Shown piece by piece: positions 1 to 64,000 of a DNA stretch of 64,000 nt. A model generated the notes under the pieces. That model did not search any database and was not told the origin of the DNA. It was given only the letters and a program-made list of their open reading frames with translations. Where the stretch lies: the NCBI GenBank assembly GCA_949299185.1, contig CASFZR010000006.1, positions 29,251 to 93,250 of the forward strand. Reading direction: 5' to 3'. The DNA is from an uncultured Spirochaetales bacterium. GTDB taxonomy: Bacteria; Spirochaetota; Spirochaetia; Sphaerochaetales; Sphaerochaetaceae. The first letter of the stretch is position 1. Each line of letters opens with the position of its first letter. The position numbers and the translations under genes are program-made.

Positions 1-468
1 AAGCGTGAGAAGCTGATGGTGACGATACCTGCCGGCGTGGATAACGGCGCCCGCCTCACGCTTCGTGGAAAGGGCGATGAGGGGACCAATGGCGGTCCTG
101 CCGGGGATCTTGTGCTGTTCATATCGGTGCGCCCGGACAGATACTTCGTCCGCGAGGGGCAGGATGTCTACCTGCAGGTGCCTATCTCGATGGCTCAGGC
201 CACGCTGGGCGCCTCCATATTCGTGCCTACCATCGATGGCTCAGACGTCTCTGTCGAGATTCCCTCCGGCATACAGTCTGGGACGATGCTGAGACTGAAG
301 GGCAAGGGGGTTCCCGTACTCAATGGCAAGGGCTGTGGTGATATGTACCTGAGGATCGTCGTGGAGATTCCCAAGCGCCTCTCGATGAAGGCTAAGGGAT
401 TGATGAAGGAGCTTGCCGCGGAACTCAAGGAGACCACGCGGCCGGAGCCTATGGAGTTCAGAGGCTGA
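1..468 (+). CDS. dnaJ: DnaJ chaperone, C-terminal fragment (5' end outside window)
   Basis: The frame is open from base 1 and gives 155 residues, the C-terminal substrate-binding part of the Hsp40 co-chaperone DnaJ, which delivers unfolded protein to DnaK. Visible hallmarks are the end of CTD1 (IPAGVDNGARLTLRGKGDEG), the GDLVLFISV strand, CTD2 (MAQATLGASIFVPTIDG) and the closing GDMYLRIVVEIPK segment before the dimerisation helix. The J domain and zinc fingers must lie upstream. The stop TGA overlaps the next start (TGATG), so translational coupling to rlmB is likely. Family identity is secure; a CbpA-type paralogue cannot be excluded without the N-terminus. Confidence 0.9.
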   Translation, partial: KREKLMVTIPAGVDNGARLTLRGKGDEGTNGGPAGDLVLFISVRPDRYFVREGQDVYLQVPISMAQATLGASIFVPTIDGSDVSVEIPSGIQSGTMLRLKGKGVPVLNGKGCGDMYLRIVVEIPKRLSMKAKGLMKELAAELKETTRPEPMEFRG

Positions 469-1208
469 TGGGTGAGAAGATCTACGGGCATCATGCCATA
501 GAGGAGGCCTTGAAGAAGGCCGGGATGGGGTCGACGCTCTTCGTGGAGAGGGGCAGGAGCGAGAAGCTCGATAATCTTATACGTGAGGCGCGCCTGACGG
601 GCAAGGTCGCGGTAAAGAAGGTCTCACGCGATGAGCTCTCAAGGATGCTTCCGGGGGCTGACCTGCGGGGAGCCCTGCTGGATATGGGCGGTCCGAGGCG
701 CGGGGCCTCAAGGCTTCAGGAGATCGGGGTGGAGGAGTTTTGCTCCTCGCTTCCAGAGGAGGCTGGGGCGCTGGTGCTTATCCTTGATGGGATCACCGAT
801 CCGCATAACCTCGGGGCGATCCTTCGCTCTGCGGATCAGTTCGGCGTCTCCTTGGTGATCATCCCTGAGCGTCGTTCGGTACAGGCCAACGAGACTGTCG
901 TCAAGGTCTCCTCAGGAGCCGCGCAGTATGTGCCTATATCGGTGGTGACGAATCTCTCAAGGGCCATAGCCACGCTCAAGGATAACGGGTTCTGGATCTA
1001 TGGTGCCGATATGGCGGGAGAGTCCTCATATACCATCGATTTCGCGAGGCGTACCGCGATCGTCATGGGCAGCGAGGGCGATGGGATATCGCAGCTGGTG
1101 AGGAAGAACTGCGATCATATCGTCTCGATACCGATGCGAGGCCATATAGACTCGCTCAATGTGTCGGTAGCTGCCGGTATCCTTCTCTATGAGTTCAGGA
1201 GATCCTGA
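468..1208 (+). CDS. rlmB: 23S rRNA 2'-O-ribose methyltransferase RlmB (SpoU/TrmH family)
   Basis: A 246-residue SPOUT enzyme that by family methylates the 2'-OH of a 23S rRNA guanosine using AdoMet. An N-terminal substrate-binding domain (GHHAIEEAL at the start) precedes the knotted methyltransferase domain. All three SpoU motifs are present: DPHNLGAILRSAD (motif 1), IVMGSEGDGIS (motif 2) and IPMRGHIDSLNVSVAAGI (motif 3). The length is normal for RlmB. The start codon overlaps the dnaJ stop. Other TrmH-family rRNA or tRNA 2'-O-methyltransferases are the only realistic alternative. Confidence 0.92.
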   Translation: MGEKIYGHHAIEEALKKAGMGSTLFVERGRSEKLDNLIREARLTGKVAVKKVSRDELSRMLPGADLRGALLDMGGPRRGASRLQEIGVEEFCSSLPEEAGALVLILDGITDPHNLGAILRSADQFGVSLVIIPERRSVQANETVVKVSSGAAQYVPISVVTNLSRAIATLKDNGFWIYGADMAGESSYTIDFARRTAIVMGSEGDGISQLVRKNCDHIVSIPMRGHIDSLNVSVAAGILLYEFRRS

Positions 1209-2471
1209 TCATTCGAAGTAGGCGTTTCCTATATCCTCCCTGTACCAGAGGTCGCGGAACGCCTTTTTCCTTATGAGATCGTAAGCGTTCTTGTTGGCTT
1301 CCTGGAGGTTGGCTCCCTTGCCGACGACGGTTATGTTCCTGCCGCCGGTGGTGATGGCCCTGCCTTCATCACTCTCCTGTATCGCGCCTATGAATACGTT
1401 TGGCGTATCTGACAGCGGTTCCATGAGCCTTGCCGAGAGCCCGGTGACCTCCCTGCCGATCAGCGGATGGAGGGGATAGCCCTCCGAGGCAAGCACGACG
1501 GCGACGGCGCATTTGTCGGAGACCGACAGCTCCATCGTTCCTATCCTGTCATCCCTCATGGCATACAGCAGCGAGATGATATCCGTATCGATAAGCGGTA
1601 CCATCGCCTGCGTGGCGGGGTCATTGAGCCTCACATGGTAGTCGACGAGGTATGGCTCCTCATTGTTCCTGATCATCATGGAGAGGGTAAGCACGCCTTT
1701 GTACGACAGCTGCTCGACCTGCATCCCATAGAGCGTGGGGTCGATGATCCTCTCCCTTATCTTGTCCTTCAGCCTCTCGAGCATCGGTACGGGACAGATC
1801 GCTCCCATGCCTCCTGTCGGAGTCTGGTCATCCGCGCTCTTCTTCATATAGTCGCTCGTGACTGGAAGCGCGAGATAGCCATTCCTGTCCACAAGCAGGG
1901 TGCATGTCGCGGGAACGCCATCAAGGCACTCCTCGAGAAGCACGTCTCCCTTCGGGAACAGCGTCTCCGCGAATCTCATCAATGCCGCGGTGTCGCTGGA
2001 TGAGAGCATTATGCGCGATGGCGCGACAGAGTTGCTCTTTATGATGAATGTCTCGCCCTTATGCCTCTCAAGGTACTTCCTGAGGCTTTCCTTATCGGAG
2101 AAGAATGAGCCGCGTGGGACAGGGATGTTATGCCTGGTGGAGAAGGCGCGCGAGAAGGCCCTGTTGCCTTCGAGCTTCAGGGATCCTGATGGGGCTCCGA
2201 ATGTCTCGATTCCACGGTCCGTGAGGTATTTCACGACGCCTGTGAACAGCGGTGTCTCCGTGCCGATGAAGACGAAGTCTATCCTGTTATCGACACATGC
2301 CTGATAGACATCCCCTGGGTCTGCGATATTCACCGACGGAAGATTCGTCGCGAACTTAGCCGTCGCGAGATTGCCAGGCGCGACGAAGAGCGCTGAAAGG
2401 AAACAGCTCTTGCTGAACCACCAGGCGACAGCATGATCCTTCGCGCCGGATCCCAATAGCAGAACGCGCAT
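1209..2471 (-). CDS. PurD-like ATP-grasp protein (phosphoribosylamine-glycine ligase family, degenerate motifs)
   Basis: A 420-residue protein collinear with GAR synthetase: N-terminal MRVLLLGSGAKDHAVAW, then FVAPGN, LEGNRAFSRAF, PTGGMGAICPVP and a C-terminal GGRNITVVGKGANLQEA. I chose the ATG at 2471 because AAAGGAGGAG lies just upstream. Key PurD features are altered: the glycine-rich ATP-grasp loop (usually KADGLAAGKGV) reads KSNSVAPSRIM, and the metal-binding motif (usually E-N-x-R-F-G-D-P-E) reads DYHVRLNDPATQ, losing the second acidic ligand. It may be a diverged ligase with another substrate or an inactive paralogue. Convergent with rlmB. A possible promoter is TTGATT-17 bp-TAGCGT (minus strand). 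Confidence 0.75.
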   Translation of the reverse strand: MRVLLLGSGAKDHAVAWWFSKSCFLSALFVAPGNLATAKFATNLPSVNIADPGDVYQACVDNRIDFVFIGTETPLFTGVVKYLTDRGIETFGAPSGSLKLEGNRAFSRAFSTRHNIPVPRGSFFSDKESLRKYLERHKGETFIIKSNSVAPSRIMLSSSDTAALMRFAETLFPKGDVLLEECLDGVPATCTLLVDRNGYLALPVTSDYMKKSADDQTPTGGMGAICPVPMLERLKDKIRERIIDPTLYGMQVEQLSYKGVLTLSMMIRNNEEPYLVDYHVRLNDPATQAMVPLIDTDIISLLYAMRDDRIGTMELSVSDKCAVAVVLASEGYPLHPLIGREVTGLSARLMEPLSDTPNVFIGAIQESDEGRAITTGGRNITVVGKGANLQEANKNAYDLIRKKAFRDLWYREDIGNAYFE

Positions 2472-2576
2472 ACACTCCTCCTTTGGAATAAACGCTAACA
2501 CACCGAAATTGGAAAATCAAAGGAAATCGCAGGGGGAGGAGGGACTGGGATCGATCATGCATATGAGCGCTTCATC

Positions 2577-2606
2577 ATTCATCGGAGATAAATCATCATT
2601 CATCGG
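2577..2606 (+). promoter_or_regulatory. Tandem direct repeat upstream of operon A (putative activator site)
   Basis: ATTCATCGG occurs at 2577-2585 and again at 2598-2606, start to start 21 bp. The intervening 12 bases (AGATAAATCATC) closely resemble those in the equivalent element at 10522-10551. The element lies 65 bp upstream of the STAS start codon. Two helical turns between repeats is typical of a dimeric regulator binding one DNA face. Function is inferred; the repeat itself is exact. Confidence 0.6.
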
Positions 2607-2670
2607 ACATTGATTGCCTCTGGATATCCTTGGGCGTAGGATAAGCCTCGTTGCCAAAGGAGGCTGATGT

Positions 2671-2967
2671 ATGACTATAGACAAGAAGCACGATGGTTCT
2701 TCATTCTTCCTCACGGTTTCAGGCCGGGTAGATACCCTCACGGCGCCAGAGCTGGACAAGGCCATCAAGGAAGGGCTTGGTACCTCATCCGCGCTCGTGA
2801 TCGATTTCTCCGATCTCGACTATATCTCGTCAGCTGGCCTGAGGGTGCTTCTCTCTGCTCAGAAGGTCATGAATAAGCAGGGGACGATGACGATAAGGAA
2901 CGTGAAGCCTGCCGTCATGGACGTCTTTGAGGTCACAGGCTTCTCCAGCATCCTTACGATCGAGTGA
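2671..2967 (+). CDS. STAS-domain anti-sigma factor antagonist (SpoIIAA/RsbV type)
   Basis: A 98-residue single-domain STAS protein. The segment LVIDFSDLDYISSAGLRVLL is the conserved phospho-acceptor loop; Ser53 aligns with SpoIIAA Ser58, the residue phosphorylated by SpoIIAB. The ribosome site AAAGGAGG fixes the start. In known partner-switching systems, the unphosphorylated STAS protein binds a HATPase kinase partner and a PP2C phosphatase restores it. It is the only free-standing STAS protein in the two operons, which otherwise encode four HATPase-type domains and two PP2C domains. It is therefore the obvious shared partner. First gene of operon A. Confidence 0.9.
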   Translation: MTIDKKHDGSSFFLTVSGRVDTLTAPELDKAIKEGLGTSSALVIDFSDLDYISSAGLRVLLSAQKVMNKQGTMTIRNVKPAVMDVFEVTGFSSILTIE

Positions 2968-2991
2968 TGAAAGGCCGCGGGATGGTGGCAG

Positions 2992-4734
2992 ATGAGCGCT
3001 GAGCTTACGCAGCTGCGGCAGGATGAGCTGTTCCTGCGAAAGGCCTTCCATAGGAGCCTCCTTCCCTGCATCCTCTCTATCCTCAGCGGTAATATAAACA
3101 TACTTGTCGATGGAATCCTCGTCGGACAGCGTATCGGTACCGATGGACTCTCCGCGATAAGCCTCTGCGTGCCTGTCTATCTGATGCTTTGCGTGATAGG
3201 CTCATTCATCGTCTCGGGAACGGCTATACAGGCATCAAAGGCCATAGGCCGCCAGGATGGGGTTATGGGGCAGAGGCTCTATGCCACATCCGTATGGCTG
3301 TGCGTTGCAGCCTCGGCCTTGGTGACGGTCATCGGGCTTGCCTTATGCCATCCGCTCTCCGTGATGCTGTGCGGAGATGAGTCCGGCCTGATCCCGCTTG
3401 TGTATGGCTATGCCTCAGTGACCATCATAGGGGCCCTGCCGAAGATACTGGTGTATGTTCCTTTCTGGTTCCTGCGGATGGATGGCCGTGCCAGCCTCGT
3501 TACATGGATGATGCTCGTGATGGGGGGAGGGAACGCGATCCTCGACTACATCTTCCTCTATCCGCTGGGCATGGGGATAGAAGGCGCGGCATGGGCCAGC
3601 GTGATATCCACAGCACTGGCCTGCATCATAGGCTTCGTATGGCTTTCGGACAGACGGAGCGGCTTTCACCTGGGACGCGCCATGATACGCCAGGCTGAGG
3701 AGTGGAAGGCCATCGCGATCGATGGTAGCCCTTCAGCCTTGAACAATCTCTTCCAGACGCTTCGCCTCCTGGTCGTGAATGCCATGCTTATGGATGCGGG
3801 CGGCAGCGCCCTTGTGGCTGTATTCACCGCGGTCAACTGCATAAGCGCCTTCTCCCTTGCGGTAACGGATGGGGTGACCCAGGCAGCGTCGCCGATGCTC
3901 GGGATCTATAGCGGTGAGCGTGATAACGGCAGCACCGTACTGCTTGTGAGGCGCGAATGGCGTACAGGCGTCATCTGCTCCGCCATATTCTCTGTTGCCA
4001 TCATCGCGCTTTCCGATGTCATATCATCACTATATGGGCTTGATGTATCGCTGTATCCTGCGATGGCCTGTCTTTCGCTTGGCATGTTCCCTGGGCTTCT
4101 CTGCAGCATCCTCTCAGTCCATTACAATATCTCAGGACATGCAGGGCTTGCTAATCTGATCATATTCTCCAGGACGTTCCTGATGGCGGGTCTCTCGCTC
4201 CTAGCGGCGCTGCGGCTGGGCCTTTCGCCATGGCTGTTCCTATTCCTAAGCGAGGTGCTTACCGTCATCATCTGGGTCATCGTGTCAGGCATCTACCATC
4301 GCCTTCATCCGATCTGTACCCGATTCCTTCTCCTTGACCGCTCGCTTGAGAGGGAAGGAAGCGTGCTGAACTTCTCAGTGGCGGGCAGCGTCGAGGAGAT
4401 CTGCACCACCAGTGAGAGGCTTTCCGGCTTCTGCACGGAGATAGGCATGGGTGACAGGGAATCCATGAGCCTTGGACTGGCCGTGGAGGAGATCATGACG
4501 CTGATAGTAGGGATGAATGATGGTGTACCTGTGCGTTTTGACGTGAGGATGTTCTCCGTTCATGACGTCATAGGACTGCGTGTGCGCTATGGAGGCATCG
4601 AATTCAATCCATTCTCACCTAATCACGGCAAGGAAGATGATCTTTATCTTGGGGCTGAGCTTATCTCTGGGATAGCCGAGCATGTGCTTTATCAGCGTAC
4701 GTTCGGCGTGAATACCGTCCAGATACTGCTTTGA
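2992..4734 (+). CDS. MATE-family membrane transporter with C-terminal degenerate HATPase (RsbW-like) domain
   Basis: Residues about 20-440 form a multi-helix MATE-type exporter; the N-terminus has the typical SLLPCILSILSGNINILVDG helix. Residues about 455-580 resemble an RsbW/SpoIIAB-type HATPase: GLAVEEIMTLIVGM corresponds to the N-box helix, VRYGGIEFNPF to the G1 box and LGAELISGIAEHVLY to the G2 region. The N-box asparagine is replaced (EEIMTL) and the G1 aspartate is lost (YGG), so ATP binding is doubtful. MATE proteins usually end near residue 450; this is a fusion. It follows the STAS gene by 24 bp. I infer gating by STAS binding. The transported substrate is unknown. Confidence 0.82.
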   Translation: MSAELTQLRQDELFLRKAFHRSLLPCILSILSGNINILVDGILVGQRIGTDGLSAISLCVPVYLMLCVIGSFIVSGTAIQASKAIGRQDGVMGQRLYATSVWLCVAASALVTVIGLALCHPLSVMLCGDESGLIPLVYGYASVTIIGALPKILVYVPFWFLRMDGRASLVTWMMLVMGGGNAILDYIFLYPLGMGIEGAAWASVISTALACIIGFVWLSDRRSGFHLGRAMIRQAEEWKAIAIDGSPSALNNLFQTLRLLVVNAMLMDAGGSALVAVFTAVNCISAFSLAVTDGVTQAASPMLGIYSGERDNGSTVLLVRREWRTGVICSAIFSVAIIALSDVISSLYGLDVSLYPAMACLSLGMFPGLLCSILSVHYNISGHAGLANLIIFSRTFLMAGLSLLAALRLGLSPWLFLFLSEVLTVIIWVIVSGIYHRLHPICTRFLLLDRSLEREGSVLNFSVAGSVEEICTTSERLSGFCTEIGMGDRESMSLGLAVEEIMTLIVGMNDGVPVRFDVRMFSVHDVIGLRVRYGGIEFNPFSPNHGKEDDLYLGAELISGIAEHVLYQRTFGVNTVQILL

Positions 4735-4743
4735 GGGTAGCGT

Positions 4744-6405
4744 ATGGATCGTAAGGCTATTGGACGGAAGGCACTGGGGGATCTTAGGCGGGACGCAGAA
4801 GCGGCCTCTGCTGTTCAGCGCCACGAGCTGCTTTCGATCCTCTCTGGGAATAAGGAGACGGAGTATGGCAGGCGCTACGGATTCTCAGGCATCGAGAGCG
4901 TGGAAGCGTTCCAGTCGATGGTGCCTATGACCACATATGAGGATTACCAGGGATATATAGACAGGATGATAGCCGGAGAGAGGGGAGTCCTGACGGCATC
5001 GGATCCTGTTTATTACGCCATAACATCCGGCAGTACCGATACGCCGAAATATGTCCCGGTGACTGAACGTGATATGCGCGTTCATCTCGATTTCATCCAT
5101 TCAGGTATCATGGGGATGGTCGATGAGTACTTCGCCTCCTCATGCCCCGATATCCTCTCCCGCAAGGTCTTCCAGGTAGGTGAGTTCGCCAGGACGGCGC
5201 TTCCATCCGGGGTCATGTGCGGGGTGCGTTCCGCTTCGCTATACCAATGGCTAGACAGGGATGGCTCGTTCGATGCCTCTCCGTTCTGCGTGCCCAAGGA
5301 TGTCCTCTTTCCCGATGAGCTTGAGGATCTTACCTATGTGAAGGTACGCTTTGCGCTCGCCGAGCGTCATCTTTCCTCGATACACAGCGTGTTCCTGCAT
5401 CGCATCGTAAGTGCCCTGGATTACATCAGGAATAACTGGTCGCTTCTCCTTCGCGATATGGAGATGGGGGATATCGATCCAGCCATACAGCTTTCCTCGC
5501 GCTGGCGTGAAAGGCTCAGGACCTGGCTTCCTCCCGATCCGGAGAGGGCTGTAGAGCTTAGGGCTCTGAGGATAGATGAGGATGCCTCTGATATGATCCG
5601 GAGGATATGGCCGGAGATGCGGTATCTCATTGCCATAGGGGGTAGGAGCTTTCCTGTCTATGAGGAGGCGATCGCCTATTATGGGCCAGATATTCCGATA
5701 CATCATTTCATCTATGGCGCCTCCGAGGGCTTCCTGAGCATCGCCAACGGGGTGGGGCGCTCGGATGAGTATATCCTCATACCTGCCGCTGGATTCTTCG
5801 AGTTCATCCCCGCAGAGGGAGGTGGTCGCCCATTGGTCGTCGGCGAGCTTGAGAAAGGGGGACGCTATGAGCTTGTGTTCACGAATCATTCCGGGCTTTA
5901 CCGCTATAGGATGCGTGATGTGCTGGAAGTCGTAGGCTTTCTGGGCGAGACGCCTGTGATAAGGTTCTGCTATCGGGTGAACCAGATGCTGAACGTGGCT
6001 GATGAGAAGGTTGACTCCGAGCAGCTTGGAACGGCGATGCGTCTCTTCAGCGAGCGTATGGGTATCCCGCAGCCGCGCTTCTGCTTCGATGAGGATTTCT
6101 CCGAAAGGCCGGGGCGGTATATCGCGTATATCGAGGGAAAGAAATTGTACGATGCGGATAGGGTATTGGATGAATGTCTATCACACGCAAGCTATGGATA
6201 CAGCGGCTGTAGGCTTATGGGGGATATCTCCATGCCGCATGTACGGTTCCTCCCTGAAGGCACTTTCAGGCGCTATGAGGATGGCGTTGCCAGCACGGGA
6301 AGGGCCATGGCGCAGTACAAGCCGGCGATGATGCTGCGTAAGGATGAGATGAGATCCTTCCTAGCAGCCGAGGCGGGCAGATGGGAGAAGGAGGAAGGAT
6401 TATGA
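4744..6405 (+). CDS. GH3-family acyl-adenylate/amido synthetase-like protein
   Basis: A 553-residue member of the GH3 branch of adenylate-forming enzymes. ATP-binding motifs are visible: YYAITSGSTDTPKYVPVT, YGASEGF and YRYRMRDVLEVVGF. Plant GH3 proteins adenylate carboxylates and join them to amino acids; substrates of bacterial members are mostly unknown. It sits between the MATE-HATPase gene and the phosphatase gene, separated by 9 bp upstream and overlapping the next start by 4 bp (ATGA), so it belongs to the same transcript. It might make or modify a small molecule handled by the neighbouring transporter; this is inference. Confidence 0.85.
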   Translation: MDRKAIGRKALGDLRRDAEAASAVQRHELLSILSGNKETEYGRRYGFSGIESVEAFQSMVPMTTYEDYQGYIDRMIAGERGVLTASDPVYYAITSGSTDTPKYVPVTERDMRVHLDFIHSGIMGMVDEYFASSCPDILSRKVFQVGEFARTALPSGVMCGVRSASLYQWLDRDGSFDASPFCVPKDVLFPDELEDLTYVKVRFALAERHLSSIHSVFLHRIVSALDYIRNNWSLLLRDMEMGDIDPAIQLSSRWRERLRTWLPPDPERAVELRALRIDEDASDMIRRIWPEMRYLIAIGGRSFPVYEEAIAYYGPDIPIHHFIYGASEGFLSIANGVGRSDEYILIPAAGFFEFIPAEGGGRPLVVGELEKGGRYELVFTNHSGLYRYRMRDVLEVVGFLGETPVIRFCYRVNQMLNVADEKVDSEQLGTAMRLFSERMGIPQPRFCFDEDFSERPGRYIAYIEGKKLYDADRVLDECLSHASYGYSGCRLMGDISMPHVRFLPEGTFRRYEDGVASTGRAMAQYKPAMMLRKDEMRSFLAAEAGRWEKEEGL

Positions 6406-8408
6406 GGAAGATAGGTCTTTCTGCGAAGCTTATCGCAAGCGTGCTTATACTCAGCGTGCTGCTGTGCATAACGATAAGCTACATGGGATACCGCGAGTTC
6501 ACGACGGTGCTGGAGGATCAGTACAACCGTTCGGCATATGAGATAGCGGAGACGGTGAAGACCTATCTGAATCCAGATGATTTCGATAGATACCTCAGGA
6601 CGGGGGAGACGGATGAGGAGTACGACAGGATCGAGGCCCTCCTTGATTCCCTGGTGATATCTACCGATACCTATACCATCTACGTGACTGAGCTTTCCGA
6701 TGGGTACACGACAAGCACGTACATCTATGACGCCATCCATCCTGATACCGGCTTCTCCCGCTACGAGCTGGGCTATAAGGCCGAGGATATGGATCCGCAG
6801 TATCAGGAGGAGGTCGAGAGGATGATGACGACAGGGGAGCGTAGTGCCGTTTACTTCTACTCATATTCCGAAGCCTCAGGAGCTCACACCACGGCTGCGA
6901 TTCCGGTGGAGGATTCCTCTGGAGCCATCGTCGCGATGATCGGGGTGGAGAAGGCGATGACCGCTCTCAATAGCGCGCGTCTTACATACGTCCTGCATGT
7001 ATTCGAGGTTACGGCCGTCGCTGTCATCCTCTTCCTCATCATCTATATCTTCTTCCTCCGCCGTAGCGTCATAACCCCTATCCTGACGATAACGGAGGAG
7101 GCACAGCGCTTCGCGCAGGATAATGTCGAGCAGCTTGATGTGCTGGAACGCATACGTTCGAACGATGAGATAGGCATCCTTGCCTCGGTAATAGGCCAGA
7201 TGGAGACCGATATCGTGAGCTATGTGGAGAACCTGACTGCCATCACGGCCGAGAAGGAGAGGATAGGCGCGGAGCTTTCGGTCGCGACGCAGATCCAGGC
7301 AGATATGCTGCCTTCGGTCTTTCCCCCGTTCCCGGATCGCCATGAGTTCGATATCTATGCCTCGATGACGCCGGCGAAGGAGGTCGGCGGTGATTTCTAT
7401 GACTTCTTCCTCATAGACGACACGCATATAGCCCTGGTGATGGCTGATGTATCGGGCAAAGGCGTTCCTGCCGCGCTCTTCATGGTGATTGCCAAGACGA
7501 TGATAAAGAACCGGTGCCTGCTGGGGGAGGATCCCTCTACCGTACTCCATAACGTGAATGACCAGCTATGCGAGAACAATGAGGAGGGTATGTTCGTTAC
7601 CGTCTGGCTGGGCATCTATGATATCACCACGGGGCGTCTCGATTATGTCAACGCCGGCCATGAGTATCCTGCGGTGGCTAGGGCTGGCGAACCGTTCTCG
7701 CTGATAAAGGAGAAGCCTGATTTCGTCGTCGCGGGAATGGAAGGCCTGGGCTATCGTTCCCGTACGCTCCAGCTGTCGCCCGGTGATAGGCTCTTCCTGT
7801 ATACTGATGGCGTGCCGGAGGCTACCGATTGCTCCAGCACGCTCTTCGGAGAGGAAAGGATGGTCGAGGCTCTCAATGAAGGACGTGAGCTTGACGTGCA
7901 GGCATTGCTTGTGCATATGAAGGAGAGCGTGGATCGCTTCGTCGGGGATGCTGAGGCCTTTGATGATATAACGATGCTGGCGTTTGATGTAAGGTCATAT
8001 GCGGGGGAGGATGCTATGAGGCGCATAAGCGTCAACGCGGAGCTTGGAGAGCTGGAGGCCGTACTCTCATTCGTTGAGGAGGTCCTTGCCGAGGCTGGAG
8101 CCGATGAGGCCCTGGTATCTCAGGCAGGCGTGTGCATCGACGAGCTTTTCTCAAATATAGTGTTCTACAGCGGTGCCTCAGACGTCACTATCGAGTTCTG
8201 CCGTCACCCTTCCTCATACAGCTTCCGCATCATCGATGACGGGAGGATGTATGATCCTACCGCGGCAGCTGAGCCTGATACCACGCTCTCGGCAGAGGAT
8301 CGCGCGATCGGAGGGCTAGGCATCCATATAGTGCGTAAGTTCATGGATCGGATGTTATACGAGTATAAGGACGGGAGGAATATCGTAACGCTGGAGAAGT
8401 CTATCTAG
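6402..8408 (+). CDS. Membrane sensor SpoIIE-type PP2C phosphatase with C-terminal intact HATPase kinase domain
   Basis: A 668-residue protein starting at the ATG within the ATGA overlap, behind GGAGGAAGG. Order: TM helix (about 8-30), extracytoplasmic sensor region (about 31-198), TM helix (about 200-222), HAMP-like linker, PP2C domain (EVGGDFYDFF, MADVSGKGVPAALFM, DGVPEATD, DDITMLAF) and, from about residue 540, a full RsbW-type HATPase. The HATPase retains the N-box (CIDELFSNIVFYSG), G1 (IIDDGRMYDP) and G2 (GGLGIHIVRKF). It is thus a likely bifunctional STAS kinase/phosphatase driven by an external signal, and the only HATPase in the two operons with all ATP-binding motifs. Ends convergent with dusB. 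Confidence 0.9.
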   Translation: MRKIGLSAKLIASVLILSVLLCITISYMGYREFTTVLEDQYNRSAYEIAETVKTYLNPDDFDRYLRTGETDEEYDRIEALLDSLVISTDTYTIYVTELSDGYTTSTYIYDAIHPDTGFSRYELGYKAEDMDPQYQEEVERMMTTGERSAVYFYSYSEASGAHTTAAIPVEDSSGAIVAMIGVEKAMTALNSARLTYVLHVFEVTAVAVILFLIIYIFFLRRSVITPILTITEEAQRFAQDNVEQLDVLERIRSNDEIGILASVIGQMETDIVSYVENLTAITAEKERIGAELSVATQIQADMLPSVFPPFPDRHEFDIYASMTPAKEVGGDFYDFFLIDDTHIALVMADVSGKGVPAALFMVIAKTMIKNRCLLGEDPSTVLHNVNDQLCENNEEGMFVTVWLGIYDITTGRLDYVNAGHEYPAVARAGEPFSLIKEKPDFVVAGMEGLGYRSRTLQLSPGDRLFLYTDGVPEATDCSSTLFGEERMVEALNEGRELDVQALLVHMKESVDRFVGDAEAFDDITMLAFDVRSYAGEDAMRRISVNAELGELEAVLSFVEEVLAEAGADEALVSQAGVCIDELFSNIVFYSGASDVTIEFCRHPSSYSFRIIDDGRMYDPTAAAEPDTTLSAEDRAIGGLGIHIVRKFMDRMLYEYKDGRNIVTLEKSI

Positions 8409-9367
8409 AGGAGGGCTCGGATGGCAGAGCGAAGCTCCTCCTCGGTCGTAGCCTTGCCGATGGCGGCCTTCGCTGAGGCGGCTCCGCTGATGCCTTTTAG
8501 GTATGCCATGAGCTGCTTCTTCATCTCCCTGCACGCCGTATGCTCGCCGAAGTAGGAAATAGCGAGGGAGAGATGCCTTTCGGCTGTCTTGATCCGTTCC
8601 TCTATGGAAGGAAGCGTGTAGCTTCCCTTTTGCATATACTCCTTCGTCATGCGGAATATGAAGGGATTGCCTATTGCACCGCGCGCGAACATGACGCCAT
8701 CGAGGCCATATTCATCCATCATCTTTACCGCGTCTTCGGGTGTGAAGACGTCGCCTGAGCCGTAGATTAGGATGCCGCTTCCCCTGAAATGCTCTGCGAG
8801 GGTGCGGAACGCGCTTCTGTCCGCGGTTCCTGAATAGCCTTGGGCCCTGGTCCTGGCATGGAGCGTCAGCATATCGGCACCGGCAGACGCGGCTTCCTCC
8901 GCGAACTCGATGTAGTTTATCGACGAGCTGTCCCATCCGAGGCGGAACTTCACCGATACCGGAGTGTCCGTCGCGGCCTTTATCGTGCGCACTATGCGTC
9001 CGATCATTCCCGGCTGCCTCATCAAGGCTGATCCTGCTCCTGTCTTCACGACCTTAGGCACAGGACAGCCGCAGTTGATGTCTATGACAGAGGGATCATG
9101 GCTGATGAGCCTTTCCATGCATCGGGCCACGGGATCATCGGAGGGAGCGAATATCTGCATCACCAGCTCCTTCTCTCCCGGATAGCGCTCAAGGAGCGTC
9201 TCAGTCTTCTCTCCGCCTCTGGCAAGGCCTTCCGCGCTTACCATCTCCGTCACCGCCCCATCGGCTCCAAGCGATCTTGAGACCTCCCTGAAGGCCTTGT
9301 CCGTATATCCTGCGAGCGGGGCGAGCATCAGCGGCCCTACGATCCTTGATATTGCTCTCTCTGTCAT
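8405..9367 (-). CDS. dusB: tRNA-dihydrouridine synthase DusB
   Basis: A 320-residue FMN-dependent TIM-barrel enzyme that reduces uridine to dihydrouridine in tRNA. Visible are LAPLAGYTDKAFRE, the catalytic-cysteine motif INCGCPVPKVVKTGAGSAL, the FMN-binding region HARTRAQGYSG and GSGDV/MFARGAIGNPF. The length is normal. The 3' end overlaps the phosphatase gene by 4 bp on the opposite strand. No Shine-Dalgarno is seen; a -10-like TAGTAT (complement of 9374-9379) ends 6 nt before the start codon, so the mRNA may be leaderless. Confidence 0.93.
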   Translation of the reverse strand: MTERAISRIVGPLMLAPLAGYTDKAFREVSRSLGADGAVTEMVSAEGLARGGEKTETLLERYPGEKELVMQIFAPSDDPVARCMERLISHDPSVIDINCGCPVPKVVKTGAGSALMRQPGMIGRIVRTIKAATDTPVSVKFRLGWDSSSINYIEFAEEAASAGADMLTLHARTRAQGYSGTADRSAFRTLAEHFRGSGILIYGSGDVFTPEDAVKMMDEYGLDGVMFARGAIGNPFIFRMTKEYMQKGSYTLPSIEERIKTAERHLSLAISYFGEHTACREMKKQLMAYLKGISGAASAKAAIGKATTEEELRSAIRALL

Positions 9368-9425
9368 GCTGCGATACTAGCCTATCTCTTGCCAATTTGC
9401 TACCTACGTGCTAGCTTCGGATAGT

Positions 9426-10457
9426 ATGAAGCAGAAGACAGCGGAACGAAGCGATGAATACGCATATGTGTATGTCGTCAAGAATCCTGCATGTAATGAT
9501 ATATCCCTATGTGCCTGGGACAGCGTGCTTTATGGCGGTACTCCCGTCATGTATGACACCCGTTTCGGCCTTGATCTCGGAATAGTGGTAGGAGCGGCGC
9601 CTCGACCTGGGGATTCATATGCTCCGGGCCCTTCGGATGTGCGCGGTGCATGTCTCCATTTCGGCGATGAGGACGAGGAGGAGGGCTATTCATCTGACGC
9701 CTCCGAGCATCAGTGCAACTCCTGCTTCCATTGCCAGATCGCGCGGGAGCCGGAGAAGATGCTGGTCGATGGCGATGTGACATGGATAGACCATCTGGCC
9801 ACGCCTTCGGAGATGGCGCGCTATGCCGAGAACAGCGAGAAGGAGGAGTACGCGACCAGGATCTGCCGCGAGAAGATAAAGAAGCATGGGCTCGATATGA
9901 AGCTCGTGACCACGCACTTCCTCCTTGGAGAGCCTAAGGTGATCTTCTTCTTCACAGCAGAGCAGCGCGTTGACTTCCGCGAGCTGGTGAAGGACCTCGT
10001 CGCCGTGTTCCGTATGCGCATAGAGCTGAGGCAGATCGGCGTCAGGGATGAGTCGAGGCTTATCGGAGGGCTCTCTGTCTGCGGCCGCGACTACTGCTGC
10101 CATATGATGACGAGGGAGATGGAGCCTGTGACCATAAAGATGGCCAAGGAGCAGAACCTGTCTCTCAACAGCATGAAGATATCAGGGCCATGCGGCCGCC
10201 TCCTGTGCTGCCTCGCCTATGAGTATGACTACTATATGGAGGAGAAGGCCTCCTGTCCTCCAGAGGGAACGAGGATCAAGATCGAGCATGAGCTATGGAG
10301 GGTCAGCGAGATCAACATACTCTCCCATATGATCACGCTCAGCGCCAGCGAGGGCCGTACCCTCTCCGTGCCATCGGAGGAGATCAGCTTCAACAGCGCC
10401 ACAGGCTACTGGGAGCTTTCCGAGGAGTATCAGGAGGAGCTGTTCTCCGCGGAGTGA
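9426..10457 (+). CDS. ricT: PSP1/RicT (YaaT)-family protein
   Basis: A 343-residue PSP1-domain protein. The family signature is clear: FRMRIELRQIGVRDESRLIG, VCGRDYCCHMM and GPCGRLLCCLAYEYDYY, with further cysteines in QCNSCFHCQIA. In Bacillus, RicT with RicA and RicF binds Fe-S clusters and modulates RNase Y; whether that holds here is unknown. The start at 9426 begins MKQKTAERSDEYAYVYVV; a GTG at 9408 is possible. An acidic insert (FGDEDEEEGYSS) lies near residue 80. Divergent from dusB with about 60 bp between. Confidence 0.85.
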   Translation: MKQKTAERSDEYAYVYVVKNPACNDISLCAWDSVLYGGTPVMYDTRFGLDLGIVVGAAPRPGDSYAPGPSDVRGACLHFGDEDEEEGYSSDASEHQCNSCFHCQIAREPEKMLVDGDVTWIDHLATPSEMARYAENSEKEEYATRICREKIKKHGLDMKLVTTHFLLGEPKVIFFFTAEQRVDFRELVKDLVAVFRMRIELRQIGVRDESRLIGGLSVCGRDYCCHMMTREMEPVTIKMAKEQNLSLNSMKISGPCGRLLCCLAYEYDYYMEEKASCPPEGTRIKIEHELWRVSEINILSHMITLSASEGRTLSVPSEEISFNSATGYWELSEEYQEELFSAE

Positions 10458-10483
10458 TCCAATAATCATCTGACAACCTGCGC

Positions 10484-10503
10484 CATCCCCGGAAACGGGG
10501 ATG
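10484..10503 (+). terminator. Hairpin after ricT-like gene
   Basis: CATCCCCG, then GAAA, then CGGGGATG form a perfect 8-bp stem closed by a GNRA tetraloop, 26 bp past the stop codon. It is followed by TCTTCGTCTTTGG, which is only weakly U-rich. It likely ends transcription before operon B. Confidence 0.55.
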
Positions 10504-10521
10504 TCTTCGTCTTTGGTGTCG

Positions 10522-10551
10522 ATTCATCGGGGATAAGTCACGATTCATCGG
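10522..10551 (+). promoter_or_regulatory. Tandem direct repeat upstream of operon B (same element as 2577-2606)
   Basis: ATTCATCGG at 10522-10530 and 10543-10551, again 21 bp start to start, with GGATAAGTCACG between (compare AGATAAATCATC in operon A). Downstream both loci share ATCCTTG-N7-GATA (2626-2643 and 10577-10594). The element lies 80 bp upstream of the first operon B gene. Shared regulation of the two operons is inferred. Confidence 0.6.
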
Positions 10552-10631
10552 ATTAGGTATATATAGGGCTAAAGGCATCCTTGCCATTGTGATACCTTCA
10601 CCCTGAGCTATTGCTTATGGAGGAGGATGCT

Positions 10632-10820
10632 ATGAGCTGTGATAACTCCAGACCGTGTCCATGTACATATGACTGTCCGCGGCATGGCAGGTGCTGCGCC
10701 TGCGTCGCGCATCACCGTGATCATGATGAGGGAGTCCCTGGCTTCTTCTCTCCAGAGGCTGAGGCTACCTATGACAGGAGCATCGAGGCCCTTGCAAGGG
10801 ACAAGGGAATCATCAGGTAG
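10632..10820 (+). CDS. Small cysteine-rich protein, DUF6485-like
   Basis: A 62-residue protein with a metal-binding look: MSCDNSRPCPCTYDCPRHG followed by RCCACVAHHRDHDEG. The pattern CxCxxxCxRHGxCCxCVxHHR matches what I recall of the DUF6485 family of small putative metal-binding proteins. Start chosen at 10632 because GGAGGAGG lies 5 nt upstream. It is the first gene of operon B, 18 bp before the lipoprotein gene. Function unknown; a redox or metal-sensing accessory role is only a guess. Confidence 0.7.
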   Translation: MSCDNSRPCPCTYDCPRHGRCCACVAHHRDHDEGVPGFFSPEAEATYDRSIEALARDKGIIR

Positions 10821-10838
10821 TCTTTTCTGGGGGTAGGT

Positions 10839-11903
10839 ATGAGACGATTGCTTGGCGTGGCGGTCCTTGTGTTGCTTCTTGCTGGATGCGCTACGACTGA
10901 TGCCGGACGTAGTCCGGTCGAGGGTAAGAAGGTCGCCTATGTGCTGAACATGGCCCGTAGCGATATCTTCACTGATGCCGCCGCCGGTGCCGTCGATACC
11001 GCGCGTGCGCTTGGAATGAGGTGTACGGTGTACTTCACCGGCGGGGATGACGCGCTTTTCATCTCCTATGTCAACACGCTTGCGGCGGAGGGCTATGATG
11101 GCCTCTTCCTTTCCCATGGAGGCAGGAAGTACTCCCATAGCCTGATATCCTCCGTGCTGCTGCTTTATCCCCAGCTGTCGATCGTCACCTTCGATACCGA
11201 GCTGATAGGACCTGAGGGAGAGCCTGAGGCAATCGATGGCGTCACGCAGTTCTTCCAGGATGACCGTGAGCTTGCCACGATACTCCTTGACTTCATCATC
11301 GAGGAGGTGGCTGAGGAGCGTCCTGCGAGGATCCTTAAGCTATGGGTTCCTGATTATATCGCGGCGTTCGACCGGAGGAACGAGGGCTATGAGGCATATG
11401 AGGAGTCTGGCCTGATAGATACGGTCGCTGTCGTCTCTCCATCCGTGGAGATCGATCCGGAGCTTGCAGCCTATAGGGCGATGATGGAAGCCCTGAAGAC
11501 GATCGATGAGGGTGATGTCGATGCCATCTGGGCTGCATACGATGCCTATGGCCGTGGCTGTTACCGCGCTCTCGCTGAATCCGGGAAGGATATCCCGATG
11601 GTATCCGTGGATATCTCCGAAGGCGATATGTCCCTGATGGCCGAGCCTGGTTCCCTGTGGCTTGCCTCTGCCTGTACCGATTTCCGCGCGAACGGCGAGC
11701 AGGGAATGAGGATCCTTGCCCTCGAGATGGCGGATGAGTATGAGAGCATTCCTTCTGCCTGGATCGAGATGGGAGCCTCGCTCATAACCCGGGAAGATCT
11801 GCCTGGAGAGGGAGAGAGCCTTTCTGACACGGCTCCTTCGTCGTATGGCGATCCTTCAGAGCTTGTCACCAGTCCCTGGATAAGGGACGCGATCGGATAC
11901 TAG
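10839..11903 (+). CDS. Periplasmic-binding-protein-like (type 1) lipoprotein
   Basis: A 354-residue secreted lipoprotein: the signal peptide ends in the lipobox LLLAGC. The mature part resembles sugar-type periplasmic binding proteins (GKKVAYVLNMARSDIFTDAA, then YDGLFLSHGG, DAIWAAYDAYGRG and DIPMVSVDIS), which bind a ligand between two Rossmann-like lobes. GGGGGTAG precedes the ATG. It may present a ligand to the neighbouring sensors or transporters. No sugar permease is nearby, so a sensing rather than uptake role is possible. Ligand unknown. Confidence 0.75.
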   Translation: MRRLLGVAVLVLLLAGCATTDAGRSPVEGKKVAYVLNMARSDIFTDAAAGAVDTARALGMRCTVYFTGGDDALFISYVNTLAAEGYDGLFLSHGGRKYSHSLISSVLLLYPQLSIVTFDTELIGPEGEPEAIDGVTQFFQDDRELATILLDFIIEEVAEERPARILKLWVPDYIAAFDRRNEGYEAYEESGLIDTVAVVSPSVEIDPELAAYRAMMEALKTIDEGDVDAIWAAYDAYGRGCYRALAESGKDIPMVSVDISEGDMSLMAEPGSLWLASACTDFRANGEQGMRILALEMADEYESIPSAWIEMGASLITREDLPGEGESLSDTAPSSYGDPSELVTSPWIRDAIGY

Positions 11904-11913
11904 GAGGTGGGTG

Positions 11914-12630
11914 ATGAAGAAAGCATATGCCATCCTCATCATGGTACTGGCCGTTGCCATCTCAGGCTGTACGACGGTTGATATCGATCGCCAGGGAGCA
12001 TATGAGAGGGCTGTCAGGGATGCGGTATTCGCAGAGGAGTGTGAGCTGATGCCGCTTGTCGAGATCACTCCTGACTCTGAGCTTACGACATGGAACGAAG
12101 AGGGAAAGGTCCTGATGCTCTCATGGAACAGGCATCCTGAGAGGTATATCGAAGGAACATCCTATACCCTTGAGAATGGTGAGATATGGACATTCACGGA
12201 TAAGGAGATCCTTGTCTGGTACGAGGAGAACGGGGAGGGCGTCGAGGACTGGGTGCTGCGCCTAGAGGAGCTTATCGGGCTGCCTGAGGGAAGCGGATAC
12301 ACGCATGTCTCCGCCTTCTGGTGCGATCCGGAGGAGCTTATACGCCCGGCCTATGTCACGGATATAACGGCGCAGATGGATGCCTCTGCACTGGATGGTT
12401 CGGCCCTCGGCGCATTTGAGGAGTGGTTCGAGGGGAATATCATCTGGTCATATTTCGATTCCGCATATCCTTGGACACGCCTTGGATACACCTACGACTG
12501 GGATGAGGCCGGGGATGAGTATGGCCTGACAGAGTTCATCATACTTCCGGGATCCGAGGTGGAGATCGAGTGGACCATCACCACCGAGGAGTTCCTTTCA
12601 TGGCTTTCCGAAGGAGGATCGAATGGATAG
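11914..12630 (+). CDS. Conserved lipoprotein of unknown function
   Basis: A 238-residue protein with a signal peptide ending AVAISGC (lipobox). The mature region is acidic and rich in tryptophan and tyrosine (LSWNRHPERYIEGTSYTL, DSAYPWTRLGYTYDW). The ATG at 11914 is preferred over the GTG at 11911; AGGAGG lies 7 nt upstream. I recognise no functional family. It lies between the binding lipoprotein and the binding protein-permease fusion, overlapping the latter by 8 bp, so it probably acts at the outer face with them. Confidence 0.7.
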   Translation: MKKAYAILIMVLAVAISGCTTVDIDRQGAYERAVRDAVFAEECELMPLVEITPDSELTTWNEEGKVLMLSWNRHPERYIEGTSYTLENGEIWTFTDKEILVWYEENGEGVEDWVLRLEELIGLPEGSGYTHVSAFWCDPEELIRPAYVTDITAQMDASALDGSALGAFEEWFEGNIIWSYFDSAYPWTRLGYTYDWDEAGDEYGLTEFIILPGSEVEIEWTITTEEFLSWLSEGGSNG

Positions 12631-14149
12631 ATACCGCGTGAAGGGGGTGCTTGCAGCACTCCTTGTCTCTCTGATTCTTGCCTTTACCGGCTGTTCAGGC
12701 AGCGATGGCTCCGGTCAGCTCTATCACAGCCTTGATGAGATGAAGGCTCCTGGTACCGTTATCGGAGTGATGACCGGTACGATATTCGATGGGATATCAT
12801 CATCGACGTTCCCAGAGGCCAGGCTTGAGTATTACAATGCCTATGCCGATATGGCATACCTGGTATCGCAGGGACAGCTGGCGGGGTACCTTACCGATGA
12901 GCCTCTGGCACGCTATACCCAGATAACATTCCCCTCGGTCACATACATAGATGAGAGCTTGGGTGAGGCGAACTATGCCTTCGCCTTCGCCAAGACCGAT
13001 ATGGGGACGAAGCTCAAGAACGAGATGAACCAGTTTCTTGCCAGCATCCGCAAGGACGGCACGCTGGAGGAGATCGACTCGATCTGGTTCGGCAGCGATG
13101 AGTCGAAGAAGGTCATCGACAGATCTGGCCTTACCGGTGAGAATGGCACGATACGTGTCGGAACGAGCGTTGAGTGCGCACCGTTCACCTACATGGTCGA
13201 TGGTGAGGTCGCCGGCTATGAGATCGATATTCTCTACCGCTTCTGCCGTGAGTATGGGTATATCCCGGAGATATCTACATCGGATCTCACATCCCTTATC
13301 CCCGGACTCCTGAACCGCTATGACATGGGTGCTAGCTGCATAACGATCACCGAGGAGCGCAAGGAGAGCATCCAGTTCTCTGACCCTGATTATTATGGCG
13401 GTATCGTGATGGTCGTGAAGGGCGATGAGGTCAAGGCCGGTATCTGGGACACGCTCCGTGACAGCTTTGAAAAGACATTCGTCAGGGAGAACAGATGGCA
13501 GATGATCCTCCAGGGGCTCTGGGTGACCGTGCAGATATCCGTGCTGGCAACGGCCATGGGCACGGTCCTGGGATTCGGGCTATGCCTGATGAGGCTGACG
13601 AGGAGCCGCATCGCCCATGGCATCGTGCAGGTATATGTCCGTATCCTGCAGGGAACCCCTATAGTCGTGCTTCTGATGATCCTCTTCTATATCGTGTTCG
13701 CGGGTACTTCCCTTGATGGCATATGGGTCGGTGTCATAGGCTTCGGCCTGAACTTCGCGGCATATTTCTGCCAGATGATGTACACCGGCATCAAGGCCGT
13801 GGACAAAGGACAGACCGAGGCCGCGCTCGCTATAGGATTCACCAAGGTGCAGTCCTTCCTCAAGGTCGTGCTTCCACAGGCGGCGATACATTTCCTTCCG
13901 ATGTACAAGGGGGAGTTCATCTCGCTGATAAAGATGACCTCCGTAGTCGGGTACATAGCGATACAGGACCTTACGAAGATGAGCGACATAATCAGGAGCC
14001 GTACCTATGACGCGTTCTTCCCGCTCATAACGACCGCGGTTATCTACTTCATCATATCGTGGCTCCTGAGCCTCGTGGTCAGCGCCGTGGAGATAAAGGT
14101 CGAACCTGATCGGAAGAACAGGACCGTAAGAGGAGTGAGGATGCAATGA
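12623..14149 (+). CDS. Polar amino acid ABC transporter: binding protein-permease fusion lipoprotein
   Basis: 508 residues. A signal peptide with lipobox-like AFTGC is followed by two family-3 solute-binding segments: an incomplete first copy (about 35-160, [20 protein letters not shown] to [20 protein letters not shown]) and a second (about 175-275, [20 protein letters not shown]). The C-terminal part (about 295-500) is a HisM/GlnP-type permease with the EAA loop ([20 protein letters not shown]) and [17 protein letters not shown]. Such fusions bind amino acid and transport it in one chain. It pairs with the downstream ATPase, whose ATG overlaps this stop by 4 bp. The partial duplicate binding domain is unusual. 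Confidence 0.88.
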
Positions 14150-15252
14150 TCTCAATAAGGAATCTCAGGAAGGAGTATCCGGGTGTCACGCCTCTCAAGG
14201 ACGTGACTGTCGATATAGAGAAGGGAGAGGTGATCTCGATAATAGGCCCTTCCGGAACGGGAAAATCAACGCTGCTGCGCTGCATTAATCTTCTGGAGCG
14301 TCCCACGTCGGGCTCTATAACGATCGATGGAGACACTATCACGGATAAGGGCTGCAAGGTCCATCTGGTCCGTCGCAAGATGGGGATGGTCTTCCAGTCA
14401 TTCAACCTCTTCATGAACAAGAACATCATCGAGAATATCATGATGGGGCCCGTATCGCTGCTTGGAAAGACCAGGCAGGAGGCCTATGACAGAGGCATGG
14501 AACTGCTGCGCATGGTGGGACTGGCGGATAAGGCGCTCTCATTTCCCGATGAGCTTTCAGGGGGACAGAAGCAGCGTGTCGCCATAGCCCGCACCCTCGC
14601 CATGGATCCGGAGATCGTGCTTTTCGATGAGCCGACGAGCGCGCTTGATCCGACGATGGTCGGAGAGGTGCTGGCAGTCATACGCAGCCTCGCGAGGCAG
14701 GGGCTTACGATGATGATCGTCACTCATGAGATGAAGTTCGCCAGGGATGTATCGACGCGCGTATTCTACATGGATCAGGGAGTCGTGTACGAGGAAGGAA
14801 CGCCTGAGGAGATCTTCGATAACCCCAAGAAGGAGAGGACTAGGCAGTTCATACGTCGCCTGAAGGTCTTTGAGGAGACGATATCCTCCCGCGATTTCGA
14901 TTTCATCGGCATCAATAGCCGCATGGAGGAGTTCGGACGGCGTCATATGATGCCTCAGCGGATCATCAATGGCATGCAGGTTGTCTTCGAGGAGCTGTGC
15001 GTGCAGACGATAATGCCGCAGATGGCTGATGATTTCCGCCTGCAGATCTCGGTGGAGTACTCTGATGAGAACAGCGTGGCTAGCATGAGGATACGCTACA
15101 GCGGCGATCGCTTCGATCCCGTTGAGCGCGGAGATGAGCTTTCCATGATGCTCGTCAGGAGCGTTGCCGAGGATATCTCATACAGGGCTATCGATGAGGA
15201 TGGCTACTCATCTGAACTCTCGATGAGCCTTGTATCGGGAGAGAGGCATTGA
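14146..15252 (+). CDS. Amino acid ABC transporter ATPase with C-terminal degenerate HATPase-like domain
   Basis: Residues 1-245 are a GlnQ/HisP-type ATPase: Walker [13 protein letters not shown]-loop MVFQSFNLF, signature [14 protein letters not shown], Walker [14 protein letters not shown] and H-loop IVTHEMKF. Residues about 255-368 are an added RsbW-like HATPase fold: [11 protein letters not shown] (N-box region, Asn replaced by Gln), [10 protein letters not shown] (G1, Asp lost) and [19 protein letters not shown]. Typical GlnQ proteins end near 245 residues. The tail is not a known regulatory domain of importers such as NIL or CBS. I infer that it binds the STAS partner and controls uptake. 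Confidence 0.87.
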
Positions 15253-16688
15253 TGGAACATGTCGCGTCATCCGTTGGCGGATATGACGATCTCTTCCATC
15301 ATAATGAGGGGCAGGCGAACCACTATACGGCTCTCTGCCTCCGTCTTGCGGCCATCGTCGCTGCCGTTATATGGATGCTGAACGTGGCGGGCTTCTTCAT
15401 CGTCGACAGGACGATGATGAATATGATAATGCCGCTGTCGATAGTGATGTTCCTGATTCCCACTGTCCTGGAACGGGCGGGGATGAACGCGAGGAAGGAG
15501 ACTAAGTATCTGATGATCGGATGCTTCGCGCTTGGTATCGCGATGCTGTCGGCGGTCCTGACGATGCACACGGTACTGGCCTGGAGCTGTCCGATCATAC
15601 TCTCATGCCACTACTATTCCCCGCGTGTCACGCGCTTCACCACGTTCTCGGTGCTTGCCTTGATGCTCGTGACATTCTATCTCGGCCTGCCGGTCGGCGT
15701 ATGGGATAGCAATGTGATGCGCGCCAATGAGGATCCCGGAAGCGCTGTGCTGAGGCTTGAGTATATAAGGCAGCATATGTCCACCGGGGATAATATATAT
15801 GTCCGGGGATTCAACTTCTATTATCTGCCGCGCGCGATGATCCTGGTGCTTGTGCATCTTATCTCGATGACGCTCTCGAGACGCACCCATGCGCTTATCT
15901 CGATGCAGGACCGGCTTGTCCGGGATACCGAGCGTATACGTGCCGAGCTTGATATAGCTACCGAGATACAGACATCGGTGCTACCGTCGACGTTCCCGGC
16001 CTTTCCTGACCGGGATGAGTTCGATATCTTCGCCTCGATGACGCCTGCGAAGGAGGTCGGCGGGGATTTCTATGATTTCTTCATGGTCGATGAAGGCCAT
16101 CTTGCCATAGTGATGGCTGATGTCTCCGGCAAGGGCGTTCCTGCGGCTCTCTTCATGATGATAGGCAAGACGCTCATCAAGAACCATACGGTTCCGGGAA
16201 GGACTCCCGGCGATGTGTTCACCATCGTCAACAGGCTGCTTGCGGAATCAGACAAGGAGGGTTTCTTCATCACGGCCTTTGAAGGCGTGCTGGATCTTTC
16301 CTCCGGAGAGCTTCTGTATGCCAATGCCGGACATGAACCTCCGTTCATATCGCGTTCAGGTTCGCCGTTTGCCGCGGAGCCCATTGCCCCTGGCTTCGTG
16401 CTTGCGGGGCTGGAGGATACCGTATACAAGACCGGGCGGATCATGCTCACTCCCGGGGATAGGCTCTTCCTTTACACCGACGGTGTATCAGAGGCGGTCA
16501 GGACCGATGGCTCGCTCTTCGGCAGGGAGAGGATAGGATCGGCGCTCTCATCCTGCGGCCCGGCCTCTCCTGAGGACATGATCAAGGCGATGAGCGGTAC
16601 CCTCAGTACATTCATGGCCGGGTGTGATCAGGCTGATGATATAACGATGCTCTGCCTGGAATACAGGGCGGAGAATCAGGGTAGATAG
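15252..16688 (+). CDS. Integral-membrane SpoIIE-type PP2C phosphatase
   Basis: 478 residues: about six N-terminal hydrophobic helices (residues 28-215, e.g. AAIVAAVIWMLNVAGFFIV), a short coiled linker, then a PP2C domain (about 235-475) with EVGGDFYDFF, MADVSGKGVPAALFMM, ANAGHEPP, DGVSEAV and DDITMLCLE. All metal-binding acidic residues are visible. Unlike the phosphatase at 6402-8408, it has no HATPase domain. The catalytic regions of the two are closely alike (both FDI-ASMTPAKEVGGDFYDFF), suggesting duplication. The start overlaps the preceding stop (TGATG). Probable role: dephosphorylating the STAS protein in response to a membrane signal. Confidence 0.88.
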   Translation: MEHVASSVGGYDDLFHHNEGQANHYTALCLRLAAIVAAVIWMLNVAGFFIVDRTMMNMIMPLSIVMFLIPTVLERAGMNARKETKYLMIGCFALGIAMLSAVLTMHTVLAWSCPIILSCHYYSPRVTRFTTFSVLALMLVTFYLGLPVGVWDSNVMRANEDPGSAVLRLEYIRQHMSTGDNIYVRGFNFYYLPRAMILVLVHLISMTLSRRTHALISMQDRLVRDTERIRAELDIATEIQTSVLPSTFPAFPDRDEFDIFASMTPAKEVGGDFYDFFMVDEGHLAIVMADVSGKGVPAALFMMIGKTLIKNHTVPGRTPGDVFTIVNRLLAESDKEGFFITAFEGVLDLSSGELLYANAGHEPPFISRSGSPFAAEPIAPGFVLAGLEDTVYKTGRIMLTPGDRLFLYTDGVSEAVRTDGSLFGRERIGSALSSCGPASPEDMIKAMSGTLSTFMAGCDQADDITMLCLEYRAENQGR

Positions 16689-16697
16689 GTACGGAAT

Positions 16698-18281
16698 ATG
16701 GATTTTTCTCTTGATAACACAAGCATAGTCGCCATAAATGACGAGCTGGAATCATTCCTGATGGCAGGGAAGGCCGAGGAGAAGAACAGGCTTCGCATAC
16801 AGCTCACGGCTGAGGAGATACTCCTGAAGTATCAGGAACGCTTCGGAGAGGGGACGAAGGTAAGCGTAAGGTGCATCAGGCGATTAGGCCGCATGCGCAT
16901 AGAGCTGTCCTTCGATACCGAGCGGTTCAACCCGTTTGAGGATGGAGAGGATGAGAGCCTCGTGCTTCATAGCCTCCTTGCCAGCATGGGAGCCGCGCCG
17001 CTTTGGCAGTACCGCAACGGCCGGAATGTCATCACGTTCACGCCGCGTAAGAAGAAGCGCTCGCAGATGGTGTATATCATCGCGGCCGTCATCCTCGCGC
17101 TTGGCTGTGGCATTGCCTGCCTAGCCCTTCCTGACGGGGTTGGGGCTTTTATCTCATCTCAGGTCATCTCGCCGCTTCTGGGAGCCTTCATGGGCCTGCT
17201 TTCCGCTGTCTCTGGCCCGATGATCTTCTGCTCAGTGCTTATCGGCATCTGCAGCATAGGAGATACGGCGACGCTTGGGCGCATAGGAAAGCTGATGATG
17301 GCACGGTTCCTCATCATCACGCTGCTGCTGAATGTGATCGTGTCGCTGATATACCTGCCGTTCTTCGATCTCTCTTCCCTAGGCGGCAGCGTGCTTGATT
17401 TCTCAGCTCTTCTCGATATGATGCTGGGCATCATCCCTGGAAATCTCTTCACCCCGTTCACCGAGGGCAATCCGCTGCAGATCATATCGGTGGCGGTGAT
17501 GCTTGGCATATCGATCGTGATCCTTGGACAGAAGGTGTCGACGGTAATGTCGTTCTTCGAGCAGGTCGATTATATCATCCAGCTCCAGATGGAGGCCGTG
17601 AGTACGCTTGTTCCGTTCTTCGTCTTCGGAAGCATATTCAACATGATCGTCAATAGCGATTTCGCCGTGCTTATGAGTTCTTCCAAGTTCATTCCGATCA
17701 TGCTGCTCGGTGATCTTGTGATCATCGTCATCTACATAGCGATGGTCTCACTCAGGAAGGGGCTGAATCCGATGCTGCTTATCCGCAAGATCGCCCCTAC
17801 GTTCCTCATAGCCATCACCACCGATTCATCTGCCGCCGCCTTCTCCACGAACGTGGAGTGCTGCGAGAAGGATCTTGGCATCGATAAGAAGATCATCAGC
17901 TTCGGTATTCCCCTTGGGCAGGTGGTATTCATGCCCGGAGCCTCGATCCTCTTCCTCGCAGCGGCGTTCTGCATGGCAGAGGTCTATGGCGTGTCTATAT
18001 CGCTGCCTTGGCTTGTCAGTGCCATCATAATCACGTTCGTGCTAGCAGTGGCCGCGCCTCCGATACCGGGTGGTGCGCTCATATGCTACACGATGCTGAT
18101 GACGCAGCTAGGCCTTCCTGACGAGGCCATCGCCATAGCGATCGCATTCAACGTGATCCTTGAATTCGTCGCTACTGCATTCAATCTTTCCTGTCTTCAG
18201 CTTGAGCTGGTAGAGCTTTCCGGCGAGCTTGATATGCTGGACAGGGAGGTGCTTAGGAGTAATTGGAGGCAACCGAGATGA
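16698..18281 (+). CDS. SLC1-type (dicarboxylate/amino acid:cation) transporter with N-terminal degenerate HATPase-like domain
   Basis: Residues 1-115 resemble the RsbW-type domain (IQLTAEEILLKYQERFG, ELSFDTERFNPFEDG, LWQYRNGRNVITFTPR). The N-box Asn and the G1 glycine are missing. Residues about 125-510 are an SLC1/DAACS transporter: TTDSSAAAFSTNVECCEKDL (HP1) and PPIPGGALICYTMLMTQLGL (HP2). Canonical coupling motifs are changed: the TM7 NMDGT position reads FMPGA, and TM8 lacks the usual Asp/Arg ligands. Substrate and ion coupling may therefore differ. Here the regulatory domain is fused at the N-terminus, the opposite end from the MATE and ABC proteins. Confidence 0.85.
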   Translation: MDFSLDNTSIVAINDELESFLMAGKAEEKNRLRIQLTAEEILLKYQERFGEGTKVSVRCIRRLGRMRIELSFDTERFNPFEDGEDESLVLHSLLASMGAAPLWQYRNGRNVITFTPRKKKRSQMVYIIAAVILALGCGIACLALPDGVGAFISSQVISPLLGAFMGLLSAVSGPMIFCSVLIGICSIGDTATLGRIGKLMMARFLIITLLLNVIVSLIYLPFFDLSSLGGSVLDFSALLDMMLGIIPGNLFTPFTEGNPLQIISVAVMLGISIVILGQKVSTVMSFFEQVDYIIQLQMEAVSTLVPFFVFGSIFNMIVNSDFAVLMSSSKFIPIMLLGDLVIIVIYIAMVSLRKGLNPMLLIRKIAPTFLIAITTDSSAAAFSTNVECCEKDLGIDKKIISFGIPLGQVVFMPGASILFLAAAFCMAEVYGVSISLPWLVSAIIITFVLAVAAPPIPGGALICYTMLMTQLGLPDEAIAIAIAFNVILEFVATAFNLSCLQLELVELSGELDMLDREVLRSNWRQPR

Positions 18282-19726
18282 TTAGCTTCATTATCTGTCT
18301 TACCGTGCTTATCGCAGGGTATTTCCTCTATGGACGACTGGTTGAGGATGTGTTTCATCCAGATGACAGGGAGACTCCCGCAGTGCGTATCGATGACGGT
18401 GTCGATTATGTCGTGATGCCTGAGTGGAAGCTCTTTCTGGTACAGCTACTGAATATAGCGGGACTGGGACCTATATTCGGCGCTATGCAGGGGGCCCTCT
18501 GGGGACCTGTGGTGTTCCTCTGGATCACGCTAGGCACGATCTTCGCCGGTGGTGTCCATGACTACTTCTCCGGGATGCTCAGCGAGCGGAATAACGGATA
18601 TTCCATATCAGAGGTGACGGGAATATACATGGGCGGGGTCATGAAGAACATCATGCGTGTGTTCTCTGTCATCCTCCTTGTGATGGTGGGCACGGTCTTC
18701 GCTGTCGGACCTGCCGGCCTCGTGGTCGAGCTTATTGGCAATTCCGGCGCAGGCGAGGGGAGCTTCCTTCTCAATACCCGCATGTGGATCATCGTGATCC
18801 TCGCTTATTACTTCATCGCCACGTTCGTCTCGATCGATAAGATCATCGGGAAGATATACCCGGTCTTCGGTGTCTGCCTTATCATCATGGCCATAGGTGT
18901 GATCTTCGGTATATTCACGAGTCCTGAGTATACGATTCCCGAGATCTGGGCATCATTCAGGAACATGCATCCTGATCATACGCCTGTCTGGGCCTTCATG
19001 TTCATCACGGTGGCCTGCGGGGCGATATCAGGCTTCCATGCCACGCAGTCTCCGCTGATGGCGCGTTGCATGAAGAGCGAGAGGCAGGGGCGTTTCGTGT
19101 TCTATGGAGCTATGACCGCTGAGGGTGTGATCGCCCTTATCTGGGCGGCTGCCGGCTGTGCGATCTACGAGGTCACGGGTGGGCTTTCAACAGGGCTTGC
19201 CACGGCTCTTGCCGCCGGGCAGAGCGCGGCTATCTATGATGTCTGTTCCAAGACGATGGGAGGCGTGGGTGTCGTGCTTGCCATGATCGGCGTCATCGTG
19301 TGTCCGATAACCTCTGGTGATACGGCTTTCCGCTCCGCCCGACTCACTATAGCGGACTGGATTGGATTGGATCAGAACGATTGGAAGAAGCGTCTCCTGC
19401 TATGCGTGCCGCTTCTCGGTGCAGGTCTTCTGATAAGCTTCCTTGATTATACGGTCGTCTGGAGATACTTCAGCTGGACCAACCAGACCCTGGCTATGAT
19501 AGTGCTATGGACAGCGAGCATGTATCTCTTCCTTGAAGGAAAATGCTACTGGCTTACCGCCGTGCCGGCCTTCTTCATGTCTGCTGTCTCCGCGACGTAC
19601 TTCTTCTCCGCGCCGGAGTGCCTGGCGCTATCGACTGCTATCGCGTATCCTGCGGGACTTGTGGTGGCGGTCGTGTTCCTTGCGGTATTCCTCTCCGTGA
19701 TCAGGAAGAAGAGGGCTTCCACCTGA
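18278..19726 (+). CDS. cstA: CstA-type carbon starvation/peptide or pyruvate transporter
   Basis: 482 residues with about a dozen membrane helices. CstA hallmarks are GPIFGAMQGALWGPVVFLWI, GGVHDYFSGMLSERN, SGFHATQSPLMARCM and CPITSGDTAFRSARL. Known members take up peptides or pyruvate. Shorter than E. coli CstA, like other compact homologues. Start at the ATG inside the ATGA overlap with the preceding gene; GGAGG lies 9 nt upstream. Being last-but-one in operon B suggests nutrient uptake under the same control as the HATPase-fused transporters. Confidence 0.9.
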   Translation: MISFIICLTVLIAGYFLYGRLVEDVFHPDDRETPAVRIDDGVDYVVMPEWKLFLVQLLNIAGLGPIFGAMQGALWGPVVFLWITLGTIFAGGVHDYFSGMLSERNNGYSISEVTGIYMGGVMKNIMRVFSVILLVMVGTVFAVGPAGLVVELIGNSGAGEGSFLLNTRMWIIVILAYYFIATFVSIDKIIGKIYPVFGVCLIIMAIGVIFGIFTSPEYTIPEIWASFRNMHPDHTPVWAFMFITVACGAISGFHATQSPLMARCMKSERQGRFVFYGAMTAEGVIALIWAAAGCAIYEVTGGLSTGLATALAAGQSAAIYDVCSKTMGGVGVVLAMIGVIVCPITSGDTAFRSARLTIADWIGLDQNDWKKRLLLCVPLLGAGLLISFLDYTVVWRYFSWTNQTLAMIVLWTASMYLFLEGKCYWLTAVPAFFMSAVSATYFFSAPECLALSTAIAYPAGLVVAVVFLAVFLSVIRKKRAST

Positions 19727-19727
19727 T

Positions 19728-20741
19728 ATGCCTTTATTCCGTCCTGTGCCGTTATCATCATCCGTGCTTCCTGCCGATGCATTGAATAGGGATGCGGCCT
19801 CGGCATCGCGCTTCGGTCCTGCCGGGGTCGGGGAGAAGGCTGTGTATCTAGGCTCCTTCATGAGGGAGAGGCACGGCTATGTTCCGTATGATGCTATCGC
19901 GAGGATATACAAGCGTGTTGCCATGACCAAGGGAGGATTCTCCGGTCGTGGCATGTTCGTTTCTGCCGCCTACCTTGTCGTGGAGTTTCGCGAAGGAGGA
20001 GAACGCTCATGCTATATCGGCAGGGAGGAGATCGCGGACAGCCTCATCGCCGCGGTGATGGCCAAGGCTCCGGGCCTCCGATTCATGAGCGAGGCGGCTG
20101 AGAGGCGCATCAGAAGGAGACTGGAGGAAGAGAGCTCCCGGATGAAGGATGATATCGGGAAGGAGGCTGAGGCCCTTGCGGCGGCACTTATCAGGGAGCG
20201 TGCATTCCTTGAGGAATCGCCATCCCTATATAATGCCCTCTCCGTTGCTTCCCGACGTAAGCGCTCCGATGATATCTCGAGGCCTATGCTGCGCTATGTG
20301 GCGACAGCGATCGTCCTTCTGGGAGCAGCGGCATCTGCCTACGGCGTTGTTTCCATTGCCAGGAATGGCCTAGGGGATGCCGTCTATATCGCATTATTCG
20401 GCATTGCCGCGGTGTTTCTCTTCTCAGGCTTTTCCGTGTTGCCATCGGGGCGATCGAGCCGCCGTGCGATACAGCAGGGACTGGATGATGCCATGGCGGC
20501 GATGGAAGGATACATCAAGGGATACGATGGCTTCCATCTTCCTGCCCGTTATGCCCACCCGGCGGTGCTTACGCGGGTGATACGCATCATCCAGGAGGGC
20601 AGGGCCACGGGCTGGCATGATGCGTTCTGCGTCATGAAGGATGAGCTTAAGGCCATCGATAGCTCCTGCCGCGTGTCCCAGGAGGAATATGATGAGATCA
20701 TGGCCATAAAGCCGATGTTCCTGATACATGGCTGGGAGTGA
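19728..20741 (+). CDS. Conserved membrane protein of unknown function
   Basis: 337 residues, starting 1 bp after cstA. The N-terminal half is soluble and contains a possible PH-like strand pattern (DAIARIYKRVAMTKGGFSGR, SAAYLVVEFREGG); a charged helical stretch follows (about 125-165). Two adjacent membrane helices lie at about 185-240 (YVATAIVLLGAAASAYGVV and VYIALFGIAAVFLFSGF), then a helical C-terminal domain. I do not recognise a function. It appears to be the last gene of operon B. Confidence 0.75.
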   Translation: MPLFRPVPLSSSVLPADALNRDAASASRFGPAGVGEKAVYLGSFMRERHGYVPYDAIARIYKRVAMTKGGFSGRGMFVSAAYLVVEFREGGERSCYIGREEIADSLIAAVMAKAPGLRFMSEAAERRIRRRLEEESSRMKDDIGKEAEALAAALIRERAFLEESPSLYNALSVASRRKRSDDISRPMLRYVATAIVLLGAAASAYGVVSIARNGLGDAVYIALFGIAAVFLFSGFSVLPSGRSSRRAIQQGLDDAMAAMEGYIKGYDGFHLPARYAHPAVLTRVIRIIQEGRATGWHDAFCVMKDELKAIDSSCRVSQEEYDEIMAIKPMFLIHGWE

Positions 20742-20870
20742 TCTCAGGCGGAGCATGATGATCGGATTTACCGCTCCTGAGGACCTCATCGTGAAGGTGA
20801 ATGATAGGGTGAGGCTGTCCTTGGCCTTCTGCGTCGTGATCCAGAGCGCTATCCATGAGACTTTACGAGG
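20742..20870. other. Intergenic DNA, start of a 350-bp stretch before rpsT
   Basis: No convincing gene. A 43-codon open frame (20755-20886) has no recognisable family. Together with the winged-helix remnant that follows, it may be degraded coding DNA of an inserted accessory gene. Confidence 0.4.
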
Positions 20871-20960
20871 GTGGCTCTCCGGCTGAAGAAGCTTAAGGAG
20901 AAGGGGATGATCGAGCATGTTGGCTCTGCGCTCAGCGGACACTGGAGGCTTCATCCGTAG
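20871..20960 (+). pseudogene. Remnant of winged-helix C-terminus (AlbA_2/Fic-type protein)
   Basis: The frame reads LRLKKLKEKGMIEHVGSALS then GHWRLHP and a stop. This matches the terminal winged helix of AlbA_2-type ATP-binding or Fic proteins (typically LKEKGxIxRVGSxKxGxW); compare the intact end at 63590-63647, LSWLKEQGYISREGSSRNGY. No start codon or upstream domain remains, so it is a decayed fragment about 30 codons long. Confidence 0.55.
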
Positions 20961-20989
20961 GGAAAAATAAAGCATTGCCAGATAAGGTG

Positions 20990-21018
20990 TTGACTACCCA
21001 TGGTCTTTGTGGTAATTT
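20990..21018 (+). promoter_or_regulatory. Probable promoter of rpsT
   Basis: TTGACT (20990-20995), a 17-bp spacer, then TAATTT (21013-21018), about 74 bp upstream of the rpsT start codon. Moderate match to the sigma-70 consensus, with a good -35. Confidence 0.5.
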
Positions 21019-21091
21019 CTTTAAGCGCTGTCGGCCTTACGACAGCCGTTTGATTGATAACTTCATTGAATGGAAATGTTTGGAGGAATAA

Positions 21092-21352
21092 ATGTCTAAT
21101 AGGTCCGTTGAGAAGAGAGAGCGTCAGGAGGCTAAGCGCCGCCTTCGCAACCATGCTGCGAAAAGCACGATGCGCACAGCTATCAAGAAGTTCAATGCTG
21201 CAGTAGCGGCTGGAGACAAGACTGAGGCTGAGAAGGCGATGGCACTGAGCTGCAAGCTCCTTGATCGTGTTTCCGGCAAGGGCATCATCCACAGGAATAC
21301 TGCAGCCAGGAAGAAGAGCAGACTCGCACACGCATATAACAAGATGGTCTGA
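21092..21352 (+). CDS. rpsT: 30S ribosomal protein S20
   Basis: An 86-residue basic helical protein binding 16S rRNA in the small subunit. Diagnostic features are the start MSNRSVEKRERQEAKRRLRN, the MRTAIKKFNAAV helix, and GIIHRNTAARKKSRLAHAYN at the end. TGGAGGAATAA provides the ribosome site. Length is standard. It is followed after 28 bp by a HU-family gene. Confidence 0.97.
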   Translation: MSNRSVEKRERQEAKRRLRNHAAKSTMRTAIKKFNAAVAAGDKTEAEKAMALSCKLLDRVSGKGIIHRNTAARKKSRLAHAYNKMV

Positions 21353-21380
21353 TTTCAGATAATCCTGAAGGGAGTGCATC

Positions 21381-21695
21381 ATGGATCAGAAACTGACAAA
21401 GGCAACCATCATTGAGAATATCCATCAGAAGCTTGGCCTCAACCGCACTGATATCCATCAGGTGATCGACGAGCTTTTCGAGGAGATCAAGGACGGCCTG
21501 AAGGATAATCGCGTAATCGAGCTGCGTGGATTCGGGACGTTCGAGGTCCGCATCCGCAAGGGTCGCGAGAAGGCCCGCAATCCGAAGACCGGTGACGTCG
21601 TGTCTGTCGACAGGCATGGTGTCGCGCTCTTCCGCGCAGGAAAGGAGCTCAAGGATTTCGTCTGGGATATCACGACGGATAACAAAGAGGTATGA
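21381..21695 (+). CDS. HU/IHF-family DNA-binding protein
   Basis: 104 residues: LTKATIIENIHQKLGLNRTD dimerisation helices, then the saddle and arm GFGTFEVRIRKGREKARNPK, which bends DNA by intercalating the arm proline. About ten residues longer than typical HU at the C-terminus (DFVWDITTDNKEV). AAGGGAG precedes the start. The stop overlaps the lnt start by 4 bp. Assignment as HU or IHF subunit cannot be settled by eye. Confidence 0.93.
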   Translation: MDQKLTKATIIENIHQKLGLNRTDIHQVIDELFEEIKDGLKDNRVIELRGFGTFEVRIRKGREKARNPKTGDVVSVDRHGVALFRAGKELKDFVWDITTDNKEV

Positions 21696-23368
21696 CCGCC
21701 TTGGTAGGAATTTCCCGAAGAAGAAGCCTCAGGACCATTGGTTCTGAGGTTCTTGCTTTACTTTTATCAGCGTTCGCCCTGGCGATGGCCTCCCCTGGGT
21801 TCATGTCGGAACGCGGACTGTGGCTCATCGCATTCGTTGCCCTCATACCGCTGTTCGCGGTGATAAGGAACACCTCATGGAAGGTCGTGTGGGCCTATGG
21901 GTTCCTCTACGGCTTCGTCTTCTACATATTCTTCGCCTACTGGCTCAAGGGATTCCATGCCCTTGCCATCCTCCTGATTCCTATAATCAAGGGTGGGGAG
22001 ATGGTTCTGCTGTTCCTGGCCTTGAAGGCCGTGGATTCCTTCTTCCGCCGCTTCGGATGGTTCTTCCAGGCCATCATATGGGTAGCGTACGCCTATCTTG
22101 CCGAAAGCTGGTTCGCGGGTATCCCATACGGGAATATCGCATATGCGTTCTATCGCTTCACGCCGTTCGTCCAGATCGCTGATATCACCGGCATATGGGG
22201 AATCATATTCCTTGCAGTCGTTCCCCAGACCTTCCTCGGACGCCATGTCTCTGATTACCTCTGCGGCAGGCCGGTACGCTTTGTCTCGTATCTGAGGTCG
22301 AATATCGTCCTGATCGCGCTATGGGCCGTGCTTATGGCTGCGACCTTCATCTACGGTGGGGTGAGGATGAGTGAGTGGAGGAACAAGGAGAGCGACAGGA
22401 TATGGGACGTCGTCGCCGTCCAGCATAACCATGATTCATGGCAGGGTGGCTATACGACCTATCTCCATAACTTCAATAACCTGCGCCGCCTCTCCCTGGA
22501 GGCCCTTGCCGCTACCGATCCTGATATAGTCATCTGGAGCGAGACGGCATTCGTTCCCTCCGTCGCCTGGCATACGAAGTACTCTGTAGAGGGCTCTGGT
22601 TATGAGAGGACGGCGGCGATGGTCGATGAGTTCGTCTCGTTCGCATCCAATCTCGGAGTGCCTCTCGTAACCGGCAATCCGGAGGGCGTGATCAAGGATC
22701 CGTCGCTTCCGCCTATCCTGGAGGATGGCTCCACCAACCGTACGGATTACAATACCGTCATCCTCTTCGATGATGGAGAGATAAAGGAGACGTACCGTAA
22801 GCAGCATCTGGTGCCGTTCACCGAGTACTTCCCTTATGAGAAGGAGCTTCCCTGGCTCTATAACCTTCTTCTTGCCAATGACTACAACTGGTGGGAGCAG
22901 GGCGATGTCCCCGTGGTCTTCGAGGCCGATGGCGTGCATTTCTCGACACCTATCTGCTTCGAGGATACCTTCGCGGATATCAGCGCCGGCTTCGTGCGCA
23001 ATGGTGCCGATGTGATCGTCAACATGACCAACGACAACTGGTCGAAGAGGGTATCGGCGGAGCTGCAGCACGCCGCTATGGCATCGTTCCGCAGCATAGA
23101 GACAAGGAAGTCGATGATCCGCGGTACCAACAGCGGGATAACCTGCCTTATCACGCCGGAGGGCACGATACATGATGAGATGGCGCCGTTCGAGATGGGC
23201 TGGAAGCTCTATCATGTGCCTGTCTACACCCATGAGAGCAATCCTGATACCTTCTTCGTCAACCATACCAATCTCTTCGCCCATGTGGCCGTGTATGCCT
23301 CTGAGGCTATCCTTGCGATCGGTGCGGTGATGAGGATCATAGAGAAGCTGAGGTCGAGGTCGAAGTGA
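21692..23368 (+). CDS. lnt: Apolipoprotein N-acyltransferase
   Basis: 558 residues: about seven N-terminal membrane helices, then a nitrilase-type domain. Catalytic residues are visible: Glu in IVIWSETAF, Lys in YRKQHLVPFTEYFP, and Cys in TPICFEDTF. It adds the third acyl chain to outer-membrane lipoproteins, consistent with several lipobox proteins in this window and a diderm cell. A basic N-terminus (GISRRRSLRT) precedes the first helix. Coupled by 4-bp overlaps to HU upstream and cinA downstream. Confidence 0.93.
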   Translation: MTALVGISRRRSLRTIGSEVLALLLSAFALAMASPGFMSERGLWLIAFVALIPLFAVIRNTSWKVVWAYGFLYGFVFYIFFAYWLKGFHALAILLIPIIKGGEMVLLFLALKAVDSFFRRFGWFFQAIIWVAYAYLAESWFAGIPYGNIAYAFYRFTPFVQIADITGIWGIIFLAVVPQTFLGRHVSDYLCGRPVRFVSYLRSNIVLIALWAVLMAATFIYGGVRMSEWRNKESDRIWDVVAVQHNHDSWQGGYTTYLHNFNNLRRLSLEALAATDPDIVIWSETAFVPSVAWHTKYSVEGSGYERTAAMVDEFVSFASNLGVPLVTGNPEGVIKDPSLPPILEDGSTNRTDYNTVILFDDGEIKETYRKQHLVPFTEYFPYEKELPWLYNLLLANDYNWWEQGDVPVVFEADGVHFSTPICFEDTFADISAGFVRNGADVIVNMTNDNWSKRVSAELQHAAMASFRSIETRKSMIRGTNSGITCLITPEGTIHDEMAPFEMGWKLYHVPVYTHESNPDTFFVNHTNLFAHVAVYASEAILAIGAVMRIIEKLRSRSK

Positions 23369-24603
23369 AGGCTAGCTTCATAATAATCGGTACGGAACTT
23401 ACCCGCGGTATCATCCAGGACAGCCATGGCTCCCTTCTTTCAAGGGAGCTTACCCATCTGGGGATATATGTTGCCGAGATCGTGGAGGTTCCTGATGACG
23501 GCAGCATCGAGAAGGTGCTTGAGGCCCTGATGCGCAATAACGACATCGTGATCATAACCGGAGGCCTTGGTCCCACGTCTGATGATATGACGCGTCCTGT
23601 CATCGCCGCGGCAGCTGGCGTTCCGCTGGTGCGAAGCGAGGATGCGTGGAAGCATATGCTTGAGACGCTTGGTGATCGTGCCTATGGGCCGAATTCGCGC
23701 CAGGCGATGATCCCTGAGGGCTTCAGCCTCATCAGGAATGATAACGGCACCGCTCCTGGCTTCTATGGCTATGGCGGCAGCACTCTTCTTATCTCCCTTC
23801 CTGGTCCTCCTCGCGAGATGCACCCGATGCTCTATGACTCGGTGCTTCCGCTTCTTCGCGATAAGCTCGACCTGCCTCAGGCTGAACGTGACGAGTACAC
23901 CTCGTTCATAACCGCCGAGGCGAAGCTAGAGGAGCTTTATGAGGATGCCGACAGCTCCCTGGACTGGGGAACCCGCTTCCAAGACTACAGGATATCATTA
24001 TACGTATCTGGCAAGACAAGGGCCGAGAGGGATAGTGCCATAGCGAAGCTGAGGGAGAAGCTGGGTGAATACCGCCTTGTCGAAGGAGATGCCGATGCCC
24101 TTACGATGGCTATCGATGCCCTCCGACGTAGCGGTTCGACCGTGTCCGTGGCCGAGAGCTGTACCGGTGGCCTTCTCTCCATGCTTCTTACCGAGAGGGC
24201 TGGCGCCTCTGAATACATGCTGGGCTCTGTCACATCCTATGCCGCATCGGTGAAGGCCGATGTGCTTGGCGTCCCTGAGTCTGTCATCAGGGAGAAGGGA
24301 ACGGTCTCTCCCGAGTGCGCGATAGCGATGGCTGACGGAGTTCGCCGTCTTACAGGGTCTGATTACTCCGTATCGGTTACAGGCGTCGCTGGACCTGATG
24401 AGGACGAGGGCAAGAGCGTCGGAACCGTGCATCTCGGTTTCTCCTCCGCTCGCAGGGAGAGCGTTGCGATCTCTGTCCATTTCTCCTCATGGGGGCGTGC
24501 CTCGATAAGGCGCAAGTCCGTCGTCACGGCGCTGCTACTGCTATCTGCGTATATCTCAGGCGAGGATATCGCGAGGATAGCATTTACCTGGAAGGATATA
24601 TGA
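23365..24603 (+). CDS. cinA: CinA-family nicotinamide-nucleotide amidohydrolase/pyrophosphatase
   Basis: 412 residues beginning with GTG in a GTGA overlap with lnt. The N-terminal MoaB/COG1058 domain has GTELTRGIIQDSHG and ITGGLGPTSDDMT. The C-terminal PncC domain (from about 250) has AESCTGGLLSMLLTERAGAS, SYAASVKADVLGV and SVTGVAGPD. By family it deamidates nicotinamide mononucleotide for pyridine nucleotide salvage. Full-length two-domain form. Confidence 0.93.
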   Translation: MKASFIIIGTELTRGIIQDSHGSLLSRELTHLGIYVAEIVEVPDDGSIEKVLEALMRNNDIVIITGGLGPTSDDMTRPVIAAAAGVPLVRSEDAWKHMLETLGDRAYGPNSRQAMIPEGFSLIRNDNGTAPGFYGYGGSTLLISLPGPPREMHPMLYDSVLPLLRDKLDLPQAERDEYTSFITAEAKLEELYEDADSSLDWGTRFQDYRISLYVSGKTRAERDSAIAKLREKLGEYRLVEGDADALTMAIDALRRSGSTVSVAESCTGGLLSMLLTERAGASEYMLGSVTSYAASVKADVLGVPESVIREKGTVSPECAIAMADGVRRLTGSDYSVSVTGVAGPDEDEGKSVGTVHLGFSSARRESVAISVHFSSWGRASIRRKSVVTALLLLSAYISGEDIARIAFTWKDI

Positions 24604-24605
24604 GA

Positions 24606-24633
24606 ACGGAACCTGGGTGGGGCCAGGTGCCGT
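24606..24633 (+). terminator. Hairpin after cinA
   Basis: ACGG-A-ACCTGG, loop GTGGGG, CCAGGT-G-CCGT: a 10-bp stem with one A/G mismatch, 2 bp past the stop codon. Only a weak T-run follows (TGACTTGCTTT), so it may be a Rho-assisted or attenuating structure ahead of rho. Confidence 0.5.
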
Positions 24634-24728
24634 TGACTTGCTTTGATGATGGGAATATCATGCAGGTATCTGATGGCCTTCATCCGAGAGGGCATTTTCA
24701 ATAGCTGAGATTTTCACTGGAGTAATTA

Positions 24729-26507
24729 ATGTCAGATTACATCGAAGAGACCGATGGCGTTCCTTCGGAGAACGTTGCCGGAGATTCCACAGAGCAGAAG
24801 CCTGCGAGGTCGCCAAGGGGCAGGAAGCCTAGGACCGCGGCCTCAGCTGATGGCGCTAAGCGCAAGATAACCATACGTAAGCGCACCAAGGTGACGGTAC
24901 GTAAGAGCGAGGAAGAGTCCTCGGAGCCTGCAGAGCAGGTTGAGATGCCGTTTATCGAGGTCGCGGAGAATATCCCGGAACCTATCCAGGAGGAGAGTGC
25001 CGAGGGAGCCGTTCCTGCAGATGAGGCCGTTGCCGCGGCAGAGGCTCCCACTGAAGCGCAGCCTGCCACGGAGGAGACGGAGAGCCGTCCTCCGCAGGGC
25101 GAGAGGGTCGAGCGTGATTTCCGTAACCATCGCGATAAGAGGATGAAGAACGGCAAGAACCGCAGGGCCATGGAGGAGCTTCCCCCAGAGGTGAATATCG
25201 ATGAGCATCCGGATGCTCCAAGGCTCTATATCTCCCTGCTCACCGCGCTGCCTTTGGATCAGCTCAGGGCCAGGGCCAGGGAGGCGGGGATTCCTGAGGA
25301 TGTGATCCTCGATTGCAGGAAGCAGGATCTCATCGCCAAGATGCTGCGCCTCCATTCGGCATCAGGCGGCGCTCTCTTCGTCGAGGGCGTGCTTGAGATC
25401 CTTCAGGATGGCAGCTTCGGCTATGTGAGATACGCGGTGAACAACTATCTTGCCGGAACTGAGGATGTATATATCTCCGCATCGATCATCAAGGCTGTTG
25501 GCCTCAAGACCGGTGATTTCATCCTCGGGCAGATAAGGGCTCCCAGGGAAGGGGAGAAGAGCGCTGCCGTGATAAGGGTCCTCAAGGTCAATGACGAGGA
25601 GCCTAGGATGGCGAAGGTCCGCGCTCCGTTCGATTCCCTGACTCCGATCTTTCCCGATGAGAGGCTCAGGCTTGAGACGGTGCATGAGAGCGCTCCGTCG
25701 GATCTATCCACGCGCGTGGTCGATCTCTTCTGCCCGATCGGAAAGGGACAGCGCTCGCTCATCGTCGCGCCTCCCCGTACCGGTAAGACCGTGCTGATGC
25801 AGAAGATCGCCAATGCGATAACCGAGAACCATCCTGAGGTCACTCTGATGGTGCTTCTCGTGGATGAGAGGCCTGAGGAGGTCACTGATATGACGCGTAA
25901 CGTAAAGGGCGAGGTCATAGCCAGCACCTTCGATGAGCAGGCCCAGCACCACGTGCAGGTTGCCGAGATGGTAATAGAGCGGGCGAAGAGGCTCGTGGAG
26001 TACAAGAAGGATGTCGTTATCCTCCTTGATTCGATTACCCGCCTTGCCCGCGCATACAACCAGACCGTTCCCGCATCGGGAAAGATCCTCTCCGGTGGTG
26101 TCGACTCCAACGCGCTCCACAAGCCTAAGAGATTCTTCGGCGCGGCGAGGAATATCGAGGAGGGGGGATCGCTCACGATCATCTCCACTGCGCTCATCGA
26201 GACGGGATCGAGGATGGATGAGGTCATCTTCGAGGAGTTCAAGGGTACGGGTAACAATGAGATCGTCCTTGACAGGAAGATGGCTGACAACCGCCGCTTC
26301 CCGGCCATAAACATCAAGAAGTCTGGAACGAGACGCGATGATCTTCTCCTCTCAGAGGATGTGAGGTCACGCGTGTATCTGCTGCGCACGGCGTTCGGCA
26401 ATCTCGATGATATGGATATGTCGGTGAGCATAATTGACAAGATGAGGAAAACAAACAACAATAAGGAGTTCCTCGACTCGATGAATACACCGGCGAGGAT
26501 GGCATGA
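24729..26507 (+). CDS. rho: Transcription termination factor Rho
   Basis: 592 residues. About 150 N-terminal residues are low-complexity: a basic stretch ([16 protein letters not shown]) then acidic Ala/Glu/Pro-rich sequence. These precede the Rho_N helix ([17 protein letters not shown]), the RNA-binding OB fold ([16 protein letters not shown]) and the hexameric ATPase with Walker [13 protein letters not shown] near residue 346, [29 protein letters not shown] and [17 protein letters not shown]. coli Rho is 419 residues, so this is an extended form as in several phyla. CTGGAG precedes the ATG. Confidence 0.96.
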
Positions 26508-26559
26508 GGTCCCTTGCCTGTGAAAGCAGGCGATATTACATAGACCGGAGGAAAATGAG

Positions 26560-26766
26560 ATGAAGAAAGACATCCATCCTGAGTACACCTTGCAGGAAAT
26601 CCATTGCTCATGCGGCAATGTGATAAAGACGAAGTCCACGTCGAAGAACCTTCACGTTGAGATCTGCTCTGCGTGTCATCCGTTCTTCACGGGCACGCAG
26701 AAGCTTGTCGATACCACTGGCCGTGTCGAGCGCTTCAACAAGAGGTACAACAGGACTACGAACTGA
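26560..26766 (+). CDS. rpmE: 50S ribosomal protein L31 (zinc-ribbon type)
   Basis: A 68-residue ribosomal protein beginning [20 protein letters not shown], with the CSCGN and [10 protein letters not shown] motifs of the C+ form, which holds zinc through four ligands. Zinc-free paralogues usually replace it under zinc starvation. GGAGGAAAATGAG supplies the ribosome site. It lies 52 bp after rho, across a small hairpin (GCCTG-TGAAAG-CAGGC, 26516-26531), and ends at a strong terminator. Confidence 0.96.
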
Positions 26767-26784
26767 GTGTTCGATATCACAGAT

Positions 26785-26814
26785 AAAGCCGGACAAATTG
26801 TCCGGCTTTTTCTT
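26785..26814 (+). terminator. Rho-independent terminator after rpmE
   Basis: AAAGCCGGAC, loop AAATT, GTCCGGCTTT, followed by TTTCTT: a 10-bp GC-rich stem with a T-tract, the clearest intrinsic terminator in the window. Confidence 0.9.
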
Positions 26815-26818
26815 ACAC

Positions 26819-26848
26819 TTGCAAAGATTGCGTCCATTTCCCTATAAT
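26819..26848 (+). promoter_or_regulatory. Promoter of galactokinase-like gene
   Basis: TTGCAA (26819-26824), 18-bp spacer, perfect TATAAT (26843-26848), predicted start about 12 nt before the ATG at 26868. It lies immediately after the rpmE terminator. Confidence 0.7.
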
Positions 26849-26867
26849 CTCCCCATAGGGTGTATCG

Positions 26868-28046
26868 ATGGAAGGCACAGCAAAGGCGCATCAGGGTGAA
26901 TATGGCGTGGAGCCGGAAGTACTGGTAGAGGTTCCTCAGGTAACGACGCTCCTAGGTGCATTCGCGGAGTATTGCAAGGGATTCTCCCTTACCAGCACTA
27001 ATAGCCATGGTCTCAGGGTTGCCCTGACACGGCGTGATGATAATACCGTAAGGGTCTTCAATGCCACGCGCGGAGAGCGCAAGAAGTTCCAGCTCTCTGC
27101 CCTGAAGGAGCGCAAGGAGGACAAGTGGGCCTCCATCGTCAAGGCCGTATGCCAGGCGATGCTCTCGGCTGAGCTTGATATCACGGGATTCGATATGACA
27201 TTCAAGGGGCAGAGCGCGGTTGCCGATGCTCCTTCCCTGACCGCGGCTATCGTCTCCGGCATGGTCTATGGCCTCAATTCCCTTTACTCGCTCTCACTCG
27301 ATGCCAATGCCATGATGAGGCTCGGCTTCAGCGTAAATCGCTTCATGACGCGCTATGGCTCAAGGCTGCGCGATCTCGTGACGCTCTTCACCGCGGAGCC
27401 TGGCAAGGTCATATTCTTCGATCTTGAGAGCTATGATTACAGCTCATATGATTATCCATTCGTTGCCGAGAACGGCATAGGATCATACTTCATAGACTGC
27501 TCACTGCCGGAGGATGAGCTTTCCGGCGAGGTTGATATCTTCCGTGAGAACTGCGTGAAGGCCGTGAAGATGGCGACCCCTTCCTTGCCGATGGGTGAGA
27601 AGCTCCGCTCGCTCTCGGAGTGGGGCATAAGGCATCTGCATCTTCCTCTTCCTGAGGATCTGAAGCGGGCTCTCAGCTTCGTCGCCGAGGATTCGGCTTT
27701 CGCGAAGAAGGGACTTGAGGCGGTGAAGAACGGTGATGCCACCGCGTTCGGCAAGATCATGGCCGCCGAGCAGCGTAACCTCTCCGAGCTTGCTGATCTT
27801 ACCTCTCCCGAGGTGGACTGGCTCGTGAAGCGTGGGTTCGAGGCAGCTGGAGTGAGGGGGATAACGGAGATATCCGTAGGGATATCAGGGACGCTGGTGG
27901 CCCTGATCGAGAATGGTGCCGTCGAGCAGTATAGCGCACAGCTGGAGGAGTACGAGAGGATATTCGGCTTCCATCCCATCATGAGGGAGTATGTGCCTTC
28001 TCGCGGTATCAGGATGGTAAGCCTGGATGAAGATCCTTCTCTCTAA
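26868..28046 (+). CDS. GHMP-kinase (galactokinase-like) protein with degenerate motifs
   Basis: 392 residues collinear with galactokinase but lacking its signatures. The first GHMP motif (normally PGRVNLIGEHTDYN) reads VPQVTTLLGAFAEYCKGFSL; the ATP-binding GLSSSAA motif reads VADAPSLTAAIVSGMVYGLN. Still recognisable are FDMTFKGQSAV, FSVNRFMTRYGSRLRDLVTL and FFDLESYDYSSYDYPF. The C-terminal motif GxGGxxxAL appears as SVGISGTLVALIENG. Kinase activity is doubtful; a sugar-binding or regulatory role is possible, as for Gal3-type proteins. The last 20 bp overlap surE. Confidence 0.65.
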   Translation: MEGTAKAHQGEYGVEPEVLVEVPQVTTLLGAFAEYCKGFSLTSTNSHGLRVALTRRDDNTVRVFNATRGERKKFQLSALKERKEDKWASIVKAVCQAMLSAELDITGFDMTFKGQSAVADAPSLTAAIVSGMVYGLNSLYSLSLDANAMMRLGFSVNRFMTRYGSRLRDLVTLFTAEPGKVIFFDLESYDYSSYDYPFVAENGIGSYFIDCSLPEDELSGEVDIFRENCVKAVKMATPSLPMGEKLRSLSEWGIRHLHLPLPEDLKRALSFVAEDSAFAKKGLEAVKNGDATAFGKIMAAEQRNLSELADLTSPEVDWLVKRGFEAAGVRGITEISVGISGTLVALIENGAVEQYSAQLEEYERIFGFHPIMREYVPSRGIRMVSLDEDPSL

Positions 28047-28764
28047 TGATGATGGCTTCGATGCCATCGGCATAAAGGTCCTTGATGATGTGCTGTCCGC
28101 CGCTGGCCATGAGGTGACTGTCGCGGCTCCGGACAGCGAGCAGAGCGGTAAGTCCCATTCGATGACGATTCGCGGCCGCGTGAGGATCACGGAGTATGGC
28201 CCGAGGCGCTTCCATGTCTCCGGTACGCCTGCTGACTGCATCATCTACAGCCATCGCTGCGCGCTCTTTCCCTCTGTCCCGGATCTTGTGATCTCCGGCA
28301 TAAACAGGGGGTATAACCTCTCTGCGGATATCATATACTCAGGTACATGCGCGGCCGCGCGGCAGGCTGCTATCTATGGCATGAAGGCGATCGCCATCTC
28401 CGCTGAGGATGGCTGCGGCCCGGATACGTTCTCTGCAGCGGCCCATTATCTTCTTGATAATCTCGAGCTGCTTTCCTCCCAGATACCTCCTATGACCTTC
28501 ATGAACATCAATGTTCCTTCATCGTTCACAGGAGAGGCGGAGAAGGGCGGCATAGGATTCGTCCATTATGAGGATGATGTGATCGTCGTCTCTGATGATG
28601 GCCGGGTGAAGGAGCTTGAGATCAGGGGATGCGGCTTCAACAGGCAGGGGGCGGATGGGCCTTACAGGGCTGATTTCGAGATATGCCAGGATGGACGCGC
28701 CGCTGTCACCATCGTCGATGTGCTTCCTCACCATTCTCCTGCGATGGCGGGACTTGAGATATGA
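28027..28764 (+). CDS. surE: 5'/3'-nucleotidase SurE
   Basis: 245 residues: MKILLSNDDGFDAIGIKVL with metal ligands in NDDG, then VAAPDSEQSGKSHSMT, VSGTPADCI, SGINRGYNLSADIIYSGTCA and MTFMNINVP. A stationary-phase survival phosphatase acting on nucleoside monophosphates. The start lies within the end of the preceding gene (20-bp overlap), consistent with translational coupling. Overlaps the next gene by 4 bp. Confidence 0.93.
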   Translation: MKILLSNDDGFDAIGIKVLDDVLSAAGHEVTVAAPDSEQSGKSHSMTIRGRVRITEYGPRRFHVSGTPADCIIYSHRCALFPSVPDLVISGINRGYNLSADIIYSGTCAAARQAAIYGMKAIAISAEDGCGPDTFSAAAHYLLDNLELLSSQIPPMTFMNINVPSSFTGEAEKGGIGFVHYEDDVIVVSDDGRVKELEIRGCGFNRQGADGPYRADFEICQDGRAAVTIVDVLPHHSPAMAGLEI

Positions 28765-29069
28765 GCTGGGAGGATATCTGCAGGCGCTGCGGACTCTGCT
28801 GCTTCTCCCGTACCATCTATCCTGATGAGGTCGTGGTGGATTTCTCTTCTCCTTGCTCGTTCCTTGATACGGCCACACGGCTCTGTACCGTCTATGAGGA
28901 GCGCTTCGATATCTGCTCTGAATGCACGAAGGTCACTCCTCTTACCGCGATCCTCGGTACCTCTCTGCCGCCGTCATGTGCCTATATCGAATGGGCCAGA
29001 CGCCACCGCATCAGGCTGCGCCATGATAAGCCGATGGCTGTGGTTGATGAACTTCGTTCCTCCGATTGA
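28761..29069 (+). CDS. YkgJ-type cysteine-cluster protein
   Basis: 102 residues with the zinc/iron-chelating pattern CRRCGLCCFS at the N-terminus, C33 in SPCSFLDTATRLCTVYEERF and C in ICSECTKVTP. This is the CxxCxxCC family of putative metal-binding proteins with unknown reaction. The start overlaps the surE stop (ATGA). Its position just before the Fe-S genes nifS and nifU may be meaningful. Confidence 0.75.
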   Translation: MSWEDICRRCGLCCFSRTIYPDEVVVDFSSPCSFLDTATRLCTVYEERFDICSECTKVTPLTAILGTSLPPSCAYIEWARRHRIRLRHDKPMAVVDELRSSD

Positions 29070-29111
29070 CCATAGGGGCTAAAGCTAATACCTTACGTGT
29101 GAGGAAGGTTT

Positions 29112-30301
29112 ATGGACAGATACGTATACCTTGATAATAATGGCACTACCCGCATGGCAGATGAGGTAGCGGCCTTCATCCATGAGAACGATGGATTATA
29201 TGGTAATGCCTCAAGTATGCATACATTGGGCCGAGTATGCATACATTGGGCCGCCAGGCAATGAGCGGCATCGACTGGGCCCGTGGAGAGGTCGCGGCGC
29301 TGATAGGATCCGGAAAGGAGGAGGTGATCTTCACATCCGGGGCCTCTGAGAGCAATAACACGGTCTTCTCCATATTCCGTGATCTCATCGATGAAGGAGG
29401 TGATCGGAAGAGGATCATCACGACGACCATCGAGCATCCGGCCACGAGAGAGACAGTGAAATACCTGCAGAAGAAGGGCTACAGCATCGATCTCTGTCCC
29501 GTGGATAGGATAGGGCGAGTGGATATGGAGGCGATGGAGAAGCTTATCGATAGCGATGTCTGCCTCGTGTCGGTGATGCTTGGGAACAATGAGTCGGGTA
29601 CGATCCAGCCTGTGAAGGAGATCGCCGCGATGGCTCATGCGAAGGGCGCGTATATGCATACCGATGCGACGCAGGCGATCGGCAAGATACCTGTGTATGT
29701 GGATGATCTTGGCGTGGATTATCTCTCGCTATCCGCTCATAAGTTCTATGGCCCGAAGGGGATAGGCGTGCTTTATGCGCGGAAGGGCGCACCCCTTGCT
29801 CCTTTCGTCCACGGTGGCCATCAGGAAGGCGGCATGAGGGCCGGTACCTATAACAACCAGGCGATCTATGGACTCGGCAAGGCGGCTGAGCTTGCGCGTC
29901 TTTCCGTGCAGGAGGAGCATGATAAGCTCTGGGCAATGAGGGAGGCGCTAAGGCGCGGTATCGAGGAGAGGATTCCCGATGTCGTGGTGAATGGCACGAA
30001 CGATGAGGCGCTCTGCCTGCCGGGCACGCTCAATGTCTCGTTCCCGAGGGCCGAAGGGGAGTCGATACTCCTCTATCTCGATCTTGAGGGAATAGAGGTG
30101 TCTACGGGATCTGCCTGTGCCACAGGCTCCCTCGAGCCTAGCTATGTGCTGCTTGCCGCAGGACTTCCCGTAGAGCTGGCGCATGGTTCCGTGCGCTTCT
30201 CGTTCGGAAGGTATAATACGATGGAGGATGTCGATTACGTACTCGAGAAGCTTCCTCCGATCATAGATAGAATCAGGGCGATGAGTACGAGGAAGGCGTG
30301 A
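29112..30301 (+). pseudogene. nifS: Cysteine desulfurase NifS/IscS type, frameshifted by a 20-bp tandem duplication
   Basis: The gene starts at 29112 behind GAGGAAGG (MDRYVYLDNNGTTRMADEVA) but hits a stop at 29262-29264. Two identical 20-bp units, 29214-29233 and 29234-29253, lie in tandem; removing one restores a continuous desulfurase of about 390 residues reading ASSMHTLGRQAMSGIDWARG. The rest is intact from an internal ATG at 29237: PLP lysine in LSLSAHKFYGPKG, catalytic cysteine in STGSACATGS. NifS takes sulfur from cysteine for Fe-S clusters on the adjacent NifU. As assembled the full protein cannot be made; slippage could restore it. Confidence 0.85.
29214..29253 (+). repeat. 20-bp perfect tandem duplication inside nifS
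   Basis: The unit AGTATGCATACATTGGGCCG is present twice back to back with no spacer. The extra 20 bases shift the frame by +2. The unit contains the 8-bp palindrome TATGCATA. Confidence 0.95.
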
Positions 30302-30302
30302 T

Positions 30303-30914
30303 ATGGCTGATAGTTTCATGGCACAGTGGGTATATACCGACACGGTGAAGGATCATTTCATGAATCCCCGCAACCTCTGGAAGGAGGGCGAGGATTTCAC
30401 CCCGGATGGAGTGGGCGAGGTTGGATCCCTTGCCTGCGGCGACCAGATGAGGGTCGGCATCAAGGTGAAGGATGGGCGCATCGAGAGCCTGAGGTGGCTG
30501 ACCTATGGATGCGCTTCTGCGATCGCATCGACGTCGATGATGAGCGAGATGGCTGTCGGGATGACGCTTGAGGAGGCCTATCATATAACGCCTGAGATGA
30601 TCACTGGCGCACTTGGGGGACTTCCTGAGCATAAGTTCCATTGCTCGGTCCTTGGAGATAAGGCGCTCCGTGCCGCGATCGATGATTACCTCGAGCGCAA
30701 CGGCATCGAGAATACGCTCAAGGGAACGACCGCGAAGGTCATCTGCGAGTGCAAGGGCGTTACCGATCATATGATCGAGGAGCTTGTTAAGAGCGATAAG
30801 GTCCGTACCTTCGAGGAGCTGCAGGAGGCGACAGGGTGCTGCACCGCCTGCGGCAAGTGCCGTTCGAAGATCATGGACGAGCTTAACGAGTTCCTCCATA
30901 TCTACGGAAAATGA
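30303..30914 (+). CDS. nifU: NifU-like Fe-S scaffold protein with BFD-type [2Fe-2S] domain
   Basis: 203 residues. The N-terminal IscU-type domain has the three scaffold cysteines in SLACGDQMRV, YGCASAIASTSMM and FHCSVLG. The C-terminal part (about 140-200) is a BFD-like [2Fe-2S] domain with CECKGVT and GCCTACGKCRSKI. The third domain of classical NifU (the Nfu-type CxxC domain) is absent. Starts 1 bp after nifS, so the pair forms the cluster-assembly unit. Ends by overlapping an HTH gene (ATGA). Confidence 0.92.
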   Translation: MADSFMAQWVYTDTVKDHFMNPRNLWKEGEDFTPDGVGEVGSLACGDQMRVGIKVKDGRIESLRWLTYGCASAIASTSMMSEMAVGMTLEEAYHITPEMITGALGGLPEHKFHCSVLGDKALRAAIDDYLERNGIENTLKGTTAKVICECKGVTDHMIEELVKSDKVRTFEELQEATGCCTACGKCRSKIMDELNEFLHIYGK

Positions 30915-31225
30915 TCAGCGCCTATGCCGATATGGTGAAGGACGCGCTCTATCCTAGGAAGCGTGTCCTCACCCGGCGCAATAAGTATCTTAAGATCATG
31001 AAGCCGCGTGATTTCTCCCCGGAGGAGATACGCGGCCTCCGTGTCCGTCTCCGTCTATCAGTGGGGATGTTCGCTGAGCTTCTTTCCGTCTCCGATAAGA
31101 CCGTGGAGGCCTGGGAGGCCGGTACCAACACCCCGTCAGGACCGGCCCTTCGCCTCATGACGATGATCATGGCCTATCCTGATATCCTGGTGGATACCAG
31201 GACATTCTACGAGACAGCGGACTAG
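30911..31225 (+). CDS. XRE/HigA-like helix-turn-helix protein
   Basis: 104 residues. A basic N-terminus (YPRKRVLTRRNKYLKIMKPR) precedes an HTH: FSPEEIRGLRVRLRLSVGMF, then AELLSVSDKTVEAWEAGTNT, as in antitoxin-type regulators of the HigA/NadS group. No RelE/HigB-like toxin gene is adjacent. It is translationally coupled to nifU by ATGA, so it may regulate the Fe-S operon or be a relic of a toxin-antitoxin pair. Overlaps the convergent kinase gene by 4 bp. Confidence 0.75.
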   Translation: MISAYADMVKDALYPRKRVLTRRNKYLKIMKPRDFSPEEIRGLRVRLRLSVGMFAELLSVSDKTVEAWEAGTNTPSGPALRLMTMIMAYPDILVDTRTFYETAD

Positions 31226-32877
31226 AGGGCTCCGTATATCGAGCCGCCGATGAACTCCCGGAGGATCGAATCAGGGGGTACGTCCTCGCTTGGGGCGGGG
31301 TATATGAGTTCCAGGAAGCTCAGTAGCCGCCTTGCAAGGGTGTATGCGCTTCCATTCTCCCTCTTTACTGAACGCAGCAGCGGTATTGCCAGCGGGGCAA
31401 GTACTGATAGCTCATATTCAAGCGAGCTGTTTATCATGGCGTCGGCATTGTTCTGATAGGGGAAGATGTTGTTCTTCTCTCCCCGTTCCACGCTCGGCCA
31501 TCTGGATAGCGTCTCGACCGCGTCGAGCCCTCTTGTGCGGTTATCGCGGACCATGCGCCTGAGTATCCTGTTGTCCGTGGTGCTTATCCTGGATCTGGAG
31601 TCTAGGTTCACCTGCGTCAGCGCCGATATGTATATCCTATAGGCCTTCTCGTGGGGAAAGCCTGGAAGGAGCCCCGGATTGAGGCCATGGATGCCTTCGA
31701 TTATGAGGATGGTGCTGTTGTTCATCCTCGATTCCTCCTCTGCGAATCTGGTGGCCTTCTCCTTGAATGAGTGATAGGCCAGATGCACGCCTTCTCCTTC
31801 GAGGAGCGCTTCTATCTGTTCACGCAGGAGCGGAAGGTTGAGCGATTCCAGTACCTCATAGTCCTTCTCTCCGTTCTCATCCAGCGGTATCATCCCGGAC
31901 TCATGGTAGTAGTCATCCAGGGATATCCGCATGCACTCGAAGCCATGTGCCCGTAGCTCGTCGGTGAGCTTCATCGAGAAGGTGGTCTTGCCTGATGATG
32001 ACGGGCCGGAGATGAACACGGCCTTGACCGTCCCTTTCGTCCTGATATCCGTGGCTATGTCCGAGATGCGCTTGCGCTGCAGTGCCTCAGATAGCCTTAT
32101 CGTCTCATGTAGCGTTCCGTCTGCGATCTTCCTGTTCAGGTCTCCCAGCGATTCGATCGAGAGTATCCTCGCATAGCGCTTGTTCTCCTGGAATACGGAG
32201 AAGAGGCGAGGGTTATCCTGGAAGGGCATGATCCGCATGGGGCTTCTGGATTGTGGGTATCTCAATAGGAGTCCGTCCTCGTAGGCCCTCAGCTCCCAGA
32301 TCTCAAGGTATCCTGCGGAAATGAGCAATGGTTCGTAGTAAACCTCCATGCAGCTTCCGAGGCGCGCGAAGCGGTATGCGCCGTCGTTTATCGTATCAAG
32401 CAGGCGTACCGTCTCGCTAAGGCCGCGGCCATTCGAGTATTCAAGGGCCTCTTCTGAGGTAAGTTCCACGATGTCTATCGGCAGGTCATCCTCTATGGCC
32501 TTCCTCATCGTCTCGGTGAGCCTTGGTATATCTGGTTCCTCCCCATCGCGATAGCGGAAGTAATAGCCATCGCCGAGGCTGTGGCCTATGATCAGCGAGC
32601 GCTCTGGCGAAATGAGGGCTGAGGCGTAGCAGAGCAGGAAGCAGAGGCTCTTGCGGTAAACGCGGCGGCCATTCTTGGAACAGAGCCTTATGGTCATTAT
32701 CTCAGCATTGCCTTCTACTCGTTCCGAGAGAGAACGGGCGATACCATTTACCGTAGCCGCCACGACAGGGTTCGCCTCGTATGAACGCTCAGGTACCTCT
32801 GGAAGCAGGTCGATGATCCTTGAGCCTTTAGGGGCTTCCTTCCTTATTCCGTCTATGCTTACGAAGATCCTATCCAT
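31222..32877 (-). CDS. Nucleoside kinase (TGS/ThrRS-like N-terminus plus uridine-kinase domain)
   Basis: 551 residues. The N-terminal third resembles the TGS and editing-like regions of ThrRS (ISIDG-type start, then LIIGHSLGDGYYF). The C-terminal half is a uridine-kinase/PRK P-loop domain: ISGPSSSGKTTFSMKL near residue 290, ISLDDYYHES and IIEGIHGLNP. This architecture is widespread in clostridia and spirochaetes; the nucleoside substrate is unproven. The ATG at 32877 has TATCAT (complement of 32884-32889) 6 nt upstream and a TTGCAA box 18 bp further, so a leaderless transcript is likely. Confidence 0.83.
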   Translation of the reverse strand: MDRIFVSIDGIRKEAPKGSRIIDLLPEVPERSYEANPVVAATVNGIARSLSERVEGNAEIMTIRLCSKNGRRVYRKSLCFLLCYASALISPERSLIIGHSLGDGYYFRYRDGEEPDIPRLTETMRKAIEDDLPIDIVELTSEEALEYSNGRGLSETVRLLDTINDGAYRFARLGSCMEVYYEPLLISAGYLEIWELRAYEDGLLLRYPQSRSPMRIMPFQDNPRLFSVFQENKRYARILSIESLGDLNRKIADGTLHETIRLSEALQRKRISDIATDIRTKGTVKAVFISGPSSSGKTTFSMKLTDELRAHGFECMRISLDDYYHESGMIPLDENGEKDYEVLESLNLPLLREQIEALLEGEGVHLAYHSFKEKATRFAEEESRMNNSTILIIEGIHGLNPGLLPGFPHEKAYRIYISALTQVNLDSRSRISTTDNRILRRMVRDNRTRGLDAVETLSRWPSVERGEKNNIFPYQNNADAMINSSLEYELSVLAPLAIPLLRSVKRENGSAYTLARRLLSFLELIYPAPSEDVPPDSILREFIGGSIYGAL

Positions 32878-32883
32878 TCCTAG

Positions 32884-32913
32884 ATGATAACCTCCGCATA
32901 TCAGGATTTGCAA
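32884..32913 (-). promoter_or_regulatory. Promoter of nucleoside kinase, apparently leaderless
   Basis: On the minus strand: TTGCAA, 18-bp spacer, TATCAT, then 6 nt to the ATG. The predicted start site falls on the start codon. A GGAGG lies inside the spacer, too far upstream to be a ribosome site for this transcript. Confidence 0.55.
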
Positions 32914-32937
32914 ATCAATGGTGGATTTCAGATGGAA

Positions 32938-33306
32938 TCATCGTGAAGTGGCGATCTCCTTACCGATCCAGCGCATGATCACGGATACTGCATATTCCTT
33001 CTCGGCATCGGAAAGCTCATGGCCTTTCGCGATATGATGCCACTTCTCAAGGCATCCACGGCAGCAGCAACCGGTGGCGTGCTGGGCGATGAATACAGGA
33101 TGGCCACGCATGGGAGTCTGCCTGCCGTCATTGGCTATCTCTGCAGGGGCAAGCCGCTTCGCTATGAATTCCCTGGCATGATCCTCGATCGTATCGAGGC
33201 CCTTGTTACGCACATAGTCCTTATCCTTCTCTGAGAGATGGAAGCGTGACCTGAACGCCGAGCGTGCCAGCCTTGCCTCCAGCTCTGTCCATTGCTGATC
33301 AGTCAT
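32938..33306 (-). CDS. DUF4186 family protein
   Basis: 122 residues matching the DUF4186 pattern: FRSRFHLSEKDKDYVRNKGL, FIAKRLAPAEIANDGRQTP, MRGHPVFIAQHATGCCCRGC and LEKWHHIAKGHEL. The conserved His and Cys residues suggest a metal site; function is unknown. The ATG at 33306 is preferred; a TTG at 33324 would overlap the P-type ATPase gene. Lies downstream of that ATPase on the same strand and may be cotranscribed. Confidence 0.75.
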   Translation of the reverse strand: MTDQQWTELEARLARSAFRSRFHLSEKDKDYVRNKGLDTIEDHAREFIAKRLAPAEIANDGRQTPMRGHPVFIAQHATGCCCRGCLEKWHHIAKGHELSDAEKEYAVSVIMRWIGKEIATSR

Positions 33307-33320
33307 GGCTATATCATAGC

Positions 33321-35183
33321 TCAATCATCGAACTTCCTGTCATAGAGAAGCGCGGCAATCATCACCACGAATACCGATCCTGCATTATGCACAAGTGCGC
33401 CGGTGGTAGGCGTAAGAAGGCCGAGGAGAGAAAGGATGATTGCTATGGCATTGATGCAGAGTGATAGCGATATGCTGAGCCGAATCGTGCTTACGGTTGC
33501 GTTGGAGAGCCTTTTCAGATATGGAATCTTCGATATATCATCACCCATCAGCGCGATATCCGCAGCTTCTATCGCGATATCACTGCCGATCGCTCCCATT
33601 GCGATTCCCACATCAGCGCTTTTCAGTGCCAGAGCGTCGTTTACCCCATCTCCTATCATCGCCACTGTGCGTCCTTCGGACCTCAGCTCATCTATCACGC
33701 TGGCTTTCTGCAATGGAAGCAGATCCGAACGTATCTCCGTAAGGCCAAGGCTTGAGGCTATGTGCTTTGCTGTACGGCTATTATCTCCGGTAAGAAGCAC
33801 ACCCCTCATATCAAGCGCTGATAACCTGGATATCATGGTCCTCGATTCCTTCCGAAGCTCATCCGAGAATCCGACAAGTCCTGTGACCTTCCCATCTATG
33901 GCGGCTATCATGATGGCCTTGCCTTCGCCTATGAGCATATTCATGGCTTCTTCTGATCCTTCAAGGGATATCCCTGCTTCATGCAGCAGTCTTGCGTTGC
34001 CGCAGAGTACGGTCTTGCCCTCGACCGTTGCCCTTACGCCTTTTCCTGCCTCCATCATGAAGGAGGAGGCTTCCTTCGGCGAGCTAGCTGTCTGCTGGAT
34101 GAGAAGTGCCTTTGCCAGCGGGTGTTCGCTTCGTCTTTCGACCGCACAGATGATGGAAATGAATTCCGTGGAACTATAAGAGGGATCAAGGATGACTACA
34201 TCCGATACCACGGGCTTTCCATACGTCAGCGTTCCTGTCTTGTCAAAGGCTATCGTATCTACCTTGCCCATCTTCTCCAGAGCATCGCCTGACTTGATGA
34301 TGACGCCTTTCTTCGTTGCCTGGCCGATTGCCGCCATGATTGCCGTGGGCGTGGCAAGTACGAGAGCGCAGGGACAGAAGACTACGAGGACCGTCACGGC
34401 CTTGACTATATTGCCGGTGAATGCGTACGCGAGGATAGCTATCAGGAGTGCAGCTGGTACTAGCCAGCTTGCCCATCTATCAGCGATGCGCTGGATAGGG
34501 GCCTTCTTCTCATTGGCTTCCTGAACGAGCCTTATCAGCTGTTCGAGAGAGCTGTCCTTGCCGACCTTCTGCGCCTTGATATCTATCGAGCCATAGAGAT
34601 TCATCGTTCCAGAGAAGACCTCGTCTCCTAGGCTCTTGTCTACCGGGAGCGATTCGCCTGTCATTACCGATTGATCTATCGAGGTGATGCCTGCAATGAT
34701 GATTCCATCTACAGGAATACTCTCTCCGGGAAGTATGCGGATAATGTCATCGACCTGTACTTCCTCCAAGGGAATCTGCTCTTCATGTCCATCCTTGATC
34801 CTCCTTGCTGACCTTGGAACCAGGCTTATGAGCTTTTTCAGACCCTTCTGGGCCCTTTCTGTCGTCTTGTCCTCAAGTATTGCGCCGAGAGCCATTATGA
34901 AAGCCACTTCTCCTGCCGCGAACAGGTCGTTTATCGCTATCGCCGCTACCATCGCGATTGATATAAGCAGGGCTGATGATATCCTCGCTATTCCCTTGTT
35001 GCATATCAGGCGCCAGATGGCGAGATAGAGAAGGGGAATACCGCAGATCACCACTGATATCCATGCGGGATCGACAGGAAATGTCCTTCCTGCAAGCGAA
35101 ATGCAAAGGCTCAGGATAAGGAACAGCCCTCCTACGATCGTCATCGGAATACCTGCGAGGAAATCGGTTATCTTCTTGAGCAT
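33321..35183 (-). CDS. P1B-type heavy-metal-translocating ATPase
   Basis: 620 residues; start at 35183 behind AAAGGAGG. P-type core motifs: TGES phosphatase loop (MTGESLPVDK), CPC metal-site helix (VVFCPCALVLATPTA), phosphorylation site AFDKTGTLTYGKP, HP locus (SEHPLAKALL) and MIGDGVNDALALKSADVG. The last membrane region reads LVHNAGSVFVV, an HN-containing version. The N-terminal metal-binding domain (HMA) usual in such pumps is absent. The cation cannot be fixed by eye (Zn, Cd, Mn or similar export is plausible). Divergent TetR gene upstream probably controls it. Confidence 0.88.
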   Translation of the reverse strand: MLKKITDFLAGIPMTIVGGLFLILSLCISLAGRTFPVDPAWISVVICGIPLLYLAIWRLICNKGIARISSALLISIAMVAAIAINDLFAAGEVAFIMALGAILEDKTTERAQKGLKKLISLVPRSARRIKDGHEEQIPLEEVQVDDIIRILPGESIPVDGIIIAGITSIDQSVMTGESLPVDKSLGDEVFSGTMNLYGSIDIKAQKVGKDSSLEQLIRLVQEANEKKAPIQRIADRWASWLVPAALLIAILAYAFTGNIVKAVTVLVVFCPCALVLATPTAIMAAIGQATKKGVIIKSGDALEKMGKVDTIAFDKTGTLTYGKPVVSDVVILDPSYSSTEFISIICAVERRSEHPLAKALLIQQTASSPKEASSFMMEAGKGVRATVEGKTVLCGNARLLHEAGISLEGSEEAMNMLIGEGKAIMIAAIDGKVTGLVGFSDELRKESRTMISRLSALDMRGVLLTGDNSRTAKHIASSLGLTEIRSDLLPLQKASVIDELRSEGRTVAMIGDGVNDALALKSADVGIAMGAIGSDIAIEAADIALMGDDISKIPYLKRLSNATVSTIRLSISLSLCINAIAIILSLLGLLTPTTGALVHNAGSVFVVMIAALLYDRKFDD

Positions 35184-35196
35184 CGGACCTCCTTTC

Positions 35197-35224
35197 TTGA
35201 CAGCTGTATGGACTGTAGTACTAT
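35197..35224 (+). promoter_or_regulatory. Probable tetR promoter
   Basis: Perfect -35 TTGACA (35197-35202), 16-bp spacer, TACTAT (35219-35224). The predicted start is near 35231, upstream of the first operator arm, giving a leader of about 100 nt. Confidence 0.45.
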
Positions 35225-35242
35225 GCTCTAATAAGGAATACA

Positions 35243-35317
35243 TGTTCCATAACGAATATTATGTATTTATATATGAAGCGGAAGAGCCAGCTTTTCCTGA
35301 TAGTACGTTATGGAACA
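35243..35317. promoter_or_regulatory. Widely spaced inverted repeat between P-type ATPase and tetR
   Basis: TGTTCCATAACG (35243-35254) and its exact reverse complement CGTTATGGAACA (35306-35317) flank 51 bp of AT-rich DNA. The left arm lies about 60 bp upstream of the ATPase start; the right arm lies 15 bp before the tetR start. They look like two operators for the TetR protein, allowing looping or control of both directions. Confidence 0.6.
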
Positions 35318-35332
35318 ATAAGGGTGATCTGT

Positions 35333-35884
35333 ATGGATAGAAGACAGAGGAAGACGGAGAAAGCCGTGTTCGATGCGGTCGGAAGGCTGTTGGAGAGAAA
35401 GAGCTATTCCCGTATCACGGTGCAGGAGATAATCGATGAAGCCGATATCGGACGGACCACGTTCTACGCGCATTTCCCGACTAAGGATGATCTCCTATCA
35501 ACGCTTTGCGAAAGGCTTTTTGACCACGTGTTCTCCTCTACGCCAGAGCGTGAACGCACCCATGACTTCTCTTCAGAGCCTGGGGATTTCGTCTCGCTCC
35601 TGTGCCATATCCTCTATCATATCCGTGATGAGCATGAGGCGCTTCACATCCTCCGAGGAGATAGCCGTGCCATCTTCATTGATTATCTGCGAAGGCGTTT
35701 CTCAGAGATGATAGGGGAAATGAGGTTAGCTTCGGATGACGCAGTACCTCGTAGCTATTTGGTCAATCAGCTGTCGAGCAATTTCGTGTCCACATTGGAG
35801 TGGTGGATAGCCGATGATATGAGAACGACGCCCGAATGTCTTGCTGGGTACTTCATGGCAGTCAGCGGGCATCTTATCGGATAA
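35333..35884 (+). CDS. TetR/AcrR-family transcriptional regulator
   Basis: 183 residues: an N-terminal TetR HTH (RKTEKAVFDAVGRLLERKSY, ITVQEIIDEADIGRTTFYAH, FPTKDDLLSTL) and a helical ligand-binding domain (LVNQLSSNFVSTLEWWIADD), which resembles the TetR_C_33-like group common in Firmicutes and spirochaetes. The start MDRRQRKTEKA is preferred over in-frame ATGs upstream, because AAGGGTG lies before it and the family N-terminus fits. Divergent to the metal ATPase and bracketed by a perfect inverted repeat, so local autoregulation is likely. Confidence 0.85.
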   Translation: MDRRQRKTEKAVFDAVGRLLERKSYSRITVQEIIDEADIGRTTFYAHFPTKDDLLSTLCERLFDHVFSSTPERERTHDFSSEPGDFVSLLCHILYHIRDEHEALHILRGDSRAIFIDYLRRRFSEMIGEMRLASDDAVPRSYLVNQLSSNFVSTLEWWIADDMRTTPECLAGYFMAVSGHLIG

Positions 35885-35912
35885 ACTTGTTTTCCTCCTC
35901 ATGCGGTTTGGA

Positions 35913-35918
35913 TATAAT
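35913..35918 (+). promoter_or_regulatory. -10 box of oxidoreductase-like gene, leaderless arrangement
   Basis: TTTGGATATAAT carries a perfect TATAAT ending 7 nt before the ATG at 35926, with no Shine-Dalgarno between. The same TTTGGnTATAAT occurs before the gene at 52581. No good -35 is visible. Confidence 0.55.
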
Positions 35919-35925
35919 TCCCCTT

Positions 35926-37587
35926 ATGGCTATCCTTCTGGCAGATCTCGATAAAGACAGCTATTCAAGAGTAGAGGGCCCCGGATTGACCGGAATCGAG
36001 CTTGGGATCTCACTGTATAGGGAGTATGAGGCATCCTCTCCGATAGTCCTTGTATCTCCTTCAGAGGAGAGCCTTCGGTTCTCAGGCTCTGCTGTCTTCT
36101 CTATCATATTTCATTCTCCGATCACGGATAGGATTGCCCTGACGATATCATCGCTCCCTCCAGGGCTATCGCTCAGGTGCCTTGGCTATGATGCGATGGT
36201 GATCAATGGGGCGTGCGAAAGCCTTTCCTGGGTATCCGTCGGCTCTGATGGAGCGGAGCGGATCGATGCCTCTGCATATACCATGATGGCCTCCTATTCA
36301 TTCGAGGAGAATGCGAGGAAGAACGTCAGTGATTCTTTCCTTTCGATTGGTCCTGCGGCAGAGCGTGGTATCATCTTCTCCGCGCTGCAGTCTGGCGGAC
36401 GGGAGATCGGAGGAGAAGGGCTTGGATATCTCTTCGCTAAGAAGGGGATAAAAGGTATATCATTCCCATCTTTTCCACGTAAGGACTTCCTGGGAAATGG
36501 CAAGGCTGAGAGGAAGGCCAGGAGGCGCCTTGAACGGTCTCGGTGGTCTAAGACCATGCGAAGGGAAGGCGGAGGACGTTTCATCGATGCGTATCTTCGG
36601 CTGGGAGCTATGCCTGTAGAGTGCTATTCGAGGCGGTTCGATCCCCGGGTGTATTTCCTAGATGGCAAGGCATTCAACGAGAAATACGGGGTGTATCCGG
36701 AGTCATGCCAGGACTGTTACTTTGCCTGCGCGAGACGCCGTGATGATAACTCGCCTCTTCCTACGTGGGAAGAGACGATGGCCTTAGGACCGAACCTTGG
36801 TTTCTTCTCTCCTGAGGATGTTGCGGCCCTTGCCGATGAGACTCGCGCTTTGGGATTATCCTCAGCGATGGTCGGAGCTATGCTTGCGGCCATGGGGCGT
36901 AATGGCCGGTGGACGAGAGAGAGTGCGATAGAGGCTATCAGAGCCATAGGAAGCGGAGAGCTGAGCGCTACGCTTAGGGATATCCCCGGCGCCGTGATGA
37001 CCTCATCTGGCTTACCGATCCTCTCTGATCTCAGGGGTTCCTTCCCGGAGGCGATAGCGGCTGCATATGAGCTCCCGCTGCGTATTCCCGCCTCTGTGCT
37101 GATGCCTCATTCTCCGCTTGGCGTAAGATCCTCTGCCATCATGGCGCTCTATGAATCTGTTTATTCCATCGCGCTTGTCTCTGAAGGATTCTCCCCGATG
37201 GGCGTGATTTCCCAGTGGTGGAGCCGGCTACCGTCGTTTATCTATCATGTTCCGATGATGCTTTACATTGCTTCTCATCTCTTCAGGGCGTACGGAAGAA
37301 AGGGAAGGGATCTTCATGCGAGGGGATTGATGCTCCTTGATAGCTTCTCTTCAGGACCGTCAAGGCTTCCTGATGCGTTCACGCTGCATCCTGAGAGCGC
37401 TCTTGATGATGCACGCACCCTACCATATTCCCAGCTTATCGAGGCCTACGAGAAGGAGAAGGCCAGGCTTGAGAGGATGGTAAGGTCGAGAAGCGAGAGA
37501 AGGGAGAGGCGATCCTCCTCGAAGAGCGCCGCTGTCGGTCCAGATGAGGAACGCGGGCGCGAGGGCGATCCCGGATTGACCAGATAG
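35926..37587 (+). CDS. Aldehyde:ferredoxin oxidoreductase (tungstopterin)-like protein, degenerate
   Basis: 553 residues with the AOR plan: a shortened N-terminal domain, then CLGYDAMVINGACESLSWVS, the segment SGGREIGGEGLGYLFAKKGI (canonically GRGGLGAVMGSKNLK), and cluster ligands SCQDCYFACARRR (CxxCxxxC). The fourth, C-terminal cluster cysteine of AOR is not found, and the pterin-binding Arg of the RGG motif is replaced, so cofactor binding is doubtful. The C-terminus is charged (SERRERRSSSK). The last 142 bp overlap a phosphoesterase gene on the other strand. Confidence 0.7.
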   Translation: MAILLADLDKDSYSRVEGPGLTGIELGISLYREYEASSPIVLVSPSEESLRFSGSAVFSIIFHSPITDRIALTISSLPPGLSLRCLGYDAMVINGACESLSWVSVGSDGAERIDASAYTMMASYSFEENARKNVSDSFLSIGPAAERGIIFSALQSGGREIGGEGLGYLFAKKGIKGISFPSFPRKDFLGNGKAERKARRRLERSRWSKTMRREGGGRFIDAYLRLGAMPVECYSRRFDPRVYFLDGKAFNEKYGVYPESCQDCYFACARRRDDNSPLPTWEETMALGPNLGFFSPEDVAALADETRALGLSSAMVGAMLAAMGRNGRWTRESAIEAIRAIGSGELSATLRDIPGAVMTSSGLPILSDLRGSFPEAIAAAYELPLRIPASVLMPHSPLGVRSSAIMALYESVYSIALVSEGFSPMGVISQWWSRLPSFIYHVPMMLYIASHLFRAYGRKGRDLHARGLMLLDSFSSGPSRLPDAFTLHPESALDDARTLPYSQLIEAYEKEKARLERMVRSRSERRERRSSSKSAAVGPDEERGREGDPGLTR

Positions 37588-37940
37588 ATACCTCCTTCCA
37601 TGCGCAGTTCTGGCACATGCGTGTGCCCTGATATGAACACATCCCCGGCATTGAGGTTGAAATCATCTATATAGAGTCTATCCCCATGGGTAATGATGAC
37701 GTTCCTTCCATATATCCTCATTTCCCTTGAGATAGGAGGGAACGGTATGCCCTCATATTCATAGAACCTGTCGCAGTTGCCCCTTACCGCGATCAGGATG
37801 CTCCACAGGGGATCAGGAGATGAGGGGCACTGGTCTCCTGCCGAGATGATACCATCCGCTCCTAGACGAGATGCGGCACTTCTTATAAGTTCCAGCCCTT
37901 CCGCAGAGCCGTGTATATCCGATGTTATGAGGTATGGCAT
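37446..37940 (-). CDS. YfcE-type metallophosphoesterase
   Basis: 164 residues with all calcineurin-like motifs: LITSDIHGS, ISAGDQC, AVRGNCDRF, VIITHGDR and ISGHTHVPEL, then YLVNPGSPSRPR. Family members hydrolyse phosphodiesters using two metal ions. The 3' end runs 142 bp into the oppositely oriented AOR-like gene, coding about its last 47 residues; the phosphoesterase fold needs sequence up to about residue 145, so the overlap is real for this gene. Confidence 0.88.
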   Translation of the reverse strand: MPYLITSDIHGSAEGLELIRSAASRLGADGIISAGDQCPSSPDPLWSILIAVRGNCDRFYEYEGIPFPPISREMRIYGRNVIITHGDRLYIDDFNLNAGDVFISGHTHVPELRMEGGIYLVNPGSPSRPRSSSGPTAALFEEDRLSLLSLLDLTILSSLAFSFS

Positions 37941-38343
37941 ATCCAGATACTTCCTGTTCCTATCATAACTCAGATGAACATGATGAAAGAAATGGCAATG
38001 TAAGTGATTCCGTTCTTTTTCAGCATATCCTTATCTGCTTAAGTCATCGATATGCATGATATTATCTTTCAATATCATGCCGACATAGAGGCGATATCTC
38101 GAATATTTAGTTGTCTTAGAAGCAGATACTTCTGATTTATGGCTTATCTATGGTTCGTGGATCGGTCGTGTAAGCACATTTTTCAATATTAAATCAGACG
38201 CGAATTCTCTATTTTTCAATATGCTGGATCGTCTTCCTTCAAGCCTGTCATATCCGAAACAGCCAGAGATAGCCAGTGCTGCCTGCGATAGTCTCATTGC
38301 CATTGGTGGAAAAGCAAACTAATATTGAAATAGAGGTATTCTT
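37941..38343. other. AT-rich intergenic region with repeated TTTCAATATT elements
   Basis: No gene recognised in about 400 bp. ATTTTTCAATAT occurs at 38178-38189 and 38211-38222, a related TTTCAATAT at 38067-38075, and the inverse AATATTGAAA at 38321-38330 just before the hydrolase ribosome site. A perfect 10-bp hairpin sits at 38054-38080. It is the longest non-coding stretch of the window and is clearly AT-richer than its surroundings. Confidence 0.6.
38054..38080. repeat. Perfect 10-bp inverted repeat
   Basis: GCATGATATT, loop ATCTTTC, AATATCATGC. AT-rich and without a T-tract, so more likely an operator than a terminator. Confidence 0.65.
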
Positions 38344-39267
38344 ATGGAACAGCGCAAACTGATGCTTAGCGATGGACATGAACTCTTCTATAGGGTATGG
38401 GATGTGCCGGAGGCGAAGGCGACGCTTCATATAAACCATGGCATGGCTGAACATAGCCTGCGCTATTCACGCTTCGCGAAGTATCTTAATTCGCTTGGCA
38501 TAGCCGTCTATGCCCAGGATCATAGGGGCCATGGGCTTACCAAGGCCGAGGATGAGAAGGGCTGGTTCGCCGAGAAGGATGGATGGCGGCTTGTCGTTGA
38601 TGATTCCTGGGAACTCGATAAGGCGATATCCAACGACTATCCGCAGCTGCCGCATATCCTCTTCGGTCATTCGATGGGATCCTTTATCGCCCGCGTCGTG
38701 CTATCGGAACACTCCGCGGCGTTCTCTGCCGTCATCATATGCGGAACAGGGGCATCCCAGGGACTGATCGGTAAATTCGGTAAGGCGCTCGCGTCACATC
38801 ATTCGCGTAAGCTTGGATCGAAGATGCCTGATCAGACGTTCGAGCGTATAGCGTTCGGCTCATATACGAGGCATTTCCCCGGAGAGGGGAACTTCGGGTG
38901 GCTTTCCCGCGATAAGGAGGAGGTCAGGAAGTATGAGGATGATCCCCTCTGCGGCTTCACCTGTTCCTCTGGTTTCTACTGTGATCTCCTGACGCTTATC
39001 GAGAAGGCCAATGATGCCACGATGATTTCCAGTATTAGGAAGGATATCCCAATCATGCTGATATCCGGCGACAAGGATCCCGTCGGAGGCTATGGCAAGG
39101 GCGTGATGAAGGTCCACAGGCTCTATAAGAAGGCTGGTATCCATGATGTTCGCCTGGTGCTTCTTCCCGATGACCGCCATGAGATACTCAATGAGCTTGA
39201 CAGGGATGTAGTGGAGAAGACGATGGGCGCCTTCATCCTGGAGACAATCGGAGAGCATGATGAATAA
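38344..39267 (+). CDS. Alpha/beta hydrolase (monoacylglycerol lipase/lysophospholipase-like)
   Basis: 307 residues: oxyanion-type HINHGMAEHSLRYSRFAKYL, YAQDHRGHGLT, nucleophile elbow LFGHSMGSFIARVV (Ser), acid in LISGDKDPVGGYGKG, and His in LLPDDRHEILNE. This is the serine aminopeptidase S33/lysophospholipase group acting on monoacylglycerols or lysophospholipids. GAGG lies 8 nt before the ATG. Overlaps the next gene start by 11 bp. Confidence 0.88.
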   Translation: MEQRKLMLSDGHELFYRVWDVPEAKATLHINHGMAEHSLRYSRFAKYLNSLGIAVYAQDHRGHGLTKAEDEKGWFAEKDGWRLVVDDSWELDKAISNDYPQLPHILFGHSMGSFIARVVLSEHSAAFSAVIICGTGASQGLIGKFGKALASHHSRKLGSKMPDQTFERIAFGSYTRHFPGEGNFGWLSRDKEEVRKYEDDPLCGFTCSSGFYCDLLTLIEKANDATMISSIRKDIPIMLISGDKDPVGGYGKGVMKVHRLYKKAGIHDVRLVLLPDDRHEILNELDRDVVEKTMGAFILETIGEHDE

Positions 39268-40513
39268 GGCTGCGGATATCGGCCACAGGTTCATCGCTTG
39301 GTGGTCTGATTATGCCCATGTCGTGATGATGGCTTTCCGGGGAACGGGAAGGGATAACATAACGATGGTGGCGTCAGGGATGGTCTATTCGACCCTTATC
39401 GCCATAATCCCCTGCCTGACGTTCCTCCTGGCCTTCCTTTCGGCGTTCGGCGTGGTCCAGCCATTCATGCGCCTCATCGCCATGATATTCCAGGACACGT
39501 TCGGCGAGCAGACCGGTGCGGAGCTGGTAGCGTATCTGGAACAGTTCTCCAGCAATGCCATGAGCCTCGGAGTCGTGGGACTCGTCTCATTCATCATCAC
39601 CGGCATACTCCTGGTAGATAAGATATACGTGTCCATCAATGCGATATTCCACACAAGGCCGACTTCCGGTACGATGCGGCGCTTCACCACGTTCCTTACG
39701 TTCCTCATAGTCGGCGCGTTCATGATCGCAGCCTCGTTCGCCATGCAGAGCATGCTGCAGAACGCGCTCTCGCGCATCGCGATAGGCATAGAGAAGCAGC
39801 GTGGCATACTGATATCGTCGATCCTGCCGATTGTCGCGGTATGGCTCTTCCTCTTCCTCCTGTACAAGGCCGTGCCTAGTGCCAAGGTACGCTTCTCCTC
39901 CGCGGCGGTCGGAGCGGCTACCGGTGCCGTGGCGCTGTTGATAACGACTAACGTGTTCAGCATGATAACCAGGTCGATGGTGAGCTATTCGGTAATCTAT
40001 GGATCGATGGCATCGCTCCTGATACTGCTTCTGTTCCTCTTCGTGTGCTGGTTCATCATCCTCTTCTCCGCCGAGCTTGTATATGTGCGCCAGTTCCGCC
40101 CTGATAAGACCTTGCTGATGGGGCATATGCAGTCGCCTGTATCGCAGATCACGGAGGCGGTGAACATGCTCCTATTGATCGCAGATAAGTATCGCCGTGG
40201 CAACGGGGCGATGACGATGAAGGAGCTGATGAGGAAGATAGGGGTGCCATCCGCCACGATCAATTCGTATATCTCTGATTTCGAGGATGCGAAGATGGTG
40301 CTTTCCACGAATACTACCAGGACGGCATTCGTCCCAGCCCGTCCGCTGGATCAGATAAGCCTCAGGGATGTGCTGATGGTGCTTTATGGCGGGCGTAATG
40401 CCAGCAGCGCGGATATAGAGACGATCGGAGAGGCTGTTGCGGTGGATTTCCTCCGCAAGGGAACCGCCGATCTCGATAACGTTACGATAGAGAACCTTCT
40501 GGAGAGGATATGA
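39257..40513 (+). CDS. YihY/BrkB-family inner membrane protein with winged-helix tail
   Basis: 418 residues. About six membrane helices with the BrkB signature (VASGMVYSTLIAIIPCLTFL, VVGLVSFIITGILLVDKIYV, YGSMASLLILLLFLFVCWFI, ILFSAELVYVR). The C-terminal 110 residues form a winged-helix-like domain (MTMKELMRKIGVPSATINSY), as in many homologues outside Proteobacteria. The old name RNase BN for this family is wrong; function is unsettled. A second ATG 3 bp downstream is possible. Confidence 0.85.
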   Translation: MMNKAADIGHRFIAWWSDYAHVVMMAFRGTGRDNITMVASGMVYSTLIAIIPCLTFLLAFLSAFGVVQPFMRLIAMIFQDTFGEQTGAELVAYLEQFSSNAMSLGVVGLVSFIITGILLVDKIYVSINAIFHTRPTSGTMRRFTTFLTFLIVGAFMIAASFAMQSMLQNALSRIAIGIEKQRGILISSILPIVAVWLFLFLLYKAVPSAKVRFSSAAVGAATGAVALLITTNVFSMITRSMVSYSVIYGSMASLLILLLFLFVCWFIILFSAELVYVRQFRPDKTLLMGHMQSPVSQITEAVNMLLLIADKYRRGNGAMTMKELMRKIGVPSATINSYISDFEDAKMVLSTNTTRTAFVPARPLDQISLRDVLMVLYGGRNASSADIETIGEAVAVDFLRKGTADLDNVTIENLLERI

Positions 40514-40962
40514 TAATAGACAGGACCAAAGCCCCAAGCCTGCTTGATGGTGATTTCGATACGATTCCGATGCCGGATTCGGCTGTTGTCTCACGATACT
40601 CAGTCGCTGATCTGGAGATAAGGTTCCAGCGTGGTGCAGAGCTTGTATCTCCGCTGGCTGTGGTCTATGTGCCGTATTCGGTGAGTGTGATCCATGATGG
40701 CAGGTATGTCTTTGCCGCGACGATCGAATGCGATGATCTCAGGGCCATGGCTCCGCTGATCGGCACATCGCTTAAGGAACTGCAGGCTGATTATGGAGTC
40801 AAGGGCTTCTATGGGGAGAAGAGGGTGATGCTCTACGGAAACGGTGAGAGGGAGACGCTTGGACCGTATTTCGGAAGCGATGCAGAGGACGAGGTCGCGT
40901 CATTCCTCCTCTCGCTTGTACTTGATTCCTTCGATGAGATAGAGGAGCCCGTAAGGCTCTGA
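40510..40962 (+). CDS. Hypothetical protein
   Basis: 150 residues, coupled to the BrkB gene by ATGA. No signal peptide or membrane helix; the middle has alternating strands (SPLAVVYVPYSVSVIHDGRY) and the end is acidic (DSFDEIEEPVRL). I recognise no family. Coupling suggests it works with the preceding membrane protein. Confidence 0.6.
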   Translation: MIIDRTKAPSLLDGDFDTIPMPDSAVVSRYSVADLEIRFQRGAELVSPLAVVYVPYSVSVIHDGRYVFAATIECDDLRAMAPLIGTSLKELQADYGVKGFYGEKRVMLYGNGERETLGPYFGSDAEDEVASFLLSLVLDSFDEIEEPVRL

Positions 40963-40970
40963 TCAGAGCC
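40955..40970. terminator. Perfect 16-bp palindrome spanning two convergent stop codons
   Basis: GGCTCTGATCAGAGCC: the plus-strand TGA (40960-40962) abuts the minus-strand stop (TCA, 40963-40965) at the centre. As a palindrome with no loop it would need to fold with unpaired centre bases; a short bidirectional stop or terminator signal is possible. Confidence 0.4.
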
Positions 40971-41646
40971 CCAGATACAGCAGTACGAGCCCGATAAGGA
41001 ATACTCCTGCTCCCAGGAGGATATTGAGGATCCTCGATACGATCCTGAATGTGCCGTTCCTGCCGATCTTCCGGATGATCGATGGAAAGGAACCAAGCAC
41101 TACGGCGAGCGCCGTGCATCCTATCGAATAGAGCAGCATCAGGAAGGCTCCTTGTGCGGTACTCTCCGTGGCCGCTATCATCGCTATCAGGGCAACGAGT
41201 ACTGGCGTTGAGCATGGGGAGGAGAATATGCCTCCGATTATCCCTGCTATGAGCGCCCCGAGATAGCCTCTGCGGGTGTTTTTCGAGGCAAGGTATGTCG
41301 ATGGCGCGATGTTTATTATCCCCCAGATCTGCATTGCCATCAGCAGCATCACGATGCCTAGTATCACATACCACCAGGCAAATGCGGCCCCTAGGAGTAT
41401 TCCCAGAAGCGATGCCGCTATGCCGAACGCGGTAAACGTGACGGCAGATCCTACAGCATATACCAGCGATAGCCTGAAGGCCTTTGCCGTACTTGCCTCC
41501 TTGCCCACGTATCCCAGTACGAGAGGTATCTGCGAGAGCGAGCAGGGAGTTATCGAGGTGATGAGGCCTGCAGCGAAGGCCGCGAACGGAGCCGCTACAG
41601 GATTTGAGAGCAATGAGCTGAGCGTGTTGAGTATTCCGTCAAGCAT
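40963..41646 (-). CDS. ccdA: CcdA-type thiol:disulfide transmembrane transporter
   Basis: 227 residues with about six helices. The two redox cysteines sit in SITPCSLSQIPLVLGY and FSSPCSTPVLVALIAM. CcdA/DsbD-beta proteins pass reducing power from cytoplasmic thioredoxin to extracytoplasmic thioredoxin-like proteins. The ATG at 41646 overlaps the end of the upstream thioredoxin-like gene by 8 bp (ATGCTTGA), supporting a functional pair. Confidence 0.88.
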   Translation of the reverse strand: MLDGILNTLSSLLSNPVAAPFAAFAAGLITSITPCSLSQIPLVLGYVGKEASTAKAFRLSLVYAVGSAVTFTAFGIAASLLGILLGAAFAWWYVILGIVMLLMAMQIWGIINIAPSTYLASKNTRRGYLGALIAGIIGGIFSSPCSTPVLVALIAMIAATESTAQGAFLMLLYSIGCTALAVVLGSFPSIIRKIGRNGTFRIVSRILNILLGAGVFLIGLVLLYLGL

Positions 41647-42175
41647 CCCTGAGCGTCTCCACGAGCTTATCGAGGTCTGTACGAGGAAGGTACCCTTCAT
41701 GCACTGTGAATACATGCTCTCCAGTATCACGTGAGGAATAGAGGATCATGGAGATGGGGAAGCCCTCTGGCGGCATGAACGGCTTGCCTTCCGGAAGGAA
41801 GAAGAGGATGGTGGGCGTCACGCGCACGGGGAAGTACTCAAGCGCCGCAGGGTTCTCTCCTAGGTCTATATACCTTACCTCTACTTCGTCCTGGCCTCTG
41901 TGAAGCGCCTTGAGGTCATCCATCATCCTCAGGCAGGGCTGGCACCATGATTCACCCAGCACGATGATCATCGGCTTATCGCTCTCGGTTATCATCTCAG
42001 GGGTGAATGAGGATATCTCAAGGGGAACGATTCCCTCCTGCGCGATCCCACGGCTTGTGTCTATCGCGCCCTGAAGCTCCTCATTACCTCCGTTCTTCAC
42101 TACGTATATGCCGATGATGATCACCACTATTACCAGTATCGCTATTATCTGTGTCAGCCGTCCGTTCTTGTCCAC
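41639..42175 (-). CDS. Membrane-anchored thioredoxin-like protein (TlpA/ResA type)
   Basis: 178 residues starting with GTG (GGAG 7 nt upstream). One N-terminal anchor helix (IIAILVIVVIIIGIYVV), then a thioredoxin fold with active site GESWCQPCLRMMDDL and the cis-proline region VRVTPTILFF. It faces the periplasm and is presumably reduced through CcdA encoded just downstream. Likely role: keeping exported thiols reduced. Confidence 0.87.
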   Translation of the reverse strand: MDKNGRLTQIIAILVIVVIIIGIYVVKNGGNEELQGAIDTSRGIAQEGIVPLEISSFTPEMITESDKPMIIVLGESWCQPCLRMMDDLKALHRGQDEVEVRYIDLGENPAALEYFPVRVTPTILFFLPEGKPFMPPEGFPISMILYSSRDTGEHVFTVHEGYLPRTDLDKLVETLRDA

Positions 42176-42532
42176 TTCCGTTCTCCATGCAGTTCGGTGG
42201 GTATGATATTACCATCTGAGGAGGCATCATCGCTAGGGAGATGATGGTATTCCGTCCGACATCGATCGAAGAGATGTCTCTATTTTCTGGAAAGCCGGAT
42301 TTCCACGCATCTGCCCGTCTTGTCCCATGTTTTCGTTAATTAATGATATTAGAATAAGATATGTCTAGAATCCTAGGATTCAGGTACTGATTTGCGCTGG
42401 AAATCGATGTTGATTACTTCTAAATTCGGAAGTAATCGACATATGCCGCAGGTATGAACGCCACGTGCCATGATATGCAAAAGCCTGCCGACCATTGCAG
42501 CCAGCAGGCATATATCATTGCATCTCTCTGAG
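42176..42532. other. Intergenic region with hairpins between tlpA-like and alcohol dehydrogenase genes
   Basis: About 357 bp without a recognisable gene. GTTGATTACTTC (42409-42420) and GAAGTAATCGAC (42429-42440) form a 12-bp stem with one G-T pair. A minus-strand terminator lies at 42480-42510. The central part (around TTAATTAATGATATTAG) is AT-rich. Confidence 0.55.
42479..42510 (-). terminator. Terminator of alcohol dehydrogenase gene
   Basis: On the minus strand GCCTGC and GCAGGC (complements of 42504-42509 and 42483-42488) pair across a 15-nt loop and are followed by TTTTGCAT, about 20 bp past the stop codon. Confidence 0.6.
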
Positions 42533-43750
42533 TTAAGCGGTCGCAGTGCTTCTGTGTTCCGCTGCAACCATCCTGTAGAACACCTCAAGCTCCTTCGCAT
42601 CCATCAGCATCGGGACAGGGTATAGAGGATTGGCTTCCTTGTCGGCGTATCCCGAAAGCTCCTCGATATCCTCTTCCCTTATCTCCGGGAGGGTCTCAGG
42701 AATCCGAAGCTCCCGCTCCATCCTCCTGATCTCGGCTATGAAGGCCATGGCCTTCTCCTCTTCATCCCTTCCCTTGATGCCAACCGCATCGGCAAGCACC
42801 GCGAGCCTCTTCCATGCGCTCTTGCCGTAGTAGCTGAGGACATATGGAAGTAGGACGGCGTTTGCCAGTCCATGCGGGGTATTGTATTTCCCTCCGAGCG
42901 AATGGGCTACTGCATGGACATAGCCTACATAGGACTTAGTGAACGCGCTTCCAGCCAGGAAGGCGGCCCTGAGCATGGCGCGCCTCGCGTTCATGTCATT
43001 CCCATCCTTATAGGCCTTCTCTAGATTGGCGAAGATTAGCCTGGTCGCCTCTATCGCGTCCCTTCTCGTGTCCTTGGTCGTTGAGCGCCCGATAAACGCC
43101 TCTATGGCGTGTGTCAGCGCATCCAGTCCCGTCGTTGCCGTTATCGACTGCGGCAGCGTGCGTGTCACCTCGGGATCCAGCACGGCATAGCGCGGTATGA
43201 GGGGGAAGCTGTTGATAGGATATTTATGGCGTGTCTTCGAATCGACGATGACAGAGGCAAGCGTCGTCTCGCTCCCCGTTCCAGCGGTGGTGGGAACTGC
43301 GATCAGGAGTGGAATCCTTCGGAGGACCTTGAGTATTCCCTCCATCCTGGAAAGGGGCTTCCTTGGATACGCGATCCGCGCGCCGACTGCCTTGGCCGCA
43401 TCTATCGATGAGCCGCCGCCGAAGCCGATGATCGCTTCGCAGCCAGAGGCAAGGTAGAGCTGACGGGCCTCCTCGACATTATCTGTCGTCGGATTGGCTA
43501 CTGTCGCATCATAGACCGCGACCTTTATGCCTGCGTTCCTGAGTCCGTCCTCTAGTGGCCTGGTAAGTCCGAAGCCTCTGATTGGCTTATCCGTCACGAG
43601 CAGCACGCTATCAATCTTCTTATCAAGAAAGAGCCGCGGAAGCTCATCCACGCCATTGAGGATCCTTGGCTTCCTGTAAGGAAGGAAGGGGATGGCCAGA
43701 TGGAACACTTCCTGGAATATCCTGCAATAGATCTTCTTCACCCTGTTCAT
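42533..43750 (-). CDS. Iron-containing (group III) alcohol dehydrogenase
   Basis: 405 residues: NAD(P)-binding GFGGGSSIDAAKAVG, PTTAGTGSETT, metal ligands in DALTHAIEAFIG and HAVAHSLGGKYNTPHGLANA (Asp and three His visible). The N-terminal 25 residues (RIFQEVFHLAIPFLPYRKPR) are typical of the subgroup with LPYRKP. Substrate unknown (alcohols, lactaldehyde or butanol-type). A near-consensus promoter precedes it, and the downstream hairpin ends it, so it is monocistronic. Confidence 0.9.
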   Translation of the reverse strand: MNRVKKIYCRIFQEVFHLAIPFLPYRKPRILNGVDELPRLFLDKKIDSVLLVTDKPIRGFGLTRPLEDGLRNAGIKVAVYDATVANPTTDNVEEARQLYLASGCEAIIGFGGGSSIDAAKAVGARIAYPRKPLSRMEGILKVLRRIPLLIAVPTTAGTGSETTLASVIVDSKTRHKYPINSFPLIPRYAVLDPEVTRTLPQSITATTGLDALTHAIEAFIGRSTTKDTRRDAIEATRLIFANLEKAYKDGNDMNARRAMLRAAFLAGSAFTKSYVGYVHAVAHSLGGKYNTPHGLANAVLLPYVLSYYGKSAWKRLAVLADAVGIKGRDEEEKAMAFIAEIRRMERELRIPETLPEIREEDIEELSGYADKEANPLYPVPMLMDAKELEVFYRMVAAEHRSTATA

Positions 43751-43759
43751 ACAGGCGGG

Positions 43760-43788
43760 AATTTAACAGATATACGATTAACTGTCAA
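43760..43788 (-). promoter_or_regulatory. Promoter of alcohol dehydrogenase gene
   Basis: On the minus strand: TTGACA (complement of 43783-43788), 17-bp spacer, TAAATT (complement of 43760-43765), 10 nt before the start codon. The spacing of -10 to ATG allows only a very short leader. Confidence 0.7.
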
Positions 43789-43875
43789 TAAAAACATACA
43801 TTATAGAATCTGTCAGGATAATTTTGGCTTCTTTATTATAGATAACTGATGAATAATTCTTAGATAGGATTGATT

Positions 43876-43892
43876 ATAATAGGATCTATTAT
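43876..43892. repeat. AT-rich palindrome ATAATAG-GAT-CTATTAT
   Basis: Exact 7-bp inverted repeat with a 3-bp centre in the AT-rich gap between the dehydrogenase promoter and the efp terminator; a possible operator. Confidence 0.4.
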
Positions 43893-43907
43893 CGATTGGT
43901 TAAAAGG

Positions 43908-43934
43908 AAAGAGGCTGCCGAAGCAGCCCCTCTG
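43908..43934 (-). terminator. Terminator of efp
   Basis: On the minus strand GAGGGGCTGC, UUCG-type loop TTCG, GCAGCCTC (one bulged G) followed by TTTCCTTTT, 14 bp past the efp stop. Confidence 0.8.
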
Positions 43935-43947
43935 ATAACTGTCCGGA

Positions 43948-44511
43948 TCAGCCGTTGACCCTTTCCAGATACTCCTTGGTCTCTGTGTTGACCCTGATCT
44001 TCTCACCCTGCTTGATGAAGATAGGAACGCGGACGCGAAGGCCTGTCTCGGTGGTGACGTACTTCGTTGCGCCCTGTACCGTATCGCCCTTGACTGCTTC
44101 CTCGGCCTCTGCGACGGTGAACACGATCTTCGAGGGGATGATGATGTCGAGGACCTGCTCCTCCCAGAAGGTTGCCCTGTAGGTCTCGCCTTCCTTCATG
44201 AAGTACTCATAGTCAGGAAATGACTTCATCGGTACATCCACCTGATCGAAGGTCTCTGTGTTCTGGAAGTAGAAGTTCTCTCCATCATTGTAGAGATACT
44301 GGAGATCCTTATCCTCGACGGTGATGTCCTCGGCGTTATCCTGGCTCTTCATCGTCTCGGCAAGCACCTGGCCCGTCGAAGGGCTCTTCAGCTTGAGGCG
44401 TACGAATGCCGATCCCTTGCCCGGGTTGACGAACTCACGCTCGATGCAGATGAACGGCTGTCCCTTGATCAGAAGCGCCGTTCCCTTGTCGATCTGTCCT
44501 GCTTTAATCAT
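43948..44511 (-). CDS. efp: Translation elongation factor P
   Basis: 187 residues in three beta-barrel domains: start MIKAGQIDKGTALLIKGQPF, then the tip loop VNPGKGSAFVRLKLKS. Lys32 in PGKGSAF corresponds to the E. coli Lys34 that carries beta-lysine. The end shows GLRVRVPIFIKQGEKIRVNT. EF-P relieves ribosome stalling at proline runs. The modifying enzyme gene epmA lies 35 bp upstream on the same strand, so the tip lysine is probably lysylated. Confidence 0.96.
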   Translation of the reverse strand: MIKAGQIDKGTALLIKGQPFICIEREFVNPGKGSAFVRLKLKSPSTGQVLAETMKSQDNAEDITVEDKDLQYLYNDGENFYFQNTETFDQVDVPMKSFPDYEYFMKEGETYRATFWEEQVLDIIIPSKIVFTVAEAEEAVKGDTVQGATKYVTTETGLRVRVPIFIKQGEKIRVNTETKEYLERVNG

Positions 44512-44546
44512 AAGAAATACCTCTATCCTAAACGCTTTTTGTGTCT

Positions 44547-45536
44547 TTATCTGGATTTGCCGGCGTTAAGCATATCAGAAAGGGGGAATAAAAGTAAAGG
44601 CTCGATGCTCTTCATCCCCAGCTCGGCCGCCAGAAGCCTGTCCAGCCCCATCGCAACGCCTGATGAGGAGGGGATATCGAGATCGGGAAAAGCGGGGTCG
44701 GTAGGAGGAATCGCATCGCCTGTTCCCCTTCGCTCCTCGGCAAGCCTTGCTTCCTCCTCTCTGAAATAGCTCCTCGTCTCCTCCTTGTCAGTCTCCTCAT
44801 CGTAGCAGTTGGCGACCTCGATGCCGTTTATGTACATCTCCCAGCGCTTCCTGCAGGGTCTGTCCTCATACGCCTTTGCAAGGCAGCGTATCCCCTTAGG
44901 ATAATCCGTTATATATACCTGCCTGTCTGTCGGTATGCTTGTCTCGACATAGGTGAGGAATATCCTGTTGAAGACATCATCCCAGGTATCCGAGTCGGCC
45001 GAGCCGAGTCCCAGCCGTTCCGCTTCCTTCTTCAGGTACTGGATATCCTCCCCGCGGATCATGTCGACGCCGGCCCACCTCTCCATCGCTTCCGCCATCG
45101 TGATGACCATGGGCTCGTTCTCCATCCATGGCTCTCCCTTTCCTACATTGGTCTTCCCGATCATATCGATCGTGAGCCCGATGGAGTCCTGCTCATCGAA
45201 GCCTAGCGTGTAGTATTCAAGCATCATGAACTCAGGATTGTGTATCGCGCCAAGCTGCTCTGCGTTACGGAAGCATGTGCTGATCTGATAGATCGAAGGC
45301 GATCCCGCCGCCAGGAGGCGCTTCATGAATATCTCAGGGGAGGGGATGAGGTAGAGATCAAGATTGCCTATGAACTCATTGCGGAACTCCGTCTGGAAGG
45401 CCTTGATGGTAGGCTCCGGGATGAGATAAGGGGAGAGCGTGGGCGTATACACCTCAAGATATCCCTTGCCATCAAGGTAGGCTCTTATATTCCTGCATAG
45501 CTCTGAGCGCCTTGCGGCGGCGTTGAAGTCGAACAT
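44547..45536 (-). CDS. epmA: EF-P--(R)-beta-lysine ligase EpmA (GenX/PoxA)
   Basis: 329 residues resembling the catalytic core of class II lysyl-tRNA synthetase without an anticodon domain. Motif 2 region: STCFRNAEQLGAIHNPEFMM; motif 3: GVAMGLDRLLAAELGM; PTLSPYLIPEPTIKAF is typical of GenX. It attaches beta-lysine to EF-P. No epmB (lysine 2,3-aminomutase) is nearby, so the source of beta-lysine is not shown. The ATG at 45536 has TAGAAT 7 nt upstream and no ribosome site. Confidence 0.92.
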   Translation of the reverse strand: MFDFNAAARRSELCRNIRAYLDGKGYLEVYTPTLSPYLIPEPTIKAFQTEFRNEFIGNLDLYLIPSPEIFMKRLLAAGSPSIYQISTCFRNAEQLGAIHNPEFMMLEYYTLGFDEQDSIGLTIDMIGKTNVGKGEPWMENEPMVITMAEAMERWAGVDMIRGEDIQYLKKEAERLGLGSADSDTWDDVFNRIFLTYVETSIPTDRQVYITDYPKGIRCLAKAYEDRPCRKRWEMYINGIEVANCYDEETDKEETRSYFREEEARLAEERRGTGDAIPPTDPAFPDLDIPSSSGVAMGLDRLLAAELGMKSIEPLLLFPLSDMLNAGKSR

Positions 45537-45543
45537 GGAGTTG

Positions 45544-45592
45544 ATTCTAGCCTTACGCCTTGGTTGCAACAAGAGCCTAGGCTCGGTAGTAT
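45544..45592. promoter_or_regulatory. Back-to-back promoters of epmA and mnmE, both apparently leaderless
   Basis: Plus strand: TTGCAA (45564-45569), 17 bp, TAGTAT (45587-45592), 6 nt, ATG of mnmE. Minus strand: TTGTTG (complement of 45567-45572), 17 bp, TAGAAT (complement of 45544-45549), 7 nt, ATG of epmA. The two -35 boxes overlap, so the polymerases would compete. Confidence 0.65.
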
Positions 45593-45598
45593 CGGGCC

Positions 45599-46909
45599 AT
45601 GGCGCATTACTCAACAGGCGATCCGATATATGCACTCGCGACTCCTTACGCCCCGTCAGCCCTTGCCGTGATAAGGGCCTCTGGCGATGGTGTTATCTCG
45701 CTTATCCAGCCGCTTTTCTCCTCTGACCTCAGCGGGAGGGTGAGTGGAAGCGCCGTGCATGGCTATATCTCCGATAAGGACGGCCGGCGGATCGATGAGA
45801 TCATGCTGCTGATCTACTCATCGGGCCATGGCTACACCGGCGAGGAGGCCTTCGAGATCATGTGCCATGGATCGCTTCCAGTGATACGCTCTATATCGAG
45901 GGCGCTTGGGGAGGCCGGCATCAGGGAGGCAGAGAGGGGCGAGTTCACATACCGCGCCTTCATGCATGGCCGCATGGACCTGACGGAGGCCGAGGCGGTG
46001 GAGGAGATCGTGAGCGCCCGGACGGAGAGGGCCGGATCAGATGCCCTGGAGCGCCTTACCGGCTCCATAAGGCGGGAGGCTGAGTCCATCAAGGATGAGA
46101 TCCTCGATATCCTTGCCTCCGTGGAGGTGCAGCTTGATTATGGCGAGGATGATGTTCCTGAGGAGTGGGTATTCCCCTCGGAACGTGTCTCTCGCATAGT
46201 CAGGCGCCTTGGGATGATCGCCGCGACCTATTCCTCCTCCCGGCTCTACAGCCATGGTGCGACCGTGGTGCTTGCAGGGCGTACGAACGCGGGAAAGAGT
46301 TCGCTGTATAATTCCTTGCTCAAGGAGAATCGTGCCATCGTGTCCTCAGAGGAAGGGACCACGCGCGATTATATAGAGGCTGATGCGGAGCTTCTTGGTA
46401 TCCCCGTGCGTCTCTTCGATACCGCGGGTCTCAGGGATGCCGATGGGGACGTTGAGAAGGAAGGCATAAGGCGTTCCAAGAGCCTGATCGATGAGGCGGA
46501 TCTCGTGGTCTACGTGCTTGATGGCATGGAGGAGGACCGCTATCCGGATGGCGAGAGGACGCTGAAGGTGAGATCCAAGAGGGATATGACAGGGCTTGAT
46601 TCCGGGCTGTCGTTCTCTTCCGTTACCGGGGAGGGCATCGATCTTGTGGTAAATGCCATCGCCGAGCGCCTCAAGGGTGATGATATGCCATCACTGGAAG
46701 TGCCGAGGATAGATTCGAAGCGCCAGCTTGATGCCATCAAGGAGACTGCTGCGGCTCTCCGTGATGCGGAGGCTGCTCTGATGATGGGAGAGGATGTGGT
46801 CGCGATGTACCTGCAATCAGCGCTCTCCTCGCTTTCCGCCCTTACCGGGGAGGTCACGAGCGAGGATGTGCTTGAGCGGCTCTTCTCCTCATTCTGCCTA
46901 GGGAAGTGA
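45599..46909 (+). CDS. mnmE: tRNA modification GTPase MnmE
   Basis: 436 residues. Folate-binding N-domain (DPIYALATPYAPSALAVIRA), helical domain with the inserted G domain: G1 AGRTNAGKSSLYNSL near residue 226, EEGTTRDYIE, G3 FDTAGLRD. The G4 position reads RSKRD where NKxD is usual. The C-terminal FCLGK matches the catalytic FCxGK cysteine motif. With MnmG it makes the cmnm5 group on wobble uridines. Next gene mnmG starts 3 bp on. Confidence 0.95.
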   Translation: MAHYSTGDPIYALATPYAPSALAVIRASGDGVISLIQPLFSSDLSGRVSGSAVHGYISDKDGRRIDEIMLLIYSSGHGYTGEEAFEIMCHGSLPVIRSISRALGEAGIREAERGEFTYRAFMHGRMDLTEAEAVEEIVSARTERAGSDALERLTGSIRREAESIKDEILDILASVEVQLDYGEDDVPEEWVFPSERVSRIVRRLGMIAATYSSSRLYSHGATVVLAGRTNAGKSSLYNSLLKENRAIVSSEEGTTRDYIEADAELLGIPVRLFDTAGLRDADGDVEKEGIRRSKSLIDEADLVVYVLDGMEEDRYPDGERTLKVRSKRDMTGLDSGLSFSSVTGEGIDLVVNAIAERLKGDDMPSLEVPRIDSKRQLDAIKETAAALRDAEAALMMGEDVVAMYLQSALSSLSALTGEVTSEDVLERLFSSFCLGK

Positions 46910-46912
46910 GAT

Positions 46913-48703
46913 ATGGATTATGATGCGATAGTCATCGGAGGTGGCCATGCCGGCATAGAGGCGGCTCTAGCCATCTCCAGGGAAGGCTTTGAGACATTGA
47001 TGATAACCCAGTCGCTTGATGCGATAGGGCGCATGAGCTGCAATCCTTCGATCGGAGGGCTTGCGAAGGGTAATCTTGTCCGTGAGATCGATGCGCTTGG
47101 CGGTGAGATGGGCCATCTTATCGACAGGACGATGCTGCAGTTCAGGATACTCAACCGCCGACGCGGTCCTGCTGTACAGGCCCCTCGTGCCCAGGCTGAT
47201 AAGTTCTCCTATTCGCGCCTTGCGAAGGAGACGCTCGAGAGGGAGCATCACCTCCATCTCTTCATGGATACGGTGGTCGATCTCATGATCGAGGATGGCG
47301 CTGCCATCGGAGTCGTTACCGAGCGTGGCTGGCGGATAAGCGCCCGCGCTATCGTGCTTACCACGGGAACGTTCATGGATGGCCGTATCTTCATCGGTGA
47401 GTATGATGCTCTCTGCGGCAGGCTTGGCGAGAGCGCTGCCATCGGGCTGGGAGACAGCCTGAGGCGACTTGGATTCCACTCAGGGCGCATGAAGACCGGT
47501 ACCCCTGCCCGTGTCAGGCTTTCCTCGCTGGATCTGGATGAGATGGAGATCCAGGAAGGGGATGAGGCGGAGCCGTTCTCCTTCGATACGGATAGCGTGG
47601 ACTGCCCGCAGCTTCCATGCTATGTGACGTATACCAACGAGGAGACGCATAGGATCATCAGGGATAATATCTCCCGCTCTCCGCTTTACGGCGGTAAGAT
47701 AGTCGGACGTGGCCCGCGCTACTGCCCATCCATCGAGGATAAAGTCGTGCGCTTTCCCGACAGGGAGCGCCATCAGATCTTCGTCGAGCCTGAGGGACTT
47801 GGAAGCGAGGAGATGTATCTCAATGGCCTCTCCTCATCCCTCCCGGAGGAGGTGCAGCATGCGTTCATCCATTCCATCCCAGGACTTAGGCACGCTGAGG
47901 TGATGAGACCTGCGTATGCCGTTGAGTATGATTACCTCGATCCGATGGATCTCTATCCTACGCTTGAGAGCAAGCTTATCCGCTCTCTCTTCATCGCTGG
48001 CCAGACCAATGGCACCTCAGGCTATGAGGAGGCGGCGGCACAGGGTCTGATGGCGGGTATCAATGCGGCAGAGCGCCTTAAGGGAGAGAAGGGAATCATC
48101 CTGTCCCGTACAGATGCCTACATAGGCGTCCTGATAGATGATCTCGTGACCAAGGGGACCAAGGAGCCATACAGGATGTTCACCTCAAGGGCGGAGTACA
48201 GGCTCTCGCTGCGCCATGATACGGCCGATGAGCGCCTTACCCCGATAGGCATCCGCGTGGGCCTTGCTTCTGCTGAGAGGGCCGAGCGCTTCGAGCGCAA
48301 GAAGGAGGCGCTTGCCAGGGTCGAGTCTATCCTGCGGTCCGTACGCTCTGGTGAGAAGAGCGCTTATGAGCGCCTGAAAGAGCCAGGGGTTGATATAAAT
48401 GAGCTGGGGATTGCCGAGCTGGAGGCATATCCTGACCAGATCCTCCGCCGCGTGGAGCTTGATATCAGGTATTCAGGCTACCTTCTCAGGCAGGAGCGCG
48501 AGGTCGAGAAGGCAAGGCGAGAGGAGAATATGGAGATTCCTCAGGATTTTGATTATGATAGCATTGATGGCATCTCCTCGGAATCGAAGGAGAAGCTGAA
48601 GACCGTAAGACCGGCATCGATAGGACAGGCTGTCCGGATATCAGGGGTAAGGGTCTCGGACATAGCGGTCCTTGCGGTCGCCGTTAGGAGCAGACGTGGA
48701 TAG
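46913..48703 (+). CDS. mnmG: tRNA uridine-5-carboxymethylaminomethyl modification enzyme MnmG (GidA)
   Basis: 596 residues: FAD-binding IVIGGGHAGIEAALA at the start, MSCNPSIGGLAKGNLVREID, LTTGTFMDGRIFIGE, GRMKTGTPARV and GYEEAAAQGLMAGINAA. The C-terminal helical MnmE-binding part is present (AYPDQILRRVELDIRYSGYL). It uses FAD and methylene-THF together with MnmE. Order mnmE-mnmG-rsmG is a common bacterial arrangement. Confidence 0.96.
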   Translation: MDYDAIVIGGGHAGIEAALAISREGFETLMITQSLDAIGRMSCNPSIGGLAKGNLVREIDALGGEMGHLIDRTMLQFRILNRRRGPAVQAPRAQADKFSYSRLAKETLEREHHLHLFMDTVVDLMIEDGAAIGVVTERGWRISARAIVLTTGTFMDGRIFIGEYDALCGRLGESAAIGLGDSLRRLGFHSGRMKTGTPARVRLSSLDLDEMEIQEGDEAEPFSFDTDSVDCPQLPCYVTYTNEETHRIIRDNISRSPLYGGKIVGRGPRYCPSIEDKVVRFPDRERHQIFVEPEGLGSEEMYLNGLSSSLPEEVQHAFIHSIPGLRHAEVMRPAYAVEYDYLDPMDLYPTLESKLIRSLFIAGQTNGTSGYEEAAAQGLMAGINAAERLKGEKGIILSRTDAYIGVLIDDLVTKGTKEPYRMFTSRAEYRLSLRHDTADERLTPIGIRVGLASAERAERFERKKEALARVESILRSVRSGEKSAYERLKEPGVDINELGIAELEAYPDQILRRVELDIRYSGYLLRQEREVEKARREENMEIPQDFDYDSIDGISSESKEKLKTVRPASIGQAVRISGVRVSDIAVLAVAVRSRRG

Positions 48704-49346
48704 GGAGCTTTTGGTTTCCGGCCTTGAGAGAATCGGAATACCGTTCAGCGATCATGTATTGGATTCCATCGGTACGTATATCGATGAGATAATGCTCTTC
48801 AATCCCGTGTACAAGCTCGTCGGGGACAAGGACCCCGATGAGATACTTATAAGGCACGTGCTGGACTCCGCTGCTGCTTATCCTGAGTTCATGCGTCGTA
48901 CCGTGCCTGGATGCGTCATCGCGGATCTTGGTTCCGGGGCAGGCTTTCCCGGAGTAGTACTCTCCATCCTCATGCCTGACAGGCATTTCGTCCTTCTGGA
49001 AAGGATGCAGAGGAGGGTCGGATTCCTGAGGGGAGTCCTCGCGAAGGTGAGGATCGGGAACGCCGAGGTCAGCGACAGGGACATCAATGAGGAGAAGAGG
49101 AGGTTTGAAGCTGTTACGGCGAGGGCCTTCCATCCGCTCTTCGATGTCGCCGATAGCATCCTGGGGATACTGGCTGACGGAGGCGTCGGCCTATTCTATA
49201 AGGGGCAGCGTGCTAATGTGGTTTCGGAGCTGGAGGTCCTTAGGGGAGAGGGCTATTCCTTCGATGCCGAGATAGTGGACCTGCGTGTTCCCTATCTTGA
49301 TGAGAGAAGGACGCTGTGCGTCCTCGAGAACTGGAAACGTCGATGA
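48696..49346 (+). CDS. rsmG: 16S rRNA m7G527 methyltransferase RsmG
   Basis: 216 residues: IRHVLDSAAAYP, AdoMet-binding IADLGSGAGFPGVVLSIL, LLERMQRRVGFLRGVL and TARAFHPL. Start chosen as GTG at 48696, preceded by TAGGAGCAGAC and overlapping the mnmG stop by 8 bp. It methylates G527 of 16S rRNA. Its stop overlaps the ftsK start (ATGA). Confidence 0.94.
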   Translation: MDRELLVSGLERIGIPFSDHVLDSIGTYIDEIMLFNPVYKLVGDKDPDEILIRHVLDSAAAYPEFMRRTVPGCVIADLGSGAGFPGVVLSILMPDRHFVLLERMQRRVGFLRGVLAKVRIGNAEVSDRDINEEKRRFEAVTARAFHPLFDVADSILGILADGGVGLFYKGQRANVVSELEVLRGEGYSFDAEIVDLRVPYLDERRTLCVLENWKRR

Positions 49347-52300
49347 AAGCTAATAAGTATCGTCTCTCCCTATTCCTTGCCCTGCTGCTGCTCCTTGCCG
49401 GCATCATCTGCGGGGCGGTCATCTATCTTCAGGCCGGATCATATATCCTGCCGCCCTTCGATGGGTATATCGCCCAGGCCATACTGTGCGCGTCATTCGC
49501 CCCTGATATGCCCGTGGCGCTGAGCATAGCTCTTGCGTTCGTGCTGGAATCAATCTCCATGCTATGCCTGCGGCGCAGGAAGCGTGCGAGCATGTATATG
49601 TCATTCATCATGATACCCTTCATGTATGTCACGCTCCTTGCCTATTTCCACATCCTAGGCGGCATAGAGCGTCCGGAATGGCTGATGATGAATATAACCG
49701 GGGAGAAGCCCTGGCTCGTGCTCGTATGCCTTGCATTGGAGCTTATCCTTTATATTGCGCTGCTTTCCATGCTCCGTCCTCTTGATAAGAGGATCTATTC
49801 ACGCCATGAGTTCCGCATCAGGCAGATGCAGAAGGAAGGGCTCATACCTACCGAAGAGGAAGAGGCAGAGGCCAAGGAGGCAGAGCGTATAGAGAAGCGC
49901 TCCAAGAAGGAAGCGGAGCGGGATGAGAAGGATGCCCTGAGATACAGGAAGGCCAAGGAGAGGCTTGATCGTAAGATGGCGCGCAAGGCAGAGAAGGAGG
50001 CCCGGCGTGATGAGAAGCAGTATAGGAAGGCTATGGAGAAGCAGGAGGCTGCTGAGGCGAAGGAAGCCGATAAGGCTAGGCGTAAGGCTGAGAAGGCTGA
50101 GGCCAAGGCGGCGAAGGAGACTGCTGAGGCTGAGCCCGGTGATGAGTTCTTCACGACCTCCGGTATTTCCTCCTCGCACCGTGCCCATGATCCTTCCGAT
50201 CCGCTTCAGTTCCCTGATATAGCCAGCATCCCTGACCTGAGTACGATAGCTCCCGATGGTCCGGAGGAGGATTATACCGCGACCGCCATCGATGAGAGCG
50301 ATGAGCCTGTGCGCATGATGGATTCCGATGTCTTCTCGCAGGTGAAGGGTGAGCTTGAGCGGGAGGCGGAGGGCAGGAAGGAAGAGGAGGAGAGGCGTAA
50401 GTTCAGCGATTTCTCAGAGCCTATATCCTTCCAGAAAGGCAGTATGCTTGAGGCAACGCTTGAGAACCTCATGCCGAAGACTCCTGCCGCCCCGATAAAG
50501 CAGGGGCCGATCATCGGCTTTGATGATAAGAAGAAGGAGAAGGAAGAGAAGCCTTCAGCTCCTTCCATCGCGCCTTCCGGGCTATCACCTGACCATCCGC
50601 GCTATAAGCTGTTCGCCGCGCTGTCGAATAAGCCCAATGTATCGCATTTCCCCTCCAAGGGATTCGTGCCTGAGGATAAGTCCGAGGACATCCCATCCTA
50701 TGGAAGCACCTTCGTCAGCGAAAAAAAGCCGGCATCCTTAAAGGAGGAGCCCGCGGATACTGCTGCATCAAGGCCATCTCCCGCCCCCTCCTCTGAACCT
50801 TCGCGCGTTCCTGCTAGGAAGTCCGATCCTAAGCCTCAGGCAGAGGAAGAGGAGGATGAGGTCTTCTCCTCCGCGATCGATGTCTTCGAGGCTCCGATGG
50901 ATAGCGGCATGAAGAAGATCGCCCCTAAGGATCCGTTCTCTGAGGAACCAAAGCCACGCAAGGCCACGAAGCCGGCTGCGGAGAGCGTGGAAGAAGCAGA
51001 CGCAGAGGCCTCGGATGAGGAGGCCAGGCAGGCGAATGAGCTGCTGCTGTCGGTAGGAATCGGGGGACTGCAGAGTAATGAGCTTGGCTTTGCCGCGATA
51101 TCGAAGCGCAGCAAGAAGAGGTATTCTGCCCCTTCCTCGGACTTCCTTGTCGATTATCCTGAGATCTCGACGGAGATCGATGATTTCACCAGAAGCCAGG
51201 GAGAGGTCATCGTGGATACCCTCAGGCAGTTCAATACCGAGGTCACGCTGGATAATATCGTTAAGGGACCTACCGTCACGATGTATGAGATAAAGCTCAA
51301 GGAAGGGACTCCCGTAAGCCGCGTGCGCTCGCGCTATGATGAGCTTTCGTACAATCTCGGAGGCGTGCAGATAAGGATCCTTGCGCCGGTGCCGGGCCAT
51401 CAGGCCGTGGGTATCGAGGTGCCTAACAAGAAGAGGGCGACGATCGGCTTCAAGGATATGCTCAAGGCGATGAAGCGGGACAGCGATGCCGCGAAGCTCC
51501 GCGTGCCGATGATCCTTGGCCGTACCATCACCGGAAAGCCTGTCGTGATCGATGTGGCGAAGATGCCCCATATGCTCATCGCGGGAACGACAGGTTCCGG
51601 AAAGTCGGTCTGCATAAACACCTTCATCTGCACCATCCTCTATACGAGGGCACCTCAGGACGTGCGTTTCATCATGATCGACCCGAAGGTTGTCGAGCTG
51701 TCTGTCTACAATGGCATCCCGCATCTTCTCACGCCTGTCATCACGGAGGCGAAGAAGGTGGTCAGGGCGCTGGCCTGGCTTGTCGATGAGATGGAGAGGC
51801 GCTATCAGGTGCTGTCCCGTTTCGGGGTGAGGAATATCGACGGGTTGAACGCGAAGATAAGGAGCGAGAACCTCCCTGTCGAGCGTATGCCGTATATCGT
51901 CCTGATCATGGATGAGTTCGCCGATCTGATGACGACGGTCGGAAAGGATATAGAGAACTATGTCGCGCGCCTTGCTGCGAAGGCCAGGGCCGCTGGAATA
52001 CACCTCGTGCTGGCGACGCAGCGTCCGTCTTCCGATGTCATCACCGGTACGATAAAGAACAACTTTCCTGCGCGCATAGCCTTCACCGTCTCCTCTTCGA
52101 TGAACTCGAGGATCATCCTCGATGAGGGTGGCGCCGAGGCACTTCTTGGCCGTGGCGATATGCTCTTCATGAATCCTGGAGCGATAGGCTTCGAGAGGAT
52201 ACAGGGGGCGTTCCTCTCCGATGAGGAGGTCGATGCAGTGGTATCCTTCGAGAAGCGGAACTCCACTCCCGACTATCTTTGCGAGGATATCTTCGAGGAG

Positions 52301-52546
52301 CCTGCCCCCGAGCCGTCCGATGATGAGGGTGAGGAGGATTACTCCGATGAGGACAGCGATGAGGTGCTGTATGAGCGTGCCAAGGAGATCGTCTTCGAGC
52401 GTAAGATGGCCTCTGCCTCGTACCTTCAGCGCCGCATGAGGATAGGCTATAACAGGGCAGCAAGGCTCATAGAGATGATGGAGGATGATGGCATCATCGG
52501 TCCGGCCAATGGCTCTAAGCCTAGGGAGATCCTTCGCTACGAGTAG
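49343..52546 (+). CDS. ftsK: DNA translocase FtsK
   Basis: 1067 residues. Four N-terminal membrane helices (first LFLALLLLLAGIICGAVIYL), then a long linker. The linker's first part (about 155-265) is a Lys/Glu/Ala coiled coil (e.g. KARRKAEKAEAKAAKETAEA) and the rest is acidic and disordered. Motor domain: IAGTTGSGKSVCINTF near residue 747, IVLIMDEFADL near 852, LATQRPSSDVITGTIKNNFP. The C-terminal gamma winged helix (ASASYLQRRMRIGYNRAARL) reads DNA polarity. It clears chromosome dimers at the division septum. Confidence 0.95.
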   Translation: MKANKYRLSLFLALLLLLAGIICGAVIYLQAGSYILPPFDGYIAQAILCASFAPDMPVALSIALAFVLESISMLCLRRRKRASMYMSFIMIPFMYVTLLAYFHILGGIERPEWLMMNITGEKPWLVLVCLALELILYIALLSMLRPLDKRIYSRHEFRIRQMQKEGLIPTEEEEAEAKEAERIEKRSKKEAERDEKDALRYRKAKERLDRKMARKAEKEARRDEKQYRKAMEKQEAAEAKEADKARRKAEKAEAKAAKETAEAEPGDEFFTTSGISSSHRAHDPSDPLQFPDIASIPDLSTIAPDGPEEDYTATAIDESDEPVRMMDSDVFSQVKGELEREAEGRKEEEERRKFSDFSEPISFQKGSMLEATLENLMPKTPAAPIKQGPIIGFDDKKKEKEEKPSAPSIAPSGLSPDHPRYKLFAALSNKPNVSHFPSKGFVPEDKSEDIPSYGSTFVSEKKPASLKEEPADTAASRPSPAPSSEPSRVPARKSDPKPQAEEEEDEVFSSAIDVFEAPMDSGMKKIAPKDPFSEEPKPRKATKPAAESVEEADAEASDEEARQANELLLSVGIGGLQSNELGFAAISKRSKKRYSAPSSDFLVDYPEISTEIDDFTRSQGEVIVDTLRQFNTEVTLDNIVKGPTVTMYEIKLKEGTPVSRVRSRYDELSYNLGGVQIRILAPVPGHQAVGIEVPNKKRATIGFKDMLKAMKRDSDAAKLRVPMILGRTITGKPVVIDVAKMPHMLIAGTTGSGKSVCINTFICTILYTRAPQDVRFIMIDPKVVELSVYNGIPHLLTPVITEAKKVVRALAWLVDEMERRYQVLSRFGVRNIDGLNAKIRSENLPVERMPYIVLIMDEFADLMTTVGKDIENYVARLAAKARAAGIHLVLATQRPSSDVITGTIKNNFPARIAFTVSSSMNSRIILDEGGAEALLGRGDMLFMNPGAIGFERIQGAFLSDEEVDAVVSFEKRNSTPDYLCEDIFEEPAPEPSDDEGEEDYSDEDSDEVLYERAKEIVFERKMASASYLQRRMRIGYNRAARLIEMMEDDGIIGPANGSKPREILRYE

Positions 52547-52566
52547 TCCGAAAGGGCGCTTTTGGC

Positions 52567-52572
52567 TATAAT
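52567..52572 (+). promoter_or_regulatory. -10 box of aminotransferase gene, leaderless arrangement
   Basis: TTTTGGCTATAAT ends 8 nt before the ATG at 52581. The start lacks a clear Shine-Dalgarno. Same TTTGGnTATAAT string as at 35907-35918. Confidence 0.55.
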
Positions 52573-52580
52573 CGGGTGCC

Positions 52581-53375
52581 ATGAGAAGCGCAATCAGGAA
52601 CATGGAGATAATAAGGGAGGACGAGGCTGTCCTCCCCGTCGTATCGAGGGAGGTCCAGTACTCCTTCTCCGTCTATGAGGCATTGAGGATAACGGGCGGC
52701 CATGTCGTCCATCTGGATGATCATCTTCATCGCCTTGCCGTCTCCTGCCATGACATAGGCCTTGTCCATCCGTTCTCCGCTCGCGATATAGAGGAGTCGC
52801 TTGAGAGGCTCATAGCCGCTGATTCGATAAAGGATGCCACAGCGCGCATCTTCATCGTCGGTGGTCCTTCTCCGCTCTTCTTCATAACATATGCCGATCT
52901 GCTGACATATCCTGACTCATACTATTCAGATGGGGTGAAGGCCACGCTCTACCATGGCGAGAGGTTCATGCCTGAGGCCAAGACCTCCAATCTGCTGATG
53001 CAGTATATCGCGCTGGAGGAGGCGAAGAGGCAAGGGGCGTTCGAAGCCCTGCTCGTCGACAGGCATGGCTTCGTGCTTGAGGGGACGAGGAGCAACTTCT
53101 ATGGCATCAGGGGAAACGCGGTGTATACGGCTCCCGATGATAAGGTCCTCAATGGCATAACGCGCATAAGCGTCCTAAAGGCGGCTTCCGAGCTTGGCTT
53201 CCGCATCATCTATGAGCCGCCGCGCTTCGATGAGCTTCTCTCCTATGAGAGCGTCTTCATCTCCGCAACCTCGATGGCAGCCATGCCTCTTAGCCATATA
53301 GATGGTACGCCTATGCGTAAGGAGCGCTGGGAAGAGGTGCTGGATATGATGCGCCTCGTGCGTAAGTGGGAGTGA
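52581..53375 (+). CDS. Class IV aminotransferase (BCAT/D-amino acid transaminase/ADC lyase fold)
   Basis: 264 residues: YSFSVYEALRITGGHVVHLD, LDDHLHRL, PLP lysine in FMPEAKTSNLLMQYIALEEA, EALLVDRHGFVLEGTRSNFY, and GITRISVLKAASELG. Family includes branched-chain aminotransferase, D-alanine aminotransferase and aminodeoxychorismate lyase; the sequence does not decide among them. Another possible start is Met8 (52602), which would give a conventional leader. Confidence 0.83.
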   Translation: MRSAIRNMEIIREDEAVLPVVSREVQYSFSVYEALRITGGHVVHLDDHLHRLAVSCHDIGLVHPFSARDIEESLERLIAADSIKDATARIFIVGGPSPLFFITYADLLTYPDSYYSDGVKATLYHGERFMPEAKTSNLLMQYIALEEAKRQGAFEALLVDRHGFVLEGTRSNFYGIRGNAVYTAPDDKVLNGITRISVLKAASELGFRIIYEPPRFDELLSYESVFISATSMAAMPLSHIDGTPMRKERWEEVLDMMRLVRKWE

Positions 53376-53473
53376 ATGTCGCCACTCCGTCCTGCCTGAT
53401 GGACAAAGATGGGCCTCTTCAATAGAGTATGGGTGTATAACTTCGAACTTATCCATTTGAAGGACGGAAATAA

Positions 53474-55099
53474 ATGAGATTCACAGAACTCCCTCTATCA
53501 GAAGAGGTGCTTGCCGGCGTTGAGAAGGCCGGTTATTCGGAATGTACCGATGTGCAGGAGCGCGTTCTCCCTCTTACCTTATCAGGACGCGACGTCATGG
53601 TGCAGTCGAAGACAGGAAGCGGAAAGACGGCGGTATTCCTGCTTACGATACTTGAGAAATATGCCAAGAACAAGGCTTCGGCGGCGCTTATCGTCTCCCC
53701 GACGAGAGAGCTTGCCGTGCAGATCGAGGAGGATGCCCGCGTCCTTAGCGCGGGTTATCCTGATTTCCGTATCGGATGCTTCTATGGCGGTGTAGGCTAC
53801 AAGGAGCAGATGGAGGAGCTGAAGTCCGGGCTTAACCTCTATGTGGGAACGCCGGGACGCCTGCTTGATTTCGCCAAGTCGAGCAAGATCGATTTCCGCT
53901 GCTTCGACACGGTGGTGCTGGATGAGGCTGACCGCATGTTCGATATGGGCTTCTACCCTGATATCCAGACGATGTTCTCCCGCATGGTAAGCCCGAAGGA
54001 GAGGCAGACGATGCTCTTCTCCGCCACGCTTTCCACTCGCGTGAGGAACCTTGCCTGGAAGTATATGAACGAGGCGGAGGAGATCACGGTGCAGCCGGAG
54101 GAGATAACGGTGAAGAACATCACCCAGGAACTCTTCCATGTCAACAAGGATGAGAAGTTCGGTCTTCTGCTGTCCTTGCTGAAGAAGATAGATCCACGCT
54201 CATGCCTGATCTTCACCAACACCAAGGACATGGCGGTGGAGGTTGCGAAGAGGCTGCAGATGAATGGATATAAGGCCGAGTATCTCATGGGTGATATGCC
54301 GCAGTCCAAGAGGCTGAAGACGATCGACAGGATGAAGGACGGCCTTCTGCCGATGCTCGTCGCTACCGATGTCGCTGCCCGCGGCCTGCAGATCGATGAT
54401 CTCGAGCTTGTCGTCAACTATGATATCCCAGAGGATTTCGAGAGCTACGTCCATCGTATCGGACGCACGGCTCGTGCAGGTAAGTCCGGTAAGGCCATAA
54501 CCCTGGCCTGCGAGGAGTACATCTATGGCCTGGAGCCGATCGAGAACTATATCCAGATGAAGATTCCCGTACTCTGGCCCGATGAGATCGGACTGGAGGC
54601 AGTGGAGGATAAGAGCGCGGGCTATCATTACAGAAGCTCAAGGCGTCCGTCTTCCTCCCATCGTCCCGGCTCATCATCCCGTCAGCGCACGGAACGCCGT
54701 GGCGCGCCTGGGAAAGGACCTAGGAAGGGCGCGGAGAAGGGCTTTGAGAAGAAGCCTCGCGAGAAGAAGGGCGATGGCGAGTATGACAAGCTCTCCAAGA
54801 TGACTCTTGAGGAGAGGATGGCCTATTACAAGAAGGAGTATGGCGACAGTCCTGAGGAGGGGAAGAAGAAGCCACAGCCGCAGCGCAAGGGCCAGAACCA
54901 GCCTCGCAAGGGCGGGCAGTCCAATCCTTCGAGGAAGGCGCAGGCGCAGCAGAACAGGAAGCCTCAGGCTCAGCAGAAGAATGATGCTATCCAGAGGAAG
55001 GAGGAGCCTAAGAAGCCAGCTCCTGCACCTGCCAAGGAGGTGAAGGTCGTCAAGAAGGGCTTTTTCTCACGTATCGTGGATAAGCTCAGAGGCAAGTGA
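53474..55099 (+). CDS. DEAD-box RNA helicase with long basic tail
   Basis: 541 residues. Motifs in order: Q-motif (FTELPLSEEVLAG, DVQERVLPLTLSG), I QSKTGSGKTAV near 45, SPTRELAVQ, GTPGRLLDF, II VLDEADRMFD near 150, III FSATLS, and VI HRIGRTARAG near 333. From about residue 385 the tail is low-complexity, rich in Lys, Arg, Gln and Pro (PRKGAEKGFEKKPREKKG), probably RNA-binding, and ends with VVKKGFFSRIVDKLRGK. Likely ribosome assembly or mRNA decay, as for RhlB/CshA-type enzymes. GGACGG precedes the ATG. Confidence 0.92.
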   Translation: MRFTELPLSEEVLAGVEKAGYSECTDVQERVLPLTLSGRDVMVQSKTGSGKTAVFLLTILEKYAKNKASAALIVSPTRELAVQIEEDARVLSAGYPDFRIGCFYGGVGYKEQMEELKSGLNLYVGTPGRLLDFAKSSKIDFRCFDTVVLDEADRMFDMGFYPDIQTMFSRMVSPKERQTMLFSATLSTRVRNLAWKYMNEAEEITVQPEEITVKNITQELFHVNKDEKFGLLLSLLKKIDPRSCLIFTNTKDMAVEVAKRLQMNGYKAEYLMGDMPQSKRLKTIDRMKDGLLPMLVATDVAARGLQIDDLELVVNYDIPEDFESYVHRIGRTARAGKSGKAITLACEEYIYGLEPIENYIQMKIPVLWPDEIGLEAVEDKSAGYHYRSSRRPSSSHRPGSSSRQRTERRGAPGKGPRKGAEKGFEKKPREKKGDGEYDKLSKMTLEERMAYYKKEYGDSPEEGKKKPQPQRKGQNQPRKGGQSNPSRKAQAQQNRKPQAQQKNDAIQRKEEPKKPAPAPAKEVKVVKKGFFSRIVDKLRGK

Positions 55100-56814
55100 T
55101 GCTTCGGCGCTTCATATCGTACTACAGATACTACAAGGGGCTCTTCGTCCTTGATATGATCGTGGCGCTCCTGTCGTCGGTGCTTTCCGTGCTGTCTCCG
55201 GCGCTGGTCCGGGATATCCTCTACTCATCGTTGCCGGCAGGAGCCTTCAAGAGCGTTCTCTGGACGCTCTCATTGATTCTCGTGATCTACATGCTCCAGA
55301 TGGGAAGCACGTATATAAGGATCCGCTGGGGCCATTATCTTGGCGTCAGGATGGAGAACAGGATGAGGGAGGAGCTATTCTCCCATCTTCAGGATCTCTC
55401 ATTCTCATATTTCGACAAGACCAAGACCGGCACGATCATGAGCCGCATCACGAACGACCTCTTTAATATCGCTGAGGTGGCTCATCACTGCCCTGAGGAT
55501 CTATTGATATCCGTGGCGACTATCGTGGCGGCATATATCTTCATGTTCTCGTTTTCCTGGGAGCTTTCGCTTGTCTCTGCGATTCCTCTCCCATTGATGC
55601 TTGCCTATGGCATCCACTTCAACAAGAGGCTCAAGGAGAAGAACAGGGCGATCAGGCAGAAGATAGCGGATGTCAACGTCGAAGCGGAGAACTCCATACA
55701 GGGTATCAGGGAGGTCAAGAGCTACTCACAGGAGGGATTCCAGAAAAAGAAGTTCGGCATTTCCAGCAAGGAGCTGAAGGAGAGCCGCGAGACGATGTAC
55801 AGCACGATGGCGAACTATCAGGCAGGAATCTCGTTCATGAGGGATTTCTACTACTTCTCGACGATCGCGGGCGGTATCCTCCTGATAGCCGCAGGGCGTT
55901 GCGAGATCTATGACCTGGTGACATTCGTCCTCTATGTCTCCGTCGTGCTTCCTCCTATCGACAGGCTCATCAACTTCACTGAGCAGTTCTCGCAGGGCAT
56001 GGCATCATTCGAGCGCTTTACAGAGATCATGGACATAAGGCCGCAGATCGAGGATGAGGAGGGGGCGGTACCTCTTACGGTTACTAATGGGGAGATTGAT
56101 TACAAGGATGTGTCATTCTCCTATGAGAGCGATGGACGGGAGATCGTCATCGATCATCTGGATCTTCATATACCCGGCGGTTCCAAGGCGGCTCTTGTGG
56201 GTGAGTCAGGAGCTGGTAAAAGCACGATAGCGGCTCTTCTTGCCCGTTTCTATGAGCGGGGCGGCGGTATGATAACGATCGATGGCCAGGATATCGATAC
56301 GGTCACGCAGAAGTCGCTCCATGATTCCATAGGCTTCGTGCAGCAGAACGTCTTTCTCTTCGATGCCTCGATAAAGGAGAACCTCCGCTATGGCAAGAGC
56401 AACGCCACGGAGGAGGAGATGTGGGCGGCTCTCCGCAGTGCCAATCTCTATGATTTCGTGGCATCTCTTCCTGACGGCCTGGAGACAGAGGTCGGTGAGC
56501 GTGGGACGAGGCTGTCAGGCGGCCAGAAGCAGCGGCTCTCGATTGCCCGTGTCTTCCTGAAGGACCCGAAGATCCTTGTCTTCGATGAGGCTACGAGTTC
56601 CCTCGATACCGAGAGCGAGGCCCTGATACAGGACGCTTTCGACCGCCTTGCGAAGGGACGTACCTCAATAGTGATCGCCCACAGGCTTTCAACCATCAGG
56701 GATTCGGATATAATCTTCGTCATAGATAAGGGTAGGGTGATGGAGAAGGGCAGCCATGATGAGCTTATGGCGCTTGGTGGCCGCTACTCCAGGCTGTACT
56801 CGATAAAAGGTTAG
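55099..56814 (+). CDS. ABC exporter, MsbA-like half-transporter
   Basis: 571 residues: six-helix exporter domain (YFDKTKTGTIMSRITND coupling region) fused to an ATPase with Walker A VGESGAGKSTIAAL, Q-loop VQQNVFLF, signature [17 protein letters not shown], Walker B ILVFDEATSSLD and H-loop VIAHRLST. Functions as a homodimer; lipid or drug export is typical. The neighbouring acyltransferase plsC hints at lipid transport but does not prove it. ATG overlaps the helicase stop (TGATG). Confidence 0.9.
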   Translation: MLRRFISYYRYYKGLFVLDMIVALLSSVLSVLSPALVRDILYSSLPAGAFKSVLWTLSLILVIYMLQMGSTYIRIRWGHYLGVRMENRMREELFSHLQDLSFSYFDKTKTGTIMSRITNDLFNIAEVAHHCPEDLLISVATIVAAYIFMFSFSWELSLVSAIPLPLMLAYGIHFNKRLKEKNRAIRQKIADVNVEAENSIQGIREVKSYSQEGFQKKKFGISSKELKESRETMYSTMANYQAGISFMRDFYYFSTIAGGILLIAAGRCEIYDLVTFVLYVSVVLPPIDRLINFTEQFSQGMASFERFTEIMDIRPQIEDEEGAVPLTVTNGEIDYKDVSFSYESDGREIVIDHLDLHIPGGSKAALVGESGAGKSTIAALLARFYERGGGMITIDGQDIDTVTQKSLHDSIGFVQQNVFLFDASIKENLRYGKSNATEEEMWAALRSANLYDFVASLPDGLETEVGERGTRLSGGQKQRLSIARVFLKDPKILVFDEATSSLDTESEALIQDAFDRLAKGRTSIVIAHRLSTIRDSDIIFVIDKGRVMEKGSHDELMALGGRYSRLYSIKG

Positions 56815-56818
56815 TATT

Positions 56819-57568
56819 ATGAAGAAAGTAAGGCTGACGATCAGCATCATATTCGTGGCGCCGGTGTTCCTTGTGCTGGCTCTTATAGCGATGGCCCTTG
56901 GTGGGCTCCTGCATCTTGTTCATCTTGAGAGGGCGTCGGAGAAGACGGTGCATTTCTTCCTCGATATCCTGATCGTATGGATCTGCATCTGCTTCGGCGT
57001 CAGGCTCCATGTGGAGGGAAAGGAGAATATACCAAGGTGGGGAGAGCGTGTCTGTTACGTCCCTAACCATCAGTCTCTGATGGATATCCCCATCCTCTAT
57101 GGTTCTGGCATGTGGTGCGGCCTGGTGGCTAAGAAGGAGCTTTTCAGCATCCCCATCCTTCATGGCCTCCTGCGTGTCCTCAAGTGCGTCCCGATCGATC
57201 GCTCGAGCCTCAGGGAGAGCCTGAAGTCGATCATCGAGGGTGCGGACAGGATCAAGTCAGGATACCCGATGGGCATATTCCCTGAGGGAACGCGCAGCAA
57301 GACAGGTGAGATCGCGGAGATGAAGGCCGGAGCCTTCAAGATGGCGACGAAGGCCAAGGCGAAGATCGTGCCTGTGGCGATGAAGAACACACGCTGTGCC
57401 TTCGAGTCTGCTGACAGCCTCCGCCCGGTCAATGTCTATGTTCGGATCATGAAGCCGATCGACACGGCGGAGCTGGACGAGGAAGGCATCAAGAACGTCC
57501 ATGCCATCGTCGAGAAGGAGATCAGGGAGGCCTTCGCAGAGCTTCCCGGGCCGTATGGCAGAGCTTGA
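56819..57568 (+). CDS. plsC: 1-acyl-sn-glycerol-3-phosphate acyltransferase
   Basis: 249 residues: an N-terminal hydrophobic helix (ISIIFVAPVFLVLALIAMAL), catalytic HxxxxD in VPNHQSLMDIP, KKELFSIPILHGLL, and substrate-binding FPEGTRSKTGEI, then VPVAMKNT. It acylates lysophosphatidate to phosphatidate in membrane lipid synthesis. The last 14 bp overlap the ECF ATPase start. Confidence 0.92.
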   Translation: MKKVRLTISIIFVAPVFLVLALIAMALGGLLHLVHLERASEKTVHFFLDILIVWICICFGVRLHVEGKENIPRWGERVCYVPNHQSLMDIPILYGSGMWCGLVAKKELFSIPILHGLLRVLKCVPIDRSSLRESLKSIIEGADRIKSGYPMGIFPEGTRSKTGEIAEMKAGAFKMATKAKAKIVPVAMKNTRCAFESADSLRPVNVYVRIMKPIDTAELDEEGIKNVHAIVEKEIREAFAELPGPYGRA

Positions 57569-58883
57569 TATCTCATTCAGCTATGATTCAGGGGAGGAGG
57601 TTTTCTCCTCCTTTTCCCTTTCTATGGAGAAGGGAGAGCATGTCCTCATACTATCTCCGCCTGGGAGCGGGAAGTCGACCCTTGCCCGCATACTCACTGG
57701 TTCTGCTCCGAAATACAGGCGGGGTAGTCTCTCGGGGTCCTTCATCGTCGATGGCGTCGATGTGCTTGGTCTGGATATCCCAGAGAGGATGAGGCTGATC
57801 GGAAGGGTGAGCCAGGATACGGATGAGATGATGCTCTTCTCCTCCGTCCATGAGGAGCTTTCCTTTCCGCTGGAGAACATGGGTCTTGGCAGGGCAGAGA
57901 GGGAGGAGCGTATCGATGGCGTTCTTTCGCTCTTCGGCCTTGAGCGCTACAGGGATGTCTCGACCTCGGAGCTTTCTGGGGGAGAGAAGCGGCGGCTGAT
58001 GCTTGCCGTGCTTTTTGCCATCGATCCTGGGATCTATATCCTTGATGAGTCGTTCGATGAGCTTTCCCCTGTCTGGAGAAAGCGGCTTGCCTCGCTGGTC
58101 AAAGGCCTTGATCGTACCGTCATAGCCTTGGGAAGCCATGAGCTTGCAGAGTATGCTGAGGCCTTCGACCGTATCGTCACGATAAAGGAGGGAATGGTGG
58201 CTGAGTATGTAGGCGAGCCTCTTCCTGCCTCTTCCTTTCCTGTCCGTATGAATGACCGATCATTGGAAGCAGAGGCGCTTGTCATTGAGCGTGACCATCG
58301 TAGTTCAGGCGATCTTCCATCATTCATGCTGAGCGTCCCATCGTTTTCCATAAGAGGAGGTGAGTGCGTGACGCTCCTTGGGGAGAATGGTACCGGGAAA
58401 AGTTCGTTCTCGCGAGTGCTGTCCGGGCTGCTTAAGGAACGTAGCGGCAGGGTCTTGTTCGATGGTAAGGAGGTGTCATGGAGAGAGCGGCGGCATCGCG
58501 TGGCATACCTGATGCAGAATCCCTATGAGGAGCTGTTCCTCCCTACTGTCGGTGATGAGCTGAGGAGTACGAAGGCTTCAGAGAAGGAGATATCCGAGGT
58601 GCTTCATCTTTTCTCCCTTGATCCTGAGGAGTATGTGCAGGAGATGTCATATGGCAGGGCAAAGCTCCTGCAGGCGGCGCTCTTCTATCTTCTCGACCGT
58701 CCGTTCGCGATCTTTGATGAGCTGGATAGCGCTCTTTCGTCAGATGATTTCGTGGCCGTGGTCTCAGCATATCTTGGGAAAGGCGTCGGCCTCTTGGTGA
58801 TCACCCATGATCTGAGGGTTTCGGAGATGCTTCCCGGAAGGAAGCTTTCGATAAGGGAGGGCGTACTCTGTGAATGTCAGTAG
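57555..58883 (+). CDS. ECF transporter fused dual ATPase (EcfA-EcfA')
   Basis: 442 residues with two ABC ATPase domains. First: Walker A SPPGSGKSTLARI, signature TSELSGGEKRRLMLAVL, Walker B GIYILDESFDEL. Second: LGENGTGKSSFSRVL, signature position EMSYGRAKLLQAALF (LSGGQ not conserved), Walker B FAIFDELDSAL, VITHDL. Start ATG at 57555, inside the end of plsC. Followed by EcfT and an S component, so the locus encodes a complete energy-coupling-factor importer. Confidence 0.88.
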   Translation: MAELDISFSYDSGEEVFSSFSLSMEKGEHVLILSPPGSGKSTLARILTGSAPKYRRGSLSGSFIVDGVDVLGLDIPERMRLIGRVSQDTDEMMLFSSVHEELSFPLENMGLGRAEREERIDGVLSLFGLERYRDVSTSELSGGEKRRLMLAVLFAIDPGIYILDESFDELSPVWRKRLASLVKGLDRTVIALGSHELAEYAEAFDRIVTIKEGMVAEYVGEPLPASSFPVRMNDRSLEAEALVIERDHRSSGDLPSFMLSVPSFSIRGGECVTLLGENGTGKSSFSRVLSGLLKERSGRVLFDGKEVSWRERRHRVAYLMQNPYEELFLPTVGDELRSTKASEKEISEVLHLFSLDPEEYVQEMSYGRAKLLQAALFYLLDRPFAIFDELDSALSSDDFVAVVSAYLGKGVGLLVITHDLRVSEMLPGRKLSIREGVLCECQ

Positions 58884-59607
58884 CTATGTATATGGTACGT
58901 CGTTCTATCATCGCTTCGACGTGCGTCCTAAGCTGTTCTTCTCGCTGGTATTCACCGTAGAGGCCTTCATCGTCGATTCTGCCGTGGGGCTCTTGCTGCT
59001 TTTCTTCCTGCCTATGGCCTTGATGATCGCCTCTGTGGGTATCAGGGAATGGTGGGTGTCATTCAGGAGGTTGCTGCCTCTTCTGGTCATGCTGGTCCTC
59101 TTCATACCGCTTCAGGCGAGGGATGGGATGCCTATTCTCTCGGTAGGAGGGGTTACTGTCGTCACTGAGGAAGGCCTGGGTCTTGTCCTGAGGATAATAT
59201 CCAGGCTGGGTGGGATATCTATGGCGCTGATGCTTCTGCTGCTTACGGAACGTAATGAGGAGATCATCTCCGGCCTGCGGGCCTTCCATCTTCCATATCC
59301 TGCGGCTCTTGCATCCTCGATGATCCTGCGCTTCATACCGTATCTCGGAGGGCTTTTCACGGAGATCAGGGATTCGATGTCCCTGCGTCTGGAGGAAGGT
59401 AAGCGTGGTTATCCTATCCTTCCTTCGATAACGGCCCTCGTGGTCGCCGCTATCCGTATGATTCCCGATACGGCCTCATCCCTTGAGGAGCGTGGCTACG
59501 GAAGCGCGGGAAGGATCGGCTATGAGAGGATGGAGCGGCCGAATGGCTATTTCATTCAATGGGCAATCGGTGCTATCATCGCGCTGATCTTGTTTCTAGT
59601 GAGGTAA
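58870..59607 (+). CDS. ecfT: ECF transporter T component
   Basis: 245 residues, GTG start overlapping the ATPase gene by 14 bp. Membrane helices plus the cytoplasmic coupling helices with the usual Ala-Arg-Gly-type motif positions read SMSLRLEEGKRGY and LEERGYGSAGRI; ASSMILRFIPYLGGL is typical. It links the fused ATPase to the S component. Confidence 0.9.
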   Translation: MNVSSYVYGTSFYHRFDVRPKLFFSLVFTVEAFIVDSAVGLLLLFFLPMALMIASVGIREWWVSFRRLLPLLVMLVLFIPLQARDGMPILSVGGVTVVTEEGLGLVLRIISRLGGISMALMLLLLTERNEEIISGLRAFHLPYPAALASSMILRFIPYLGGLFTEIRDSMSLRLEEGKRGYPILPSITALVVAAIRMIPDTASSLEERGYGSAGRIGYERMERPNGYFIQWAIGAIIALILFLVR

Positions 59608-59611
59608 GGCT

Positions 59612-60136
59612 ATGGCAGGAGAGAAGAGGAAAGGCGCGCTTCGTATCAGCCTGATCGCGATCTCGGCGGCTATCGTGGCGGTGTTCACGCTTGTTATCAG
59701 GATACCTTCTCCGATAGGAGGATATATCTCGCTCTGTGATGCGGCGGTGTCATTCGCGGCATATGCGTTCGGGCCGTTCACGGGGTTCATTGCCGGCGGC
59801 CTTGGTACGGCCTTCGCTGATCTTGTCGGCGGCTATCCTCAGTGGGCGGTCATATCATTCATAGTCCATGGCGTCGAGGCTCTTCTCATGGGGCTTATCG
59901 TGAGGAAGGATAGCTCCTCAGTCGTGATGAGGATAGTAGCTGCCATCGTTGCCGTGGTGATCGTCTCCGGAGGCTATCTCCTGCTGACTACGGCGTTTGG
60001 TCTCACAGTCCTCTCCGAGGCGGTGCTTGAGGTGCCTGCCAATATCGTGCAGAGTGCTGTAGGCGCGGTGATAGGGCTTGTCCTCTATAGCGGGGTAAGG
60101 AAGGCTTATCGTCAGCTTGACGACCTTCGTTGGTAG
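59612..60136 (+). CDS. ECF transporter substrate-binding S component
   Basis: 174 residues, six helices. The segment IRIPSPIGGYISLCDAAVSF followed by AAYAFGPFTGFIAGGLGTAF and ADLVGGYPQW is typical of the general ECF S-component family, whose members bind vitamins or related compounds. Substrate not assignable; the neighbouring guaA hints at a purine-related or thiazole/pyrimidine ligand only weakly. No vitamin riboswitch is visible upstream of the group. Confidence 0.85.
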   Translation: MAGEKRKGALRISLIAISAAIVAVFTLVIRIPSPIGGYISLCDAAVSFAAYAFGPFTGFIAGGLGTAFADLVGGYPQWAVISFIVHGVEALLMGLIVRKDSSSVVMRIVAAIVAVVIVSGGYLLLTTAFGLTVLSEAVLEVPANIVQSAVGAVIGLVLYSGVRKAYRQLDDLRW

Positions 60137-60179
60137 CATCAGGCGCTGTTTCTCTGCTAGACTTTTCCGGGAGGGCCTT

Positions 60180-61733
60180 ATGGCAGCAAAGAGTCATGAT
60201 TCGGTTATCGTCCTCGATTTCGGTGCCCAGTACAGCCAGCTTATCGCAAGGCGCGTGAGGGAGTGCGGCGTATATAGCCAGATCGTCCCTTATACCATAA
60301 GCGCGGATGAGGTCAGAGAGATTGCCCCTAAGGGGATCATCTTCTCTGGCGGTCCTGCCAGCGTGAAGGCTCCGGGCTCTCCTCGTCCTGATAAGGATAT
60401 CTTCACGCTTGGTATCCCCATCCTCGGTATATGCTATGGCCTTCAGGTCATGTCTGAGATGCTTGGGGGCAATGTGACCTGCCCTGAGAAGAAGGAGTAT
60501 GGCCTTCAGAACATAGATATCATAGATAGGTCCTCTAGGCTGCTGCGGGATGTGTCGGATCATAGCCAGGTATGGATGAGCCATGGCGATAGCGTGGACA
60601 GGATCCCTGCCGGCTTCCGCGTGACGGCTTCAACTCCTTCCTGTCCCTATACTGTCGTGGAGGATGATGCCAGAGGTTTCTATGGCGTGCAGTTCCATCC
60701 TGAGGTTGTCCATTCGAAGGAAGGTATTAAGATGATCCGTTCCTTCGTGCTGGATATAGCGAAGGCAAGGCCTGACTGGAATATGGGATCGTTCATCGAT
60801 GATGCGGTGGAGGAGATAAGGCGTACCGTCGGCGATAGGCAGGTGCTTTGCGGCCTTTCCGGCGGTGTGGACTCCTCAGTCGCGGCTGTCCTAATCCATA
60901 AGGCGATCGGCGATCAGCTTATCTGCGTGTTCGTGAACAATGGTATGCTGCGCAAGGGTGAGGCTGAGAGCGTCCTTGATCTCTTCGGCAAGCACTTCAA
61001 TATGAGGCTGAGGTATGCCGATGCCGAGGATGCCTTCCTCTCTGCTCTTAAGGGCGTCACTGAGCCGGAGGCGAAGAGGAAGATCATCGGAAGGCTCTTT
61101 GTCGATACCTTCTATAACGAGGCTCGGCAGTGCGGGGATATCTCATTCCTGGCGCAGGGAACGCTCTATCCAGATGTGATCGAGTCCAAGTCTCCTACGG
61201 GAGGTCCTTCCTCTACGATCAAGTCCCATCACAATGTAGGAGGACTTCCTGAGGATCTGAAGTGGCAGCTGCTTGAGCCGCTGAAGGAGCTTTTCAAGGA
61301 TGAGGTGAGGGAGCTTGGCAAGGAGCTTGGGCTTCCTGACGAGCTTGTCTACCGTCACCCGTTCCCTGGCCCGGGGCTTGGCGTGCGGTGCATCGGCGAG
61401 GTCACGAAGGAGCGTCTTGATACGCTGAGGGATATCGATGCGATCTTCATCGATGAGATCAGGAAGGCTGGTCTCTATAGGGATATATGGCAGGCCTTCG
61501 CGGATCTTCTGCCTGTGAAGAGCGTAGGCGTACAGGGCGATGAGAGGACCTATCGTGAGGTCTGCACTCTTCGTGCGGTCACTTCAGAGGATGCTATGAC
61601 CGCTGATTGGTACAGGATGCCTTACGATGTCCTACAGAGAGCCTCTGCCCGTATCTGCAACGAGGTAAAGGGTGTCAATCGTGTCCTCTATGACATCTCA
61701 TCAAAGCCGCCAGCAACGATAGAGTGGGAGTGA
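60180..61733 (+). CDS. guaA: GMP synthase (glutamine-hydrolysing)
   Basis: 517 residues. Amidotransferase domain: FGAQYSQLIARRVRECGVYS, catalytic Cys in LGICYGLQVM, FHPEVVHS. ATP-PPase: PP-loop CGLSGGVDSSVAAVLI. C-terminal dimerisation part HPFPGPGLGVR, ending with the conserved KPPATIEWE. It converts XMP to GMP. Start ATG at 60180 behind GGGAGGG. Normal length. Confidence 0.97.
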   Translation: MAAKSHDSVIVLDFGAQYSQLIARRVRECGVYSQIVPYTISADEVREIAPKGIIFSGGPASVKAPGSPRPDKDIFTLGIPILGICYGLQVMSEMLGGNVTCPEKKEYGLQNIDIIDRSSRLLRDVSDHSQVWMSHGDSVDRIPAGFRVTASTPSCPYTVVEDDARGFYGVQFHPEVVHSKEGIKMIRSFVLDIAKARPDWNMGSFIDDAVEEIRRTVGDRQVLCGLSGGVDSSVAAVLIHKAIGDQLICVFVNNGMLRKGEAESVLDLFGKHFNMRLRYADAEDAFLSALKGVTEPEAKRKIIGRLFVDTFYNEARQCGDISFLAQGTLYPDVIESKSPTGGPSSTIKSHHNVGGLPEDLKWQLLEPLKELFKDEVRELGKELGLPDELVYRHPFPGPGLGVRCIGEVTKERLDTLRDIDAIFIDEIRKAGLYRDIWQAFADLLPVKSVGVQGDERTYREVCTLRAVTSEDAMTADWYRMPYDVLQRASARICNEVKGVNRVLYDISSKPPATIEWE

Positions 61734-61742
61734 TTCGAAATC

Positions 61743-61775
61743 AACTTAGCCTCTTGCGTTACAAGGGGTTAAGTT
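61743..61775 (+). terminator. Hairpin after guaA
   Basis: AACTTAGCCTCTTG, loop CGTTA, CAAGGGGTTAAGTT: a 14-bp stem with two G-T wobble pairs, 9 bp past the stop. No T-tract follows (TCGTGG). It marks the switch to AT-richer accessory DNA. Confidence 0.6.
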
Positions 61776-61887
61776 TCGTGGTGACCTAGGTTTGCCCCAA
61801 TTCCACGATGCTTCATATTGGCAGGATTGCCATACTGGATACAACAATAATCTTGACTGTCTGTAAACTATAGGATACCCATAGAAT

Positions 61888-62178
61888 ATGGGTAATTCTT
61901 CTGTTTCTCAAGCATTGGACTCACTTGAAGAGACAATCCGAATGTCTTCGTATGATGAAACAGCATATAATGCAGATTCTACGGCCATCGTGAAAGCTAT
62001 TGCTGAAGCAGCCAGGGAAAATGGGATGGCGAAGACTGCAAGAGATGCAGGAATGACGCGAGCCGGACTTTATAAGGCATTGTCTGCAGAAGGGAATCCG
62101 TCATTCCTGACAATATGGAACATTCTAGCTGCTCTTGGTTATAGGCTTATGCCTGTAAAAATCAGTAGAGAGAATTGA
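61888..62178 (+). CDS. Orphan HigA-like antitoxin (addiction-module antidote family)
   Basis: 96 residues matching the COG3636-type antidote: YDETAYNADSTAIVKAIAEA, RENGMAKTARDAGMTRAGLY and KALSAEGNPSFLTIWNILAA then LGYRLMPVK. An extra 18 N-terminal residues precede the usual start; Met19 could be the real one. Partner RelE-type toxin genes normally lie directly upstream, but 61776-61887 holds none. Codon use is AT-richer than guaA, suggesting transfer. Confidence 0.75.
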   Translation: MGNSSVSQALDSLEETIRMSSYDETAYNADSTAIVKAIAEAARENGMAKTARDAGMTRAGLYKALSAEGNPSFLTIWNILAALGYRLMPVKISREN

Positions 62179-62197
62179 TGGTATTGGGTGGAAAAGA

Positions 62198-63647
62198 ATG
62201 AGAGTCTACGACGAAGAAGATCAGAACATAGAATTCAAGGAATCCTGGAACAGTACTGAGCTCTTGAAATGGGTTTGCGGTTTTGCAAATGCCAAAGGCG
62301 GCAAGATGTATATTGGGGGTTAGGGATGATGGAGAGGTTCTAGGTCTTTCAAACAGTAAGAAGCTGATGGAAGATATTCCTAATGCTATTGTCAGTGCGT
62401 TCGGCATGTATGATGCAGAGGTCAATCTCCTGAGAGATGGTGAGAAGAAGTATATTGAGATTGTCATACCAAAAAGCAAGGTTGTCTTAGATTACAAAGG
62501 GGTTCCTTATATCAAGATTGGTACGACACTTCAGACGATGAAGGGCGATTCTCTCCGTCAGTCAGTATTGAGTCGTGGCAATCTTTCCTGGGATGCTTAC
62601 ACAGTTGATGGTATCAGCATTGATGAGTTGGATGAAGAAAGCTTCAGGATATTCAGAGAAGAGGCAACAAAGGCAAACATATTGTCAGGCGTGAATCTTG
62701 AAGACAGGCATTCCATCCTGAAGGAACTTGAACTGATTGAAGATGGCAAGCTCACAAGAGCTGCTGTCCTGCTTTTCCATGCAAGACCGTACAAGGTTTT
62801 TCCTGGTTCGTATGTCCAGATTGGCCGTTTTGCAAGCGAAGCTGATATCCTTTATCAGGATGAGATAAAAGGATCATTGATGGTGCTTTGCAAAGCAATC
62901 ATCAGATCCCTGAATACGAACTACAAATACAATCTCATTTCATATGACAAGACACGAGACACAGCCATATCCTGATGTGGCTGTCAGAGAGGGAATATAC
63001 AATGCCTTAATCATAATGACTGGTCGGCATGTCAGCCTATCACAATAAAGGTTTTTGATCTGAAGATGGAAATCAGTAACAGATCGGTTCTTCCCTCAGG
63101 CTGGACAATGGAGAATCACGACTCGATGCATATCAATCCGCTCATCTCGAATGCGTTCAAGTATGCGGGGTTCGTAGAGAAATTCGGTACGGGAATACCT
63201 AAGATGCTGAACGCTTGCAAGGCAAATGGAAACCCGGAACCGGAATACAGGATCTATGAGAAAAGCATTTCCCTTGTTCTTAAGCCTTCTGAGAAATACA
63301 TGTTGCTTGTGAAGCAATTGTATGGAAAGGACAATAACGACTCTCAGCAAAATGCAAATGTCGTCAATGTCGTTGGAAATGTCGTTGATGTCGTCGATAA
63401 AACGGACAATGTCGTTAATGGCAGCAATGAGAACCATGCTTTAAATACTCATGGCAGACGTAAGAAACTGCTGGATCTGATATCAGCAAATGCATCCATT
63501 TCAATTGCTGAGCTGGCTTTGATTATGGCTGTAACAAAACGTACTGTCGATCGTGATCTATCATGGTTGAAAGAGCAAGGTTATATAAGCAGAGAAGGAA
63601 GTTCAAGGAATGGATACTGGAAGATTCTTAAATGTATAGAGGATTGA
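62198..63647 (+). pseudogene. AlbA_2 (Schlafen-like) ATP-binding/DNA-binding protein with several frameshifts
   Basis: Starts MRVYDEEDQNIEFKESWNST with LLKWVCGFANAKGGKMYIG, then stops at 62321-62323. One extra G in the G5 run (62315-62319) moves the true frame (GVRDDGEVLGLSNSKKLMED) to +1. A second shift near 62955-62975 leads into PYPDVAVREGIYNAL, and a third near 63014 into HNDWSACQPITIKVFDLKME. The remainder is open to 63647: LPSGWTMENH, NPLISNAFKYAGFVEKFGTG, an Asn-Val-Val repeat (63353-63420) and a terminal winged helix. Healed length is about 480 residues. Confidence 0.85.
63353..63420 (+). repeat. Degenerate AATGTCGT repeats in AlbA_2-type gene
   Basis: AATGTCGTC, AATGTCGTT, AATGTCGTT, GATGTCGTC and AATGTCGTT recur and encode Asn/Asp-Val-Val units in the linker before the winged helix. 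Confidence 0.7.
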
Positions 63648-63658
63648 ATTTTTCAAGT

Positions 63659-63793
63659 ATGGTAAGTATTGCCCTTGATCGGCAGAAGAAGCTTGTTGCC
63701 GCAAGGGCTGTGTTACATAAGGAGGAGTTGTTAGCAAACTGGCAGTTTGCAAGAGAAGATCAATCGCTGTTCAGGATTGATCCCCTTAGATAA
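63659..63793 (+). pseudogene. DUF4160 C-terminal fragment
   Basis: A 44-codon frame reading RQKKLVAARAVLHKEELLAN then WQFAREDQSLFRIDPLR and stop. It matches the C-terminal half of DUF4160 proteins (KLVxAWxxLHxxELLANW then IxPLR). The conserved N-terminal half with its histidine motif is absent, and no ribosome site precedes the ATG, so it is a remnant. The usual DUF2442 partner follows. Confidence 0.65.
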
Positions 63794-63806
63794 GGAGGAG
63801 ATCAAT

Positions 63807-63962
63807 ATGGGAAATCCGGCTTGGGTAATAACTAAAGTCATTCTTAGAAAAGATTATACTCTTCTGCTTATGTTTGAAGATGGAAAGCATGGTGTTTATG
63901 ATGTATTCCGACAGCAAAAATGGATAGGAAGTCCGAAAATAATGGATAATGTGTCCGCCTGA
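63807..63962 (+). CDS. DUF2442 protein, shortened
   Basis: 51 residues: MGNPAWVITKVILRKDYTLL, then LMFEDGKHGVYDVFRQQKW. The pattern of a beta-rich N-terminus with FEDGxxGxYDV is DUF2442; family members are usually about 80-90 residues, so the C-terminal half is missing here. TAAGGAGGAG lies 6 nt before the ATG, so it may still be translated. DUF4160-DUF2442 pairs behave like toxin-antitoxin-type modules in genomes; this pair looks decayed. Confidence 0.65.
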   Translation: MGNPAWVITKVILRKDYTLLLMFEDGKHGVYDVFRQQKWIGSPKIMDNVSA

Positions 63963-64000
63963 ATCGGATACAGGGAAATGACAGGCAATCCGCAGGAAAC
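63963..64000. other. Window end, nothing recognised
   Basis: The last 38 bases hold no feature I can support. Confidence 0.5.

Follow-up and report, generated by a model that had tools for sequence, protein, structure and literature searches.

Analysis of a 64,000-nucleotide stretch of DNA from an uncultured Spirochaetales bacterium (hereafter, the window) showed that three unrelated transport proteins encoded between positions 2671 and 20741 carry an added domain of single origin, homologous to the switch kinases RsbW and SpoIIAB and with an eroded ATP site. As the initial annotation had described, the domain is C-terminal in a MATE transporter and an amino-acid ABC ATPase, and N-terminal in an SLC1-type protein. 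Such fusions and the genes of a partner switch are repeatedly co-located across several bacterial phyla. The reading that we favor, with a probability of about 0.5, is a partner switch that lacks a dedicated sigma factor and is connected to membrane transport by RsbW-derived pseudo-kinase domains on the transporters. This suggests that transport, and not gene expression, may be what the switch directly controls or senses.

All open reading frames listed initially were found at their positions, and the genes described here lie on the forward strand. A 98-residue STAS protein of the RsbV/SpoIIAA type is encoded at 2671..2967 (PF01740 4.5e-17; TIGR00377 71.6 bits, cut-off 53.45), with 4hyl and 6m36_B as its best PDB matches. 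In HMM alignments, Ser54 (codon at 2830) is aligned with the serines of RsbV and SpoIIAA that we take to be phosphorylated, and Ser53 stands opposite an aspartate; the putative phosphorylation site is thus Ser54 and not Ser53, as had been proposed. The MATE transporter follows (2992..4734; PF01554 3e-16), with its added domain at approximately residues 451-580 (4342-4731). The next gene encodes a GH3-family enzyme (4744..6405; PF03321 3.2e-62) with weak similarity to OlsH (71 bits, cut-off 620). The adjacent membrane sensor (6381..8408) combines a SpoIIE-type PP2C domain (approximately 7416-7991; PF07228 1.6e-47) with an intact switch kinase domain (approximately 8034-8399; PF13581 1.1e-19), in which the Glu, N-box, DxG and GGLG elements are all present. 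The motifs GGDFYDF, ADVSGKG, DDITML, CIDELFSNI, IDDG and IGGLG are found in this protein, and a HAMP domain is probable (PF00672 22.1 bits, below the cut-off). In the source genome, the single STAS match at E 1e-5 and the single HATPase_c_2 match over the cut-off both lie in this first operon.

Further downstream are a periplasmic binding protein-like protein, probably a lipoprotein (10839..11903; PF13407 4.2e-10), homologues of which adjoin other fusions, and an uncharacterised protein (L2, 11911..12630) with a lipoprotein-like start by eye and no Pfam match at E 1, homologues of which adjoin the modules of some relatives. A solute-binding protein fused to an amino-acid ABC permease (12623..14149; PF00497 1.2e-25, PF00528 1e-20) precedes the fused ABC ATPase (14146..15252; ABC_tran 6.8e-37; added domain approximately 14872-15249). 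The ATPase keeps its Walker A and signature motifs, and together with the SBP_bac_3 and permease domains forms a polar amino-acid ABC importer. A second SpoIIE-type PP2C phosphatase, without a kinase domain, follows (15249..16688; PF07228 6.7e-43 as the sole match), completing the annotated set of one STAS protein, two PP2C phosphatases and one intact HATPase. The SLC1-type protein (16698..18281; PF00375 7.5e-61; added domain 16698-17057) is followed by a CstA-type transporter (18263..19726; PF02554 3.2e-51), in which no added domain was seen and a homologue of which adjoins the module in G016 and G185. The operon ends with an uncharacterised protein (19728..20741) that has homologues at the equivalent place in G043 and G016. 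A fourth fusion, a 378-residue ABC ATPase, is encoded elsewhere in the source genome (G000:C23:30307-31443).

Pfam gave no match above the cut-off for the added domains (E 0.074 for the ABC copy; none at E 1 for the MATE and SLC1 copies). However, the HMM of each domain type matches the other types, as seen for the SLC1-domain HMM with a MATE fusion (3.8e-7) and an ABC fusion (1.7e-9), indicating that the three form one family. Comparison by hhalign with 14 intact kinase domains gave 97.2% for the SLC1, 99.2% for the MATE and 95.5% for the ABC domains, against 0.1% for the negative control of the SLC1 domain with STAS. Since RsbW matches were weak when the mixed domain alignment was searched against the PDB (best 0.096), a fold comparison was needed. 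The structure modelled for one ABC-type relative shows the GHKL switch-kinase fold, and the assignment of the MATE and SLC1 domains rests on profile comparison; in a second fold comparison, it is the STAS half to which most of the listed rows correspond. The RsbW/SpoIIAB-like character proposed for the added domains was therefore upheld.

So was the proposed loss of ATP-binding residues. At the N-box position, E+4, the window copies have Leu (MATE), Gln (ABC) and Lys (SLC1), and G1 reads YGG, YSG and FDT, respectively, with Tyr, Tyr or Phe in place of Asp. With identical sequences and SLC1 proteins shorter than 481 residues left out, the N-box Asn is present in 39/39 kinases, but in only 11 of 125 SLC1, 3 of 47 ABC and 11 of 25 MATE domains (alignments A12 and A15, the former of which misplaces a few residues in some rows); some MATE copies in relatives retain Asn or Asp. 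The F-(D/N)-P motif noted earlier is indeed present in all three added domains, but 37 of 39 intact kinases have YDP, FDP, FNP or YNP, so the motif is ancestral and was discarded as a special docking motif. Despite the lost ATP site, 105 of 117 SLC1 domains from bacteria keep the second Glu of the EE motif, which is the catalytic base in kinases; all 8 archaeal domains compared have another residue there. Several of the 12 bacterial domains without this Glu adjoin STAS (L234, L245, L246, L251, L252), and one archaeal copy from a genome with STAS (L227) has Lys at this position. The correspondence between the EE motif and STAS is thus not strict.

The gene neighborhoods of homologous fusions were searched with the module's own proteins only. 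The initial annotation had expected these fusions to be linked to switch genes, and this held, across phyla, for 39 of 68 bacterial fused-SLC1 loci (STAS in 34, PP2C in 27, kinase in 23). Counting against the favored reading, the other 29 have none of the three within the fetched stretch; among loci without a local STAS, all 32 genomes tested have a STAS match elsewhere, STAS being common in Bacillota anyway. An ABC ATPase with the same added domain is present at 37 of the 68 loci. The first operon of the window (STAS, fused MATE, GH3, PP2C and kinase) recurs in loci titled Oscillospiraceae and Marvinbryantia (L315 and L322), with the GH3-family gene in an unchanged position. ABC exporters of approximately 720 residues beside some modules, with an extra N-terminus that by eye is presumably peptidase-type, were rejected as domain carriers, since no domain HMM matched those in L070 and L071 and none was listed for the further exporters of this kind.

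Within the order, among the matches listed, a STAS match was found in 15 of the 17 genomes with a fused SLC1 (at least 17) as compared with 23 of the remaining 123 (Fisher p 2.6e-8, uncorrected for kinship). Confirmed fusions include G131, G133, G118 and G121, the last two of which are divergent and gave no match with the one STAS profile used. A long frame in G084 was rejected as a fusion; the count also leaves out G015 (three stops), G039, G051 and G120 (other proteins) and G097, weak matches having been checked only where fetched. By eye, 7 of 18 fused SLC1 genes among the matches listed have a STAS match no more than about 15 kb away, and 9 unfused SLC1 rows on STAS-bearing contigs (from G024, G101, G114, G115 and G116) are at least 32 kb from it.

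In the mechanism that we propose, the switch would consist of a single STAS protein, an ATP-dependent switch kinase and two sensor PP2C phosphatases, with kinase and phosphatases setting the phosphorylation state of Ser54. The dead domains, which may have retained the STAS-facing surface of the kinase and lost the ability to phosphorylate, would bind unphosphorylated STAS. Docking would alter the activity of the ABC and MATE transporters, or report the state of the SLC1 transporter, and one STAS protein would address the four fused transporters of the source genome. Co-folding, in which adjacent in-frame genes were read through their stop codons to place two chains in one model, gave a pTM of 0.59 for an ABC domain with STAS (L223); a genuine kinase-STAS pair (L245) likewise reached just 0.58 and was itself not confidently docked.

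The direction of signaling may differ for the SLC1-type protein. It has the SDF family core (PDB aspartate transporter 9bgz, 1.8e-41), in which we assume that the NMDGT motif and the Arg and Asp of TM8 form the ion and substrate sites. In the window protein, NMDGT is replaced by FMPGA (codon at 17928), and TM8 reads NVILEFVATAFNLSCL, without the Arg and the last Asp. Among 129 fused SLC1 proteins (identical sequences and proteins shorter than 481 residues left out), the TM7 motif is not NM in 116, two of these being NLD, and the last TM8 Asp is absent in 114; in a small control of 20 unfused proteins hand-picked from the matches listed, the motif is NM in 17 and the Asp is retained in 19. Of these 20 unfused proteins, 19 also fall outside the group that the fused ones form. 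This erosion suggests that the signal may run from the SLC1-type protein, as a sensor, to the switch. Taken further, the transporter-like proteins would be inputs, with the fused SLC1 a solute sensor (transceptor) whose ligand state makes it capture or release STAS or tune the kinase, and with output on the ABC importer, MATE, or STAS-fused enzymes. CbrA provides a precedent, being a sensor kinase that bears a transporter domain with non-conserved sodium-site residues, but it still transports histidine (PMC7918813), and lost ion residues therefore need not abolish transport. Also, 13 fused SLC1 proteins read NM, and the ABC ATPase keeps its motifs. We regard this account as rather unlikely. 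Similarly doubtful is a broader scheme, a sigma-free membrane signaling system of anaerobic bacteria that was even transferred to methanogenic archaea. In it, SLC1 proteins that lost their ion and substrate residues would be solute receptors whose dead domain holds or frees the phospho-controlled STAS, and this STAS protein would gate the amino-acid ABC importer and MATE exporter bearing the same domain.

The archaeal copies weigh on the interpretation from another side. In 8 of 9 Methanocorpusculum genomes with a fused SLC1 there is no STAS (PF01740) or SpoIIE-PP2C match, and yet purifying selection acts on the archaeal copies of the added domain (dN/dS 0.02-0.15 in comparisons with domain dS <1.1). 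The fold, shared origin, ATP-site loss and association with STAS, PP2C and kinase genes on which the original interpretation drew stand, but these genomes, together with G118 and G121, argue against its simple version. The archaeal copies would fit a fixed structural or assembly module (for trimer, dimer or stability) kept regardless of the switch. If its role were purely structural, however, one would not expect to find this domain N- or C-terminally on transporters of three unrelated kinds and repeatedly linked to switch genes, and we consider this reading improbable. The pseudo-domain could instead heterodimerise with the active switch kinase, so that transporters recruit or restrain the kinase and not STAS. 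RsbW3 of M. smegmatis acts through an RsbW1-RsbW3 heterodimer (PMC10950880); even so, we give this possibility a low likelihood. An ordinary sigma-directed switch, with its sigma gene at another site and the fused domains merely titrating STAS, appears very improbable. The 17 proteins scanned (16-20741) contain no sigma-factor domain, in agreement with the initial annotation, but its statement does not extend to the genome, where three Sigma70_r2 genes above the cut-off, located elsewhere, speak for such a switch. A partner switch wired to transport by pseudo-kinase domains remains our preferred reading.

The known targets of partner switches are sigma factors and a few others; for one such switch, no cognate sigma factor was found (PMC3999984). 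Here, the switch kinase itself was apparently duplicated, disabled and joined to transporters of three unrelated families. Such an arrangement would let phospho-signals act directly on transport, and would do so in several bacterial phyla. Among the papers listed in a literature search without subscription papers and preprints, none dealt with MATE, ABC or SLC1 proteins bearing the added domain, which does not prove that there are none. The set of SiaABCD in Pseudomonas aeruginosa has a diguanylate cyclase, whereas GGDEF had no match among the 17 scanned proteins. In MlaF-MlaB, MlaB touches the ATPase domain itself, whereas the ATPase here bears an added switch-kinase-like domain. DctA of E. 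coli presumably belongs to the SLC1-type family. Its complex with the STAS-bearing DauA resembles the pairing proposed here, but contact is made through membrane domains, and the STAS domain on its own fails to bind DctA (PMC5703999); we therefore excluded it as a precedent for STAS-SLC1 binding. SSS-family fusions (CbrA, MxtR, and actinobacterial SSS proteins with HATPase_c, GAF and, as in the window system, PP2C) also join a transporter to a GHKL-type module (PMC7918813), but the transporter family is different, and CbrA is an active histidine kinase with a response regulator, in contrast to the eroded ATP site and the STAS and PP2C partners found here. The RsbV/RsbW/RsbU and SpoIIAA/SpoIIAB/SpoIIE systems share with the window a STAS protein with the conserved Ser, a GHKL kinase and a SpoIIE-type PP2C, all intact by motif, and differ in that the operons described here are without a sigma gene and carry dead copies of the kinase domain on transporters.

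Re-examination of the window bore out the open reading frames and domains listed in the initial annotation. Operon 1 (2671-8408, forward strand) encodes the STAS protein, a MATE protein with a C-terminal RsbW/SpoIIAB-like HATPase domain (the added domain), a GH3-family enzyme (4744-6405) and a membrane sensor-PP2C-kinase. Operon 2 (10839-20741, forward strand) encodes eight products: it starts with a periplasmic binding protein-like product and an uncharacterised protein, followed by a fusion of binding protein and permease, an amino-acid ABC ATPase carrying the added domain at its C-terminus, the second PP2C, an SLC1 protein carrying the added domain at its N-terminus, a CstA-type protein and a further uncharacterised protein. 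The only STAS match and the only switch-kinase match above the cut-off in this 2.2 Mb draft genome fall within these operons, as do two of its three PP2C matches. The third SpoIIE-type PP2C (locus L303, 17693-18889) lies apart from them, beside genes that by eye are Rex-like and iron-sulfur hydrogenase-like. The genome also holds a fourth fused transporter, an ABC ATPase whose C-terminus carries this added domain too (G000:C23:30307-31443, equivalent to L303 8307-9443), accompanied by genes for a binding protein and a permease; no STAS or switch-kinase match was found near it within the 20 kb fetched. In another genome, G277, an AMP-binding enzyme is encoded after the fused MATE (L164 3516-5021). 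With this and the GH3 enzyme of operon 1 in view, the switch may serve a pathway of conjugate synthesis and export.

The N-box Asn was present in all 39 kinase domains taken from these loci, and the G1 Asp in 38 of the 39. Among the added domains, the N-box Asn was found in 11/125 SLC1, 3/47 ABC and 11/25 MATE copies, and the G1 Asp in 3/125, 0/47 and 15/25, respectively, indicating that loss of the ATP site is the rule for the SLC1 and ABC types. The G1 Gly was present in 115/125 SLC1, 45/47 ABC and 12/25 MATE domains, the window's SLC1 copy being an exception. MATE domains range from almost intact to dead, and this spectrum suggests an evolutionary route from active kinase to pseudo-kinase. 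The F-(D/N)-P motif that the initial annotation had singled out does occur in the added domains, but is common to intact kinases as well. In the EE motif, the second Glu, which is the catalytic base of the kinases, was found in 105/117 bacterial and 0/8 archaeal SLC1 domains. This residue is not strictly tied to STAS, since several of the 12 bacterial exceptions adjoin a STAS gene (L234, L245, L246, L251, L252), and L227, from the sole archaeal genome with STAS, has Lys at this position.

Single-sequence searches found the SLC1 domain in 16/140 and the MATE domain in 20/140 genomes of the order, counts that include some matches to other proteins. The SLC1 profile matched 9/344 genomes of the phylum sample, including the window's own and one from another class, G185, where fused SLC1, CstA, fused ABC and STAS occur together. 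Four fused SLC1 queries run against named genomes gave 77 loci from the best 80 of 118 matching stretches, in records titled Lachnospiraceae, Oscillospiraceae, Phascolarctobacterium, Coriobacteriaceae, Atopobiaceae, Methanocorpusculum and others; the match began at or before query residue 27 in 75 of these 77, and the added domain therefore lies within it. Operon 1 recurs nearly gene for gene (STAS, fused MATE, GH3, PP2C, kinase) in L315 and L322, from the genomes of loci L208 (titled Oscillospiraceae) and L206 (titled Marvinbryantia), a recurrence that likely reflects horizontal spread. Binding protein, permease, ABC ATPase and added domain form a single chain in G126 and in several loci titled Oscillospiraceae or Lachnospiraceae. 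Pairs of ~720-aa ABC exporters, with N-termini that by eye are peptidase-exporter-like, adjoin several modules (L070, L071, L101, L218, L314).

The wider search for fusions and for their co-occurrence with STAS and PP2C, a check proposed in the initial annotation, revealed repeated linkage. Among the 68 bacterial fused-SLC1 loci from the best 80 of 118 stretches, 34 had a STAS domain (in some within longer proteins), 27 a PP2C, 23 a kinase and 39 at least one of these, while 37 had a fused ABC; because many contigs are short, these counts are lower bounds. None of the nine archaeal loci in the same best 80 had STAS, PP2C, kinase or fused ABC. The 43 loci lacking STAS correspond to 41 genomes (L177 and L229 were omitted, their genomes being covered by other loci or searches), and a STAS profile found STAS elsewhere in the genome in 30 of the 41 (29/32 bacterial, 1/9 archaeal); PF01740 matched in each of the remaining three bacterial genomes, although one of these matches contains a stop codon. 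As STAS proteins are common in Bacillota, a family-level comparison is more telling than STAS elsewhere in the genome. Across the order, 15/17 genomes in which a fused SLC1 was found had a STAS match versus 23/123 others (Fisher 2.6e-8, uncorrected for kinship). In G061, from the genus of the window's organism, kinase and STAS remain beside a truncated permease gene (L100 8458-10267) and neither SLC1 nor MATE added domain was found in the genome; this locus seems to be a decayed remnant of the module.

Some fusions occur in genomes without a STAS match. In eight of the nine Methanocorpusculum genomes whose fused SLC1 was among the best 80 of 118 stretches, neither STAS nor SpoIIE-PP2C was found, and neither of G118 and G121, which carry divergent fusions, has a STAS match. 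Purifying selection acts on the archaeal added domain (dN/dS 0.02-0.15 where domain dS is <1.1, eight full-length genes), with similar values for the membrane part. Taken together, these results indicate that the added domain has, or can gain, a STAS-independent role. STAS was found in a single draft genome of Methanocorpusculaceae, adjacent there to kinase and PP2C (L319, G484:C15, 4455-8681), an arrangement that may be a genuine archaeal module or contamination.

The initial annotation had proposed a partner switch controlling transporters rather than a sigma factor; its observation was confirmed with corrections, and its interpretation is supported in part. Most likely, sensor PP2Cs and the kinase would set STAS phosphorylation, STAS without phosphate would dock on the dead domains and alter the state of the transporter, and kinase activity would return STAS to the free pool. 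The established part of this mechanism is the parts list, the fold, the residue loss and the linkage only; co-folding of the added domain with STAS gave no confident docking, and the positive control failed equally. Its breadth of occurrence and a readily testable key step make such a transporter-linked switch of high interest. STAS is also found naturally fused to an APH/choline-kinase-like phosphotransferase, in some cases next to these modules (L164 495-1697, L174 9175-10380, L176 7837-8961, L312 2778-3968, L313 5577-8345, L314 5575-6756, L315 9901-11079 and L090 5919-7487, the last additionally carrying an intact switch kinase), and metabolic enzymes may be further STAS targets. A C-terminal STAS is found on 611-aa (L312 1091-2923) and 450-aa (L314 7138-8487) proteins, the N-terminal parts of which had no Pfam match or a weak methyltransferase match only.

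The SLC1 core itself has diverged. In a phmmer alignment, NMDGT of the aspartate transporter 9bgz faces FMPGA in the window's protein. At this motif, NM was found in 13/129 fused proteins (two more have NLD) versus 17/20 unfused family members, and the last TM8 Asp in 15/129 versus 19/20; the TM8 Arg, present in 14/20 unfused members, is mostly substituted in fused ones. A FastTree phylogeny placed the 129 fused proteins and one unfused in one group (support 0.999), with 112 of the 116 motif-poor fused proteins in a subgroup (support 0.985). The tree and the motif counts, with a small control of 20 unfused proteins, suggest that the fusion probably arose once and that ion and substrate sites eroded afterwards. 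The fused SLC1 may thus be a receptor, or a transporter with different coupling.

Known systems lend plausibility to the proposed switch by analogy: SiaABC is a partner switch without a sigma factor (PMC7647112), MlaB on MlaF is a STAS protein on an ABC ATPase (PMC7367683), RsbW3 is a kinase homologue working through a heterodimer (PMC10950880), and HATPase_c and PP2C domains are found linked to SSS transporters (PMC7918813). CbrA, a transporter-kinase fusion whose sodium residues are not conserved, nonetheless transports histidine (PMC7918813).
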